A stretch of DNA of 64,000 bases from Ulota crispa (Eukaryota; Streptophyta; Bryopsida; Orthotrichales; Orthotrichaceae): the NCBI GenBank assembly GCA_963920765.1, contig OY987244.1:13456501-13520500 (forward strand). Direction: 5' to 3'. How positions within the stretch are numbered: position 1 is the first letter of the stretch; each line of letters opens with the position of its first letter. This document shows positions 1-64,000 of the stretch, one piece after another. The position numbers were made by a program, and so were the translations under genes. The notes under the pieces are model-generated. The model had not been told where the DNA came from, ran no database searches, and worked only from the letters and a program-made list of their open reading frames with translations.

Positions 1-580
1 AACCTTTTCATTGGTTGCTTGTAATGGTAAAATGCGTCATGTGAGAGAACATCATTTATTGACTCATTCCAAATACATTTGAGAGACTTCAAAGCCATGT
101 TCTTGAACTAACTTCCAAGAAAAAAAACAAAATTTAATGCTTCTCACCCAAACATGTCCAACTGTCCAATGCGAATGGGCCTTCATGCAGCAGCAGTGGA
201 AACATGAACCGGCCTGGCGGGAGGTTTGGGAAGCTTGCCATTTGCCAATGTTGGCTTTAGCGTAGAGCTTTGGAGTGGCGCACCAATGGCTAGCAAAGCA
301 CTCCTTTGTGGCCAAGCTCTGCATGTGGTTATCCGCAAGCATCAAATCTTGCAAAAAGCATTGCGCTTGCACACTCAACTGTTTGTTCTCCGGCCTTTGA
401 AGGCCCATTTCCATTGCTCAGGTGAACATCTTTTGGTGAGAATCTTTTTGTCTTCTTCCCTGACGTGTGCCCACCAACATGGGTTTGAAATGAGTTTCTC
501 AAACGTATTTAGAATGCGTCAGTGAAACAAGTTCTCTTGTATGACGCATTCCCCCATTTCAAGCAACTAATGAGAAGGTT
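1..580. repeat. Foldback DNA element, left end at or beyond window edge
   Basis: The first 100 bases and the reverse complement of about 480-580 match closely: AACCTTTTCATTGGTTGCTT on the left pairs with AACCTTCTCATTAGTTGCTT read back from the right. The two open frames inside (64-414 minus, 226-525 plus) lie antisense to each other within the hairpin and look like non-coding by-products. The left flank is outside the window, so no target duplication can be read. Superfamily not assigned. Confidence 0.6.
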
Positions 581-1760
581 CCATGTATGACCTCAAAAGG
601 TGGTAGTAATGATGTGGGACCTTCTTGGTGGTGGGGTTTTGAAACTTTCTTGTGCTTTTAGTCTTTGCTTGTATATTTTTGTCCATGCACATTCCTCTCA
701 CGCATTTTATCAATGAGAATGAGATTCAGTATGACTCATCTTAGAACAGTGAACACAGCTGACGAACGAACTGCTGATGGACGTCCCGGTGAGAATGGGT
801 TTTGAGGAGGCTGAGCCTCTCAGCACTGCCCTCACGTGAGCGCTTTCCACCTTTTTATGATCTCCAAAAGGGCGTCCATTGATCCACCCTCACCTAAGTT
901 ACTCTGCCAGTGACTGGTTTTTCCTGTTCAAGCTTCTGATTACAATCCTGGACCTCACTTGGGGACTCTCATCACCTGCAATCAAGTGCTCAGGGAGAAC
1001 CGGCAGTTAGTCCCTGAGCGCCCAGGCTGTATCCACCAAAATCGGGGTTTTTGGAGATCGACAACTTTGATGTATCGTATCTCAATCAATCAGATGATCC
1101 ACAAAAAATGATCATTGAAAATAGTGAAACGCCTACTAAGAAGAAGGCTTGCAAATTCTAGGAACAACTCATCGTGGGAGATGGGAGATTATAGCATTTG
1201 ATCAAACAACATGTGATGACAAAATTTCATTTTTTGGTAAGTAGTTGCTATTTGATAATTTTTACAAAATTCTATAAGCCCCGGATTCATCTCAAATTTT
1301 GTGAGCAGCAAGATCAAAAGTGAATGCACACACTTGTAAATTATTGAAGATGTCAAGTTTTAGGGCTTCAAATTGCTAATGCACGGAAAACAATAACCGC
1401 CACAATTGGTGACAGTTGCCATAATAAGGGTCTAGAACATGCTTGAACACTTGCCAACAACTTTTTCGCTACCACAAAGCTTACACAAGGAAGCTTGCAT
1501 GGGATATTGACCGATTGCAGCATGTAAAACGTTGCTTGCTAAATTGCCCCCATTGCCCCGTACAGTGTTTCACCAAATCAAATCTCTTGCAACGCTTATA
1601 CAATAATTTGGCTTTCCTTGCCATTACTCCATTGACATGAACAACTTGAATGCCTTCATAATTGTAGTTTATAGCAAGACCAAAAAATTAGATCCAATGC
1701 CTCAAAACAAGGTTTTAAAATCTGGAGCGACCAGAATCTGGTTGCTAGGGCACTCAGGAG
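581..1760. other. No gene recognised
   Basis: About 600-1030 has a slightly raised GC content and a few short open stretches but no frame with convincing coding character. 1031-1760 is AT-rich. It could be the decayed end of a gene or an old insertion; nothing visible decides. Confidence 0.4.
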
Positions 1761-1977
1761 TTAACCCCTAAAGGGCCCTTGGGCTCTAGAGCTACGGTAC
1801 CAAATATAGTTCCAACTAATATTCAAAAGTTTGTATCAACTAGAAATTAAGTGTTACAACCATACATATTGAAGGGTTGTATGATGGATGCATCATTTTT
1901 TTTGGAAAGCCCTCATAGCAGCTCAAATACATCTGTACATATGGCCACAAAAGACTTTTGTGACGTTTAGGGGTTAA
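1761..1977. mobile_element. Short TTAA-flanked element (CCCCTAAA ends)
   Basis: Begins TTAACCCCTAAAGGGCCC and ends GACGTTTAGGGGTTAA, so TTAA lies at both edges (1761-1764 and 1974-1977) next to inverted CCCCTAAA/TTTAGGGG. It is about 217 bp, among the shortest of the family, with no coding capacity. Seen: ends and TTAA. Inferred: non-autonomous piggyBac-like MITE. Confidence 0.6.
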
Positions 1978-2151
1978 GGTAGGAGGCTCATAAATTGACC
2001 ATCTAGAGCATCACCACCCGGCCTCTACTTTGAGGCCAAGGTTGGCTTTGCAAATTGGAGGGCCATCCACTTTTCAGGCTACAGGGTTTCAAGAAAAACT
2101 ACTTAACAAGGTCTGACCTTGTTGAAATGTGACAAAATGTGATTAACTCTA

Positions 2152-3542
2152 GGGAAAATATCAAAAATAGGCCCGACAATCAGCCGTATTTTGAAAACAA
2201 GCCTAACAATTCAAAAATATCAAAAATAGGCCTCATCTAGGACTTGAGTTTTTGCTATTGATTTCCTTCAATTACAAAAACGGTTTATCCAAGAACTTTT
2301 TCCGTTATTTTCTCTATTCCATACTATAAATATTGAAAAATTAGATCTTCAATAGGCTTTTCAGCCAATGTTTACAGATTGCAAACGGTTCTTCCTCATT
2401 TCAATCGGCTAGCTTTGAACTAGCTGTCAGTTCTTCCCGGAGTGCCTCATCATATATAAAAAGTAGGCCTTGCAACTAAGGTGACCAAAAAAAATTGCAT
2501 GTTTGTTTATGGGAATTGATATGAGTACACCTAGGGTTTGATTTATGCACACCAAGAGAGGGGTAAATTTTAGATATTTACCATCACCAAGCTAAATTGG
2601 AATATTCAAAATTATATTTGGATTTAGAAACCTTGATTTAGATTAGAACCACAATGGAGGTTACAATTGAACTACGCCCAATGGAAAAGCTTAACTTTTT
2701 TTACAAGCAAGGGTAAATGTAATAATTTGGCCCCTAGCTAAGCTTTTCCATTGGGCATAGTTCAATTGTAACCTCCATTGTGGTTCTAATCTAAATCAAG
2801 GTTTCTAAATCCAAATATAATTTTGATTTTTCCAATTTAGCTTGGTGATGGTAAATATCTAAAATTTACCCCTCTCCTAGTGTGCATAAATCAAACCCCA
2901 GGTGTGCTCATATCAATTCCCATAAACAAACATGCAAATTTTCTTGATCACCTTAGTTGCAAGGCCTACTTTTTATATATGATGAGGCATTCCCTGACAA
3001 CTAGTTCAAAGCTAGCAACATCATATTTGTTGATTCGGGAAAAACAAGTGTCCCGTTTTGTACTCCACCTTAAACCCAAAATGTTACCTTAAACCAGATT
3101 CAAAGGTAGCAGATTCATTTTGAGCCACTAAGATTTTTTCCCTCGCAAATTCCTCCTCTCAAGTGAGGATACGTGTACAAAAAGAAACGCTAAGGAAGGT
3201 TTTAGGTGGTCACCTAAAACTTTCACTTCAAATTTTGAAAGTCCCAAAATGTACCATTTTTCCCAAATTAACAAATATGGTTTAGATAATTGAAATGAAG
3301 AAGAAGCGTTTGGAATCTGTAAACATTGGCTAAAAAGCCGATTGAGAATCTAATTTTTCAATATTTATAGTCTAGAATAGAGAAAATAACGGAAAAAGTT
3401 CCTTGATGAACAGGTTTGAGAATTGAAGGAAATTAACAGCAAAAACTCAAGTCCTAGATGAGGCCTATTTTTTATATTTCTGAATTTTCAGGCTTGTTTT
3501 TGAAATACGGCCGATTGTCGGGCCTATTTTTGATACTTTCCC
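2152..3542. mobile_element. MULE-like foldback element, 1.39 kb, 9-bp target duplication
   Basis: Almost the whole element is one inverted repeat, with the turn near 2690-2720. The ends are GGGAAAATATCAAAAATAGG and its complement (right end reads TTTTTGATACTTTCCC). The same nine bases, TTAACTCTA, stand immediately outside both ends (2143-2151 and 3543-3551). A 9-bp duplication is typical of Mutator-like elements. The inner arm (about 2500-2990) is also the core of repeats at 42176-42566 and, more decayed, at 49.82-50.76 kb. No transposase frame is present, so it is non-autonomous. Confidence 0.75.
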
Positions 3543-3629
3543 TTAACTCTAAAGAATGTACATGTGGCGATTATGAAGTGGACACTAACTTTTTAGAAAT
3601 TTCACCATGGGTTCCACTTCGGCTATTAC

Positions 3630-3957
3630 GGGGCTTCAAATGTAAAATCTGGCCTTCAAACTTCTCACCTCACAAGATCTCTGCTCACCAGCTAGTGAAT
3701 TGTTTTCATTCCCTTGCACGCGCAAAGTCTGAGACACTTGTGAGTTTGCAAAAGTTATTGCGAAAGAAGTTTTGGGGTTTGAAGACCCAGGTGCATGAAT
3801 CCCAGGAAGCCATGAAAGTGAGTTTCTGAAGTTCACTCCTTGCATGAATCACGTTAGGAGTGAAGTCCATAAGTGAGTCACGTCACGATTCATTAGTAAA
3901 TTCACAAAGGTGAATTGCGACGTGAGTCACCTGAAAAAGTTTAAGTTTGAAGCCCCT
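3630..3957. repeat. MITE-like repeat, GGGGCTTCAAA ends
   Basis: Begins GGGGCTTCAAATGTAAAATC and ends AAGTTTGAAGCCCC, an inverted match of about 11 bp. A longer relative occurs at 31553-32145 with the same order of internal words (AAAATCTGGCC, TTCTGAAGTTCACTCC). The open frame running across it (3458-3829) follows the repeat and not a gene. Target duplication not certain. Confidence 0.5.
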
Positions 3958-3999
3958 ATTGTAAATTTGAATATCAAAGATGTACCGTCATCAGACTCA

Positions 4000-4449
4000 T
4001 CTACTATCTATAAAAAAACTCATGTTCAACCTGTCTGTTTGGTCGTCACTTATTAGTTGGTCGTCACCTACTGGTCTTACCGCCTACATGGGGGACATGG
4101 GTGCATGAGGGACATGGGTGCATGAGGGACATGGGTGCATGGGGGACATGGGCGCATGGGGATCTACTATCTATAAAAAAAACTCACGTTCAACTTGTTT
4201 GTTTGGTTGTTACTTACAGGTCAGTCGTCACCTACTGATCTTACCGGCTACATGGGGGACATGGGCGCATGGGGGACATGGTTGCATGGGGATCTACTAT
4301 CTATAAAAAAACTCACATTTAACCTATCTATTTGGTCGTCACTTACTGGTTGGTTGTCACCTACCGGTCTTACCGGCTACATGGGGGACATGGGCGCATG
4401 GGGGACATGGACGCATGGGGGACATGGACGCCAATGCTTTTATTCCTAG
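4000..4449 (+). mobile_element. Helitron-like 5' ends in tandem with G-rich minisatellite
   Basis: Three head-to-tail units start with TCTACTATCTATAAAAAAAC at 4000, 4163 and 4293, each preceded by A. Each unit carries about 90 bases of unique sequence and then a CATGGGGGACATGGGYG minisatellite. The block ends CCTAGT (CTAG at 4446-4449, followed by T). Helitrons begin TC after a host A and end CTRR before a host T, so the termini fit; the usual 3' hairpin is weak here. No Rep/helicase frame is present. The open frames reading Met-Gly-Asp-Met-Gly-Ala-Trp are minisatellite translations. Related material lies at 36610-36912. Confidence 0.45.
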
Positions 4450-5455
4450 TGAAAGAAAGCCAGATTTTGTTTATGAAAAGCCAAGTTCTCTTTACCCTAA
4501 GGAATTAACATAGACTTGTAAAATTTTATCACCAAAATTTTTGTGGATGAAGTATGTAGATAGCCTAAAATCATGACACCATGTGGGCTATGTTGCTAGG
4601 TGTTAGTTTAGTGATATAAAAAATAATTGTGATTATGTCACCATGTGGCGACAACAAAAGACCTTCTAGAAAAATATGGCGCCAGCTATATGATCATATG
4701 GTCTGTTGCCTATTGGTTTGTCTTCTTTTCTCTTGCTTTGAAGTAGAGCAACCAAAGAAAAAATTAAGTGAAAGTGTATTGAAGAGGCCGATTTTATTTT
4801 TGAAAACTTAGAAAGGTTTGTTTAATTGCTTGTTGATTTCTATGTCTTGAGGATAGTGTTGTTAAATGCTTGATTTTGTTGTACAAGTTCTTTATTGTAA
4901 AGTGTTTCAAAGTTATTTCACCTTGCATGTTGTTGTATGGTGCTTAGAAGTTAATTTACCATACATTCAAATTTAGCTTTTAAATTTTGAATCTTCTATG
5001 CCTTGTACAGCAAAACTCCTCTAAACTAATATCCCCTAAACTAATATTTGGCATTCATAATACTACCCACCCCCTTCTCACACCACTATATGAACTAGTA
5101 ACTCCAGTCCTAAGTATATAAGTTTAAAAGGAGTTCTATTGTACCCAAAATTTTACTTTCTTAACTTGGGGTATATTTAAATTAGGATGTTGTCAAAATT
5201 CATTGTGTTTCTTGTGTTATGTAGCTACTTTCAATTAAATTATAATGCTTTGTTGTAGGAACTTGGTTGAGAAGAAAATTCTTGTGTTCCCTATATTAAG
5301 TTGTTAAATTAATGTGTGGAGCCAGATTTCTTCATCCCCAACAACCCTCATCGCCTAAGTATTTTGTGATGAAAAATACTTTAGAAGCCTAAAAATACAT
5401 GGTCTCTGCAAACATGGTGCCACCTTGGCTACTACCATACTTAATACAGAAAAAT
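4450..5455. other. AT-rich intergenic DNA, no gene seen
   Basis: No open frame with coding character, no RNA gene and no clear element boundary is visible. Confidence 0.5.
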
Positions 5456-5460
5456 GCTGA

Positions 5461-5641
5461 TGGACGCATGGGGACATGGGTGCATAGGGGACATGGGCGC
5501 ATGGGAGACATGAGGGCATGGGGGACATGGACACATAGGGGACATGGGCACATGGGAGACATGAGCTCATGGGGGACATGGATGCATGGGGACATGGACG
5601 CATGGGAGCCATGGGCACATGGGGGACATGAGCATGTGGGG
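5461..5641. repeat. CATGGGGGA minisatellite
   Basis: About 180 bases of alternating 8-9 base units (CATGGGGGA, CATGGGYGC, CATGGGAGA) related to the arrays at 4090-4435 and 36670-36890. A short outlier lies at 5919-5953. All frames stay open because the unit lacks stop codons on either strand, which explains the long shadow frames here. Runs of three to five Gs recur every 8-9 bases. Confidence 0.75.
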
Positions 5642-6850
5642 ACCAATGTTTTTTTTGGTGATTTGGAGCAAAAAAGCACCAATTTTTTGACTGGCACCAA
5701 GCCTATAGAAAAAAAGAAAACATGATTATTTGGATGAAATTGCCAAAAAAGCTTCAAGTTTAAAAAAACCTTGGATGAAAACCAAATTATAAACATATAT
5801 TATGTGCTAATGTGATATTTTCTATTCAATATGTGGATGAATGTTGAAATTTGGAACACCACTATAACATTTTAAATCGCCACTTTGACACTTCTTAAAA
5901 AATGAAAATTTTTTTTGATGGGGACATGGGCATATGGGGGCCATGGGATGGATAGAAAAAAAATTAAAGATTATGCTCTGGCCTACATTTACCTTCGTAA
6001 ATGGGTTTATAGGACTCGTCACCTATAAAGAAATTCGAAATTAAAGTATCTCTCTTGTTGATCACTGTTGATTACTGCGAACGTGCTGATCACTGTTGAT
6101 CATTACAACAAGTACTGATCCAGATCCTGTAATTAGTTCACTGTTGTGATTGTTCAACAGCAAGTTCCAAGTACATTACACTTTCAACGCTTATCCTCAA
6201 GATCTGAAACTCAATAGTATAAAACTCAAGTTCGCCGTGCACTCGCTCCACGGCCAGGTCCCCACCGAATCTTCTCAGGTCTCGAAATCCAAACCCTAAT
6301 TACTGCCAACTGAATTTCTCAGTTACTACTAAAATCGAACACGCATCGATCGGGAAAAAAAATCTACCATACTCGAATTCTAGGCAATAAACCGGGCAAT
6401 AAACTCACAGACATCAATTGTCCCAACCGCCATTCATGTTAGCGTTAGTGTCCTTTGCACACTACAAAATCGCGACATACCTTTGCGATCCAAATTCTCG
6501 TCTAACTTTGTCAAAATCGGTAGAAGTAGCAAACATATGAATGCCAGGATTCAAATTGGATTTGAAATCTTCAAGACCGTACAAGAATCCAAAGCTCTAG
6601 GATTTAACCCTAGAGCACCCTAGCACCTCAAATCTAGCCTTTAACAGTTTGTTGCTTTTGACAGTTATAATCTTTTGATCTGTGCGATGAAAACTTACCA
6701 AATTTTTCATACATTTGCGGACCGTAAGCCCGTGCAATATCAATTACTAATTCTTCCAAATGTTGTTGTTGAGCTTGCAATGCCAAAATATTTGCAATGA
6801 GATCCAACACTACATGAATTTGGGCAACATGAATTTAGGCGATATGCATT
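5642..6850. other. Intergenic DNA with a possible gene remnant
   Basis: 6050-6130 holds an imperfect direct repeat of TGTTGATCACTGTTGAT-like words. About 6230-6460 is GC-raised and contains AAACCCTAAT; read on the minus strand it resembles a plant 5' leader, but no coding exon follows. The rest is AT-rich with no recognised feature. Confidence 0.35.
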
Positions 6851-7012
6851 CACTAGAAGAAAAACAACAATAAACAGTTAAGTAATTTAATTGTTGTGTA
6901 GTTATTATGATCATATGTAATCGTTTTGTAGTTGTTATACGATCACATATGATCACAATAATTGCACAACAACTAAATTACTTAGTTGTTTACTGCCGTT
7001 TTTCTTCTAGTG
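6851..7012. mobile_element. CACTA-type foldback MITE with 3-bp duplication
   Basis: A 162-bp hairpin beginning CACTAGAAGAAAAAC and ending TTTTTCTTCTAGTG, flanked on both sides by ATT (6848-6850, 7013-7015). CACTA ends with a 3-bp duplication define the En/Spm superfamily. It lies inside a run of approximately 15-base repeats (CATGAATTTGGGC words, 6820-7070). Confidence 0.8.
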
Positions 7013-7015
7013 ATT

Positions 7016-7437
7016 TGGGCAACATGAATTTGGACGACATGAATCTGAGCGACATGAATTTGGGCTGGGCGCTCAGGGGGACTTGTGGTCGACGACTGCC
7101 ACCCGTGGCCGAATGGAGACAAGATACGGCGAGGCGCACGTGACGCCGCCATCTGGACATGAAGAGAAAACCGATGCGCAGCCGCAGTGCGGCACCAATG
7201 GGGGCGATCGAGCAATAAGGGGGTTGCAGCGACAGATTGCATGATGCCCGCGCTGGCAGCACCACGAGTGTTATGACAACTTTTCCTGCTAAGAGTGCGT
7301 CGCGATTCGTCCGGAAGAGTGACGAACCCTGCCACGTCGATTCTGTTGATCTTGACCGTCGATTGCTTTCCAGGTGTCAGGATCTGCGTGTTCGATCGAA
7401 TATCTGGATAGGCAAGGAGGCTCGTCATGATTTCCAG
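7016..7437 (-). other. GC-rich island, possible gene fragment
   Basis: This stretch is far richer in G+C than its surroundings. Both strands stay open for long runs: a 160-codon frame on the minus strand spans 6982-7464 and 67-78 codon frames lie on the plus strand. I recognise no domain, and the minus frame runs into the adjacent MITEs, so a present-day protein is unlikely. It could be a captured exon or a leader/promoter region. Confidence 0.3.
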
Positions 7438-7439
7438 TA

Positions 7440-7853
7440 AGGTATGTACACCCAAAAGTGACACTTACTTTAGATATGGTAATTGGGAGGGTCTGTTGAA
7501 AATTGAATGGCATGTGTTTGTTAGGAAATGTTTACAGGTTCATGAAAAATTGTTTTTGGAATTTTTTGAGATCATATGAATAAATTATGAATTGTTGAAG
7601 GTAACTTTGTAGATTGACCTATTGTGGACACTAGACTCCTGAAATAACAACAACAAAAGATCATGTCATGACAACAAAAAGAGCATGTCACACTCAATCA
7701 TAAATCGCCACTTACACAATTTTTGTTTCCTTATGTGAACTTGCGTGTCTAATTTGGGTGAATGTGTGTCTTGTTTGGGTGCAAAAGTGCTATTTTTGGG
7801 TTTAATTTTAGATGTCACTAAACGGTTGGTGTTACTGAAGGGTGTACATACCT
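7440..7853. mobile_element. TA-flanked MITE (AGGTATGTACACCC ends)
   Basis: Starts AGGTATGTACACCC and ends GGGTGTACATACCT with TA on both sides (7438-7439, 7854-7855). Length is 414 bp. It shares its ends with the copies at 8150, 9116, 36027 and 38994. TA duplication suggests a Tc1/mariner-type origin. Confidence 0.65.
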
Positions 7854-7913
7854 TATCCCCAGTGACCACCTGTAATCTCTAGTGATCCCCCGATTATTCA
7901 ACTACCCGTTCAT

Positions 7914-8150
7914 TTAACCCCTAAGTGCCTGGAGTTGTTTTATGGTTTAGGAGAAAATGGGGGTTTAATGGCCACTAGAGCTTGGAAAATTACATCCAAA
8001 AAAAGTGGCTGTAGGATTTGAAAAAGGACTACCTTCTCTGCTGATGGAGACTAGCCATGACTATTTTCACCGTACAAATCAAGAGAAAAAGTGAGATCAA
8101 GTTGTGATCCCCAACGACAGGATCTTGTTGCTGGGGCGTTTAAGGGTCAA
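7914..8150. mobile_element. Short TTAA-flanked element
   Basis: Left end TTAACCCCTAAGTGCC at 7914, right end GGGCGTTTAAGGGTCAA at 8150 (TTAA has become TCAA). About 237 bp, non-coding. The right edge abuts the AGGTAGG MITE that begins at 8150. Confidence 0.5.
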
Positions 8151-8642
8151 GGTAGGAGCACACATAACATTTAAACTAAGGGTTTTGAACATGACAATTA
8201 TTAATAAACAACTAGCAAATTATAGGATCCTATTAGGAACAGAAAAAAATGAGTTTGCCCTTTCAAAAGTATTATTTGGATACTGTATAGTAGAAGAAAA
8301 CTGCGTTGGAACCCACTAAATTATGTCATGTAGTTTATGTTGAGTTCTATGTTTCCAACCTAAAATTTTGTTGAACATCGCAAAATTTTGCATTGGAAAC
8401 ATGGAACTCAACATAAACTACATGACATAATTTAGTGGGTTCTAACGCGATTTTCTACTAGTGTGTGAGAATAAGCTCTGAATTTTTAAAGAGCAAACTG
8501 CCATTGCACCCGTATCCACTATTAAGATTTCATATTCACATGTTGTACATCCTTGTCATTACATCTATTCACTTCCACAAATTTTCCAAGATTTTAGAGG
8601 TGACGGTTATGGAGACACTGACGCTTATGGGTGTTCCTACCT
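8150..8642. mobile_element. TA-type MITE (AGGTAGGAGCAC ends) interrupted by a CACTA MITE
   Basis: Left end AGGTAGGAGCACACATAAC, right end TTATGGGTGTTCCTACCT. Removing the CACTA insertion at 8287-8463 leaves about 313 bp, the same size as the copies at 9116-9428, 36027-36331 and 38994-39308, and the internal words line up (AGGGTTTTGAA, AACTGCCATTG). Confidence 0.7.
8287..8463. mobile_element. CACTA-type foldback MITE nested in a TA MITE
   Basis: Hairpin of about 177 bp: TAGTAGAAGAAAACTGCG on the left pairs with CGCGATTTTCTACTAGTG on the right. TGT stands on both sides (8284-8286, 8464-8466), and the uninterrupted host copy near 39130 reads ATATTGTGAGAAT with a single TGT. A relative is at 53156-53290. 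Confidence 0.8.
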
Positions 8643-8714
8643 TCGGGACTTCCTAAATCCACTGCAATTTTTGCTAAATCTGTCACATCCACCCCATTGC
8701 ACCATGTTTAGAAG

Positions 8715-8968
8715 GGGGAATGCTATTTCATGAGAGGGGGTCCATGAGCCGTGAGCCGTGAGCAGGGATTTTTTGTTAAAATAATAGAATTTACCTATAA
8801 ATGTGTATGTAAGACCCTATTATTGTGCATTTTAAACTATTATCTCTTGAAAAACTTGTTGTGTTTTTAATTATTCCATTGATTTTGAGTTGAAACTCCA
8901 TTCCCGCTCACAGAATCTTGAATCCTTGCTCACGGCTCACCATTTTATGCTCACCAAATAGCGTTGTC
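8715..8968. mobile_element. MULE-like MITE with 11-bp flanking duplication
   Basis: ATGTTTAGAAG occurs just outside both ends (8704-8714 and 8969-8979), while the uninterrupted relative near 10194 has the corresponding sequence once. The ends are GGGAATGCTATTTCATGAG and the complement of GACAACGCTATTTGGTGAG. A diverged relative lies at 57170-57413. A 9-11 bp duplication suggests Mutator-like transposition. Confidence 0.65.
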
Positions 8969-9115
8969 ATGTTTAGAAGTTCCTTAAAGAAAAGAAGGGC
9001 AAATTTTGTATCTATTGAATGACTACTTAATGATACTCATAGATGCAATTCACAACTTCATTTTTTTTCCTTTCTTTGTCTACTTTTTTTCTTCTTCTTG
9101 CTTTTACTTGGTTTA

Positions 9116-9428
9116 AGGTATGTACATCCATAAGCACCATTGTCCCCATAACTGTCACCTCTAAATCTTGGAAAATCTATGGAAGTGAAAAGTTGTAATG
9201 ATAAGGATGTACAACATGTGAACATGAAATCTTAATAGAGGTTATGGGTGCAATGGCAATTTTCTCTTTAAAAATTCACAGCTTATTCTCATAGTATCCA
9301 AATAATACATTCAAAAGTGCAAACTCATTATTTTTCTATTCCTACTAAGATCCTATAATTTGCTAGCTACTTATTAATACTCATCATGTTCAAAACCCTT
9401 AGTTTGACGCTTATGGGTGTACATACCT
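9116..9428. mobile_element. TA-flanked MITE, 313 bp
   Basis: AGGTATGTACATCCATAAGC at the left and its complement at the right (GGGTGTACATACCT), with TA at 9114-9115 and 9429-9430. The right flank TTAA also serves as the insertion point of the next element. Confidence 0.75.
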
Positions 9429-10074
9429 TAACCCCTACAAGGAAATCATGGTTGAATCTACAAAAAGTTGACAAAGATTGTGACCTAATCTACAATATTC
9501 TATAGATTAGGTCACAATCTTTGTCAACTTTTTGTAGATTCAACCATGGTTTTCTTGCGCCCAAGGGGGTAAGGGCAAAACATAGATGCATTATAAAATG
9601 TTGCTTATGTAACTTTGATGAAGTTTGCTTCAAATGAGAAGAAAATAATCATGATATTTAGTAATTATCCATATAGTCAAACATTCAAAAAAAGTTTTGG
9701 ATTTTTATTTGATGAATTTAGAAGCATTTACGATTTAATATTCACCAAAATTACAAATTTTAGTCATAGATTTTAAAATTAGGTATGACTGGTTAAAAAA
9801 AGACATTCTATTGGAAATTTCAAAAATGCAATCTTTTCAAAGGAGAGAACATCATTAGTTTCCCAAAATAGTGAATTTTATAACACTAGCAAATATTGAA
9901 GTGTTTGTTTTTGAAAAATTCTCCTTGATGGAGTTTAACTTGGATTGACATAATTCAAGTTGGGTTGGAAAGTAAACTTGATTTCCGATTTAAATATATT
10001 TTTTAATTTAATTTAATTTTATCATCTTGGGCAGCCCACGCCAAAAAATGGTCAATTGAGCACTTAAGGGTTAA
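9428..10074. mobile_element. TTAA-flanked element, relative of the 43.36-44.82 kb copy
   Basis: TTAA at 9428-9431 and 10071-10074, ends CCCCTACAAGG and CACTTAAGGG. Apart from a palindrome inserted close to the left end, the body is homologous in inverted orientation to 43357-44821 (shared words include GCAAAACATAGATGCATTAT and AACTTGGATTGACAT). It provides an uninterrupted version of the site where another family member inserted at 43657. Confidence 0.75.
9438..9557. repeat. Near-perfect 120-bp palindrome inside an element end
   Basis: Two arms of about 54 bases (left contains TTGAATCTACAAAAAGTTGA) pair almost perfectly around a short centre, TACAATATTCTA. It is absent from the equivalent position of the related copy near 44800, so it is a later insertion. 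Probably a tiny foldback MITE. Confidence 0.75.
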
Positions 10075-10228
10075 CTTCCATAATTTAAAATATACATAAT
10101 TCTAGAATAAGTGTGTTTGCCATCATCATTAAATGATCATTCAATATATATGAAATTTGCCCTTCTTTCCTTTGTGGAACTCCTAAACATGGTGCAATGT
10201 GGTGGATGTGGTGGATTTAGCAATTCCC

Positions 10229-11571
10229 TTCATTTACCTTAGGGGTTTGTCCAAGAAGGTCCAATAGAAGTAGGTTTAGGCTTGTTTGCAAGGTTTTCTC
10301 TCATAACCAGAAATTATAGATTTCTCTTTTCTAAGTTTTTAATTTGCAAAGTGTCAAGTTCTCTTCCCTTGTGCTTTACATGAGGGGATTTTTTTAGGCA
10401 CATACAACTAGTTGCCACAATTAAGCCATAATAAGGAGTAATTGAAAAAATCCTACTTCAGCATTACTACTTGGGATAACACACAGATAAGTAGTAAAAG
10501 TTTACAATTTCCCTATCAAACAAAGTGATTAAGCTTGGCAAAATAACCACCGCCACATGTGGTTATATGGCTATATAAATGTTAATGTGATTTCATTTTC
10601 TCTTTATTGCACAAGAGTAACCAATGGGATAGAGTAGCGCAAGGTAGTATGCTCTAAAACCATCACTTTAAGGGTTACTTTCATGGGCTTTCCAAGACAT
10701 GAAGATTTTGTCTAATTTTCAAACAAAGAGAAATGGATGCCAAATGTAACACATTTTTTCATATTCTTTGAAGCATTATTGAATTGTTGATGATTTTCAA
10801 AGTTTTATGTAGTAGGCGCCTATTTATGACTCTAATTCTTCCATAAACTATTTCCCTCCAACTTATAAAGAGATGAAGAGAAGGTGAGAAATATGATTGA
10901 CTCTTCCAATAAAATACACATTTTCTTTTATAACTTAAAGAGGTCCATTCAAGGCTCATTTCATATCCATTCTTAAGCTACATAAGCTACATATGGCATG
11001 CTTTACATGAGAGGGTAGCAATTAGAGCATAGTACCTTAGTACTACATTTGAGTGTGTGATTTATTTATTTTTGGATTTTTGATTTTAGTTCCAAAGACA
11101 ACGTTGTACTGTAATTGCATCCAAGTCCAACTCTCTTTTGTGATGTTTATATAACCACTTTAACCACTTGTATAAAATGATTTGAACATTGGAATTCAAT
11201 TTTGAAATGCGATAGATGCTTAGACCGACCTAAGTCAATGTTTCCAAAATTTTGAAACCATGAAAGCAACTCTAGAAATCTAAGCATATCAAGGTTGAAA
11301 CATTCTATTAGCAACTATATTTTTAGCAATTGTATTTTTTATGGAAAAATGCAAGAAAAAGTCCATCTTTGTGGGATTGTTCTATCTTCGACAAGTTTTT
11401 ACATCCACAATTCCCTCCTCATGTATTCCTCTATACAATGATGCCACACTTTACAAGGAATATCAATATATGTAAAACAATGATAATTCTATATGTTAGC
11501 AAGTTTACTGATATTTCACTCTCTATTGCCACAGCTTTATATGCTCCAAGAACATGTCTTGAGGTTGTATA
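10229..11571. other. AT-rich intergenic DNA, no gene seen
   Basis: No coding-like frame, RNA gene or bounded element recognised. It lies downstream of the NSUN5-like gene. Confidence 0.5.
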
Positions 11572-11789
11572 AGGTAACCCGCTCTAATGCCGACCGTGCG
11601 TCTTATCCCTCGCAAATCTACGCCCTCAGTAGATTTCAGATCTAGAATCTAGGAGAGCCCTAGATAGCTTATCTTCTGGGTCACTGAAGATAAGCTACCT
11701 AGGGCTCTCCTAGATTCTAGATCTGAAATCTACTGAGGGTGTAGACTTGCGCGGGATAAGACGCACGGTCGGCATTAGAGCGGTTACCT
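11572..11789. mobile_element. GC-rich, almost perfect 218-bp palindrome with TA flanks
   Basis: Arms of about 103 bases differ at only a few positions around a loop of roughly 10 bases. Ends are AGGTAACC and GGTTACCT with TA on both sides (11570-11571, 11790-11791). The arms are GC-richer than the surroundings (for example GCCGACCGTGCGTCTTATCC). The near identity implies recent insertion. It lies about 340 bp beyond the stop codon of the NSUN5-like gene. Stowaway/mariner-like foldback is the simplest reading. Confidence 0.8.
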
Positions 11790-12128
11790 TACATATGATT
11801 GGACCAGTTTCACTTATTGCTTCATGAACATATATGAAGAGGGTTTTTCTCGCTGTATTTATGCTGTTTGTTAACGACTATAAATTCTACTTACTGTAAA
11901 TATAGTAGACGGTCAATGAAACTTCAAAAACATCAAGAACAGATATCTATCCAAACCAAAGTTAGAGCCTCTGACCTACAGAATGATCAACAAAGAGGTT
12001 GTAAGCACCCAAAACATTCGAGCAGGAATACTATTCTTCAAGCATACGGTCAATTTAACAAAAAATTGTACATCATGTCATCAAAGTGCAAGTACCTCTC
12101 ACTTGCAGTAAACTCCTGTTCCCGCTCT

Positions 12129-15100
12129 TCAATTCACTTTTGCATCAATGGCTTGCTGCTCTTTTTTGCGTTGTCTCTTCAATTTCCTTCGTCGCTGAAG
12201 TGAGCTCTTGGCATCCTGCTCAACTACCCTCTCCTCAGTATCTAAAGAAACTAAGGCATCTAATGTATTTATGACACTTGAGCTGCGAACGAACAACGCA
12301 ACAAAAAATCCATCCATCTTATCTCGAGCGGCATCTGTGCGAAGGAGCAGTTCGGCTGCACCACGACAATCCAACATTTATTAATCGGTAGATTATAGTC
12401 TAAAATATATCAATTGCAGACATATTGCACATTTTAGCCAACCAAGTACACACTGCAGGTTACAGTATTACTACATTATTCTAATTTCCACAAAAACAAA
12501 GTTCATTCCTTTGATTTATCCTACTAGTGAGAGCACAACAGCTAGGTATAGCTAACTAGAAGTCAACTGCACGGGTGGACACAAGCTAGTTAACTCCAAC
12601 TACCTAAACTTCCTATTGTACACACACTTGCAAAGTAAATAGTGGGCTTTCAGTTCTTAGCTAAATGCCGTTCCCTCGGTAGTGCGAACAGACATAGCAC
12701 TGTTTTCTATTAATAAAGGTACCGTTAGTTTACAAGTCTAAAATCAATTAACTGATGGAAATGAATGGAAATTCTTTGTACAGGTTAAGTACCAGTAGTT
12801 AGCACCAATCTTGCTGACTGACTCAACTTGGGCAGTGCAGGCATTTAGTGACTACAATGATTTATCCATTTAGTGAGAGCGCATGACTGTCGTCACCATA
12901 AAATTGGAGACCCAACCATTTCTTTCTTGGAAATTAATACAATACAGTAATGTTTTGACCTGCACTAGTTTATATACGTACTTTGGTAAATTAGTGAGAC
13001 ACATACCAATACGATGAAACAGTCTAGTTCCAGTTACCTAATTTGCACAACTTCGTTATTACAGTTTCAACAATGATGAGCTATAGCTTGGCAACCACAG
13101 CTAGCAAATACAAGAGATATTGTTATTCCAAACAGCCAGGCAGTTGTTCAAAGCACCTGCAGAGGTTCGAGCTACAGAGTGAGCAGATTCACCAGCAATA
13201 GCACACCCCATGAGCCTGGGAAAACGGCTTACCTCCTTCAAAAACAGGAAGACCTCTATGAGGCCAACTTGGATAGGGACACGCAAGCTCAAATCCCTTT
13301 TCTTTTGCGTGTGGTAATACCGCCATAACAACGTCCTCATTCTCTCTTTGATGAATGGAGCATGTGCTGTACACCACCTTTTCGAGAAGAGGAACTGTTC
13401 CAACATTGCAAGAATAAGTCAGATAGGTGATTCAGATCAGTTCACAACACTGCTTTTCCTGCTCAACCATGTTCAAGTAAAATTCGACACGGATTGTAGT
13501 TTTTCACAAAGCTAATCAAGTGCATGGAATACACAAGTTGAAATCAGAAATACTACTGACACGAAAGTGCGTGAAGTAAAGCTGTCTGCTGGAACTTCGC
13601 CAACTGCTCTATCCGTTCTTGCTCTTGCTCGTCATTTTTATCTGAAAAGATCCGTCATAAAATCAAAAAGAGTAAAATGACATTCTTTATGAAGCTGCGA
13701 CCTGCTTGGACCCGACTGCTAATTCAGGGAAGAAATAAGCAAATACAAGATGGTCCAACTCTGACTCCTCCTTTACCATGAATCCTCTGACGTTTTAGGT
13801 TCAAATACGAAAGTGTTGATACTAGCTAAATACTTTAGGCAAATTTAGTTAGAGACCACCACACTACCACTACACTGAAGGGTGGGCAGTCAACGTTTCT
13901 TTCGAATGCTCTGGAAGATTGCTGATGAACTGGGAAGAGAAAATATTTGTAGAGAAATTATAAGGATAGCTAGATTGAAGAATCTCTTCTGCCTCAAGTC
14001 TTCCCATCAGACAAGTTCATTTAAATTATGCCTCCAGGATGTCTCCACCTCAGCCATGACTTTCTTCATCGTTCGGGCCATGGTTAGAGTCAATAGGTTT
14101 AATAGCGACCGCAAGGTCTTGTGGATAACCACGCTAAATCGGGATCAAGTATTGGATTCATATTTGCGACGGAAATACCTGTACCAGCAGATGGAAGGAG
14201 ATGGTCCAATCGTTGCACAGTTGTCCCAGATCCTGAGCATGATGGATCTAACAGTATGCCACGCACCTAGAACAATTACACCAACTCTTGCTAAGTAGGA
14301 CTTCGGTTTCACATGAAGACTATTACAAGGCCAATTTAAAAAAAAACAAATGGACAACACAATGGCTCCCAAGAGTTGAGAACTACCATAGTCCGCGTAC
14401 CTTTGAAAATTCTGGAAGAGTTGAATCCATAGTCAAGAAGTCTTGCTGTCGAACAGTGACGTCTGTGCCAAGTTCAGGAAAGCACATATGGATACTGTGA
14501 AAATGAACACCAAAAAACGCTTTGGACAAATATAATATAAGAAATGGATACTAGATGCTCCTGTTAGCCGCACAGTCTCCTGCAGCCTCTGTGCCCGTTT
14601 TTCGTTGATTTCGCAGGCAATAATTTTGCCACGACCAGCCATCAAAGCAGACAAATGGACTGTCTTGTTTCCAGGTGCTGCACAAGCATCCAATACCTGC
14701 AACGCTGTTAAATATTTTAAACAGACCGACGAGCTAAAATTCAAGTATCCTACCTAACGTGGCCTACTTTGTGCCATAGAGGACCCGGAGGAGGAAACCG
14801 GACATACTACAGGTTTCCATTGAGGCCCAATGCTTTAAAGACACCTTGCAGATGAAGATCCTCGAGATTGGCTTCAAGGTGCTTCAAGCTTGACATCATA
14901 AATTACAAACCATATGGAGCGGAGCAAACGGAGTTTATGACAAGACTGGAATAGCATGGATGATGCATGTCCTGCTTCGGGTCTAATATACATGTATGGG
15001 AAAGGGGTACCATTGAAGTTGATCTCATTGACTCGTGATTTTAATGAAAATGCTTGAGTCCTCTACACTTAAGATAAAACTTTGCCACCTTCAATATCTT

Positions 15101-17699
15101 ATAGAAGGCCCAGTCCTCAATACTACTCCTGTCCCTAATTAATCAGCACACGCTGAAACAGAAAATTATAAAACAATGTACCTCCCAATCAGAAGCTGGC
15201 GCAAGGGCTTGAGCGGGCATGCAACTTGCTTTTCCCTATACAACAAACAAAAATGAGGTGTCAACAAAAGTCCCATGTTAAATGAATGCGGAACTGATGA
15301 ATGAAAGCAAAATTTTGCAGGCATGCATATACTTACCTGTAATACGAGAGAGCCGTTTAAGACGAGAGGGTGCTTGTGAAGGTCAGTGCCTCCAGGCAAC
15401 ACAAGCAGGTCCTGTATGAGGTCATCTATCTCAACCTGCACAACAGACAATGAAGGTTCATCCTTTTCAAAATGACCAGTTTGCATGATCATATTGCAAA
15501 AAAACAAATTCAGAGAGGGCTAAATTCTATGTCACCAAACTTATCGAAAGAACACTGCATGTGACGGTAAAAAAGGAAAAAAGAAAAAGAAAAAGAACGA
15601 ACAAAGCCTCAACATGATACACCTAAAAGTGCTAAAAACATGAGGTCCAGTTTGGGCCTCTTGGTCCTTTAGGCGATCAAACAGTACATGAAACCTCAAA
15701 TGCAAATAACGCGTCATTCTCTTTGACCAAATGAGAAAAAACGTGCGAACACTTGGGCATATTGAAAGAGCATCTTACGTCTTTGATAGACTCACGAAGA
15801 ATCGTAACGGCTTTTCTACTACTCATTTTCAGAGTGTTCACCCGCACATAGCGAGGCACAGCAAGACCTGCACAGGCAGCATAGCAAAAAATTAGCAGCA
15901 CTTCAAAATCACTTGAATGAATTGTAAGATACATGTGCTATTTGCATACAGAAATCTCTACTTACAGTCGCGTGCCATAAATCTTTGAAACCTTACAAAC
16001 ATTTTTGAAAAATATAACATGTTCATCAATCAAAAGCTCAATTTTGGTGTTGACATATTCAGTTCTTGGAGTCCTCACTGTAGTTTACATACATAATCTG
16101 TCCTCCTAATTGGCTGCTTTCAATGATGGCCATTAAACTGGGATTTTAGTATGGAATGTAAAGTCTAAAATCAACCATGCAAGTAATCTTACAAACATGC
16201 GAATTCTATCCTAGGCACAATTATTTTCTCCAAGGATGCTTAGAATTGTCACCTATAAGATGTTATTTTAATTTTCTCAGATCAAGGGTAGAAGTCTTTA
16301 CTCTTAATAAGTAATTTAAATAGAAGACCTCTTCACCAGCTTAGAACACCACCTGATAACTCATCACTATTCCCTTGTTAACACCAATTGTCTTTACACC
16401 TTTTCAAACCAAATTCTGTATACTTACAGAAGTTGTATGAATTTAAATCCAAGTCACTTTGGTGTTTAAATTGTAATAAAATCGTTCCATGATGATAAGA
16501 TTTTTCCAATTTTCTTAAAGAATACAAAGACTAATGGCATACGGCTGTACATGAAACTATCAAGAAGCATACCCGAATTTTGCACCTCCACAGGCAAGAG
16601 CTCCTCAGCATTCGCTACATTTCGCTTCACTAAAAGCCGAGCTAGAGCAGCACGCAACGCAGACTTCCGTGTCAGCACTTGCTTCTCTGCATCGCCAGTA
16701 TCTGCAACATCCTACGTATGCACACACACACATACATTGCACTGTCAGATAGTACAGAATTATACCATAACTATCTTACTTATGAATAATACAAGTCCTT
16801 CTATTTCATGACAAATCAGTAATAAAAATCAAGTCAACAATTTCAAATTGAAACGCAGAAAAGAACCTGTCCAAATAGCAAGTCGCAGACCAGCACGTAG
16901 AACAGCTCCACAGGCATCTGCTCAAACATTGCAATCCAAAATAAGAACATATTCCAGAGCTCAAACCCCGCGAAAGGATACTATTCGATACTGTCGTTCT
17001 GATTTTGAGAAAAAACAGGAACAAGACAGGGAGTAACCTTCTTTTTGCCACTGAGGAGATCTGTAAAAGCTATCACCTCCTTCAAAACTGGCAGATCTGC
17101 AATTCACAAGTAAAGGAAAGAAAAGTAAGACATGACAATGTTATGCATCAATTAGACACTCTGCTATAGCAATTAAATCCAAGGCTATCGAGTTCTAAAA
17201 TATTAAAGAGTCGGTAGGAAGAAGAAGACCAAAGATGAAAATGACAAAATATGAACATACATGATGGCTCATAGCAACTTACTAGAAGCAGAAATATTTG
17301 AAGGAGTGGTGATAATAGGGCAATTTCAAGTTTGAAATAGAGACCTACCCTACCTTATTGAAACCTTGATAATCAACACACTTCACTCATTTAGGATTTT
17401 GAAACTTGATAAGAAAAACCTTGACTTCATTTATGTTTTAGATGATACCAACTAAAATTAGGTCAAAACGACGGCTCACATTTCAGAGTTTGGCAAGTGA
17501 GAGCGAGAGTAGCTTTCTTGGCCACCACCGACGGCGCGTAAATGAGGGATTTGATTGACGCAGAAGCACGTCGATCAGCGTCGCCTTTTAGCAACGTGCC
17601 TACCACCTTCGCTGCCTGTCTCCGCACTTTCCCGAGCAATTGTGGCCTCATGCCGGATGCGGCGCCACCTGAGTCCTTGGCGACCCTCTCTTTCGCCAT
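12129..17699 (-). CDS. NSUN5: NSUN5-like rRNA (cytosine-5) methyltransferase, 13 exons
   Basis: Coding exons, in order of translation: 17699-17480, 17096-17038, 16917-16867, 16711-16573, 15867-15779, 15435-15337, 15235-15182, 14696-14552, 14462-14401, 14266-14185, 13641-13561, 13394-13233, 12355-12129. All introns are GT-AG and the phases join to one frame of 489 residues. The N-terminal helical region contains ASIKSLIYAPSVVAKKATLA. PRYVRVNTLKM is the family's pre-catalytic motif. The SAM-binding motif is DACAAPGNKT. The two catalytic-loop cysteines are in DPSCSGSGTT and VYSTCSIHQREN, followed by MDGFFVALFVR and a basic tail (RRRKLKRQRKK). This family (yeast Rcm1, human and plant NSUN5) methylates one cytosine of large-subunit rRNA in the nucleolus. 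ATG 17699 is chosen because GTG and GCG codons precede it and an in-frame stop lies upstream. Every key residue is present, so it looks functional. Confidence 0.92.
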
Positions 17700-18251
17700 C
17701 GCCACAACACCGGAATCGATAGCAAGGAAAACAAGCGGAGTAAGTTATAAACCCTAAATCGCCATAGCCAGAGGTGCAGAGGTTTTTGTTCGCAACGGGC
17801 TGTCAAGGGTTGTGGATATCTGTTATGGGAGTTAGTTATTGATACCCGTCGTCATGCTTCATTTACAATCTCAACCAATGTGCGGGACAAACCCGGCTGC
17901 TAAGCCGGTGGAATTGGGAAAAAAACTGGTTGCATTTTGAAATTGTCGACAAAACAAACCAGTTATATTTTGCAATTTTTTTAAATATAGCATATTACTA
18001 TATTCTACACAATTTGGCAAAAAATCGGTTGAACACAAAAAATGTCAGTTTTTAGCTAGTGAAGTCCAAAAAAGTTCTTGAACATTAATTTCAACTGCAC
18101 AAGTAATTTCAATTATTGCACCCCACACTAGTACCACTAACTTGCACTACTGTAATTTAAGAAAAAAGAGTATTTTAAATTTTGAGGAATGGTAATAAAG
18201 AGGTTCACAATAATTCAAGTAAATTACGTATATCAAGGAGTATTATATTGA
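17700..18251. other. Upstream region of the NSUN5-like gene
   Basis: This includes the presumed minus-strand promoter and leader. The GC-richer part ends near 17900, then AT-rich DNA follows. No TATA box could be assigned with confidence. Confidence 0.4.
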
Positions 18252-18585
18252 GGGAAGATTTTATGGATACTCTTGAAATTTGTGAAATTTGTGTAAATAC
18301 CCTTGATTTTTTTAGAAATTGTGCGCATAAATATATCCTTGGACCATAGTTTTCAGGCGTTTGTTTGGATGTGCATGTCACTTCCATCTCCCTTAGTTTG
18401 AGCACTAGTTACTTCTATTATATTCTATTGTGCTCCTTGCTTTGACATTGGTTACAAAAAAAAAGGTTTGCACAACAAAATAAACGCCTAAAAATAATGG
18501 TCCAAGGATATTTGTACAATTTTTGAAAAACAAGGGGTATCTATGCAAATATGACAAACTTGAGGAGAATCCATAAAACTTTCCC
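18252..18585. mobile_element. Foldback MITE of the GGGAAAATTT..GGATACCC family
   Basis: GGGAAGATTTTATGGATAC at the left pairs with the complement of TCCATAAAACTTTCCC at the right; length is 334 bp. The same design occurs at 21613-21930, 57844-58164 and 63032-63379. The last has a 9-bp duplication, suggesting a MULE origin; here the flanks are not clear. Confidence 0.65.
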
Positions 18586-19418
18586 TAGATTCTATTCCGT
18601 CAAGGTTAATTAACAAGCATGGATATCTTAAGTTTTTGTATTGGTTAAAGCATCACTCACCCTAGAATGCCACACAAGCAAGGAAAACATGGATAGAATC
18701 CTTCATGTACTTGCATTCATCCATAAAAAATCAATTAACATTAATAGCATTCATCTAAAATTTGATGCACCCAATGGTTTGTTCATTTATTTTATTCCAG
18801 GGTTTGCTAATTTCATCTATCTTCACCTATTTTTCCTAGTGTTTGGTAACCAGTGTCAAAATGAGGCAAGATTATGGCTTATGCCTACAAAAAGTTCTCA
18901 ATCAACAAGGCTCTCATTAAGGTTTAATTTTTGTTTTTATTAGGGTAGAGCTACTAGCACCCTAGAAAGGCCACATGTAAAGAAATTTTGGCTAAAATTG
19001 AAAAGAATGAATGATATGTGAAAGTTCATCCAAAAAACTACTTACATAAGGTATTTTCAACCAAAAATTGGCGAACTGATTTTTTATTCAAGAAGGGATA
19101 TGACCATTTCATCCAATTTTTCACCCGAATTACTTAGTGTAATGGTAGCCTCAGGGTTTTCCAAATTTAGGCAAGATTTCACCAAAATATTAAACCCTAG
19201 CTCTCACATTAATGTACTAGAACTCAACCGTGCGAGGCAGGCCCCTCAAGCGTGGGGAACAGGCCCCTTTCCCGTGGACCTCACAAGCGACGGTTACTTT
19301 GCCTCTCTCGTCTCCGTCGCTGACGACCGTCTCTCTCGTACCATCATCACTTCTCTTCACCCTCCTTTCCAAAGCCGCAGCTACCACAACCGACTTGTCG
19401 ATCGATACATGAATCACA
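18586..19418. other. Intergenic DNA with a GC-raised patch
   Basis: Mostly AT-rich, but 19229-19415 is clearly richer in G+C and open in several frames on both strands. It lies 650 bp upstream of the gene starting at 20082 and may be promoter, leader or an exon remnant. No product recognised. Confidence 0.35.
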
Positions 19419-20061
19419 GCAAACTTTTGTAAATTTCCCTGTCTCATTTGAGGAATTCTTCACGTTTTCCTTGTGAGTTGTTAACTCCCAAATGCTGGGG
19501 ACGTTTTTTGTCCTTCAATTTTTTTTCAGAAGTGATCGTAGACACATGGTACATAGTGGAAGGTAAAAACAACCTCACAAAATGCACTTGTGCTTTTTGG
19601 TAACTCAAATTGTGAGAAAGTTCAAAATCAAAAAGTTAGGTCCCAAGCTGCCCTTAGTGCAATTTTCATGAAATTAGTGTGCACTGTTCACTTTTGCAAG
19701 TTCTAGGAACAATCCTAGAGGTGGACACAATTACAATCATTGTAGAAACCGCAACAAACTTTTGTAAATTTCCCTGTCTCATTTCAAGAATTCTTCATGT
19801 TTTCCTTGTGAGTTGTTAAACATTTTTGTCTTTTTCTTCTGTGATCTTTCCTTGTCTCACATTTCCCTATTAATACACAAGGAACTTATAAGCAAATCCC
19901 TACAGAAAATATTACAAAAATTTGCCGTGAGCTACAGGAGGGCAGGCCACAGTGACCCGCCAGGCGATTAAGGGTTAAACATTTTGATCTATTTCTTCTG
20001 TGGTTTTTCCCTGTCTCACATTTCCCAAAATTCATACGCAAATCCCTACATAAAAATTTAA
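19419..20061 (+). repeat. Duplicated upstream block with a TTAA-flanked insertion
   Basis: Block A (TTTGTAAATTTCCCTGTCTC...GTGAGTTGTTAA) occurs at 19424-19484 and 19757-19818. Block B (TTAAACATTTT...GCAAATCCCTACA) occurs at 19815-19921 and 19975-20061. The inner copies are joined (A2-B1) across one TTAA. The outer A1 and B2 are separated by a segment that starts at TTAA 19481 and ends GATTAAGGGTTAA at 19978, with the joined copy inside it. It sits directly upstream of the start codon at 20082, so it remodels a promoter or leader. Confidence 0.6.
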
Positions 20062-20081
20062 GAGTGCTGTGAATTCAAGCA

Positions 20082-21499
20082 ATGGCGGAGCTGTATCTGC
20101 AAGAGCTGCAGTACCGAGTAGGCGAGGACCCGGGGCCCTGGATCGCCAAGCTGCAGCGAGCGCAAGAGGCGCTCGGGTACGACGACGCGCACATGCTGTT
20201 GCTGGTGGAGCTGTGTGTGCAGAAGAACCAGCCAGCCTCGGAGTTTGTGCGTCGATTTCCTCGCACGAGCCTCCGAGAAGTGTTCGCAGGGTTTCGCCGC
20301 TTTCACGAGCTGTACAAGCGCGTGGACACGGCGAGGGCGGTGAAATGGGCGATGCTTCATGCCGGATGTAAAGGCAGACATAACCCCCGGAATGTTGTTA
20401 GTGAGAAGAAATCGTCGTCGTCGTCGGCATCTTCGTCGTCTTCGGAAGAGGAAATCTGGTATGGTAACCACATCTTTGAATTGTTGAGAGAAGCTGTCGT
20501 GATTAAACCCTTACGGATGTTGCCTACCAAAAGTATTGACTGTATTCATACAAAGACCAATTAGTACTTCAACAAATGGCTTTATGATAAATGTCAAAAA
20601 CTCTCCAAAAAAAAATCCTAAATGATTAGTAATATGTTTATGATTTGGTTTAAAATTTACAACTGTAATGAAATTCATGTGCTATTCAAGTGCCCATATG
20701 TATACAACATGGGAGAGCGTGTACAAAACAACAACATTCTTAAGGGGTTAAGTAATTTTGGACTGTTCATGCACAGTGATGCTTGAGTTGAAACAACTCC
20801 TTGAAACAACAAGATATTATGTACCTTGATTGGTACTTGATTCATCTTAATATTTGGAATACCAAGTTTTGTTCAACGTTCACTCCACGATAGTTGAATA
20901 AATAAATATGTATGCATACAAAGACGGAGATTATAAAAATCCTAAGCGGTATACTCAAAATTGTCTACAGGATATAAACCATCTTTTTGAAGTAGATTCA
21001 AAAACTTGTTACCATTTGGTTTTGGAAAATGTTGTAAATCATCTTAAACTTGCCATCTCATCCCCAATCGTACACAACATTAGTTCAAGTTTTAAGGTGG
21101 TTGGCCTGACTAAGTCAATGTTTGCGAGGTAAGTAGGAAAAAAATCCAGAGGGAACCAAAAGAAATGCATGACATTAAACATTGAAAATATGTATAATGT
21201 ATTGAAATATAGTGGTCTAGCTTTGTCACAATTTTTTTTGTTCTAAAATCTTGGTGGGTCCAACTTTCACAATGTTCAAACAAAAGAACTGAGTACTACT
21301 CCCTTCATTGATTTACATGGTTACAATTGCCCTTAGACCTAGCTTGCATTCCCGTGAAGCTTAAATGTTTGCAAAAGGTAGCTGTTATTAATGAATTTCA
21401 ACTAACAGTTTGTTCTGCTCTATTTTTTTTTCAGTGTGACAAGTGAATACGAGATGTTACGATTTCCAGAAGACTCTTTCCCAATTAATTGTGGCTACG
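20082..21499 (+). CDS. Unrecognised plant gene, first exons (model partly uncertain)
   Basis: The first exon, from ATG 20082, encodes about 127 residues. It is GC-rich with strong coding character: an alpha-helical region with ELYLQELQYRVGEDPGPWIA and FVRRFPRTSLREVFAGFRRF, then a Ser/Glu stretch (SSSSSASSSSSEEE). A donor GGTAACC follows 20463. An exon at about 20924-21128 (contains HLFEVDSKTCYHLVLENVVN, ends at a strong GCGAG/GTAAGT donor) and one at 21435-21499 (after a T-rich tract and CAG; encodes TSEYEMLRFPEDSFPINCGY) keep one frame if joined this way. The acceptor at 20923 has a poor pyrimidine tract, so exon 2 may start elsewhere. Later exons were not found, and repeats follow. I do not recognise the family and assign no function. 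Confidence 0.4.
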
Positions 21500-21612
21500 G
21501 TAAATGACTCTTACTCAATATCAAGTAAAAAATGAACTAATTTAACATGCAACTGCATTTTGATATCATTGATCCAAAATTGGTATCTAACCAAGTTGTG
21601 CATTAAAAAAAA

Positions 21613-21930
21613 GGGAAAATTTCATGGATACCCTTGAAGTTTGCCATATTTACATAGGTACCCCTGGTTTTTCAGAAATTACCCAAACACCCTTGATCCA
21701 TAATTTTCAGACGTTTGTTTCGTTATAGAAGTTACTTCATGACCAATGTTAAAACATAGATTGCAATAAAACGGAGGAGAAGCACTGTGCACACAAGGGA
21801 CAAAGAAATGACATGCACAATACAACAAATGCTTGAAAATTATGAACAAAGGGTATTTGTGTAATTTCTGAAAAACTAGGGATATCTACGTAAATATGGC
21901 AAACTTCAGGAATATCCATGAAATTTTCTC
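21613..21930. mobile_element. Foldback MITE of the GGGAAAATTT..GGATACCC family
   Basis: GGGAAAATTTCATGGATACC pairs with the complement of ATCCATGAAATTTTCTC; 318 bp. It lies about 110 bp beyond the last exon assigned to the gene starting at 20082, so may be within an intron. Confidence 0.65.
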
Positions 21931-23308
21931 TAGAAAAAAATGGAAGAGAATATTGACAACTTAAGTCACAGTTGATCTGTGTGACCACAAGCACCTGGAT
22001 GTACATAATTTGTTAGAAAATTTGATTACCTCTAGTAAGCAACAGAGTCACAATATTTTGAAATTTGAATTAGACAAAAAGAAAACGGTTATGCAAAGTG
22101 GTAATGGTTTTTGAGGAGATGGCTAAGCAGGGTCTTGCACACATGTTCACAGTCCATAACCAACTCCACAAAACTCACTACCTAATACATACCACCTCCA
22201 TGAAGACTTGTTCCTATTCAAAAGTTACCAATTCCAGCTAAAGAATGATACATTCACTGTATTTGGGACAAATCTCTGCAAACACGATCACAGTTATTTC
22301 AATGGTCTTTCCAAGGGATAAGTGAATAAAATTTCTATAAGTAAAACTCATTGCCCGTGTGATTGCATTACACAAGATACTAACCTGAGTAAATGTGCTG
22401 ATTTGCGGGGTTTGAGCAAACAATGCAGGTGATTTCTGCGTGAATGACGTTCTCAAATTCGACCAAACTCTCGTTTACAAGTAAGTCGAACAGCTCTCAC
22501 CGATTTCTTCTTTCCGATGATGAAGAGGTTTGCAATCAACTCTCACTCCAACCCTTCAAACTCTGACAATTGCACGGATACTACTGCATGTAGCAACATG
22601 TCTTTGAAAGAAGGCAGCGTGGGCAAGTCATACAAGCGAACAATCGTAGGACGCGTGGCTCATGAAGCCATGGGTGTGGAAATCACGCAAGCCACACGCA
22701 ACAGCAGTACGAGAATGTCCGAGAGCTTCTCACAGTCGGACGAAGAGCCAACGTACACCGTAAGCACCGCCAAAAACACAACTATTGCATCACTTCGCAA
22801 CCTCTGCAAAATTCAGATTAAGCTAAGGGCCACTTCACACCATGGCTGACCAAGTCGAGAGACAGTCAAATTTTGTTGAGAGGTCTTATTGAAAATAGGT
22901 AATAAATGTTGAAATTGATGCCTCTCAATGATAGTTTGGATCTCCATTTTTGCTGAACCCAAATTTTCCTTTGAGAGGCTATCACTTTGGATGATAAAGT
23001 GCTGTCATGTATGCAATTTGGTGAATGACGGACTTTGGACATTGGCCTCTAGTGTGGAGGGTCGAGAGGCCAAACTCTTGGTTTCTTGCAATTTGATTGA
23101 TGGAAACTAACCTTTGTCCCTCTCAAAAGTTCCAAATCACACACACTTCTTGTACCACTAAAAAAGCTCCCTTTTGCTAATTTCAAACGCTGAAAAAACA
23201 TTTGCCATGTTTTATGATCTCATGTGGGCAAGTTAAGCAATGAGAGAGCATTCCTCTCCTAGCAAGCTTGGTCTTGCCCATATGAGGTACCATTGTTGCT
23301 ACTAATCT
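21931..23308. other. Intergenic DNA with a GC-raised segment
   Basis: 22440-22855 is more GC-rich and open on the plus strand for 110 codons (22517-22849), with Ser/Thr-rich composition and no recognised domain. On the minus strand a short frame, RTSFTQKSPALFAQTPQI, ends before GTTAGT near 22385 and could be a first exon. Neither is convincing alone. The remainder is AT-rich. Confidence 0.3.
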
Positions 23309-24230
23309 TTAACCCCTAAAGGCCCAAGGAGCCCATTTTGGGCTTTATGAGAACTCGGGCAGGCTCTATTGACTTCATAATTCAGAATTTTTTCATGAAA
23401 TTTTTAGGATGGATGCTACTCATCATAATCTACTTGCAAAGCTTTATTTCATGCCATTCCGATAAGTAATGCAAAAGTTATAAGGTTTTTTCAATTTCAA
23501 TGTCAAATCGGGCAGCAAAAATTATATTTTAAAATTTTTATTTTTATTTTTATAGAATTTTATAAATTGATACCTACTCAAAAAAAGTTGAATCACTCTA
23601 TTCCAAATAATGAGGTAAGAGTTAAAAGGAGTTTTCTTTTGCGGGCAACAAAGGTAGGAAGAGGGTAGAAAAAATGTATAAAGTTATCTTTTACTCTCAA
23701 TTTTGAAAATTTTCTAATGAAAATGAAAAATGAAGTTACTAATTGTCTTTTAGAGCATTCTTACCATTGGGATTAACAATTTTCAAATTCTTCCAAAACT
23801 TATTAGCATATTAGTTATATCTTTCATTCATCAATACCTTTCACTTTACAATTTTTGTAAAAATGAATCCAAAGTCTTTTTTGGTTAGATTTTTTTAATA
23901 TATGCTTTCAACCAATTTTCCAACATATCGCAAAAATTGCACAAGAAATATAACATACATGTTTTTCTCTAAAAAGTTTGAAAAACAAAACTTCACCTTC
24001 TGGAAGGACTAGAAAAGCCTACATTTTGAGGTTTAGGCACATTGATCTTGCAATTGGTGGGGATATTCATTCTGAAATTTTGGGACAATGTACTTGTGCA
24101 AGTCAACCAAAGGATCCTACGGTTGGATTTGTGAAAAAATAAGTTTCAATGAAGATTTTGACCTTGGTTTGGGGACTAGTATTTTGAAGCAATTTTGGGC
24201 CTCTAAACACAAAAGAATTTTAGGGGTTAA
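23309..24230 (+). mobile_element. 922-bp TTAA-flanked element, copy 1 of an inverted pair
   Basis: Begins TTAACCCCTAAAGGCCCAAG and ends GAATTTTAGGGGTTAA, with TTAA at 23309-23312 and 24227-24230. It is non-coding. It matches the reverse complement of 26115-27036 base for base except for a handful of substitutions noticed by eye; the lengths are identical. Both copies therefore come from a recent event. Confidence 0.85.
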
Positions 24231-24716
24231 ATCATCAATAATGAGGAGCTGGCAGCATGCACAAATATGGTACTTTTTGCATGGAATTGGGTGTCCAAAG
24301 AACAACATCTAAAGTAGAGGTTTTGCATACATTTGGTGGATGATATATTGATTCTAGAATGCATGTATCACTAGCACAAAGACTAAAACAATGAAGTGCC
24401 GGCAATATTCTCAAACTATGCACAAATATGGTACTTGTTGCATGGAATGTGGGTATCCAAACAACAACATCAAAACTAGAGTTTTTGCATACATTTTGTG
24501 AATGACATATTGATTTTAGAATGCATATGTCACTAGCACAAAGACTAAAATAATGAGAAACTGGTAGCATTCACAAATTATGCATAAAGATGATACTTGT
24601 TGCATGGATTTTGGGTGCCCAAACATTGACATCAAAACTAGAAATTTTGCATATATTTAGTAGATAATATATTGATTCTACAATGCATGTATCACTAGCA
24701 CAAAGACTAAAAATAC
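24231..24716. repeat. Tandem repeat, three units of about 160 bp
   Basis: Units start near 24238, 24391 and 24551. Each contains ATGCACAAATATGGTACTT or a variant, then TTTTGCATACATTT, and ends CACTAGCACAAAGACTAAAA. Divergence between units indicates an old array. It lies immediately inside the 922-bp copy. Confidence 0.75.
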
Positions 24717-24737
24717 AGTGAATCCTTTTAAATGAAG

Positions 24738-25400
24738 AAACTTTTTTGGACGTTTTTAGAGGGACAGAGGGAGTATGTTTCCGGGTGCCAGATTGAGGTG
24801 TACTGGAGCCGAGGAGTGAAGCCGGTGGCCACCTCTGAGCCATTCATCATCAAAGCTCATAGCCTCGCGCTTCTGAATCCAGTTCGCCAGGTAAATATGT
24901 AATAATTAGGGTTTGCAAAGGAACGCCTGTAACCGGATTTCTATGATATTCTGAAACGTACTTCGGTTAGTGATGTGCTTCGGCTTCTTCGTTGGCCACA
25001 GCGCTGGGGTAACGAGCAGAATCGCGTGCACGAGATGGAGAAGAAACACGGGAAATCGGGATCAAAGTCAAGTGCACTTCGGAAGAATTGCCGAAACCCT
25101 AAACCAAGCAGACGAGCAGAAAGTTGCAAAAAGCTTGTTTATTGATCCCAGCTGGTGAGCCCTTTTCCCATTGTCAGTTTGTAGGGTTCTATCATCTATG
25201 GCATTGGCTTGCACATCACGCACCGTCCCGGACCGATTGCAGATCCCAACTCTCAAGCTCGAGCAGAGCTTCAAAATCGACGACATTTCATCATGCCCTG
25301 TGTCACGGGCTTGTAAAACTGCGTCCACCGACTTAGCTAAATTTAGGTGCACTCCAACCTCTGTATTGTCACATGTCACAGCTTAGGGTATGTTCACACT
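24738..25400 (+). pseudogene. Coding-like fragment between the 922-bp inverted copies
   Basis: A Stowaway-like end (GGACAGAGGGAGTA, about 24763-24776) abuts a GC-rich stretch. 24777-24892 reads QIEVYWSRGVKPVATSEPF then IIKAHSLALLNPVRQ and stops at a plausible donor, CAG/GTAAAT. A second GC-rich part (24970-25385) stays open on both strands without a clear frame. It is probably an exon fragment of a host gene cut by insertions; the parent gene is not recognised. Confidence 0.35.
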
Positions 25401-25618
25401 TGGTGTTTTAAGAGTGGTAGTAGCAAAGGAAAATTAGATGCATTTGAACACACCTCAAGACTCCATTTATGTTGTTGATATCCCTCTTACACTAATTGTG
25501 AACATATCTTTAGCTGCCTAAAACTTGCTTGTTTTACATTTTTAGATAAATTCTCAAATTTCTACATTTTCTCCAAGTGCAAATTTGAGCATTTAAACCC
25601 CATTCCATATACTTGTAA

Positions 25619-26039
25619 GAGCATCATCAACCCAAGACAAGGAATGGGACTGTAACTTTAATTTTGTTGGTAGAGTCACTTGTATGGGAGAATGAGGTAC
25701 CTTTAGGGTTCCAATGTAACCACGGCAAACGCATAGCTATGAGATGGCCCAATCAAAAAAATCTCCTTAGATGGCAAATTTCCTTGTTTCCCAATGCCTT
25801 GGGACTTCCATTGCTTTTGCTACTGGCATGACAAGTTGCTTGCAATAGCTTGCAACTTTTCCACAACAACTCACAAGTGCTTGCAAGTGACTTTCTTGTG
25901 CCTGGATTTGCAATGGGAGGAGTTACAACGGTAGTGGGAGGATTTGTTTGGTGAACAGGATTACAAAATTAGGGGATGGGGAGCAACACAAGAGTGGCTA
26001 GTTCCTAGTCCCAAATCTAGTGTACGGGTTGATGTGTTC
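25619..26039. mobile_element. Tourist-like (PIF/Harbinger) MITE with TAA duplication
   Basis: GAGCATCATCAACCCAAGAC at the left, complement of GGGTTGATGTGTTC at the right, with TAA on both sides (25616-25618, 26040-26042). A 3-bp TWA duplication is the PIF/Harbinger hallmark. The copy at 43010-45093 is the same family. Confidence 0.7.
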
Positions 26040-26114
26040 TAACAGGTGGTATATTAATCCCAAAAAACTTACACTTTTATACCCCTTGAAATATTGTTGA
26101 ATAAAAATATGACA

Positions 26115-27036
26115 TTAACCCCTAAAATTCTTTTGTGTTTAGAGGCCCAAAATTGCTTCAAAATACTAGTCCCCAAACCAAGGTCAAAATCTTCATTGAA
26201 ACTTATTTTTTCACAAATCCAACCGTAGGATCCTTTGGTTGACTTGCACAAGTACATTGTCCCAAAATTTCAGAATGAATATCCCCACCAATTGCAAGAT
26301 CAATGTGCCTAAACCTCAAAATGTAGGCTTTTCTAGTCCTTCCAGAAGGTGAAGTTTTGTTTTTCAAACTTTTTAGAGAAAAACATGTATGTTATATTTC
26401 TTGTGCAATTTTTGCGATATGTTGGAAAATTGGTTGAAAGCATATATTAAAAAAATCTAACCAAAAAAGACTTTGGATTCATTTTTACAAAAATTGTAAA
26501 GTGAAAGGTATTGATGAATGAAAGATATAACTAATATGCTAATAAGTTTTGGAAGAATTTGAAAATTGTTAATCCCAATGGTAAGAATGCTCTAAAAGAC
26601 AATTAGTAACTTCATTTTTCATTTTCATTAGAAAATTTTCAAAATTGAGAGTAAAAGATAACTTTATACATTTTTTCTACCCTCTTCCTACCTTTGTTGC
26701 CCGCAAAAGAAAACTCCTTTTAACTCTTACCTCATTATTTGGAATAGAGTGATTCAACTTTTTTTGAGTAGGTATCAATTTATAAAATTCTATAAAAATA
26801 AAAATAAAAATTTTAAAATATAATTTTTGCTGCCCAATTTGACATTGGAATTGAAAAAACCTTATAACTTTTGCATTACTTATCAGAATGGCATGAAATA
26901 AAGCTTTGCAAGTAGATTATGATGAGTAGCATCCATCCTAAAAATTTCATGAAAAAATTCTGAATTATGAAGTCAATAGAGCCTGCCCGAGTTCTCATAA
27001 AGCCCAAAATGGGCTCCTTGGGCCTTTAGGGGTTAA
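26115..27036 (-). mobile_element. 922-bp TTAA-flanked element, copy 2 (inverted)
   Basis: Reverse complement of copy 1 at 23309-24230, with its own TTAA on both sides (26115-26118, 27033-27036). The two copies face each other across 1.88 kb, so the locus can form a hairpin or invert by recombination. Confidence 0.85.
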
Positions 27037-27917
27037 AATAGGAAGTTACTTCATGGAAACAATCTAACTAGTACTAATTTATAGAGTACTTATTTGGTTA
27101 AATTCCCTATTATTTAGTGCTCTTTCCACGTTTGGTGAACCTTTATAATTATGGCCCTTGTTAGCAAATTCTTGTGATATAACCAAGTGTGATTAGTGGC
27201 ATGAGAACTAGAACATTTGTTGGAATATAGAACTTTTAGGTGATACACATGTCACGTCTAAAAAGAAATAAAACAACAACTTTGGTTATAACTACATGTC
27301 AGTGATTTTTAGTGACAAAGAAAAAGGCTCAAGTGATACATAAAGATTCGAAAATCCAATCCCTCGGCCTTTTTTTAGAACAATTAAAAAAAAATCTTCA
27401 GTGATGTGATTTGTTATCCTAATGTGATTTCTTGTCTTAATGTGATTTGTTATTCCTAAATTTCATGATTACTTTTGAAAACCTAATTTTTCAATCTTCG
27501 GCTAAAGGTTCTAGTTGTGAAACCACCATTGTGTGACTGCGCATGAAAAATTTGAATGGCTAAATAGCTTTTAGAGAAGACAAATGATGTGATAATAAAG
27601 AGGTCAGGGTACACAACAATAGTATATTCCATACATAGTGAATCTATCGAGACTTGAAAGATATGAACAAAATGCAGGTCGGTGGACTCGTTCTGAGTTC
27701 CCCTCCCCCACCTCCAATCACCGCATGCCACTTCGGATTCCACGTGTACACTATTCCAGATTTACTCGAAGCTACGCGCCTACGCCTCACTTGTCACCTT
27801 CTTCGTTCTAGATTGCTCCGACCAAGTCGCGATCTCATCTCTTCCGCAACGCCATTTGGATCCCGCAATCGAGTCACCAAAACCTGCTTTCAAGTCTCAG
27901 ATTTCGCTCACTCTTTC
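27037..27917. other. Region upstream of the serpin, probable promoter and leader start
   Basis: 27037-27650 is AT-rich without features. From about 27680 GC rises (CCCCTCCCCCACCTCC), as in the leaders of other genes here. A plus-strand frame from 27654 overlaps this region but shows no domain, and I treat it as non-coding leader. Confidence 0.4.
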
Positions 27918-28928
27918 GAACGAATGCTTTCACGAGCTAGACGGTGGTTTGAGGCGCTTCATCGAGGTATTTTTCGCATTTTCTACGCCTTCAGTTCAGG
28001 TCTTGTACTAAAGATGTGGAGTTTCTGTTGTCGTGATGATCAATCATTAGATTTGTGCTGCTTATTGTATTTGAAAATGTTTTTCTAGCTGTTTAGGTTT
28101 TAGAATTTGGTAGGGAGCTTGTTAGGTCTTGTCTAGGTGATGGTGTAATGGTGTTTGAGAAGCTGTAGTGGTGTTTGTTGATTGGCAGTTTGACTAAGCT
28201 GCATTTGGATTCAGTGAGCAATCAGCAGAAGCCGTTTATAAATCCGTGACTTTGTTCGCTCTCTAAAAAAACGAGTATTTCGCGTGCTGGACGGTGGTTT
28301 GAGGTCTTACATCGAGGTAATTTTCGCTCTGTACAGAGCTTTTCGGTTTCTCTTTATGCGTGGTTGTCTGTGAACCAATCGCCATAGGTGACGAAAGAAA
28401 TGGCGTAGCTATGTTGTGATGACTATTGTTTAGGTTTGTGTTGCTCATAGGTTTCGGAAAGTTTTCCAGAGCTCTGAAATTTGGCAATGAGCTCTTTAGG
28501 TCTTGTCGAATTGGTGCTGTTGTTGTAGTTTTGAGATATTTGTTTTTGGTAATTGTGTGCAGGTTGAGTGAGAGCTCACGTAGGGGTCCACACAAACGAG
28601 TATTTCGCGTGCTGAACGGTGGTTTGAGGTCTTATATCGAGGTAATTTTCGCTTTTTGTGAGCTCTTTCGGTTTATATTTATGCGTGGTTGTCTGTTATA
28701 GTGAATCAATCGCCATAGGTGACGAAAGAAGTGGCGTATTTATGTTGTGATTACTATTGTTTAGGTGTGTGTTGCTCATGAGATTTCGGAATGTTTTCCA
28801 GAGTTCTGAAATTTGGCAATGAGCTCTTTAGGTCTTGTCGAATTGGTGCTGTTTTTGGAGTTTTGAGATTTTTTTGTGGTATTTGTTGATTTGCAGGTTG
28901 AGTGAGAGCTCACGTAGGGGTTCACACG
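27918..28928 (+). repeat. Serpin 5' leader exon/intron unit present three times
   Basis: Units are 27918-28270, 28271-28595 and 28596-28928. Each has a leader exon part ending GGTGGTTTGAGG...ATCGAG before a donor (GTATTT at 27967, GTAATT at 28317 and 28642). Each then has an intron and an acceptor (before 28189, 28563 and 28897) opening GTTGAGTGAGAGCTCACG in the two younger units. Units 2 and 3 are close to identical with a 325-bp period; unit 1 is more diverged. The likely spliced leader is ...27966, 28189-28316, 28563-28641, then 28897 into the coding exon. Confidence 0.7.
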
Positions 28929-31039
28929 ATGGGATTGGATGTTGCAACAATGGTGCATGGGCAAGTGGAATTCACTATTGACCTCTACAAAGCGTTGGTG
29001 AAAGGGAAGGAGAGCGAGAATGTGGTCCTGTCGCCGTTGAGTATCGGCTTGGCATTGGCGATGATAGCGGCAGGGGCCAAGGGACCGACGTTGGAGCAGA
29101 TTGCCAAGTGCATCAAGCTGCCAGAGGGTGAGCCTATGCACACGTTCTCCTCGCAGCTGAAATCTGTGGTGCTGGCGGACGGAAGTAGTGCGGGTGGGCC
29201 ACAATTGGCACTTGCCAATCGGCTCTGGGTGGAGCAAACTATTAAACTGAAACCGGCGTTTCAAAAAGTGCTCAAAGATAGTTACGGATCGGAAGCTGCA
29301 TCGGTCGATTTTCTTACCAAGGTGCCAAGCCCGTAGCTTCTTCTTACACCAGACATGTTCTGTTTTTGCAAGTACTTGACATCTCTGAAGTTTGTAGAAA
29401 ACAGGACATGCTGATCTGCGTTAGTGACAAAGGATTTACTGTTTTCCCAAAATCAGGCTCTTCGTTCAAGTTGCCTAGCAGAATCTCACTGAAAACCTTC
29501 CAGTTTTGGCATAGAAGGGAGTGTTAGATATTGCTTCGCAATTTGCAGGTTTGTTCAAATTGTGCACAATGAAATTCTTCTTTCCTTGGAGTACTAGGCC
29601 TCTCTTAGAGTTCTAAAAGGCGCTAAATGTGCCGTCTTCTGGGTATACCTTCCTTAATTGCACTATTCTGAGGTGCTTGATTAAGGTCTATGTCATTTCA
29701 TCCGGATGACGTGATAGATTTGATGTTTGTCGATGAGGAACTATATCGGTACTTAGATAGACAGCTGCAAAGAGAAGACCTGATAGTTTTGTATGGCATT
29801 AAAGTTCTAGATGGTGTTTTTAGATATAATTCTTGCAGACCTTTACAACTCTGGTGATCATCGTCTTACGAGTTTGCCTTTCCAGGAATTACTTTCTGAA
29901 GTTTGGCCCGTTTCTTAGAATCATTGACAGAATTTGACGAACCTTATTGAAGTTCTATGGTGGGAACGTTGCCTCATACCAACTTCTCTGAGTGGAAATT
30001 TGATTCTCAATTCCATTGGTGGTTGTATGCAGGCCAACGAAGCGTTGAGCCAAGTGAACGAATGGGCCAAAGAGGAAACACATGGAAAGATTGAGGACCT
30101 GCTTCCTCCAGGTTCAGTGGACGAGGGCACACGCCTTGTGTTGGCCAATGCGCTTTATTTCAAAGGAGCATGGAAGAAGCCATTTGACGAGGAAATCACG
30201 AGAGACGGTGAATTCTTTTTGCTGGATGGGAAAAGCATCCAGGTATCTATCCAGGGGTGATCTTTTATGAGTACTCCAAATTGTTGTTTTTAACATGAGC
30301 CTCATAGATTTACATGAAATGCGATGTGTTTATTTGAAAAATATTGGTTCTCTAGTTTTTAGGTTACCAGATTTCTGGATGCCTTTAACAAAATTCCCCT
30401 TCCGTTGGAGTGTTGTTTACCAATGATGAGCAAAAACTGTGTGTATAATCACACCTGCAGGTAGCAATGATGCACACCACCAAAAAGCAGTTTGTGAAGG
30501 ACTTCTCCACATTCAAGGCTCTTCGCCTGCCGTATTCGGTGGGGCACGACAAACGCTCCTTTTCCTTGTTCGTTTTGTTGCCTCATGAGAAGAAAGGGAT
30601 CGCCGACCTGGAGAAAGCGTTGGACTTGAAGACCTTGTCTGAGGATCTCAAGCACGTCAGCCAGGATGTTCCATTGACCGAGTTTTCATTGCCCAAGTTC
30701 AAAATTTCTTCTGGGTTTGAGGTACCGCAGGCGTTGCAGACTCTGGGCTTGGCGTTACCATTTGGAGAAGAAGCAGATCTGACAGAGATGGTGGACTCCC
30801 CCTTGGCTGACAAGCTTTACGTTTCCAACATGTACCACAAGACTTTTGTGGAGGTGAATGAGAAAGGCACAGAGGCGGCTGCAGCAACAGCTGCTACCAT
30901 CACTTTGAGAGGACTGCCTATGTTCCAGGATCCTATCGACTTCGTGTGTGACCATCCGTTTCTGTTTGTCATCAAGGAAGAGGTGACCAATGTGATCCTC
31001 TTCACTGGCCGAATCGTGGACCCTTCTCTTGCCAAGTAA
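28929..31039 (+). CDS. Plant LR serpin, serine/cysteine protease inhibitor
   Basis: Three coding exons, 28929-29321, 30033-30242 and 30461-31039, all GT-AG and phase 0, give 393 residues, the usual serpin size. The first exon has helix A and the shutter ([20 protein letters not shown]). The second has [20 protein letters not shown] and [15 protein letters not shown]. The third has [20 protein letters not shown], then the reactive loop. The hinge [11 protein letters not shown] is small and uncharged as in inhibitory serpins, and the bait is Leu-Arg before Gly (TITLRGLPM), the plant LR type. [12 protein letters not shown] and [14 protein letters not shown] close the fold. Known LR serpins such as Arabidopsis Serpin1 trap metacaspases and papain-like proteases in the cytosol; that role here is inferred. 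No signal peptide is visible. ATG 28929 is preferred over the upstream in-frame GTG at 28902. Confidence 0.95.
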
Positions 31040-31552
31040 TGTTCCAGAGCTTGCACAGATGTATCATATTCCAGCAAGGTGGTGTGCCAGCTTTACAAGA
31101 CCTTGGTTTGGTACCGACGAGCCTCACAACAAGATACCAGCTGGCCGTGTGTAGCAGGAAAACTGACAAGCCGATCTTTTCGCGGACCATTCTACATCAG
31201 GATTTTGTGCTGAAATAGTTTGCCTAGACGGCTTTTTTACGCCCAGTTCAACGATTGTCGTGGTGGCAGTTCCATTGTTGATTGCAGTCAAAGCTCTGAA
31301 CTCAGTTGCGTTCGGAGCATTAGAGGTTCTTGCTCAAACTGATCTTTGCGTAAGGTGAAGATTACTGACTAGTGTTGGACTCGCGCCAAGCTTGCCAAGA
31401 GTCTTCAATGTTGAGGTTTTTAGCTGCCTCATGACCGTTTCTATCATCTTGTGTGTTCGTACGTTTGGAATATACATAACTACTCTTCTCACTTGTTGAA
31501 GACAAACGTGCATTCCTCTTGCGACAAGCCAGCCTTTACGCGTCATCAATAA
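31040..31552 (+). other. Serpin 3' flank
   Basis: Probable 3' untranslated region followed by moderately GC-rich DNA. No separate gene or clear polyadenylation signal was assigned. Confidence 0.4.
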
Positions 31553-32145
31553 GGGGTTTCAATCGTAAAATCTGGCCTACGAGTTTCTCACCTCACACGA
31601 ATTCAGCTCACTAGTGAATTATTTTTGTTTACTCATATGCCCAAAATCTGAGACATCAATGAGTTTGCATTCAAGGTTCAGCTTTTGTAGCAATAACGTT
31701 GTAAGAGAAGGACCAGCACAAGCAAGTACAAAGAGCAGGGGTAGGAATGGGAGCAGAATGGGTGGATGGCAACCTCCATCCGTATTTGCGCTTGAGTCCA
31801 AATTGTTTCTTAGTGAAGTTGCGGAGGTGAATTTCTGAAGTTCACTCCTAAGGTGAATCACATTAGGAGACATGAATCACCTTGTTGTTCACTAATAGGG
31901 CTCACATATGCCATTCACGAGCAATTTTGTACACGTGAATTAGATTCGTGAAAAATGTGGGCAAATCACTCCATGAACAAGCCATGACAACCTCCCGGAG
32001 GTTGTCATAGTGTATTCACCGGTGAATGAAAACTTGTTCACAACCATTTGTTCACCGTTTTTTTGAGATAGATGAAACCCCTAATGAATCCACTGTGGTG
32101 AACGACGACATAAATCACTTGAAAAAGTTGATGTTTGAAACCTCC
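31553..32145. repeat. MITE-like repeat, GGGGTTTCAA ends
   Basis: Related to 3630-3957 by its ends (GGGGTTTCAATCGTAAAATC; complement of GTTTGAAACCTCC) and shared interior words. It is about 590 bp because of extra internal sequence (31690-31800 and 31930-32060). Contains a 23-base palindrome centred near 31997. Confidence 0.5.
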
Positions 32146-32244
32146 TAATGTTGTGTTTTTTTGCATCACATTTTCAATGTGGACTCGTAAATTGGTGTAA
32201 GGGGACTGCACATATTACGGATACTTTAAGTTTTGGTAACCCAA

Positions 32245-32614
32245 GAGCATCCGCACCTTCACACTCTCAATAGCCCATGAGAGCACTTGGCGTGGCGGCT
32301 CCGCTTGACATGCTTCATTGCAAACATGTCAACATCTTATATGAGACAAAGCTTGCTCAATTATAGCTCAAACACTGTAATGTTCAAGGTTTGATGAATC
32401 ATTAGCCTACCCAACTCTAGGACAATTAAAATTTGTTGATTGGTCAACACAAGAGGCCCATGATTGTCCTTTGTGATATGCTCTTAGTGCTTGCTTGGAT
32501 CTACTTGAGGGCAAGGGGTGGGGCATTGAAGATTTTGAGCAAGCTTGTGATTGTGGATGCATCAAGGACACTTGCTTTTGAGAGCAGCAGGTTTTGTGCA
32601 AGGGTGAGGATGCT
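32245..32614. mobile_element. Tourist-like MITE
   Basis: GAGCATCCGCACC at the left and GGTGAGGATGCTC at the right. Flanks are CAA (32242-32244) and TAA (32615-32617), one base different from a perfect TAA duplication. Confidence 0.6.
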
Positions 32615-32634
32615 CTAAGGGGCGTTTAACCCCT

Positions 32635-33363
32635 CAAGGCCCAAGCAGCCTTTTTTACGTTGTCTACGGATTTTGGGCAAGGTACTACAAATGAGTTTTG
32701 CATTTGTATTTTTTAAAATTTTCACACATGAAGTACCCAAGGAGTAGCCATAAGGCCCAACAATTTTCATGACTTTTGACTACATGGTTCAAAAGTTATT
32801 GCATGATTTGTTGTTTTTTTTGTTCGCTAGGGTAGCCTGGGTAGCTCAAAAACTTATTTAAAAATGACATTTCAAGTTTGGTTTTTTTTATTGGTTCTTT
32901 AGATCTATATATAGGTGGGAAGCTTTGAATCATTTAGTTTCCATTAATGAGATGAAAGTTATGAGAAGTTTTAGTTTTTGGGTAGATGTGGAGTCTCTCA
33001 AAACCATACCTACCCGCAAACTAAAACTTCTCATAACTTTCATTTCATTAATGGAAATTGAATGATTCAAAGCTTACTACCTATATATAGATCTAAAGAA
33101 CCAATTTAAAAAAACCAAACTTGAAATGTCATTTTTAAATAAGTTTTTGAGCTACCTGGGCTGCCTTGACAAACAAAGAAAACAATAGATCATGCAATAA
33201 CTTTTGAACCATGTAGTCAAAAGTCATGAAAATTGTTGGGCCTTATGGCTACTCCTTGGGTACTTCATGTGTGAAAATTTTAAAAAATACAAATGCAAAA
33301 CTCATTTGTAGTACCTTGCCCAAAATTTGTAGACAACATAAAAAAGGTTGCTTGGGCCTTGAG
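32635..33363. mobile_element. Foldback derivative of the TTAA family, right end lost
   Basis: Left end TTAACCCCTCAAGGCCCAAG; the right arm stops at CTTGGGCCTTGAG without the final GGGGTTAA. The arms are about 360 bp each and nearly complementary, turning near 33000. The interior words GAAGCTTTGAATCATT and ATGAGATGAAAGTTATGAG are shared with the foldbacks at 34771 and 49954. Confidence 0.7.
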
Positions 33364-33600
33364 AACACTGTGTCTCACATCCCAAGTCCCACCAAATTTG
33401 AGAAGTTGATTGGTGTAGAGTCAAAAGTTGGGACTTGGCATTTCACACTATGTTCCAAGTCCCACGTCTGTGTTGCTTATACGGCAACACATTTTGCAAG
33501 TTTTGGTGTCAAAGCAAGTAGGACTTCACTCAAGGTTTGGGTTGTTCATTTTGTTAAACCCAACTTTTAACCCAAGTTCCATCAAAATTCTTGTATATGA
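33364..33600. repeat. Dispersed repeat, second copy near 41590-41785
   Basis: The two stretches share TTGGCATTTCACACTATGTT, GGCAACACATTTTG and GTTAAACCCAACTTT-like words in the same order. Family and boundaries are unknown; the coding-like frames across 33226-33634 follow the repeat. Confidence 0.45.
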
Positions 33601-33738
33601 TATTCATAACTTTAGAACTTCTTTTTGCTATTAATAACCCAACTAGTTGGGATTTGGCATAGGATATAGTGTGAGCCTCCCTTGTTACACGCATAAGATC
33701 TTTATTAGCCATCATGTTTTGTGTCATAATTAGGTTAA

Positions 33739-34262
33739 GGGAAAATATTAAAGTGCTCCTTAGTTCTTTCAAAATATCAAATATGCCCCTCAAAGATTTG
33801 AAATATCTAAGATACTCTTGCCTTTATGTAGGAATATCAATTGTTTTCTTGGTCATCTTTGAGAATATCATAAATATTCCTAGCTCTTTTTTGCCTCTTT
33901 ATTGCAATTTTTTGTAAATACTAGGATGACAATGAAAACTACAAAAACTAGATGCAAGTTGAATACAAGCCAAATCTTGGAGGCTTGCTCTTCAAGCTCT
34001 CTATAAGGTATTTGCATGGAATTCTATTGTGTCCAAAGCCATTGCATCAACTACATAGTAATTTTTGTTGTCATTGCAATATTTACCAAAAATTGCAATA
34101 AAGAGGGACAAGAGAACTAGGGTATCTATGATATTCTCAAAAAGAACTAAGGGTATCATTGATATCCCTACACAAAACCAAGAATATTTTTGATATTTCA
34201 AATCCTAGGATGGGTATATTTGATATTTTGAGAAAGTTGAGGGGCACTTTTGGTATTTTTCC
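33739..34262. mobile_element. MULE-like foldback MITE with near-perfect 9-bp duplication
   Basis: Starts GGGAAAATATTAAAGTGC and ends GGCACTTTTGGTATTTTTCC. Flanks TTAGGTTAA (33730-33738) and TTAGGTGAA (34263-34271) differ at one base. It is 524 bp and non-coding. Its ends resemble those of the 2152-3542 foldback. Confidence 0.65.
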
Positions 34263-34271
34263 TTAGGTGAA

Positions 34272-34770
34272 TGTCATAATTACAAGGTTTTACTATTGTT
34301 GTCTAGGGTGTTTAGTGAAATAGGATGACCAAGTAGACAAAGTTAATTGATATGTTATGATGATTTTGGAATTGAAATGGGTATCTACACATTTGTGAGG
34401 AATTTACCTAGCCTTTTCATTTGGTAGATGTCAATGAAAAGGAGCCTCACACATGAGAATATTGTTCAAAGGAATTGGAAGATTTTACATTGGGTGGGTA
34501 TATTTCAGGGCATTTTTTTCTGGCAAGCTGGAACCAAACTGGACAAAAAAACTGACAGATTTCCATCATTCCGGGCAGGTCCCTCCATTGATTATCTAAT
34601 GCAATCTGGACTGCTGTAATCTGGCAAACAAAAAATAATGCCCAGGTATATTTCTGTTGAAGGGGCTTCAAAGCATGGTGTATTTCTCATATTTGGTTTT
34701 CTTGTATAGGCAATTTACCCTAGGCCTTAATTTAAATGTTAATTAAAAAGCAACAATACACTAGACGTCA
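34272..34770. other. AT-rich intergenic DNA, no gene seen
   Basis: Short open frames only (34428-34671), on both strands and without domains. Confidence 0.5.
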
Positions 34771-35454
34771 CCCTAAAGGACTGAGGGCCCGCAAGGGGAT
34801 AAATGGGATTTTGGGCATGTACCTATGGCTAAACTACTTTGGGTGATTTTCTAAAACTTTTATTGAAAGTGAGGAATTCAAAAATCTACATGGGCTTGTA
34901 ATTTTTCTTCATTCCAACATTTATTGAAGAAGTCAAAAATGAAAATTTAGAAAATGATTCTCCCCAGGTAGCCAAAACTTCTTTTAATTTTTTCAAATAA
35001 AATTCTGAAATGGGTTCTTTAGACTTATATAGACATGGGGAGCTTTGAATCATTCAATTCCAATAGATGAGATGAAAGTTATGAGAAGTTTTGTTTGCAA
35101 GTAGGTGTAGTTTCTCTAAAACTTCTCATAATTTTCATCTCATCTATCAAAATTGAATGATTCAAAGCTCCCCACCTCTATATAAGTCTAAAGAACCCAT
35201 TTCAGAATTTTATTTGAAAAAAAATGCAATTTTTAAGAAATTTTTGGCTACTTGGGGAACATTATTTTCTAGATTTTCATTTTTAACTTCTTCAATAAAT
35301 GTTGGAATGAAGAAAAAATTACATTCCCACATAGATCTTTGAATTCCTCACCTGCAATAAAAGTTTTAGAAAATCACGCAAAGTAGTTTGGCCATGGGTA
35401 CATGCCCAATATCCCATTTGTCCCCCAAAGGGACAATGGTCCTTTAGGGGTTAA
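34771..35454. mobile_element. Foldback derivative of the TTAA family
   Basis: The left arm starts CCCTAAAGGACTGAGGGCCC (outermost bases decayed) and the right arm ends GGTCCTTTAGGGGTTAA at 35454. Both arms correspond to the same, left half of the full-length elements at 40227 and 43657, joined head to head near 35110 (GGGCATGTACCTATGGCTAA on one side, its complement on the other). Confidence 0.75.
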
Positions 35455-36026
35455 GGTATCACTTAAAAGATAATTGAGTCAAGGTGTTTGTATCAAGTTC
35501 TAAATTCCAAAACAAGTGAAGTATGTGTTAGTTATTAGGGTTTTAATGAGGTAAGGTTAATGTTAAGCTCAAATTTGAAATTGCCATGTTATTGCTTCCC
35601 CAGAGATTTGGTCATCATACATGATCAATTTTTTTCTTTTACATCTTTGGCTTTCTTCTTTGTTTCCTTGGCCTTTGCGGTTGTTCATAAGTGTTAGCTA
35701 AGTTGACAAATCTCACTTGTTTTTGGTATTTTGAAATTGATTTTGTTATAGCTAAGGCATTGGAACAATAAATTATATGTCTTACTAAGGTTTTCATAGC
35801 AAATACACTCTATCTTTAGAAATTTTTGGTCAAATGAAATAAAAATTGCACTATTAAGTAAAGAAATTTGACACCTTTTTTACAATATCTATAAAACCAA
35901 AATTTGAAACAAACGTTTAAAAGGTACAGATATTTGAAAACATGAAAGTGATAGTAGGGTAGAGTAATAATAGAGTAAACCACATGTAGCCCTATCCGGA
36001 CGGTTCTAGAATTTTAACTTCTCATA
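35455..36026. other. AT-rich intergenic DNA, no gene seen
   Basis: Nothing recognised. Confidence 0.5.
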
Positions 36027-36331
36027 AGGTAGCACCCATAACCATCACTATATCCATAACCATCACCTCTAAAATCTTGGAGAATATGTGGAAGTGAATA
36101 GATGAAATTACAAGGGTGCACAACATGTGAACATGAAACCTTAATGTTGATACTAGGTGCAATTGCAATCGGCTCTTTAAAAACTCCCAACTTCACAGTA
36201 TCCAAATAATACATTGGAAAGTGCAAACTCATCATTTTCTCTTACTAATAGGATCATATAATTTGCTAAATGTTTATTAATTATCATCATGTTCAAAACC
36301 CTTAATTTGACAGTTATGGGTGCTGCTATCT
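36027..36331. mobile_element. TA-flanked MITE, 305 bp
   Basis: AGGTAGCACCCATAACCATC at the left, GGGTGCTGCTATCT at the right, TA on both sides (36025-36026, 36332-36333). Same family as 7440, 8150, 9116 and 38994. Confidence 0.75.
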
Positions 36332-36609
36332 TAAAGGTGTCAAGGTTGGTTTTGTGTAGTTTTGCTTGATTTTTCACACAAGAATGGCCGCATGTGAGAA
36401 AAAGCTTGATCTTTTTTTTTTGTACCTTGTTGAGTGTGCAAATCTTTTTGGTTTTTCATGGAATTTATTGTAATATTGCATACGAAAACATTTGTTTTCT
36501 TTTGCAAAGATGCCTCAATAAAACATCTAATTTCCTAAGGGTTTTGAATCCCCTGATTAGTAGTACTAGCTTGAGTCAATTAGAGAGTTGTAATTCCATG
36601 GGATTTCAA

Positions 36610-36912
36610 TCTATACTTATAAAGAAACTGACACTACGACCTGTCCGTTCGGTCAATATCGACTGGTGTTACCGGCACTGCGATGGGCCATGGGCTCATG
36701 GGGGCACATGAGGACCATCGGCACATGGGGGCATGGGAAGGGGCATGGGCACATGGGGCCATGGGCTCATGGGGGGCACATGGGGCCATGGGCTCATGGG
36801 GGCACATGAGGACCATCTGCACATGGGGGCATGGGCACATGGGCACATGGGCACATGGGGCCATGGGTACATGGGGGGCATGGGTATGGAAGAGATGGCA
36901 TGGGATGGGAGC
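36610..36912 (+). repeat. Helitron-like 5' end followed by CATGGGG minisatellite
   Basis: TCTATACTTATAAAGAAACT at 36610, preceded by A, resembles a Helitron 5' end and the unit starts at 4000, 4163 and 4293. It shares the following words (ACCTGTCCGTTCGGTC, TTACCGGC). From 36680 to 36900 a G-rich array contains a longer repeat of about 100 bases (GGGCCATGGGCTCATGGGG...GAGGACCATC, twice). No 3' end was found, so this may be a truncated element. Confidence 0.45.
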
Positions 36913-36983
36913 ATAGAGACACTCATATTACATTTCATTTTGTTTGCTAAATGCGTTTACAAACTTGTTAGCATATAAAATTA

Positions 36984-37336
36984 CTTCCTTTGTCTTAAAA
37001 TGATCTTTCTATTACACAAAATATTATAGATTAAGTTTGAAAAGAACCATTTAAAAAAAATGATCTATGAGTAGACTTTGATGTCCTCATATTGTTCTGA
37101 AAGTTTGAGTTTCAAATTAGTTTTCAAAGTGTCGTTTCAAAGTGCTTGAAAATTGAATTTTTGAGGCACTTTTGAAGAGCACCAGTGACCACTCACTTGA
37201 TGACATGGGATTGGTTAGCATGCACATGCTTTTGGATTATGTGCAACTGTCGCTAGCTTCCTTCCTCCTCCAACAAGAAGATCATTTTAGGACACTAAAA
37301 AAGGCCAACATGAAGATCATTTTGGGACGGAGGGAG
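36984..37336. mobile_element. Stowaway MITE
   Basis: Left end CTTCCTTTGTCTTAAAATGA, right end TCATTTTGGGACGGAGGGAG, a classic Stowaway terminus, with TA on both sides (36982-36983, 37337-37338). Length is 353 bp. The better-preserved right end pairs with ATGATCTTCTTG-like inner words. Confidence 0.85.
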
Positions 37337-37369
37337 TATTAAGCAAGTCAAGATGTTTCTCCATGATAT

Positions 37370-37541
37370 AGTGGTGCTTGGATAAGGTCAATGCCTTAAG
37401 CAAGGAAAAAATATTGACCTTATTCAAGCATTGATTTTAACAAACACTCCATTTAACTAAGTCCAGTACACAAAAAAGAATAGGACCTTGACACTATCCA
37501 AATGTTTTTCTTACAAAAGTTGACCTTACCCAAACACCACT
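37370..37541. mobile_element. Short TA-flanked MITE (AGTGGTG ends)
   Basis: TAGTGGTGCTTGGATAAGGT at the left and TTGACCTTACCCAAACACCA at the right are inverted copies, with TA on either side. About 172 bp. Begins only 33 bp after the Stowaway element. Confidence 0.6.
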
Positions 37542-37865
37542 GTAATTGGCCGAAGAACAAAACAGTTTCAAACTTTTTTTTCTTTTTTTTTTTCGCAAAC
37601 AAAGACTAGAAAAATTAATAAACTTCACTTGCCTCCCACTTCACTATTCAACAAAGATACCTAGAGCATTATCAATATTGCATTTCATGAAGTGCATCGT
37701 AAGGCAAGCTACCTCGTTCAGTATAAATCAATAGGTGTATAATCAAATCATGTTGTAGACCATGGACCGCGTGCTGCTCTACAAGACAACAGCAAGTTCA
37801 CGTGAATATCATTTGAAATACTTCAAGTTGGTCATTTAGTAGGCTGGATATTATTCCCTTAAATA

Positions 37866-38140
37866 CTACACTGAGTATACCATTTAGGTTTGCCCCACAC
37901 TAATTTATTGATATTCTGCACTATTTAAGTATTTATTAAAATTATGGTGATATTAATTATTGCAATAAATAAAGACAACAAAGATGCGAGAAAACAAGCT
38001 AGTGACATCCAAGTTGTAAACCATGTGAAATTCAAGTATTTAGAGAGTTTCATGAGTCTTCAAGTGGCCAAGTAATGAATCATGAGGGAACTTTCCAAGG
38101 CAAGGTAGCCTAATTGTCAAGGCAACCTAAATGCAATATG
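37866..38140. repeat. Dispersed repeat family with CTACACT ends
   Basis: Shares ordered words with 60330-60965 and 62960-63630: CTACACTGA, GTTTAGGTT, CAAGCTAGTGACATCCAAG, GTGAATCATGAGG-like and GGCAACCTAAATGCAATAT. The copy at 62.96 kb shows inverted ends (CTACACTGAATA and complement of TATTTAGTGTAG), so this is probably a MITE. Confidence 0.5.
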
Positions 38141-38993
38141 CAATGTAAAAGACTTGGAAGCTTGTAACTCAAGGCCGCTTCATAATATGGCCAAAGGTCA
38201 AGAAGCCGTCAATTTCTACCAATTGCAAGAAATCAAGATTTTGGCCTCTCAACCCTTCACATTAGAGGCCAAAGTCCAAAATCCCTCATTCCCCATGACA
38301 TCACTCTTTCATCTAGAACAACAACCTCTCAAGTAAAGTTTGGGTTAAGAAAAAATGAAGGCCCATATTCTGATTGAGAGGTAATCAATTTATTTTTCAT
38401 AAAATAAAATAAAAAACCAACAAGGTCTTGCCCTTAGATTTGAAATATCTATTAAATATTACAAATTTGGGTTTTGAGCTTGACCTTTGCGGAGGCTTGC
38501 CATTCAAGTTGAGAGGTCATGGAAATTCATTGCCAAGAGTTTGAAATTTAAATTTTGGACTTGACCTTTGAAGGCTTCACAGTAAAGACAACCACAATTT
38601 TCAAAAAATATGTTTCATTGTCTATTTTCAGCTCATTTCTTTGGCCTCAAAATAAAATTTGGGCACGGAATCCCAAAGCCTCTGAACTTGGTTGACTTTC
38701 GTGTGAAACCGCCCTTAATGAGGCTGCTGCTGCTGCATCGTCGTCTCAAAGTCAAGGCACGAGCTGAGGCTCGTGCTCCCGGTTCTTCGGTCTGCAAAAT
38801 TGTCTGCAAAGTTGCAGTTTCTCTACTGTAGACTAAGGTTTGTCTGTCAGGCGGAAATAGTCAGTAGCAGTGCTCGGGGAGAAATTTTAGCTTCACCGGC
38901 TGAAATCTGGTGTTTCCTAGTTTCAACCAGATTTTTACTGACATGCACAGGTTATTTTCTATAAATTTCTAAATTTCTATTGTAAACATACTG
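38141..38993. other. Intergenic DNA, no gene recognised
   Basis: 38640-38900 is slightly richer in G+C (GCTGCTGCTGCATCGTCGTC) with short open frames but no domain. Confidence 0.4.
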
Positions 38994-39308
38994 AGGTAGG
39001 AGCACCCATAAGCGTCAATCTAAGGGTTTTGAATATGATGAGTATTAATAAACAGCTAGCAAATCATAGGATCCTTTTAGGAACAGAAAAATAATGAGTT
39101 TGCAATTTTGAATGTATTATTTGAATATTGTGAGAATTAATTGTGAATTTTCAAAGAGCAAACTGCCATTGTACCCATAACCACTATCAAGATTTCGTGT
39201 TCACATATTGTACATCCTTGGCAATACATCTATTTTCTTCCAAAGATTTTCCAAGATTTTCATAGCTGATGGTTATGGGGACAGCATTGCTTATGGGTGC
39301 TCCAACCT
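38994..39308. mobile_element. TA-type MITE, 315 bp
   Basis: AGGTAGGAGCACCCATAAGC at the left and the complement of GGGTGCTCCAACCT at the right; flanks TG and TA. This copy is uninterrupted and serves as the empty-site reference for the CACTA insertion at 8287-8463. Confidence 0.75.
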
Positions 39309-39510
39309 TATATTTAGAATTTTTGGAAAAATGGATTGGTTTTTCAGTTGGTAGTTTAAAGTTTCAATTGGATTTTTTGCAATTTCAAGCAGCTGCCACT
39401 ACACTAACCGCCGGTTCTCCCCAATCCCTAGTCAATAGTCACTGCGCCAGCCTTCAAATTTCTGGCTAATTTTCATCAAAATCTTAATTCAATTTGTGAC
39501 ATTAAAAAAC

Positions 39511-39928
39511 AAGAGCAACTAGGTGGACATCCCCTAGTTGCTATGCAAACACCCCCTAGTTGCTATGTAGACACCCCCTAGCTTAGCCTATTAATTTGAG
39601 ATTATTATTATGCAAAAATATGAAATTAAATCAAAATAATATTTTAGCATACATATGAGTCTAGAAGCGTTGTAAACATACAATAAATATGTCTCATTTG
39701 TGACATTGTCAAGAGTTAAACAAGTCGCTCTCCTCATTTATTGGATTAACTCATGACCGTGTTACAAATGAGGCATATTTGTTGTATGTTTGCAACTCTT
39801 CTAGACACATATGTATGCTAAAGTATTGCTTTGATATTTTTCATATTTCAACATAATAATAATCTCAAATTTAATAAATTGAGCTAAGGGGTGTCTACGC
39901 AACCAAGGGGTGTCCACCTAGTTGCCCC
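39511..39928. mobile_element. Foldback MITE with 8-bp duplication
   Basis: GAGCAACTAGGTGGACATCC at the left pairs with the complement of GTGTCCACCTAGTTGCCC at the right. TAAAAAAC stands at both edges (39503-39510, 39929-39936). The arms extend almost to the middle near 39720. An 8-bp duplication fits hAT or MULE; not resolved. Confidence 0.65.
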
Positions 39929-40226
39929 CTAAAAAACTAGGTGAAAAAATGGATGAATTTGTCAAACCTTTCTCCAAGAAAACACCAAGTCTGCCATAAT
40001 TTGGATAATTTGGATGGAAATTACTAAAATTAGTATATATATTTTGGATGAACATGCACGCATTGTTGATTCTATTCATTTCTATCCATTTTTTCCTTAC
40101 TTGCTTGCATTGTTGATCAATTGTTGCGCAACCAATGAAATAAATTAATTGTAAAAGCTGGCCCTTCTTTTTTTTCCATATTCTAGAGTGTGTTTGAATA
40201 AGGTAGACAGTCCCATACCCGACCAT

Positions 40227-41155
40227 TTAACCCCTAAAGGCCCAATTGTCCCCCGGGGGATAATTGAGATTTTGGGCATGTACCTATAACTAATCTAGTT
40301 TTTGTGATTTTTTTAAAGGTGGAGAATTTCAAAACCTACCCGAGAATCAAATTTTTGTCATTCTAACATTTGACAAAGAAGTTATGCAAGAATTTCTGCT
40401 GCCCACGAGAAGGAGGGCAATCCGGGCAGCCCAAAAACTTCTTAAACATTTGTGTTTTCTAAAAATAGAAATCTGAAATTGATTCTTTAGATTTTTTTAT
40501 GTGTGGGAAGCTTTGAATCGTTCAACTTCAATCGATGAGATGGAAGTTATGAGATGTTTTGGTTTGTGGGCAGTTATGGATTCTCTACTCTAAAATAAAC
40601 TTTGAAGTCCTTTATTTTCCACAATATTTAATATTTTGGAAAAAAAACTAAACCTAAGGAAGTAGATTGTTTATCACAACATTATAACAGTTGGAATTTT
40701 CATTTTTTCATTTTAATAATTAAATTCTTATCAATTTAGTGATTTGACTCATTCTCTACTTCTTTTTACTTGTTGTTTTTTTTCTCATATGTTGTATAGT
40801 TCTAATTGATTTGAAAATTCTCCCACGCATACCTAACTTGGTCAGCTACATGGAAAAAATAAACCTCAACTTTGTGTAGAGTAATTTTTTTCATGTGAGT
40901 GTGGACAAAGGCTTCTAAATTTTTTTGGACAGCACAAAAAGAAACCTTTTTTTCACTTTAGATGTAAATATCTCCCTCCTCTCCATCTAGAATGACCTAA
41001 TTTTTTCTCACAAGTACCTCTTCTAGTCTAAGGCAAGATCCTATGGTTGGATTTGTAAAACAAACTTTATTTCCTACTTTTTTACTCATTCCCCCCAAAG
41101 TGGCAGTTAACAATGACTTTCACTAGAGAAAACTACTTGGGCCTTTAGGGCTTGA
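40227..41155. mobile_element. Full-length TTAA-family element (929 bp)
   Basis: Starts TTAACCCCTAAAGGCCCAAT and ends GGGCCTTTAGGGCTTGA (expected GGGGTTAA, so the right end has drifted). Interior words match 43657-44591 and, inverted, 46873-47806: GGGCATGTACCTAT, GGGAAGCTTTGAATC, CTAAACCTAAGGAAGTAGAT and CACAAGTACCTCTTCTAG. A ten-base match GACCATTTAA overlaps both edges (40221 and 41154), which is discussed in the findings. Confidence 0.75.
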
Positions 41156-41826
41156 CCATTTAAGGATTTGGGGTACCTCAAGGTTTTGGAAAATTTTGGA
41201 AAAAAATCCGTAGGTTTAGCCTTTCAACAAGCTATCATGGAATGTAATTTTTATGGAAAAAAGTATTGTAGATTATTTTAAATTAAAGGGAAAAGTTGTA
41301 GCTCATAGGGTCCCTTTTAGCAACTCTAAACTAACCTTGAAACTGCTTGGATGTGTTCCTATAATGGCACTTAACGGTCCCAATCCCAACCCTCTCAAAA
41401 CACCTCAACAACTGACATGTGGCAAATTTTGCTTGTGCAAGTGGCGTTCATTGTTCCATTTTGGATTCAAGAGTGGATGGTGAACATCTCAAAAGTACGG
41501 TGCAAAATTGGAGAGCAGTTGGGAACAGGTGTGTCTACCTTAGCAAACTGAAGGGGATGTTGACACTAACATCCACATCCTAGTTCTAATCAAAATATGA
41601 GAATTTGATTGGTGGAGAGCCAACAATTGGGGCTTGGCGTTTCATACTACGTCCCAAGTCCCAATTTCTTACATGGCAACACTTTTTGGAAGTTTTAGCG
41701 CTAATGAAGATGGGGCTTTAGTGAAGGTTTGGATGGACCATTTTGCTAAACTCAACTTTCAGCCTAAGTCTTGCCAATGTTTTTATATAATATGTATTTT
41801 TGGTTTTCTTTAATGTTTTTTTACTT
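41156..41826. other. Intergenic DNA with one dispersed repeat copy
   Basis: 41590-41785 is a second copy of the repeat at 33364-33600. The rest is AT-rich with no gene. Confidence 0.4.
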
Positions 41827-42885
41827 TTAACCCCCAAATGCCCAAACGACTAGATTTGGGTCTTTATAAAACTTTGAAGATGAACAAAACCTTAACAAAT
41901 CACTATTTTTAGTATTTTTTTCAATATGAGTTTGTTTTGAAGTCTATTTTTGACATCAAAAATCTAATTTTGAAAATAAAATTTGATGATTTTTCTAGTC
42001 AAGATTTTGTACAAGGGTGTCTACTACAATCTTGAGTTTTCTAATGTTGGAAGATCTTGAAAATGAGCCTCAAATACACTAGAGCTTGGAGAAAAATCCA
42101 CTCTAGAAATCCATTTAACCCCTAAATCCCCGAGTGTCCCCTTAGGGGACAAATGAGATTTCGGGGTTAAAAAAGGGAATTGATATATGCACACTGGGGG
42201 TTTGATATTTGCACACGGGGGGAGTAAAATTGAGGGTAAAATTTAGATATTTACCATTAACAAGATAAATTTGGAAGTTTTGAATTCATATTTGAATTTA
42301 GAGACTTTGATTTAACCTAAAACCACAAAAGAGGTTACAATTGAACAACATCTAGTGGAAAAGCTTAGATTTTTTTTACAAACAAGGGTTATAGTAATAA
42401 TCCCCCCCTAGCTAAGCTTGTCTAGTAGGCATTGTTCAATTGTAACCTCCTTTGCGGTTCTAAACTAAATCAAGATCTCTAAATCCAAATCCAAATTCAA
42501 AATTTTCAAATTTAACTTGTTGATGATAAATATCTAATTTTTGCCATCCCCTAGTGTGATTTAAGTTAAACATGTAATGACCTTAGACCTCATATTTTTT
42601 TGGTGACCAACTTTTTAGATTTGACATGTGAATGAGAATTAGAAGACTTCAAGTCACTTTTGCAATTTTACACCCTCATGTTCAAACTTTATAATTTTTC
42701 AAACTATAAGTAATATTGTTGTATTTTCTTTTCCCATGTAATCTTTGACATGTTCAGTTTAAATTTGTATGGTTACAATTGAAAAAAACTTGATGAAATT
42801 TATGAAAAGTTTGATTGATTGTTCAGTTTCATGAAAATTCCAAGAAGCTCAGAACTCAGGTAGGCTTTAGGCATTTAGAGATTAA
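41827..42885. mobile_element. TTAA-family element interrupted by another repeat
   Basis: Begins TTAACCCCCAAATGCCCAA and ends GGCATTTAGAGATTAA. The parts before 42115 and after 42564 align with the uninterrupted 654-bp copy at 50859-51512 (shared AATCACTATTTTTGGTGATT-like words, AAACATGTAATGACCTTA and CAATTGAAAAAAACTTGATG). Confidence 0.75.
42115..42564. mobile_element. Nested insertion: short TTAA piece plus foldback core
   Basis: 42115-42170 begins TTAACCCCTAAATCCCC and ends CGGGGTTAA. It is followed by a foldback (42176-42566) whose arms match the inner part of 2152-3542 (GAATTGATATATGCACACT, TAGATATTTACCAT, GAGGTTACAATTGAACAAC). TTAA lies at 42115 and again at 42561. The uninterrupted element at 50859 lacks this segment. 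Its interior TGATTTAACCTAAAACC (42310) is the empty version of the site used at 49954. Confidence 0.65.
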
Positions 42886-43356
42886 CAGCCGGGTCCTGAT
42901 TAGTCGGTGTAGCAGCTGTAGCCTGGCATGATTTCGCCCCAAACAAGGCGGCTTGTTGTCAGTGATGCTTTGACTGTATGGATCGCGTCTTCCTCGTCTG
43001 CTCTCATGCAAGCATCATCAACCCAAGACTGTAAAAGAAATTGTAACTTCATTTCTGTTGGTGGAGCTAGTTGTAAGGGAGAATGAGGTATTTTTAAGGC
43101 TCCAAAGCCACCATGGCAACACATAACCAAGACAAGGTTTCGTTATAACGGCATCCTCTCATTGCGAATTTCTTAATTTCTCAATGTTTTTGGTATTCAT
43201 GTACTTGAACACTCAGTAGAAGAAATCTTTGCTTTTTGTGATAAGCGTGAAAATTTAGGAACAATTTTTAGATGATAGTTATGTTGACATCTAGTTGTTT
43301 TTATATCACCAATAACATTTAATGTAATTTCTTGAAAACATAAAAACAACTAGATG

Positions 43357-44821
43357 TTAATTCCTAAATGCCCATTTGACCATTTTTGGTCTTTGCCCAA
43401 GATGGAACAAAATATTTTTTGAAAAAATAAAAAATACCGTCTTATAGGAAAGCAAGTCTACTTTCCAACCCAAATCAAACCATGTCAATCCAAGTTAAAC
43501 TCCAACAAAGAGAATTTTTCAAAGACACACATTTCAATATTTGCTAATGTTATAAGATTTACAATTTCAAGATACTAGTGATGTTCTCTCCTTCAAAAAT
43601 ATTGCAATTTTGAGTTTTAGAGTAGAATGTCTATTTTTAACCAATCATACCAAGTTTTAACCCCTAAAGGACAATTGCCCCTTTTGGGGACAATTGGGAT
43701 TTTGGGTATGTACCTATGGCTAAACTACTTTGTGTAATTTTTGAAACTTTTATAGAAGATGGGGAATTCAAAAATCTATGTGGGCATCTAATTTTTTCCT
43801 CATTCTAACATTTGACAAAGAAGTTATGCAAGAATTTCTACAACTCGGGGGAGGGAGGGCAATCCAGGCAGCCCAAAAACTTCTTTAAAAATTGTGTTTT
43901 TTTAATAAAAAAATCTGAAATTGGTTCTTTAGATTTTTTTTAGGTATGGGAAGCTTTGAATCACTCCATTTCAATCAACAAGATGAAAATTATGAGATGT
44001 TTTAGTTTGTGAGCAGTTACGGATCCTCTACTCTAAAAAAACTTTGAAGTCCTTTATTTTCCGTATTTTTCAATATTTTGAAAAAAAAAACTAAACCTAA
44101 GGAAGTAGATTGTTTATTAAAACATTATCATTGTTGGATTTTGCATTTTTCATTTTAATAATTAAATTCTTAACAATTTTGTGATTTGACTTATTCTCTA
44201 CTTCTTTTTACTTACTATTTTTTTCCCATGTGTTGTATAGTTCCAATTGATTTGAAAATATTCCCACACATGCCTAACTTAGTCTTCTACACAAAAAATT
44301 TAACCTCAACTTTGTGTAGAACAAATTTTTCATTTAAACGTGGTCAAAGGCTTTTGAATTTTTTGAATAGAACAAAAAGAAACCTTTTTTTTCACTTCAG
44401 ATGTAAATGTTTCCCTCCTCTCCATCTAGAATGACCTCATATTTTTCCCACAAGTACCTCTTCTAGTTTAAGGCAAGATCCTACGGTCAAATTTTCCAAA
44501 AAGGAAAAAAACCTACCTTCTTACTCATCCCCTAGAAGTGGCAGTTTTTAGTGATTTTGACATAAAAAGGGCTTGGTCCTTTAGGGGTTAAATTCTACTT
44601 ATAAAATTTGTAATTTTGATGATTATTTAATGGTAAATGCTTCTGAATTCATCAAATAAGAGTCTAAAACTTTTTTTGAATGTTTGTCCCTATGGATAAT
44701 CACTAAATAGATCATGATTTGTGTTTTGTTTTTTTGAAACAAAACTTCATTGAAGATAAAAAAACATCATTTTATAATGCATCTATGTTTTGCCCTTATC
44801 CCCTTGGGCATTTAAGGGTTA
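43357..44821. mobile_element. TTAA-family element, third level of the nest
   Basis: TTAATTCCTAAATGCCCATT at the left and GGGCATTTAAGGGTTAG at the right. Removing it restores GATG-TTAA-CATAGATATC, matching GATGTCAACATAAACATC in the empty copy near 54910. The body is homologous in inverted orientation to 9428-10074. Confidence 0.75.
43657..44591. mobile_element. TTAA-family full-length element, innermost level
   Basis: TTAACCCCTAAAGGACAATT at the left and GGTCCTTTAGGGGTTAA at the right, 935 bp. The host reads CATACCAAGTTTTAA before it and TTAAATTCTACTTATAAAAT after it. The empty host copy (reverse strand near 9770) reads CATACCTAATTTTAAAATCT with a single run there, so one TTAA was duplicated. 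The interior matches 40227-41155. Confidence 0.85.
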
Positions 44822-45520
44822 GCATAGATATCACCTATAATTTGTTCCAAAAAATTTAGACTTGTCACAAAAAACATGGATTTCTCCTAGTGATCATGTT
44901 GCTTGCAGTAACTTGTAACTTTTCCGCAAATGCTCACAAGAGGTTGCATGTGATTGTTTTAATTTGGTACCTAGGTTTATAACAAAAGTGGGAAGGTTGG
45001 TTGGTGAACGGGATTAGTATTTTTTTGGACAAGAAGTGGCACAAAGAGGACCAATTCTTAGCCTAAAACCTTGTCTCTAGGTTGATGATGCCCTAAGTCC
45101 TCTCCATTTGATAGAGGCTCTAGTCTCTAAGAGACTAGTCATCTCTCAACTAAATGCATGCACACTTTATGAAAAGTGATGTTTGCAAAATAATCCCACT
45201 TTTGAGTGCTGTAAAGTAGGACTATCCAATACCAACCGTACACCTAATGACGTCACTTTTTGCAAAGGTTGGTCATTCTAAAACTTAAATCTAGATACAC
45301 TATAGATAACTTATCATTTTGGTCACAAATGATAAGTTAATTATGGTATATTTAGAATTAAGACATTGAAAGATTGCCATTTGTAAAGAGTGACCCCTTT
45401 AGGTACACAATTGGTATTGGATAATTCTACCTTGTTAAAATTATAAAAAGTTTACTTTGGAAGTTCAATCTAGCAATCTTTCAAAACTTGTACTTAATAG
45501 GTATAGAAATTTGAAACATG

Positions 45521-47850
45521 GAGAATTGCTAAATCCACCACAGTTTTTGCTAAATCCACCACTACATCATGTTTAGGAATTTCATAAAGAAGAGAAGAAC
45601 AAATTTTGTATTTATTGGATGATCATATAACAATTATGCAAGGTTGTTACTTCTCACAAGATCTAGCTATATGACAACATTGGCGGATGCAAAGAACGGA
45701 CAACACGTTGTTGTGATGTAAATCACGGCATGTAGTAAATATGTGAAATTTGATTAAATTATAATTTGTGTGAGGTGTTGTACTATTTTCCCTTTACTTG
45801 CAGTTTACCATTGATTAACAAGGTTTTCCCGGATAAGGTTTTAATGAGGAAATAACCTTTTAGAAGTGTTATTTAACTGGAATCACTAGAGTTTATTTTA
45901 GTGAATGGATTCATAAACCAATGGTATAGAAGGACTTTTACTTTGGAGTTTATTTTAGGTAAAGTATTTCATAGACCAATGGTAGAGGAGGACTTTTACT
46001 TTATATCATCTCTCTTTAGTATATAGATGAAACCCTATTTGGAAGAAGGTGTCTTTTTTAGACCAATTTATTATTCCGTACTTGTCCTTTTGAGAACATT
46101 TATTATCCCATATATGAATTATATTTATGTTCTTAGAAACCACTTATTATTTGATATATGATTATGTTTGTTGAAACCAAATTTTATTTCTACACCTTGA
46201 AATATATTTTATTTTGTCTTGTTCACTTATGTTTTGATCATCTTGGAATGTTATTTTGAGAAGGATTGTGTGCATACTATCTTTCACTTGATTTTTTGAG
46301 ACAATCGCAGCAAGACACCTTGCGTGTTTCCAAAGCGCACTCCTCTCTACCCAACAATGTACAGATGTGTCCGTCCTCTCGTGTTCTTAGGGCATTTTTA
46401 GGGTTTTTGACCTTGAATAGAAATAATCAAATTATTGTTTTTCATTTTTGGTATTTGATATGGCTTTCAATCCACGTTTTGACTTCATGTTGGCAACAAC
46501 AAATGTCACCAGCATGTACAAAGTAATTTTTCTCTGTCATTTTTCATCAATTTTTGAAGTCAACTATGAGTTGACTACATTGAACAAACTTTGAGCACAA
46601 TTGGACACTTTGAATATACAAGCAAGTGGACGGACAGGCGGTCCAATGTGACAACCATGCAATTATGGCACACATATCTATTTTAGGATTATACATGATG
46701 TAAATTATGGAAGTTAATTCAGGTAAAAGAAAAAAGAAAGCAAAGAGTGAACAAAAAAAAAGAATGAAGGGAAGAGTGGATAAAGAAGAGAAAACAAAGG
46801 GGAATAGTAAATTACATTTGCTATCATTGTTAAATGGTCATCCTATAACTACAAAAAAATTCCTTCTTTTCTTTAACCCCTAAATGATCAAGCCCCTTTT
46901 TTGTGAAAATTACTAGAAACTGCCACTTTTGGGCAATGTGTAGAAAAGTAGGATTTTTTTTTTTTTTGAAAATCCAGCCATAGGATCTTTGCCCTAGACT
47001 ATGGGAGGTACTTGTGGGAAAAAAATTAGCTCATTTCAGATGGTGAAGACTGAGATATCAACATTTGAAGTGAAGAAAAAAAGTTTTTTTCCCTACTGCC
47101 CAAAATTTTCAGAAGTCTTTGACCACGGTTACTGAAAAAAAATTGCTCTACACAAAATTGAGGTTTATTTTATCCACATAAAAGACCAGGTTAGGTATAT
47201 GTGGGAGAATTTTCAAATGAATTGGAGGTATAGAACATACTTCAAATACTATTTGAATAATAGAAGGTCCTAAAATTTGCAAGTACACAAGGCAAAATTG
47301 AAAAGATTTATGTAAAATTTAGAATTTAGAATTACACTCTAAAAGGTGAAAGGCTCTTAGCCCACTACAATCAAGGGAAATATATAAAACTAAATAAATG
47401 TCCAAACCGCTTAAAAAATGAAAATACCAAATTTTATAAGGGGCAAAAGGAATGGAGGGTTGGGAGTCCCATACCTACCAGCAAACTTCTCACTCATCAA
47501 TCAAAACTGAATGATTCAAAGCTTCCCACATAGATATAAATCTAAAGAACCAATTTCAGATTTTTATTTTTTTAAAAGCAATTTAAAAAAAAAATTGGGC
47601 TGCCCACCCTCCCCCATTTTCTAAAAATTCATGCATAACTTCTTCAATAAATGTTGGGATGAAGAAAAAATTTGACGCCCACAAGGATCTTTGAAATCCC
47701 CACCTTCAACAAAAATTTTAAAAATTCACACAAAGTAGTTTAGACATAAGTACATACCCAAAATCCCATTTGTCTCCGAAGGGGACATTGGTCCTGTAGG
47801 GGTTGAGGAAGTCCCAAACGTGGCACAGTGCGCTGGATTTAGCAATTCCC
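45521..47850. repeat. Old host repeat with GAATTGCTAAATCCACC ends
   Basis: The left end (GAATTGCTAAATCCACCACA...CATGTTTAGGAATTTC) and the complement of the right end (GGGAATTGCTAAATCCAG) match the ends of 8646-10228. A 61-bp tandem duplication lies at about 45887-46005 (GACTTTTACTTT words). The TTAA-family element at 46873-47806 is nested near the right end. Boundaries are approximate. Confidence 0.45.
46873..47806 (-). mobile_element. Full-length TTAA-family element, inverted orientation
   Basis: Left TTAACCCCTAAATGATCAAG, right GGTCCTGTAGGGGTTGA; 934 bp. Removing it restores TTTTCTTTAAGGAAGTCC, matching CTTTAAGGAACTTCTAAAC on the reverse strand near 8985, so a single TTAA was the target. 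The interior is the reverse of 40227-41155 and 43657-44591. Confidence 0.8.
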
Positions 47851-48599
47851 AAAATATATGGGACCTGGTTTTCTTTGTATTTCTATTGGTATTTTTGGTT
47901 ACCTTCTTGTAAGCTTCACAAATAATTTATTTCAAATTCAGTCGTTTGGCCACTCAACCCCTAAATGTCCAAACCCACTCTACTCAAAAAACAAAACAAA
48001 ATCTGTCATATGTACTCATTTGATAGTGAGAATAAGTTCTTTTAATTTTGTTTTTGTAACTCTATCCATAGGATCTTCCATTAAACTTACGCAAGAGGAC
48101 ATGGTGAAAGTTTCATGAGGTTTGGATGTGTGGATTGAGAGATATGGTCATTTGAAGTTAGAAAAAGGTGGTATGAAGTATGAATCTTTGCTTGCAATTT
48201 TCAAGTCCCTTTGACCTCATGTTGTGGAATGTTTTTGTATTGTGGGTGACAAAGAGATTTGTCCAACATCCTCAAAATCATGTTAGGCATATCTTCACAA
48301 GTTTTCTTGTCCAACCAAGACATAAAGCACACCCTCCATGGGCCTTCATTGCAAACATGTGCTCAAAAAACTCACTTCATTCATTGCGGTTTATTGCAAA
48401 CCAGATTTTGAATAGATATTTGAAGGAAAACAAAAACCACAGTTAATGAGAAGATTTTAGCTTTGTTGACAACCAAAAAAAGATTGGAAACAAAACCAAA
48501 TCTCTAGTAGCTATTGCAATTCAAAAGTTCATGTGTTTATCAAATACAATATTGTAATTATCTTGTACAAAAATTCATTTATCTAGTACACTATTGCAT
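47851..48599. other. Intergenic DNA with one isolated family end
   Basis: CAACCCCTAAATGTCCAAAC at 47957 resembles a TTAA-family left end without a visible partner. Short open frames (47858-48446) have no recognised domain. Confidence 0.4.
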
Positions 48600-49504
48600 T
48601 TAACCCTTTAGTGATGATCAACCATTTGGAGGGGCCACCTCAAATTTTCACTATACGGAGTGCAAAACACATTCAAGGACAAAATCTGTGTTTCTAAAAT
48701 CAAATCAGACTGGACATATCAAAGCTATAAACTTTGGTACCATGAATATAAAAAAAAGTTTGATCTATCGAAACAATTCCACATGAGGATTGTGAGAAGC
48801 TTGATGATCCAAAAAAACTTGTTGTGCAAAAGTGTGAGACAATCTAACAAATTAGTGTCAATCGTGCAATTGAAACTTTTGATAGTGGTGAGATTTGTAG
48901 AGGCTATTGCCCCATTCTAGGTTACTACACTTCTAAAAAATACAAAATTTGAGTCAATTTGTGCATTTCACGGCATGATTTGTGAAATTGAGCATTGGAA
49001 GAATACAAACATGGCCACACATATACGGTTGAATACATCATGCATGGAACATGTTTCCACAAAATCCGATTGGTCAATATCATCTACATTGGGTGTCATT
49101 TGAGGTACAAGGTCCCACATTTAGCATTGCAAACCTTTGGAGCCTAGGATTTCATGGAATATGCAATGTTGCAGCTGAAATATGCCACAAGTAGAACTTC
49201 TAAATAAGCCATGTATCTTTTGCACAACTATTAGAAAGTTAGCACTGGATACTTTGGGTGCAATATGTGGACTTTGGGGCCACGTCATGGTTGCACTGAA
49301 TTAGTACTTCATTTGTTACACTCGCTTGAGATTCCCATCTTCATATGTAAAACACGCATAACTACCATGTTTCTTTATGCCTTGCTTTGGAATTTGTTCC
49401 AGTGGGAGCACAAGCTAAACCCCCAACTCCGTTACATTCTGTGTTTTTGCAAATTAAATAGAACAAAGATGACAAGGTGGTCAACGGAGCACTAAAGGGT
49501 TAAT
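48600..49504. mobile_element. TTAA-flanked element with CCCTTTAGTG ends
   Basis: TTAACCCTTTAGTG at 48600 and CACTAAAGGGTTAA ending at 49504: a 10-bp perfect inverted repeat plus a partial match further in (GATCAACCA against GTTGACCA). 905 bp. It is a distinct subfamily. Three short plus-strand frames inside show no transposase motif. Confidence 0.7.
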
Positions 49505-49953
49505 GTACTCTAATGAAGGGTCATGCCTTAATTGATTCCCCTTGGAATAAGTTACCAACAAATGGCATGCCCAAATTGTCCCTTCAACCAAAATTCTACT
49601 AAATCCTTCATACCTTTTGAATTGTGGATTTGATTTCAGTATATTTTATATCCTATTGTAGCCCTTGCAAAAACCCAATTTTAGAACAAATAAATAAATA
49701 AGACAACAAAAAGTCCCAGCAATATAAGCCAAAATCCATTTTGTCTCCCATAGGGACAATGGTCCTTTAGAGGTTAATCATCAACTCTTTGTTGCTTATG
49801 TAGAATTGGCTAGGGCTAAATGACATGCCATTTGGTGGGGCCGAGGGGAAAAATCTAATCTTTTCTACTCAACAAAAATTACAAGATTTTAAATACTTAC
49901 CATTCAAAGAATTTAAAAAATTTGAATTCTTGTTTGAATTCAAAAACCTTCAT
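49505..49953. other. Intergenic DNA with a family fragment
   Basis: 49735-49777 (CCCATAGGGACAATGGTCC...TTAA) is the right end of a TTAA-family element whose remainder is missing. From about 49820 the sequence is a decayed copy of the foldback core seen at 42176, interrupted by the next element. Confidence 0.4.
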
Positions 49954-50681
49954 TTAACCCCTAAAGGACCACTTGTCCCTACAGGGGACAAATGAAATAT
50001 TGGGCATGTACTTATGGCTAAACTACTTTTTGCAAATTTTTGAAACTTTTATGGAAGATGGAGAATTCATAGACCTGTGTGGGCATCTAATTTTTACCTC
50101 ATTATGAAATTTATTGAAGAAGTCAAAAACAAATTTATGAGAATTTTAGTTCAGTAGGCAATCCAAAAACTTCTTTAAAAATTGCATTTTTAAAAAATTA
50201 ATATTTGAGGTTAGTTTGTTAGATTTACGTATATGTGGAAAGCTTTGAATCATTCAATTCTAATTAATGAGATAAAAGTTATGAGAAGTTTTAGTTTGCT
50301 TGTAGGCATAGTTTTGAGATTTTCCACACCTACCCGCAAACTAAAACTTCTCATAACTTTCATCTCATCAATTAGAATTGAATGATTCAAAGCTTCCCAC
50401 ATATATGTAAGTCTAACAAACTAACCTCAAATTTTTATTTTTAAAAAATGCAATTTTTAAAGAAGTTTTTGGGCTGCCCACCAAACTAAAATTCTCATAA
50501 ATTTGTTTTTGACTTCTTCAATAAATGTTGGAATGAGGTAAAAATTAGATGCCCGGACAAATTTTTGAATTCCCCATCTTCCACAAAAATTTCAAAAAAA
50601 TACACAAAGTAGTTTAGCCATAAGTACATGCCCAAAATCCCATTTGTCCCCTATAGGGACAAGTGGTCCTTTAGGGGTTAA
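49954..50681. mobile_element. Foldback derivative of the TTAA family, nested
   Basis: TTAACCCCTAAAGGACCACT and GGTCCTTTAGGGGTTAA; 728 bp. The arms are complementary over almost their full length, turning near 50320. Removing it gives ACCTTCAT-TTAA-CCTAGAACC, matching ACTTTGAT-TTAA-CCTAAAACC at 42305-42325. It is the clearest TTAA duplication in the window. Confidence 0.85.
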
Positions 50682-50858
50682 CCTAGAACCGCAAAGGATA
50701 ACCAATAATACCAACTCCAACGTACGGGGCAAATTATTACTTTCATACTTGTTGGTAAAAAAGCTGAGATTTTCCACTCCACTCCACAATGCTATCTAAC
50801 CCGAGCCTGTGGAATGTGGTGTACAACCGTCTGTTTTAGACCATATTGTTATGGTCAA

Positions 50859-51512
50859 TTAACCCCTAAATGCCCAAGGCACCCAATTTGGGTGTTTGCA
50901 AAACTTCAAAAACAAATTAAACCTGATCAAATCACTATTTTTGGTGATTTTTTTTGAACACAAGTTTGTTTTGAAGTCTATTTTCAACACCAAAAATCTG
51001 ATTTAAAAAATGAATATTTATGATTTTTCTACTCAAGATTTTGTACAAGGGTGTCCCTTGCAATCTTGAGTTTTCTAGTGTTGGAAGATCCTAAAAATGA
51101 CCCTTAAATACACTAGAGCTTGGAGAAAAATCCGCATTTGCAATCCATTTAAAAAAAAATACATGAGTAGATTTTGGAAGCTGTAAATTGAATGAAGTTA
51201 AACATGTAATGACCTTAAACCTCATATTTCTTTGATGACCAACTTTTTAGATTTGACATGTGAAATGAGGATTAGAAAACTTCAAGTCACTTTTGCAATT
51301 TTAACACCCTCATGTTCAAACATTATAATCTTTCAAACTATAAGTGATATTGTTGTGTTTTCTTTTTTTGTGTAATCTCTAACATGTCAAGTTTAAATTT
51401 GTACGGTTACAATTGAAAAAAACTTGATGAGATTTATGAAAAGGTTGGTTGATTGTTCACTTTCCTGAAAATGCCAAGAAGTTCAGAAAGGCCTTGGGCA
51501 TTTAGGGGTTAA
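50859..51512. mobile_element. TTAA-family element, uninterrupted 654-bp copy
   Basis: TTAACCCCTAAATGCCCAAG at the left, CTTGGGCATTTAGGGGTTAA at the right. The terminal inverted repeat is at least 18 bp and perfect. It is the empty reference for 41827-42885. Confidence 0.85.
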
Positions 51513-52192
51513 AAGCTGTTTCAAGGCCTAACGGAAGGATTCCTTGAAGATGACATGTGACTCCTTTTATTTATCCAAAAATTTATTTTTATGTCACATG
51601 TGGGTCTAGTTTGGCTCTACCTTTGTATTGTTTTTAGGATTTCCATGATCATTAGTGGACTTAGGTTTGGTTTAGACTAGCTACTGGACAAAACACAAAA
51701 AACACAAAAAGTGGAACTCTGTCGAGTCTTTCATCCTCCAAAGTACTTCTACAATATTCAAGATTGTTGGAGAAAAAATTGCTTTAAAGTAAGAGTGTTC
51801 ATCTATGGAACAAGTTTGGAGCCACCCTCATAACAAGCCTCAAAATTCACTATCTTGTCCTTTGATGTGGCTATATTGGTTGGTGACATGGCAAGGTAAA
51901 ACCAACAAACCCTAAGTGTGAACACTTCACCAGACAAAACTAATATTTCAACCAATGAGGTTTGAGATAATTTTCTCCTGTTGCTAATCTAAACCAGACC
52001 TTATTATCCCTAAACTTTTGTAATATAATAGACCTTCTTATTTATATAATAAACTCTAGAACACAAATCCATAAAAAATTAAACTTTACGCTTCATTAGG
52101 TTCCTTTTAGCAATTGAAAAATGTATTTGTAATCTTCAAATCTTTCTACTACCAAGTGGTCTGATAATTCTTAAAAATATATTTAATCCTTG
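51513..52192. other. AT-rich intergenic DNA, no gene seen
   Basis: Nothing recognised. Confidence 0.5.
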
Positions 52193-52976
52193 AGTGCCCT
52201 AGCGCCTCAAACTGGGACGCCCAAAATTAGACTTTGTAAAGAATCTTGTCCACATCAAGGGTACTGGCCAGGAACTGTACTTGGGTCAAGGGTACGGTAC
52301 TACTCTCATGCCACATAGTGGACAATGGGATTCTGCCACTTGTACAAGCGTAAATTGTGCAAGTCAAGTATGACAATAATACGCCAAAATGTCATTTTGT
52401 GCGGTTTAGGGTTTGAACGCAAGGATAGAGACCACAAAATATTGCCGGTTCCATACCATAAGGGGTGTTTTGGCACAAATACATTAGACTAGAGAAGGGT
52501 TTTGCAACTATACAATCAAGAGCCGTGCTCTTGTGGAGGTCAAGGCTATACTTATCCCCATCTATTGTCCACCATGCCATTTGAGCCTTGCAACTTTGGG
52601 CCTCTCAAAAAGCACCTTGTGGATGTCAAAACATCACCGAATTTGACAACAAGCAAGATACTTGTAAATTGCACCCCCGCCTAAATTTCATCAAAAAGAG
52701 CCTTCTTTGAGGCATGAATTTTTGCGTCCAAAGCCACAAAACCCCCAAAATTGGTTGGTTGCCAAATAGTCAACTGTACTTTGACTATTATAGTCTACAA
52801 AATGGTGCGGTCAAAAGTTTTGCAAATTTCTAGTTGAGTGCATCAAGGACCCTTTTTGCTATTTCAGTGTTGAATCCTCCCCAATCTAAGTTCCCAGCTC
52901 AGGGCATATAATGTTTTCAAGCATGGTCACTCCTGGCCTCATTTTCTTGTTTTCACTCAAGGCGCTTAGGGGTTAA
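52193..52976. mobile_element. TTAA-flanked element with CCCCTAAGCGCC-type ends
   Basis: TTAATCCTTGAGTGCCCTAG at the left; the complement of the right end reads TTAACCCCTAAGCGCCTTGA. TTAA at both edges, 784 bp. The ends are partly drifted, so it is an older copy. Confidence 0.6.
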
Positions 52977-53155
52977 ATTGGTGTCTAAAAATCAATTTCA
53001 AATGAAAAGATATATAATGTAATGGAGTGTTTCTCATAATTGTGTACACATGCTTTGCCATCACAAACAAGTCAATTTACACTTTTTTGGTATTATCTCA
53101 AATCACAATATTTTAGAAAGTTTTGCACACTTGTCACACAAGCATTCACCAAAAC

Positions 53156-53290
53156 ACATACTAGTAGAAAACTTTGCTGAAGTCAACATAAACTACATGA
53201 TGTTTTCTTTCTTCAAATGCAAAAATTTGGGTTAGAAGCAAGAAAATATCATGTAGTTTATGTTGACTTCAATAAAGTTTTTGACAAGTG
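53156..53290. mobile_element. CACTA-related foldback MITE
   Basis: CTAGTAGAAAACTTTGCTGA and the complement of ATAAAGTTTTTGACAAGTG pair, and the arms contain GTCAACATAAACTACATGAT and its complement. Closely related to 8287-8463, which shares the words ACATAAACTACATGA. About 135 bp. Confidence 0.65.
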
Positions 53291-54769
53291 CATACTTGTC
53301 ACACAAACACTTGACTACAACACACTTGTCCCACACTTGAACATGGAAATGTTTATTTTTTTTCTTCATTTTCATGAATAATTAAATCATGTAACAAACA
53401 ATCAAGAGGTTTCAAACCTTGGAATAAAACATGGTTATCTTGAGGTGTTTTTGAGGAGGAAATTACAGCATTTTCTTGCAAATTATATTTTCTCATGAGA
53501 AAATCAAAACTTATTTTGCACCTAGTGAGTTGCAAAAGAGTGTAAGCATGGGTTCTTGCATGAGAAAATAAAAAGCATGGACTTTCTTGCATGAGATAAC
53601 AAGAAAAACAAGAGAAACCAACCTTCAAACCACTATGAAAAATTTGGATCATATTGAATTTCAAAATGAATTGAATTTTGAAACCCCCTCTAAAAGAGGT
53701 CAAGTGTATCTAGGATCATATTAGCTGGAATTCTTTACTTGTGTACCACATTATTAACCTTTACAAAAGTTTTAGTTGGTCTACATATCATTAATACTTG
53801 AAGAAAATTGCCTTTGCAAGGTAATGTCCTTGTAAAAATTTCAATTTTTTTTTTCCATTCAAACCTAAATGGGGTTTCTCTTAAGATTGGAGGAATTTGC
53901 ATGAATTTTTAATTCAAAAAGCGTGGGTTTCTTGAAAAGATTGTGTATACCTATTAGTTCTCACTTCTCAAGCTCCAAGGGGAAGAAGTTTGAGTTTGTA
54001 ACGTGTTTAGCAAGAGGTGCCAATTAGGTACATTACACCCACTTTATGAATATGAGTAGTTGCAAGAAACATTTCATAGTTTTGTCTCAAACACCCTTAA
54101 AATTACTTGAATTTTTTTTAAATAAAATAAAATAAGAAAATTTGTAAAGCACTTAAAATAACATATTTGTGAAAATTCAAACCTAGAAAAGAATTATTCT
54201 AAAAGTTATGCACAAAAATAGAGGGACAAAATTACCTACAAAAAGACAATTTCCTTCTTGCTTTTTAGAAAATAATAAAAAAATTCAAAAAAATAAAACA
54301 AAAAATGGGCATTTTTGATATCCCTCATTAGCTTGAACTAATGCAAGTACTTTTTGGAGGAAGGTTTTTGTTTTTCACCAATGGAGGGAGAAAGGATGCC
54401 CACTTTGAGACAATGTGCAGGGCATAGATATTTGAGTTTTGTAAAACTAGTCTACTGATCTGTGTAATGATGCTTTTTAAACCATTACCTTGATTTGTGG
54501 TAGCAAATTCGCTTTTTCGGACCCAATGTAGTACTAAAAACCTCCAAGCCCACAAAAGTAGATATGCAATTGGGGCCTCTTTATAAATAGAAAAATAATT
54601 TTAAAAACACCAAAAATTTACTAAATGTCAGTAACTTTGATATTCACCTTGCTCTGAAATTTCAAGTAAAAAGAACTTGTTATGCAAATGATACAATCCT
54701 ATTACCTCCCGCCTAGGGGGGAGAGGTCAGAATGTAGTACAAGTGTTTCTTGCAATCACCCATATGTCA
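53291..54769. other. AT-rich intergenic DNA, no gene seen
   Basis: A minus-strand frame of 116 codons (53353-53703) lies in low-complexity AT-rich sequence and has no domain. Nothing else recognised. Confidence 0.45.
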
Positions 54770-54988
54770 ATATTAGAAGAAGCTCAAGTTTCTTTGTGAC
54801 AAGTCAAAAGAATTAGAATAAATTTTAGATAATATCTATGTTGATGTCTAGCTATTTTTTATGTTTTCAAAAGGTTACTTTGGATGATATTGTTGACATA
54901 AAAACAACTAGATGTCAACATAAACATCACCTAAAATCAATTCCAAAAATATTGGGCTTGTCATTAAAACCACGGATTTCTTCTAGTG
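54770..54988. mobile_element. CACTA foldback MITE, uninterrupted copy
   Basis: Left TATTAGAAGAAGCTCAAG (decayed CACTAGAAGAA), right GGATTTCTTCTAGTG. The arms contain ATCTATGTTGATGTCTAG and its complement. This is the empty reference for the nested copy at 43210-44892. Confidence 0.65.
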
Positions 54989-56461
54989 AATTGAGCAAAA
55001 CTTGAACCGTTTGTATACCAATATCTAAGACTCATGGAAATAAACAGAATCTTCATGGTGCCATATCAAAAGAGCTAGATTCATGGGCATCCCAAGTTCA
55101 AAATTAAAATCTACTCCATTAAGTGTAAAAGAAAACACAAGTTTTGTCAATTTGAGGCCACAAAAACTGCATGGCAAAATCCCTCAACTAGAGGACCAAT
55201 CCATGCTCGAACAAAATATAGTTATAGAGGATGTACATGATATTGAATGATCTTCCAATCTACAAGGCCACGTTCAAACTAGATTTTTACCTCACAACTC
55301 AGAATTAGATAAACACTATCGAATCTAATCAAGAAGAAATTTAAACTATGTTGTGCACTTAATAAGTCCAAAACAAGTAAAGTTTTCTAAAAGTTGTAAT
55401 TCTAAAAAAGGACCATATTGTCTTTGTTGTCACTTTTTTTTTAAATATCAATAATTGGAACTCAATTATGTTGAATCAATATGAAGAGTATAGTGTAGTG
55501 GGCAATATACAAAAAAAGTTATTGCATCCGAGAATTCCTCCCCAATGTGCAATGCTGCTTAGAATGCCAATACCCTTCAACTCTTGATTTGTAGACACCA
55601 ATGTATACAAATATGATCCATACATCATCTCCTTTTGTCTCAAGGGAATTTTGAGAACAATTGGATCAAATTTGGAGAATCTTTTTTTTGAAGACTACAA
55701 ATAAAATGCTCCAACAATTGAACGTAGTGATGTGTAGAGCTTAGATTTTCCAAACATTTGTGTTCTAGATTTCATTTCATAAACAACTGTGTTTTCAAGA
55801 CAAGTGAAGGAGTAATGAAGCAAATAGGAAATTTAAATATTGGAGAAGGACCCGTTTTTGTGAACTTTCAAGAAAATAATATTAAGTAATTTAGGAAAAC
55901 AATGTGATTTTGGAACTTTTGGATTCTATGTTCTTGAAAGAGAATTCAGTGAACACCCTTTTAAGAACACAAAATTAAAAAGTTTTGAAATAATGGTGTT
56001 TTCCCAGTGTTCAAGTTTCAATCATGGTGGTTACTTTGGGTAAAACTTGGCCAAATGAATGGACAAAACAAGTAGATGGGCAATCTAGATAGCACAAGCA
56101 AACATGTCCGTCCAATGTCAAGATTTTATATTTTTAACTTAAAAAAGGAGGAATTAATTACCATTTTTTATTTTTACTACATGATATGGTTTTGTATCTA
56201 ATTTTTGACTTCATGTTGGCAACAATGTGTGTAACCAGCATGTACAAGGTAAGCTTATTTTATAATTTGCTAAAGCCAAGTACAAATTGGCTTCATTGAC
56301 ATACAAGAGCTCAATCATGCGTTTGAGGCAGTTGGACAAGTGGACAAACAATCCGTCCAATGTGACAATTTTTGGAGAATGTTATGAAGAGGAGTGTGGT
56401 GCAAGCACCATGTTCAAAATGGTTGTAAATGAGTCATTTTGAACAAAATTCATAGTTGTTA
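54989..56461. other. Intergenic DNA with a dispersed repeat
   Basis: 56040-56390 shares ordered words (GACTTCATGTTGGCAACAA, CAGCATGTACAA, GTCCAATGTGACAA) with 46440-46680 and, inverted, with 60548-60890. Family unknown. No gene seen. Confidence 0.4.
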
Positions 56462-56767
56462 GAGCATCCACACCCTTGCATGACTTGCTAAGTGTTTCTA
56501 TCTACTTTTGGAGAGTCCTAATTTGTTTTGTCCTCCACCCTTGCTCTTCAAGCATGCTACACATATAGTCAATTGGCTCCACAAATAGTCAATTGACCAA
56601 TCATCACGTAAAGTAGAAAATAGAGCTCATGAAACTTAAAATGAATAATGATTTCAAGGGCCATTGTTTGACATGCTCATTTTGAGTAACATTTTTAGGG
56701 ACATTGAGCATTTATCATCCAATTAATGCATGCGCGAGTCCCTGTGTGTGTGGGGGTGCGGATGCTC
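56462..56767. mobile_element. Tourist-like MITE with TTA duplication
   Basis: GAGCATCCACACCC at the left, GGGGTGCGGATGCTC at the right, TTA on both sides (56459-56461, 56768-56770). 306 bp. Same ends as 32245-32614. Confidence 0.75.
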
Positions 56768-57169
56768 TTATGGAGGTGTTGTTTTTCTTGGTAGGAGAGG
56801 AATTTGTGAGGAAGTATTGTGATGAGGTGTTGCATTTCTATTGGTCCCGGGTGTTCTAGAATAATTTAGTACGGGGGTGATGAGGGGGCCTGGGGGGTGA
56901 TGTAAAGGCCCTAGCAAGAGTTGACGACGGAAAACCCTGCATGGCGGCACACATGCTCCGTGAAAGTATGTAATTTTATAACGGAGGAGCTTGCGTACCT
57001 TCACTCAAACGTTACAATATAATCCTGACCCAGCAAGTGCCGTGGAGTGGGTATTGTTGCAGTTTTTTAACAATCATGATGCCTATGAAAAATGTACACC
57101 CAAAGTCCAGGTTACAACTCTATGAGAGCCAGTTTGTCAAGGGAAGAAAGTGAATTGTTGGTGCTTGGG
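56768..57169. other. Intergenic DNA, slightly GC-raised
   Basis: A 78-codon minus-strand frame (56768-57004) with no recognised domain. No promoter or exon signals noticed. Confidence 0.35.
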
Positions 57170-57413
57170 GACAACGCTATTTGGTGAGCATAAAGCGGTG
57201 AGTCATGAATGAGGATTCAAGATTTTGTGAGTAGGAACGGATTCTCAGTTCAAACTCAATGGAATGATTAAAAAAAAACAAGTGTTAATAGTTTAAAATG
57301 CACAATTATAAGACCTTATGAAAACAATTATAAGTGGAATTATTATTTTGACAAAAAAATCATGGCTCATGGCTCATGGCTCATGATGCATGGATACCCG
57401 CTTATGAGATAGC
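57170..57413. repeat. MITE related to 8715-8968
   Basis: GGGACAACGCTATTTGGTGA and the complement of GAGATAGCATTCCC are the same ends as at 8715. Shared interior words include GTGAGCATAAA and ATGGCTCATGGCTCATG-type triplets. The flanking duplication is not clear here. Confidence 0.55.
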
Positions 57414-57843
57414 ATTCCCTAGGCAAAGGGCATTTTGCTTGAATTGTGACCCTCGCTTTTAATGCGTCCTCATAATTAGCTCAAAGAATGGATATGAAGT
57501 GGTCCTCTAATGAACCTTTTTAGCAACATTTAAAAAGCTAGTGAATTTTTGCCAAAATCTTACCTCAATTTGTGATTGGCTGTCATAATACCAGAATTTT
57601 GGGTCAAGAAATGAATGAAATCACCAAGTCCGTCCCCTAGCTATCACCAAGTTTACCAAAATTTGGATGAAAGATACTAAGATTAGTATATTTTGTGGAT
57701 GAGCATTCACACTTTGTTGATTCTTATCTATTTCTATCCAATTTTTTCTTACCTGCTTACATTGATGGGTGCCTTTCACGCGACCAACAAAAAAATTTTG
57801 ATTTTAAAGGCTGCGCTTTAGCCATTGAGTGAATAGAAGAAAG
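57414..57843. repeat. Dispersed repeat, relative of 39930-40150
   Basis: 57590-57785 shares CACCAAGT, ATTAGTATATTTTGTGGATG-like and TTCTATCCAATTTTTTCTTA-like words in order with 39960-40145. Family unknown. Confidence 0.4.
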
Positions 57844-58164
57844 TGAAAACTTGATGGATACCCTTGAAGTTTGGGATGTTTGTGTAGATGCTGTGATTTT
57901 TCAAAAATTGCACAGATACCCTCAAATCATAATTTCTAAGTATTTGATTTGTTGTGGATGGTACTTCCTTCTCCCTTTGTGAGTACATTGTTTCCTTTTT
58001 GTTTTATTGCACCCTTAGTATCAACATTGGTCATGAAAAAAATGATACTCACAACAAAACCAATGCTTGAATATTGCATTTGAAGGGAATTTGTGCAATT
58101 TTTGGAAAATCAAGGACATCCATACAAATATCTCAAACTTCAAGGGTATCCATCAAGCTCTTCC
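57844..58164. mobile_element. Foldback MITE of the GGGAAAATTT..GGATACCC family
   Basis: GAAAACTTGATGGATACCC pairs with the complement of GGTATCCATCAAGCTCTTCC; 321 bp. Confidence 0.65.
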
Positions 58165-59196
58165 TACATGAAAAGGAATATTTTTTTGCATTAGCCAATC
58201 ATCCTCCTTGGTTTCACCTCATTTCTTTAAAGTTGCAAGTGGACATATTTTGAGAGACTTACAAACAAGGTTCTTTTTTTTGGTAATGTAGCTACACAAT
58301 AAATACAGACATGCCCAAGACGTGCCCTCTCAAGTGAGGTGGATTTCTTGGGGGACAACACTGCATTTGTGGATATTGAATCTTACTATTGCTAATCTGG
58401 CTATTAATCACTAGAAAAAAAAGCCTACTTACAAGTAACAAACATGTGCTTACTACATAAAGTTTTGAAAATTCATCACTAATTCAATAATGCTTTAAAC
58501 ATATGAAAAAAATTGGGTTACATTTGGCATCTATTTCTCTTTGTTTAAAAAATTAAATAAAATCTTCTTGTCTCAAAATGCCCATGAAAAGGTAAACTAG
58601 TCCTTAAAATGTCATTTTTTAAGCAGACTACTTTGCTTACAGCTATAGTAGTGGGTGGAAGACCTAAATTTTTACAAAATAAATGAGGTAATAACTAATA
58701 AAGAGAACATTAAATCTGCATATTTTTAAACATTTAACTTAGTTTGCCATATTGGATCAATGTGGACATTTATAAGGTCAATATCCATGACTTTAAGCTA
58801 GGAGAATTGAAAGTTTCAATAATCCCATGGCCCTTATGGAAAGATTTCTTAAAAGGGGTTGGACTGTTTAGTTCAAGTATATATTTATGACATTGAAATT
58901 GTGTATTTAGCGTTCAATCCACATATGCCTAAAGTCATAATCCAAAACTAGTTAAACATTCATTTATATAGGAGTTCGATTTTCAAGAGGTTAGTTAAGG
59001 GTTTGTCATGTTGGTGAGGTTTAATTGAAGGATGTTTCACAACATTGGCGCCTTTGACTGAAGACAAGTGCCTTAAAAGATGTAAATTTGGAGTAGCCCT
59101 ATTTTTCTATTTTAAAGTATGTAAGCTATGGAGTCATTTGAGTGTTAAAATCATAAAAGTCAAGACCGAGGTGGATTTCGAGTTTTGATTTGTGAC
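58165..59196. other. AT-rich intergenic DNA, no gene seen
   Basis: Nothing recognised. Confidence 0.5.
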
Positions 59197-59408
59197 AACC
59201 CAATTTTAGCTAATTGTTTAAAGATCTATTTGGGTACTAGAGCAAAATTAACCCAATTTTAGCTTATTGTTTAAAGATCTATTTGGGTACTAGAGCAAAA
59301 TTAACCCAATTTTAGCTGATTGTTTAAAGATCTATTTGGGTACTAGAGCAAAATTAACCCAATTTTAGCTGATTGTTTAAAGATCTATTTGGGTACTAGA
59401 GCAAAATT
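59197..59408. repeat. Tandem repeat, 4 x 53 bp
   Basis: Units begin AACCCAATTTTAGC at 59197, 59250, 59303 and 59356 and end AGAGCAAAATT. The units differ at only about one position (TAATTG, TTATTG or TGATTG), indicating recent amplification. Confidence 0.95.
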
Positions 59409-59551
59409 TTGTTAAGACTCTTTTTTTTATTTCCTTTTTTAATTAGCAAGTGCAAATTTTTGTTATGCAACTATTTGACATAAGAGTCTGTAACCATTAC
59501 AAGTGAGTAAACAACCATGTGTTCTTGCAAACACTAATAACCATTTGCCAA

Positions 59552-59652
59552 TTTAGCCAAGTCATGTTCCCGTAGCTTTAGCCAAGTCATGCTCTGATAG
59601 CTTTAGCCAAGTCATACTCTCATAGTTTTAGCCAAGTCATGCTCCCATAGCT
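59552..59652. repeat. Tandem repeat, four units of about 25 bp
   Basis: TTTAGCCAAGTCATGCTC plus CATAGC-like tail, repeated four times with small differences. It lies 140 bp after the 53-bp array and is unrelated to it. Confidence 0.85.
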
Positions 59653-60329
59653 TGCTCTTCAAAGTCCAATCAAGTGTATTTGAAGAATTGAATTGTTTCC
59701 TGGTATCCAAATGGCAACATTCCACATGAGTGACATAACTTAGTTAGATTTATAATCTTATTCAATGGAGTCTAACGCAAATACGCAATGAAAGGAGAAA
59801 CTAATTACTGGACAAGGATAAAACATGATTATACTTCATACCAAACTTGTCATCCTTCTGAAATGTCCTCATTAAATATGATTAAACAAAAACAAAGTCA
59901 TCCAACCAACCATTGAAGTCATGTGCATCAACATGAAAGAAATAACACAAAGAATAATATAACCTAGTTAGAAATAGTTTGCATTCCATTCAGCCATGGT
60001 TGTCACATCCAGTGAAATTTGACTGTTGTAGTACAAGATAAGATAAGTGAACAAACAAATTGGACCTGGCAGAGTGGCTATCCACGCTAGAATCAGGATG
60101 CAGATGTCAAGGCGCAATTTTTAGGTTGTATTCAAAACTCGATTGTTTTTTTAAGAAGAAAAAAAAAGCGCTTGCTTTTGTGCCTTAATTGAATGTGTTT
60201 ATGTTAGATGGACAAGTAGTTTAGGGATGGTCCAATGTGACAACCATGCATTCAATGCCACTCCCATGACTCAACATATTATTTCTTCAAATCAACAACA
60301 AAATGACAAAACTCTACTCACATATCCTT
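59653..60329. other. Intergenic DNA, no gene seen
   Basis: Nothing recognised beyond short words of the GTCCAATGTGACAA repeat near 60232. Confidence 0.45.
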
Positions 60330-60965
60330 GCACGGAATATTGCGTTTAGGTTGCCCACAGTAATTGCTTGACATTTTACACAATATAAATATTTAGTGCT
60401 ACTACAATAATAGTTTCATTACTTTCATCACTAGTTATAGCATTAAATCTTAAAAGAATTCCTAAAAACAACAATGATGTTGCAAAAAAACAAACTAGCA
60501 GTGTCCATGTTGCTAACCACATGAAATCCTAGAATCTAGAGAATTGCATACATGGTTGTCACATTGGATTGCCCATCCGTCTGCTTGCCCATACACCCAA
60601 AGTGCCCAATTGAGCTCATGGTCCATGAGATGTAGTCAAGCTCATAGTTGACTTCAAAAAATGACAAAAAATGACAAAAAAAAACTTGCTTTGTACATGC
60701 TCATGACACTCATTGTTGCCAATAGGAGATCAAAACGTGGACTTAGAGCCTCATCACATAGTAAAAGTGAAAAATAACAATTTAATTCTTCATTTTTTAG
60801 GTCAAAAGCTTAAATATGGTCAGTGCATTGCTGTTCAACAACCAAATCTTGCCCAAAGTAACATGTAATTTGCATATTACCTCCAACTCGAAGTGACCAA
60901 GTGATGAGTCATGAGATACCTTCCCAAGATAAGACAACCAAATTGTACAGGCAATCTAAATGCAA
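60330..60965. repeat. CTACACT-family repeat interrupted by another repeat
   Basis: The outer parts (60330-60547, 60891-60965) align with 37866-38140. The middle (60548-60890, starting GGTTGTCACATTGGA) is the repeat also seen at 46440-46680 and 56040-56390. Confidence 0.5.
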
Positions 60966-61228
60966 TATCCGTGTAACTATTTTACTATTCTCTAACGACC
61001 GTACATGCAAAAAAATTGAACGGAGCCCCCAAATTACTTTCAAGTTTGAGCTGACTAGATCCTCGTTCAAACAGTCAAAACGTCAAAAAGAAGGTAAGGA
61101 TGAGTTGAGCAAGAAGCAATCAGTCAATCACTACTCCAGGCCCACCAACACAGCTTCCCCAAAACATAGTTTAAAAAAAAAAAATCACATCAATTCAATC
61201 AGTGATTTCTTTACTAAAATTTTCAACC

Positions 61229-61235
61229 TATAAAG
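61229..61235 (+). promoter_or_regulatory. TATA box of the oxidase gene
   Basis: TATAAAG stands about 25-30 bases before a CT-rich stretch (GCAGTGCTCTCAACTCAAGC) typical of plant transcription starts, followed by a leader exon with a good donor. The assignment rests on spacing and context. Confidence 0.5.
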
Positions 61236-61257
61236 TAGCACCCTGCCTGCAGTGCTC

Positions 61258-62716
61258 TCAACTCAAGCACCCCCTTTCCAAGACCGGCCTCGGTCTTCTG
61301 CTGTGCAGACTCCAGAGGTATGTTTTCATGATGCCATCTCTTCAATTATTTCAGTTGGGTAAGTCTAGATTAACATCCCTAGTGTTTCAGCCAGAGTTCC
61401 AAACATGTGAAAATTAAGAGCTTTCTAGAGCTCAAAGATCTCAGCTTTTGGATTATAATCTCTTAGTAAAACCTCGTTGCTCTCTACAACCTACAAGTGT
61501 TGCTCTCTATATTTCTAATGTGTGAGTTTACGAGTCTGAGGCTCTCTATAATCTAGGACTAGTCAAGATCTGAGATCTCAGATGCGCTGTTGCAGTTCTC
61601 AGTTGTTGTGAGAGCTCTTTTCTCCAAATACGTCAATCTTTGAGTGAGGTCTAGCTAGCCCTGTTGAAGCTCTAAAGTCTAGGACAGGTATAGATCTGAG
61701 GTCTCAGATGAGGTGAACCAGCTGCGGTTTCTAGTTGCTCGAGAACCCAGCCTTTTTCGTCTAACCATGTCTTTTGCTTAGTGAAAGGAAAGCTCTAAAA
61801 TCTAAGGTCCCTATAGATCTGAGGTTTCCCGAGCGGTGATTTGACAAGTCGCCTCAAAGGAACAAATTCTAACCCTGTGAGCAGCTTGTGGGATCTGTGT
61901 GCAATTTGCTCAAGCATATCACTGGTCAATTGGTCATGCTATTGCTTTGAGCTGGTATTGTAAATGGCGGAAGTTTATTTGCCAAAAGTTTGTGACATGT
62001 ATTCGCAAGGGTCAAATTTTTGTCTACAAACTATGACCAGTATAGATTTTGGATTCAAGCAACTATAGACCTATAATGGGCTCAAATTTATGACCAATTT
62101 AGTGGAAACAACTTTCAATAAAATGAACACAGCTATAATTTTTCATCAGACTTCATTGAATGGAATTGCTTCGTCAAATTTTACTTAATTTCTGAACTAG
62201 ATTTTGGACTATTCATGCTACTGTGAACTCTGCAAGTTCTTGGACATCAACTCATCAAGAGATGTTTTGCTCTTTTGCAAGTTATTTGAGTCAATTATAT
62301 TTAACTAACAATGGATTATAAAGGATTATGAAGACAAATAAAGACAATACATGGCCATAGTGAGTGACTGAGGGATTATGATACACATCCTCTATCTAGA
62401 ACTAAGCTTTTCAAGCATGAACTGGATCTAGCAAAAACTTCCAAGTTTCTCTACACGGTTCTTATTTCTCTTGACTTTAGACTGTTCCATAAATTTGTTA
62501 AATATAAAGTCTGTATAAATTCAAACACTGATGAACTCAATAGTTTCGCTTGACAAGTCTCTGGATTAAATCTTCTCACACTGATGCATGTTTATTTTCA
62601 GGTCCCAAGGCTGAGTGCCTGTTTTGAGGAGATTTTGTTAAATCTCAAGGACGTTAATATCATTCCAGGGGTTTCACTCAACCCCTTTTTCTCTCTCAAG
62701 TGGAAATTGTTTCAAC
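61258..62716 (+). other. 5' untranslated leader with a 1.28-kb intron
   Basis: The leader exon, about 61258-61317, ends TCCAGAG before GTATGTTTTC. The intron ends TTTATTTTCAG at 62601, and the leader continues from 62602 to the start codon. The intron is T-rich with several diverged repeats of AGGTCTCAGATG-like words (61560-61840), resembling a small internal duplication. Confidence 0.5.
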
Positions 62717-62830
62717 ATGGGCCTCATTGTAAGACGTGGAGGATGGTTTTCGGTGATGAGAGCAGTAATCTTGGTCCTGTTCGTTCAGATGCAGGCAACG
62801 GCGGCAGAGACGAAATACTATAACTGGACT
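62717..62830 (+). CDS. First coding exon of a secreted multicopper oxidase-like protein (partial)
   Basis: ATG 62717 opens 38 codons ending in a strong donor, ACT/GTGAGT, phase 0. A second in-frame ATG at 62756 gives MRAVILVLFVQMQATAAET, a typical signal peptide with cleavage near Ala-Ala, followed by KYYNWT. That lead-in is characteristic of plant laccases and ascorbate oxidases, whose mature N-terminus forms the first strand of cupredoxin domain 1. The copper-binding His motifs would be in later exons, which do not appear before the window ends; repeats fill 62960-63630. The first ATG adds a basic stretch (RRGGW), so the second start is also plausible. Acts in the cell wall if correct. The identification rests on a short segment. 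Confidence 0.5.
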
Positions 62831-62959
62831 GTGAGTAATCAAAGCCCTATACAAATTAAAAAGGTTCCTTTGTGTAGGAAACTGCCAAATTTGTTGCTGG
62901 GTTAGGAAAGCATTAAACAATTTATTTTTTGCAGTTTTAGTACTAGCCTTTCATTCAAT

Positions 62960-63630
62960 CTACTACACTGAATACTGCGTTTAGGTTTCCCGAGACTAGT
63001 TTCTTGACATTTTCTACTACAAAAATATTTAGGGGAAATTTTAGGGGAAATTTTAGGGGAAATTTGATGGATACCCCTAAAGTTTTCAATGATAATATAG
63101 ATACCCTTGGTTTTCAGAAATTGCACAAATACCCTTAAAACATTTATTTTGCTTTTTCAAAATCATTATTTCTAAATCTTGGAATGAACGTCTTCATGTT
63201 TGAAGCATAGAAACACACAAAGATGGAACAAAATAATAGAAAAAAATACTTGCAAAACTATTTATGATGCTCTTTTGAGATGCTCTTTTGCAATGTCAAG
63301 GATATTTGAGCAATTTCTGAAAAATGAGGGTTATCTATACAAATATTGCAAATGTTAAGAGTACCCATCAAATTTTTCCAAATACTTACTGATTCTACAA
63401 TAATTTTTATCAATAATTATTGCAACAAACAGATATTTAAGGGGTCTAGCAACAACAACAAAGTTGCAAAAAAACAAACTAGCCGCATCCAAGTCATAAA
63501 TCATGTGAAATTTTAATGTTTGGAGAGTTAGCATGCACCTCTAAGTGACCAAGCAATGAATCATAAGGTAAATTTTCAAGGTAAGACAACCTGATTGTTG
63601 AGACAGCCTACATGCAATATTTTATTTAGT
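62960..63630. repeat. CTACACT-family MITE interrupted by a MULE-like MITE
   Basis: CTACACTGAATACTGCGTTT at the left and the complement of AATATTTTATTTAGTGTAG at the right. Lies inside the presumed first intron of the oxidase gene. Confidence 0.55.
63032..63379. mobile_element. Foldback MITE with near-perfect 9-bp duplication
   Basis: AAATATTTA (63023-63031) and AAATACTTA (63380-63388) flank it, differing at one base. The inner arms pair GATGGATACCCCTAAAG with the complement of TTAAGAGTACCCATC. The left end carries a short tandem, GGGGAAATTTTA, about three times. It gives the duplication size (9 bp, MULE-like) for the four-copy family. Confidence 0.7.
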
Positions 63631-64000
63631 GTAGTAGGAAAACGTGTTCACAATAATTAAGTGCATGTTTAACAAATTTTGAGATTGTTAAAAGTTCAAA
63701 AAAAATTATGGTTGAGAAATAAATACAAAACATTAATAGATCTCTAGATGTTTTACATAATTTCAAAATTACATGAACAATCCATAATTAGTTAAATACA
63801 ACAAACTTTAAACTTTGTCCCCAACGGTTTGTATACTTATATATGAGTCAATGTGAACACGCTGTTTCTAGTAGTGGTTCCCAAAGTTACTATTTTAATT
63901 CATTCTATTCAATATGGACTATAGATCGTAGTATCTATTTATATCCTACAGGTGGCATGCTAGCAATTATTATGGTCAGGAGTTCACTAACATGTTATAA
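63631..64000. other. AT-rich DNA, presumed intron of the oxidase gene
   Basis: No next coding exon with copper-site motifs is visible before the window end. Confidence 0.4.

Follow-up and report, generated by a model that had tools for sequence, protein, structure and literature searches.

The piggyBac transposon is widely used as a genetic tool and has been seen mainly as a group of animals and protists. The elements described here, from a moss genome, have the TTAA target, the ends beginning CCC/CCY and the C-terminal cysteine/histidine motif in common with piggyBac and piggyBat. The DDE domains of piggyBac (PDB 6x67 and 6x68, which we take to be the Trichoplusia ni transposase) and piggyBat (9c0f) are likewise homologous to that of the moss elements, and the catalytic motifs align. 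The moss loci differ in that most of those read carry a conserved upstream domain, in their host, which is a plant, and in length, as the four copies with two firm ends measure 5.2-5.7 kb compared to approximately 2.5 kb (a figure from general knowledge) for the T. ni element.

Animal piggyBac MITEs are likewise short, non-coding derivatives that are presumed to be mobilized in trans, as indicated in the accessible parts of reports on Helicoverpa (PMC9033116) and Daphnia (Pokey mPok; PMC4912750), whereas the moss has tens of thousands of termini and several transposase clades together. Among land plants, the accessible part of a study of the fern Ceratopteris lists 1,230 PiggyBac fragments making up 0.00 % of the assembly (PMC6890710), and that of a review includes PiggyBac among the MITE groups of angiosperms, which are defined by terminal repeat and target-site duplication (PMC10004981). 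These entries share a superfamily name with the moss elements, and in those parts neither paper describes a transposase gene, termini or target-site statistics. A search for piggyBac in the titles and abstract openings of open-access papers found no description of a native bryophyte piggyBac, and it is possible that earlier reports exist elsewhere. In their accessible parts, a Physcomitrella paper presents animal piggyBac as a tool then untried in that moss (PMC5505980), PMC5253467 merely cites piggyBac, PMC8204020 concerns an oomycete and PMC10619864 contains the word 'piggybacking' alone; a word count of the moss-genome review PMC13120521 gave zero mentions.

Our study examined a stretch of 64,000 nucleotides (the window) together with the genome to which it belongs. 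An initial reading of the window, made from sequence only, had placed it in a plant. The PsaB of the host was closest to chains that presumably belong to Physcomitrium patens, and a moss is the best description of the host. We consider it highly probable (approximately 95 %) that the repeats in the window are non-autonomous, MITE-like piggyBac elements of approximately 0.2-1 kb in the moss nuclear genome, moved in trans by DDE_Tnp_1_7 transposases. Larger elements with the same CCCY... terminal inverted repeats would encode the trans-acting transposase, which would bind the terminal repeats. The element would be cut out as in other piggyBac elements, presumably by the same hairpin and precise-excision chemistry, and joined to a TTAA, leaving one copy of TTAA on each side.

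Terminal repeats and target sites

The sequence TTAACCCCTAA was found 18 times on the two strands of the window, where 30 first-order Markov resamples gave an expectation of 0.07; the looser TTAACCC was found 33 times, compared to 10.4 expected on the same basis. Genome-wide, TTAACCCCTAA occurred 34,662 times, compared to 231 for a reversed-sequence control. The feature is genome-wide and the window samples it densely: its 23 TTAACCCYTNAR termini compare with an average of 14.1 per 64 kb across the genome. Terminus pairs lying ≤1 kb apart were convergent in 19 cases, divergent in 2 and on the same strand in 0, and both the convergent pairs and the pairs in the window displayed terminal inverted repeats beginning CCC/CCY, as in piggyBac. 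This is a genuine, massive amplification of piggyBac, with tens of thousands of termini and several transposase clades.

All 38 ends of the 19 paired copies read TTAA or a sequence one substitution away, and each of the 7 paired ends without an exact TTAA differed by one substitution. Genome-wide, TTAA stood directly before 2,118 of the 2,520 copies (84 %) of one 17-base terminus. Two paralogous empty sites, corresponding to elements 23309-24230 and 43657-44591, contained a single TTAA without a longer duplication. For the second of these elements, uninterrupted relatives read TTAA in the window and TTGA in locus L020. A third relative, in L018, reads TGGA. These empty sites are paralogous pre-insertion states, not excisions. 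One copy of TTAA on each side is the pattern of piggyBac, and the TTAA duplication proposed at the outset was supported both by the genome-wide flanks and by the empty sites, where neither a 3-bp TWA nor an 8-10 bp duplication was seen.

Transposase genes and their ends

The absence of a transposase from the window copies had led to the prediction of an autonomous partner elsewhere in the genome. The profile used for superfamily assignment, PF13843 (DDE_Tnp_1_7), gave at least 120 matches (best E 1.3e-73; 116 scored of 528 first-look candidates), and partners of autonomous size were therefore found, although most of the listed copies hold in-frame stops. Twenty of the 120 listed loci, selected for few stops or a high score, were read and comprised five transposase clades (A-E). 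The open frame of L011 matched PDB 6x67 (4.1e-20) and piggyBat 9c0f (5.8e-17). Conservation of the catalytic motifs T[VIM]DE, DN[YF]F and GVDxxDQ revealed a DDE_Tnp_1_7 transposase with the DDD triad of piggyBac. Several copies carry substitutions, for example N at the third site in L011, at the second in L018 and at the first and second in L023. A C-terminal CxxC...C..C...H motif was detected by a loose regular expression in 17 of the 20 loci, 3 of them with an internal stop; it appears zinc-finger-like, with putative zinc binding.

For two of the five clades, A and C, DNA homology between copies begins and ends at TTAACCCC ends, within 3 bp. The boundary in clade A (L019 and L020) lies at TTAACCCCTTGAGG ends and coincides with the TTAACCCC ends exactly, left and right. 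The boundary in clade C (L012, L013 and L024) lies at TTAACCCCTAAATGCC ends, ≤3 bp from the TTAACCCC ends in L013 and L024; L012 has its right end in common with the clade and is missing the outermost left bases. The transposase genes of both clades lie within the same terminal repeats, and the clade C end CCCCTAAATGCC, as found in L013 and L024, also bounds window element 50859-51512 and recurs at 2,520 genome termini. Beyond this terminal repeat, the window MITEs have little in common with L013 and L024, and parent-derivative relations are consequently drawn by ends only.

Pairing of terminal repeats scored ≥12 in 13 of the 20 loci and <12 in 7, compared to 2.2 % of 1,000 resamples, a shuffle control that was too lenient because it removes the MITEs filling the flanks. 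Cross-locus pairings scored ≥12 in 101 of 380 cases (27 %), a background against which 13 of 20 has a binomial probability of 4e-4. The pairing score is a weak test because the flanks are full of MITE ends, and given this background the assignment of ends was based on the homology boundaries, which cover clades A and C. For two of the 13 scoring loci (L012 and L027), the best pair spans different insertions or is of a non-CCC type. For clades B, D and E the ends are predicted and stay unconfirmed because homology between copies stops inside the claimed elements, resuming outside in L010/L026 solely in MITEs. Terminal-repeat pairing provisionally links the two remaining end types of the initial reading to clade D, through L026, and to clade E, through L011 with a pair score of 10; the labels were assigned by hand. 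The expectation of matching ends on a piggyBac transposase is therefore upheld for clades A and C and provisional for the other two end types.

The copies had been described as one family, and our data indicate several transposase lineages instead. On balance we favour a refinement of the main explanation in which several piggyBac lineages live side by side, each moving only MITEs of its own end type. The firm ends of clades A and C differ, several end types are found within the window, and end matches linked 24 of 44 same-clade locus pairs compared to 77 of 336 different-clade pairs. However, the outermost TTAA CCCY is common to the end types, and the clade labels of the types outside A and C were set by hand. 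Any pairing of a given transposase with the MITEs that it moved is putative.

Elements in the window

The sequence-only reading had reported approximately 16 copies with TTAA on both sides. The pattern was real, as 13 of the 16 coordinates start exactly at TTAA, but the both-sided claim was overstated, as perfect TTAA on both sides was found for seven elements (marked 'TTAA both sides' in Table 1). Element 41827-42885 has one variant end, 42115-42170 is a miniature, and the remaining copies are one-ended or decayed. Coordinate 32635 falls 9 bases within its element, and the left TTAA is absent at 34771 and 52193, where TTAA is found at the right ends. The elements were likewise said to dominate the region; they are dense in the window, but the term is too strong, as the 12 mapped elements, including some with decayed ends, occupy 10,165 of 64,000 bases (16 %). 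The observation that no window copy encodes a transposase was confirmed as far as recognizable ones are concerned: the 120 listed PF13843 matches all fall outside the window, and tblastn of the 20 transposase domains against it gave chance hits alone (E 0.22 or worse), whereas the same 20 queries found each other's loci in all 380 ordered pairs.

Table 1. Elements and related sites in the window
Position	Strand	Feature	Remarks
1761-1977		Non-autonomous element, 217 bp	CCCCTAAA ends; TTAA both sides
7914-10074		Possible composite, TTAACCCCTAAGTGC to TTAACCCTTAAGTGC	Other repeats inside; end pairing uncertain
9577-9974	-	Paralogous empty site of element 43657-44591	Single TTAA; 83 % over 404 bp
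23309-24230	+	922-bp element	TTAA both sides; single-TTAA empty site in L027, another contig
26115-27036	-	Inverted copy, 100 % identical to 23309-24230	TTAA both sides; flanks differ
32626-33368		Fold-back element with 95 % complementary arms of 256 bp	Left TTAACCCCTCAAGG; decayed right end
34771-35454		Element	Right TTAA intact; left TTAA decayed to GTCA
40227-41153		927-bp element	Left TTAACCCCTAAAGG; decayed right end
41827-42885		Element, ends CCCCCAAATGCCC / CTCTAAATGCC	Right variant TTAATC; interrupted by 42115-42170
42115-42170		56-bp miniature	TTAA at both ends
43357-44821		Older element, decayed CCTAAATGCCC-type ends	Host of insertion 43657-44591
43657-44591		935-bp element	TTAA both sides; nested within 43357-44821
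46873-47806		Element	Left TTAACCCCTAAATG; right TCAACCCCTACAGG, one TTAA substitution
48600-49503		904-bp element	TTAA both sides; CCCTTTAGTG ends, similar to provisional clade E ends
49954-50681		728-bp fold-back element, 353-bp arms 90 % complementary	TTAA both sides
50859-51512		654-bp element	TTAA both sides; ends identical over 22 bases, TTAA included (CCCCTAAATGCCCAAGG...)
52193-52976		Fragment	Right CCCCTAAGCGCC with TTAA, resembling provisional clade D ends; left boundary unconfirmed

Inverted repeats that lie close together are prone to gene conversion. We give even odds to such an origin, from two older insertions and not by recent transposition, for the identical inverted copies at 23309 and 26115. 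The proximity of the two copies favours conversion on general grounds, and 39 other near-full-length copies scored 91-93 % identity to the query; however, the identity spans the element and both TTAA between unrelated flanks, and a new insertion would give the same. Elsewhere in the genome, the near-identical transposase loci L012 and L013 are also inverted and approximately 14.5 kb apart, and gene conversion could therefore explain their identity. The 56-bp miniature was rejected as the smallest MITE family, as its sole genome match at ≤3 mismatches is itself; a similar stretch in L028 diverges further along.

Alternative superfamilies

It is very improbable that the window MITEs come from a different superfamily that targets TTAA (Kolobok-like), with the piggyBac transposases as unrelated bystanders. 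Such a reading draws on the lack of an encoded transposase in these MITEs and on the cross-locus background of the pairing test, but the transposase units of clades A and C themselves start and stop at TTAACCCC ends, and the sharing of the clade C end with element 50859-51512 and the 2,520 genome termini largely refutes it for that end type. As judged from their sequences, the ends and the transposase fit piggyBac.

PIF/Harbinger (3-bp TWA) and Tc1/mariner (2-bp TA) were rejected because the empty sites have a single TTAA and 84 % of the termini genome-wide adjoin TTAA. The plant telomere unit, CCCTAAA, is similar to the element ends, but interstitial telomere repeats were rejected because the terminus studied is mostly single or in convergent pairs adjoining TTAA. 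A viral source was dismissed after alignment A1, run against IMG/VR, gave 41 pattern matches and 0 relatives.

Implications and the upstream domain

Few descriptions of piggyBac exist for land plants, and its presence in a moss genome, as tens of thousands of ends together with large coding elements, would revise the picture of land-plant DNA transposons. It also makes testable the remodelling of plant genomes via precise TTAA cut-and-paste. To our knowledge, the TIR module of EDTA has no piggyBac class. According to the accessible part of a recent paper on another moss, which used EDTA and RepeatModeler2, TIR elements make up 29 % of that genome and CACTA is the largest group (PMC11704416). 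An annotation blind spot is possible and, if true, pipelines without a piggyBac class may have put such moss elements under CACTA or other classes.

Most of the loci read contain a conserved domain of approximately 95 residues upstream of the transposase, for which Pfam, NCBIfam and PDB gave no convincing match. Of its 41 genome matches, 26 precede a listed transposase on that transposase's strand by 1.5-2.9 kb, compared to 0 in controls. The domain is presumably an N-terminal extension of the same transposase protein, and it offers a new handle on the possible regulation or targeting of such transposases. Tentatively, and with slightly less than even confidence, we suggest that moss piggyBac is a distinct, long-resident branch with this extra N-terminal domain and diversified lineages and ends, forming a major DNA-transposon group that may have been misfiled as CACTA or other classes.

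Domesticated transposases were considered for L009 and L016, which contain few stops and lack paired ends within 4 kb, but the frame of L009 appears to shift where the domain begins, and an intron may interrupt L016.

Assignment to piggyBac

On the sequence features examined, our study places the TTAA-flanked elements of the window in the piggyBac superfamily, as the sequence-only reading had proposed. This was borne out by the TTAA flanks, by empty sites with a single TTAA and by transposase units with the PF13843 (DDE_Tnp_1_7) domain that are bounded by matching ends in two clades, A (loci L019 and L020) and C (L012, L013 and L024). What is unusual here is the host, the scale, the diversity of lineages and an extra upstream domain. 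Plant reviews count PiggyBac among the superfamilies (PMC10794571, PMC10004981), and a fern table lists 1,230 PiggyBac fragments, or 0.00% (PMC6890710). The titles and abstract openings of the literature searched contained no description of piggyBac in a bryophyte.

Elements in the window

The window lies at C3:13456501-13520500 of a 275 Mb genome in 157 contigs. Both strands together carry 18 copies of TTAACCCCTAA, against 0.07 expected from Markov resamples. About 16 TTAA-flanked copies had been proposed, and TTAA was found at 13 of the 16 starts; the start at 32635 moved to 32626, and the left TTAA is gone at 34771 and 52193. Perfect TTAA on both sides held for seven elements (217-935 bp); the remainder keep a single end, are nested or have decayed. 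Together, the 12 mapped elements make up 10,165 of the 64,000 bases, and several are long fold-backs. A duplication longer than TTAA was looked for at the empty sites compared and none was seen; the relative of 48600-49503 lends that element weak support, because its site reads TGGA, in a gapped alignment.

Features of the window and of loci (L-numbers) elsewhere in the genome; coordinates after an L-number are within the locus
Coordinates	Feature	Observation
4053-4455; 5449-5659	Clustered 17-bp tandem repeats	CATGGGGGACATGGGYG type
23309-24230	Element	Empty site in L027, on another contig: both flanks joined by single TTAA (86% over 403 bp)
24288-24773	Three 162-bp tandem units	Adjoin the 23309 element; L027 also holds related sequence
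26115-27036	Element	Inverted relative to 23309-24230, 1.9 kb apart
30467-31039	Open frame	Serpin-like by eye
43657-44591	Element nested in older repeat	Uninterrupted relative of the repeat at window 9577-9974 with one TTAA; second relative, in L020, has TTGA at the site
48600-49503	Element	Relative in L018
49954-50681	Fold-back element	353-bp arms, 90% complementary
50859-51512	Element	End CCCCTAAATGCCCAAGG
59144-59461	53-bp tandem array	TTAACCC inside units; not a transposon end
L019 1578-6807; L020 1494-6801	Clade A elements	Alignable DNA spans TTAA to TTAA exactly; ends TTAACCCCTTGAGG/TTAACTCCTTGAGG
G000:C3:10255500-10259000 (L045)	Nuclear 494-residue open frame	LHC-like fused to ccsA-like (plastid cytochrome c biogenesis); ccsA assigned by eye

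TTAA target across the genome

The 17-mer CCCCTAAATGCCCAAGG occurs 2,520 times in the genome (reversed control, 0) and is immediately preceded by TTAA in 2,118 copies (84%). Among the first 100 places listed, TTAA was present at 86, and neighbours within 1 kb formed 19 convergent pairs, 2 divergent pairs and no same-strand pair. The convergent pairs, with lengths near 640 and 920 bp, had TTAA on both sides in 14 cases, on one side in 3 and on neither in 2; the seven paired ends without it read GTAA, TTGA, CTAA, TTAG, TTAT, ATAA and TTGA, every one a single substitution from TTAA. Genome-wide counts of 34,662 for TTAACCCCTAA (control, 231) and 60,560 for TTAACCCYTNAR (control, 1,925) indicate tens of thousands of termini.

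Transposase genes and their ends

The window copies had been said to lack a transposase and to depend on an autonomous partner elsewhere. A PF13843 profile search of the genome yielded 528 candidates, and the 116 that were scored gave 120 matches. Of the matches listed, none falls in the window, where tblastn with 20 transposase domains also found no transposase. Twenty of the 120 matches, picked for few stops or a high score, were read together with roughly 4 kb of flank at either end. Seven of eight open frames tested matched PF13843 and no other Pfam family, and that of L011 matched piggyBat and PDB 6x67, which we take to be piggyBac. Around the three catalytic aspartates the motifs can be recognised; several copies carry substitutions there. 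Seventeen of the 20 loci show a Cys/His motif at the C-terminal end, interrupted by a stop in 3.

In a tree, the 20 domains formed at least five clades (A-E). Beyond the clade A boundary (table), L013/L024 homology in clade C begins 3 bp outside the element and terminates precisely at TTAACCCCTAAATGCC-type ends. Copies in clades B, D and E have diverged too far for this comparison, and their homology gives out within the elements. A terminal-repeat pair score of ≥12 was reached in 13 of the 20 loci versus 2.2% of 1,000 resamples; it was also reached in 101 of 380 cross-locus control pairings, against which the excess remains (binomial, 4e-4). Single end assignments from this pairing are uncertain, and the top-scoring pair at L012 and L027 either does not belong to the element or is of a type other than CCC. 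End types assigned by hand agree with the transposase clades, and ends matched in 24 of 44 same-clade versus 77 of 336 different-clade comparisons. Provisionally, the CCCTTTAGTG type of the sequence-only reading fits clade E and the CCCCTAAGCGCC type clade D. Elements span 5.2-5.7 kb in the four copies with both ends fixed by homology boundaries and 5.0-7.0 kb in the remaining ones.

An upstream domain

A segment of some 95 residues recurs, across different clades, in open frames upstream of the DDE domain (for example L019 versus L009, E 7e-11). A four-seed profile found 7 further loci at E <1e-3 in round one and reached 16 of 20 after iteration, on which the matches in L015, L016 and L028 depend; the iterated profile did not find the domain in L012, L013, L024 or L027. 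All final matches lie on the coding strand, 5' of the DDE domain, and those in L019 and L020 fall within firm element ends. A genome search with the L009 domain gave 41 matches; for 26 of them (6 in loci already read) one of the listed DDE matches lies on the same strand, 1.5-2.9 kb downstream, and controls on the wrong side and on the opposite strand gave 0 (chance ~0.001 each). We infer that the upstream domain is spliced to the DDE domain. Fifteen matches were unpaired, among them three of the query's four closest relatives (56-69% identity); the scoring of 116 of the 528 DDE candidates may explain these, and some are possibly stand-alone copies. The domain had no convincing match in Pfam (best E 0.16), NCBIfam (0.059) or PDB (0.058).

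Possible recent movement

Over 5,233 bp the L012 and L013 copies share 99.3% identity, with 5 mismatches and a single gap opening, and their right flanks differ directly after TTAA; the L012 copy is without the outermost 17 bases of its left end, TTAA included. In the window, the elements at 23309 and 26115 are both 922 bp and 100% identical, and the 39 other near-full-length copies scored (1,196 candidates, 40 scored) showed 91-93% identity. Both pairs are close neighbours, and gene conversion is therefore a live alternative to recent transposition for each. Among the near-full-length copies listed, five pairs lie ≤15 kb apart, four of them inverted, which hints at local hopping or gene conversion.

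Host

PsaB from contig C157 (112.5 kb), which we regard as the plastid genome, scored 1681 bits against PDB chains of 7ksq, 6l35 and 8htu, 1643 against 9lut, ~1600 against the next chains and ~1509 against further chains, presumably of green algae. A nuclear LHCII protein scored 458 bits to 8htu_U and 457 to 7xqp_a, and the best other LHC chain of normal length reached 437; its top-ranked match was 9vfj, a long entry of another structure (521 bits). With 7ksq, 6l35, 7xqp and 8htu assumed to be Physcomitrium patens structures, these similarities suggest a moss, or a close bryophyte, as the best reading of the host.

At E ≤1e-40, the LHC part of the L045 frame matches 9vfj chains only. A separate 33-kb contig, G000:C82, carries several short LHC exons and is possibly of algal origin.
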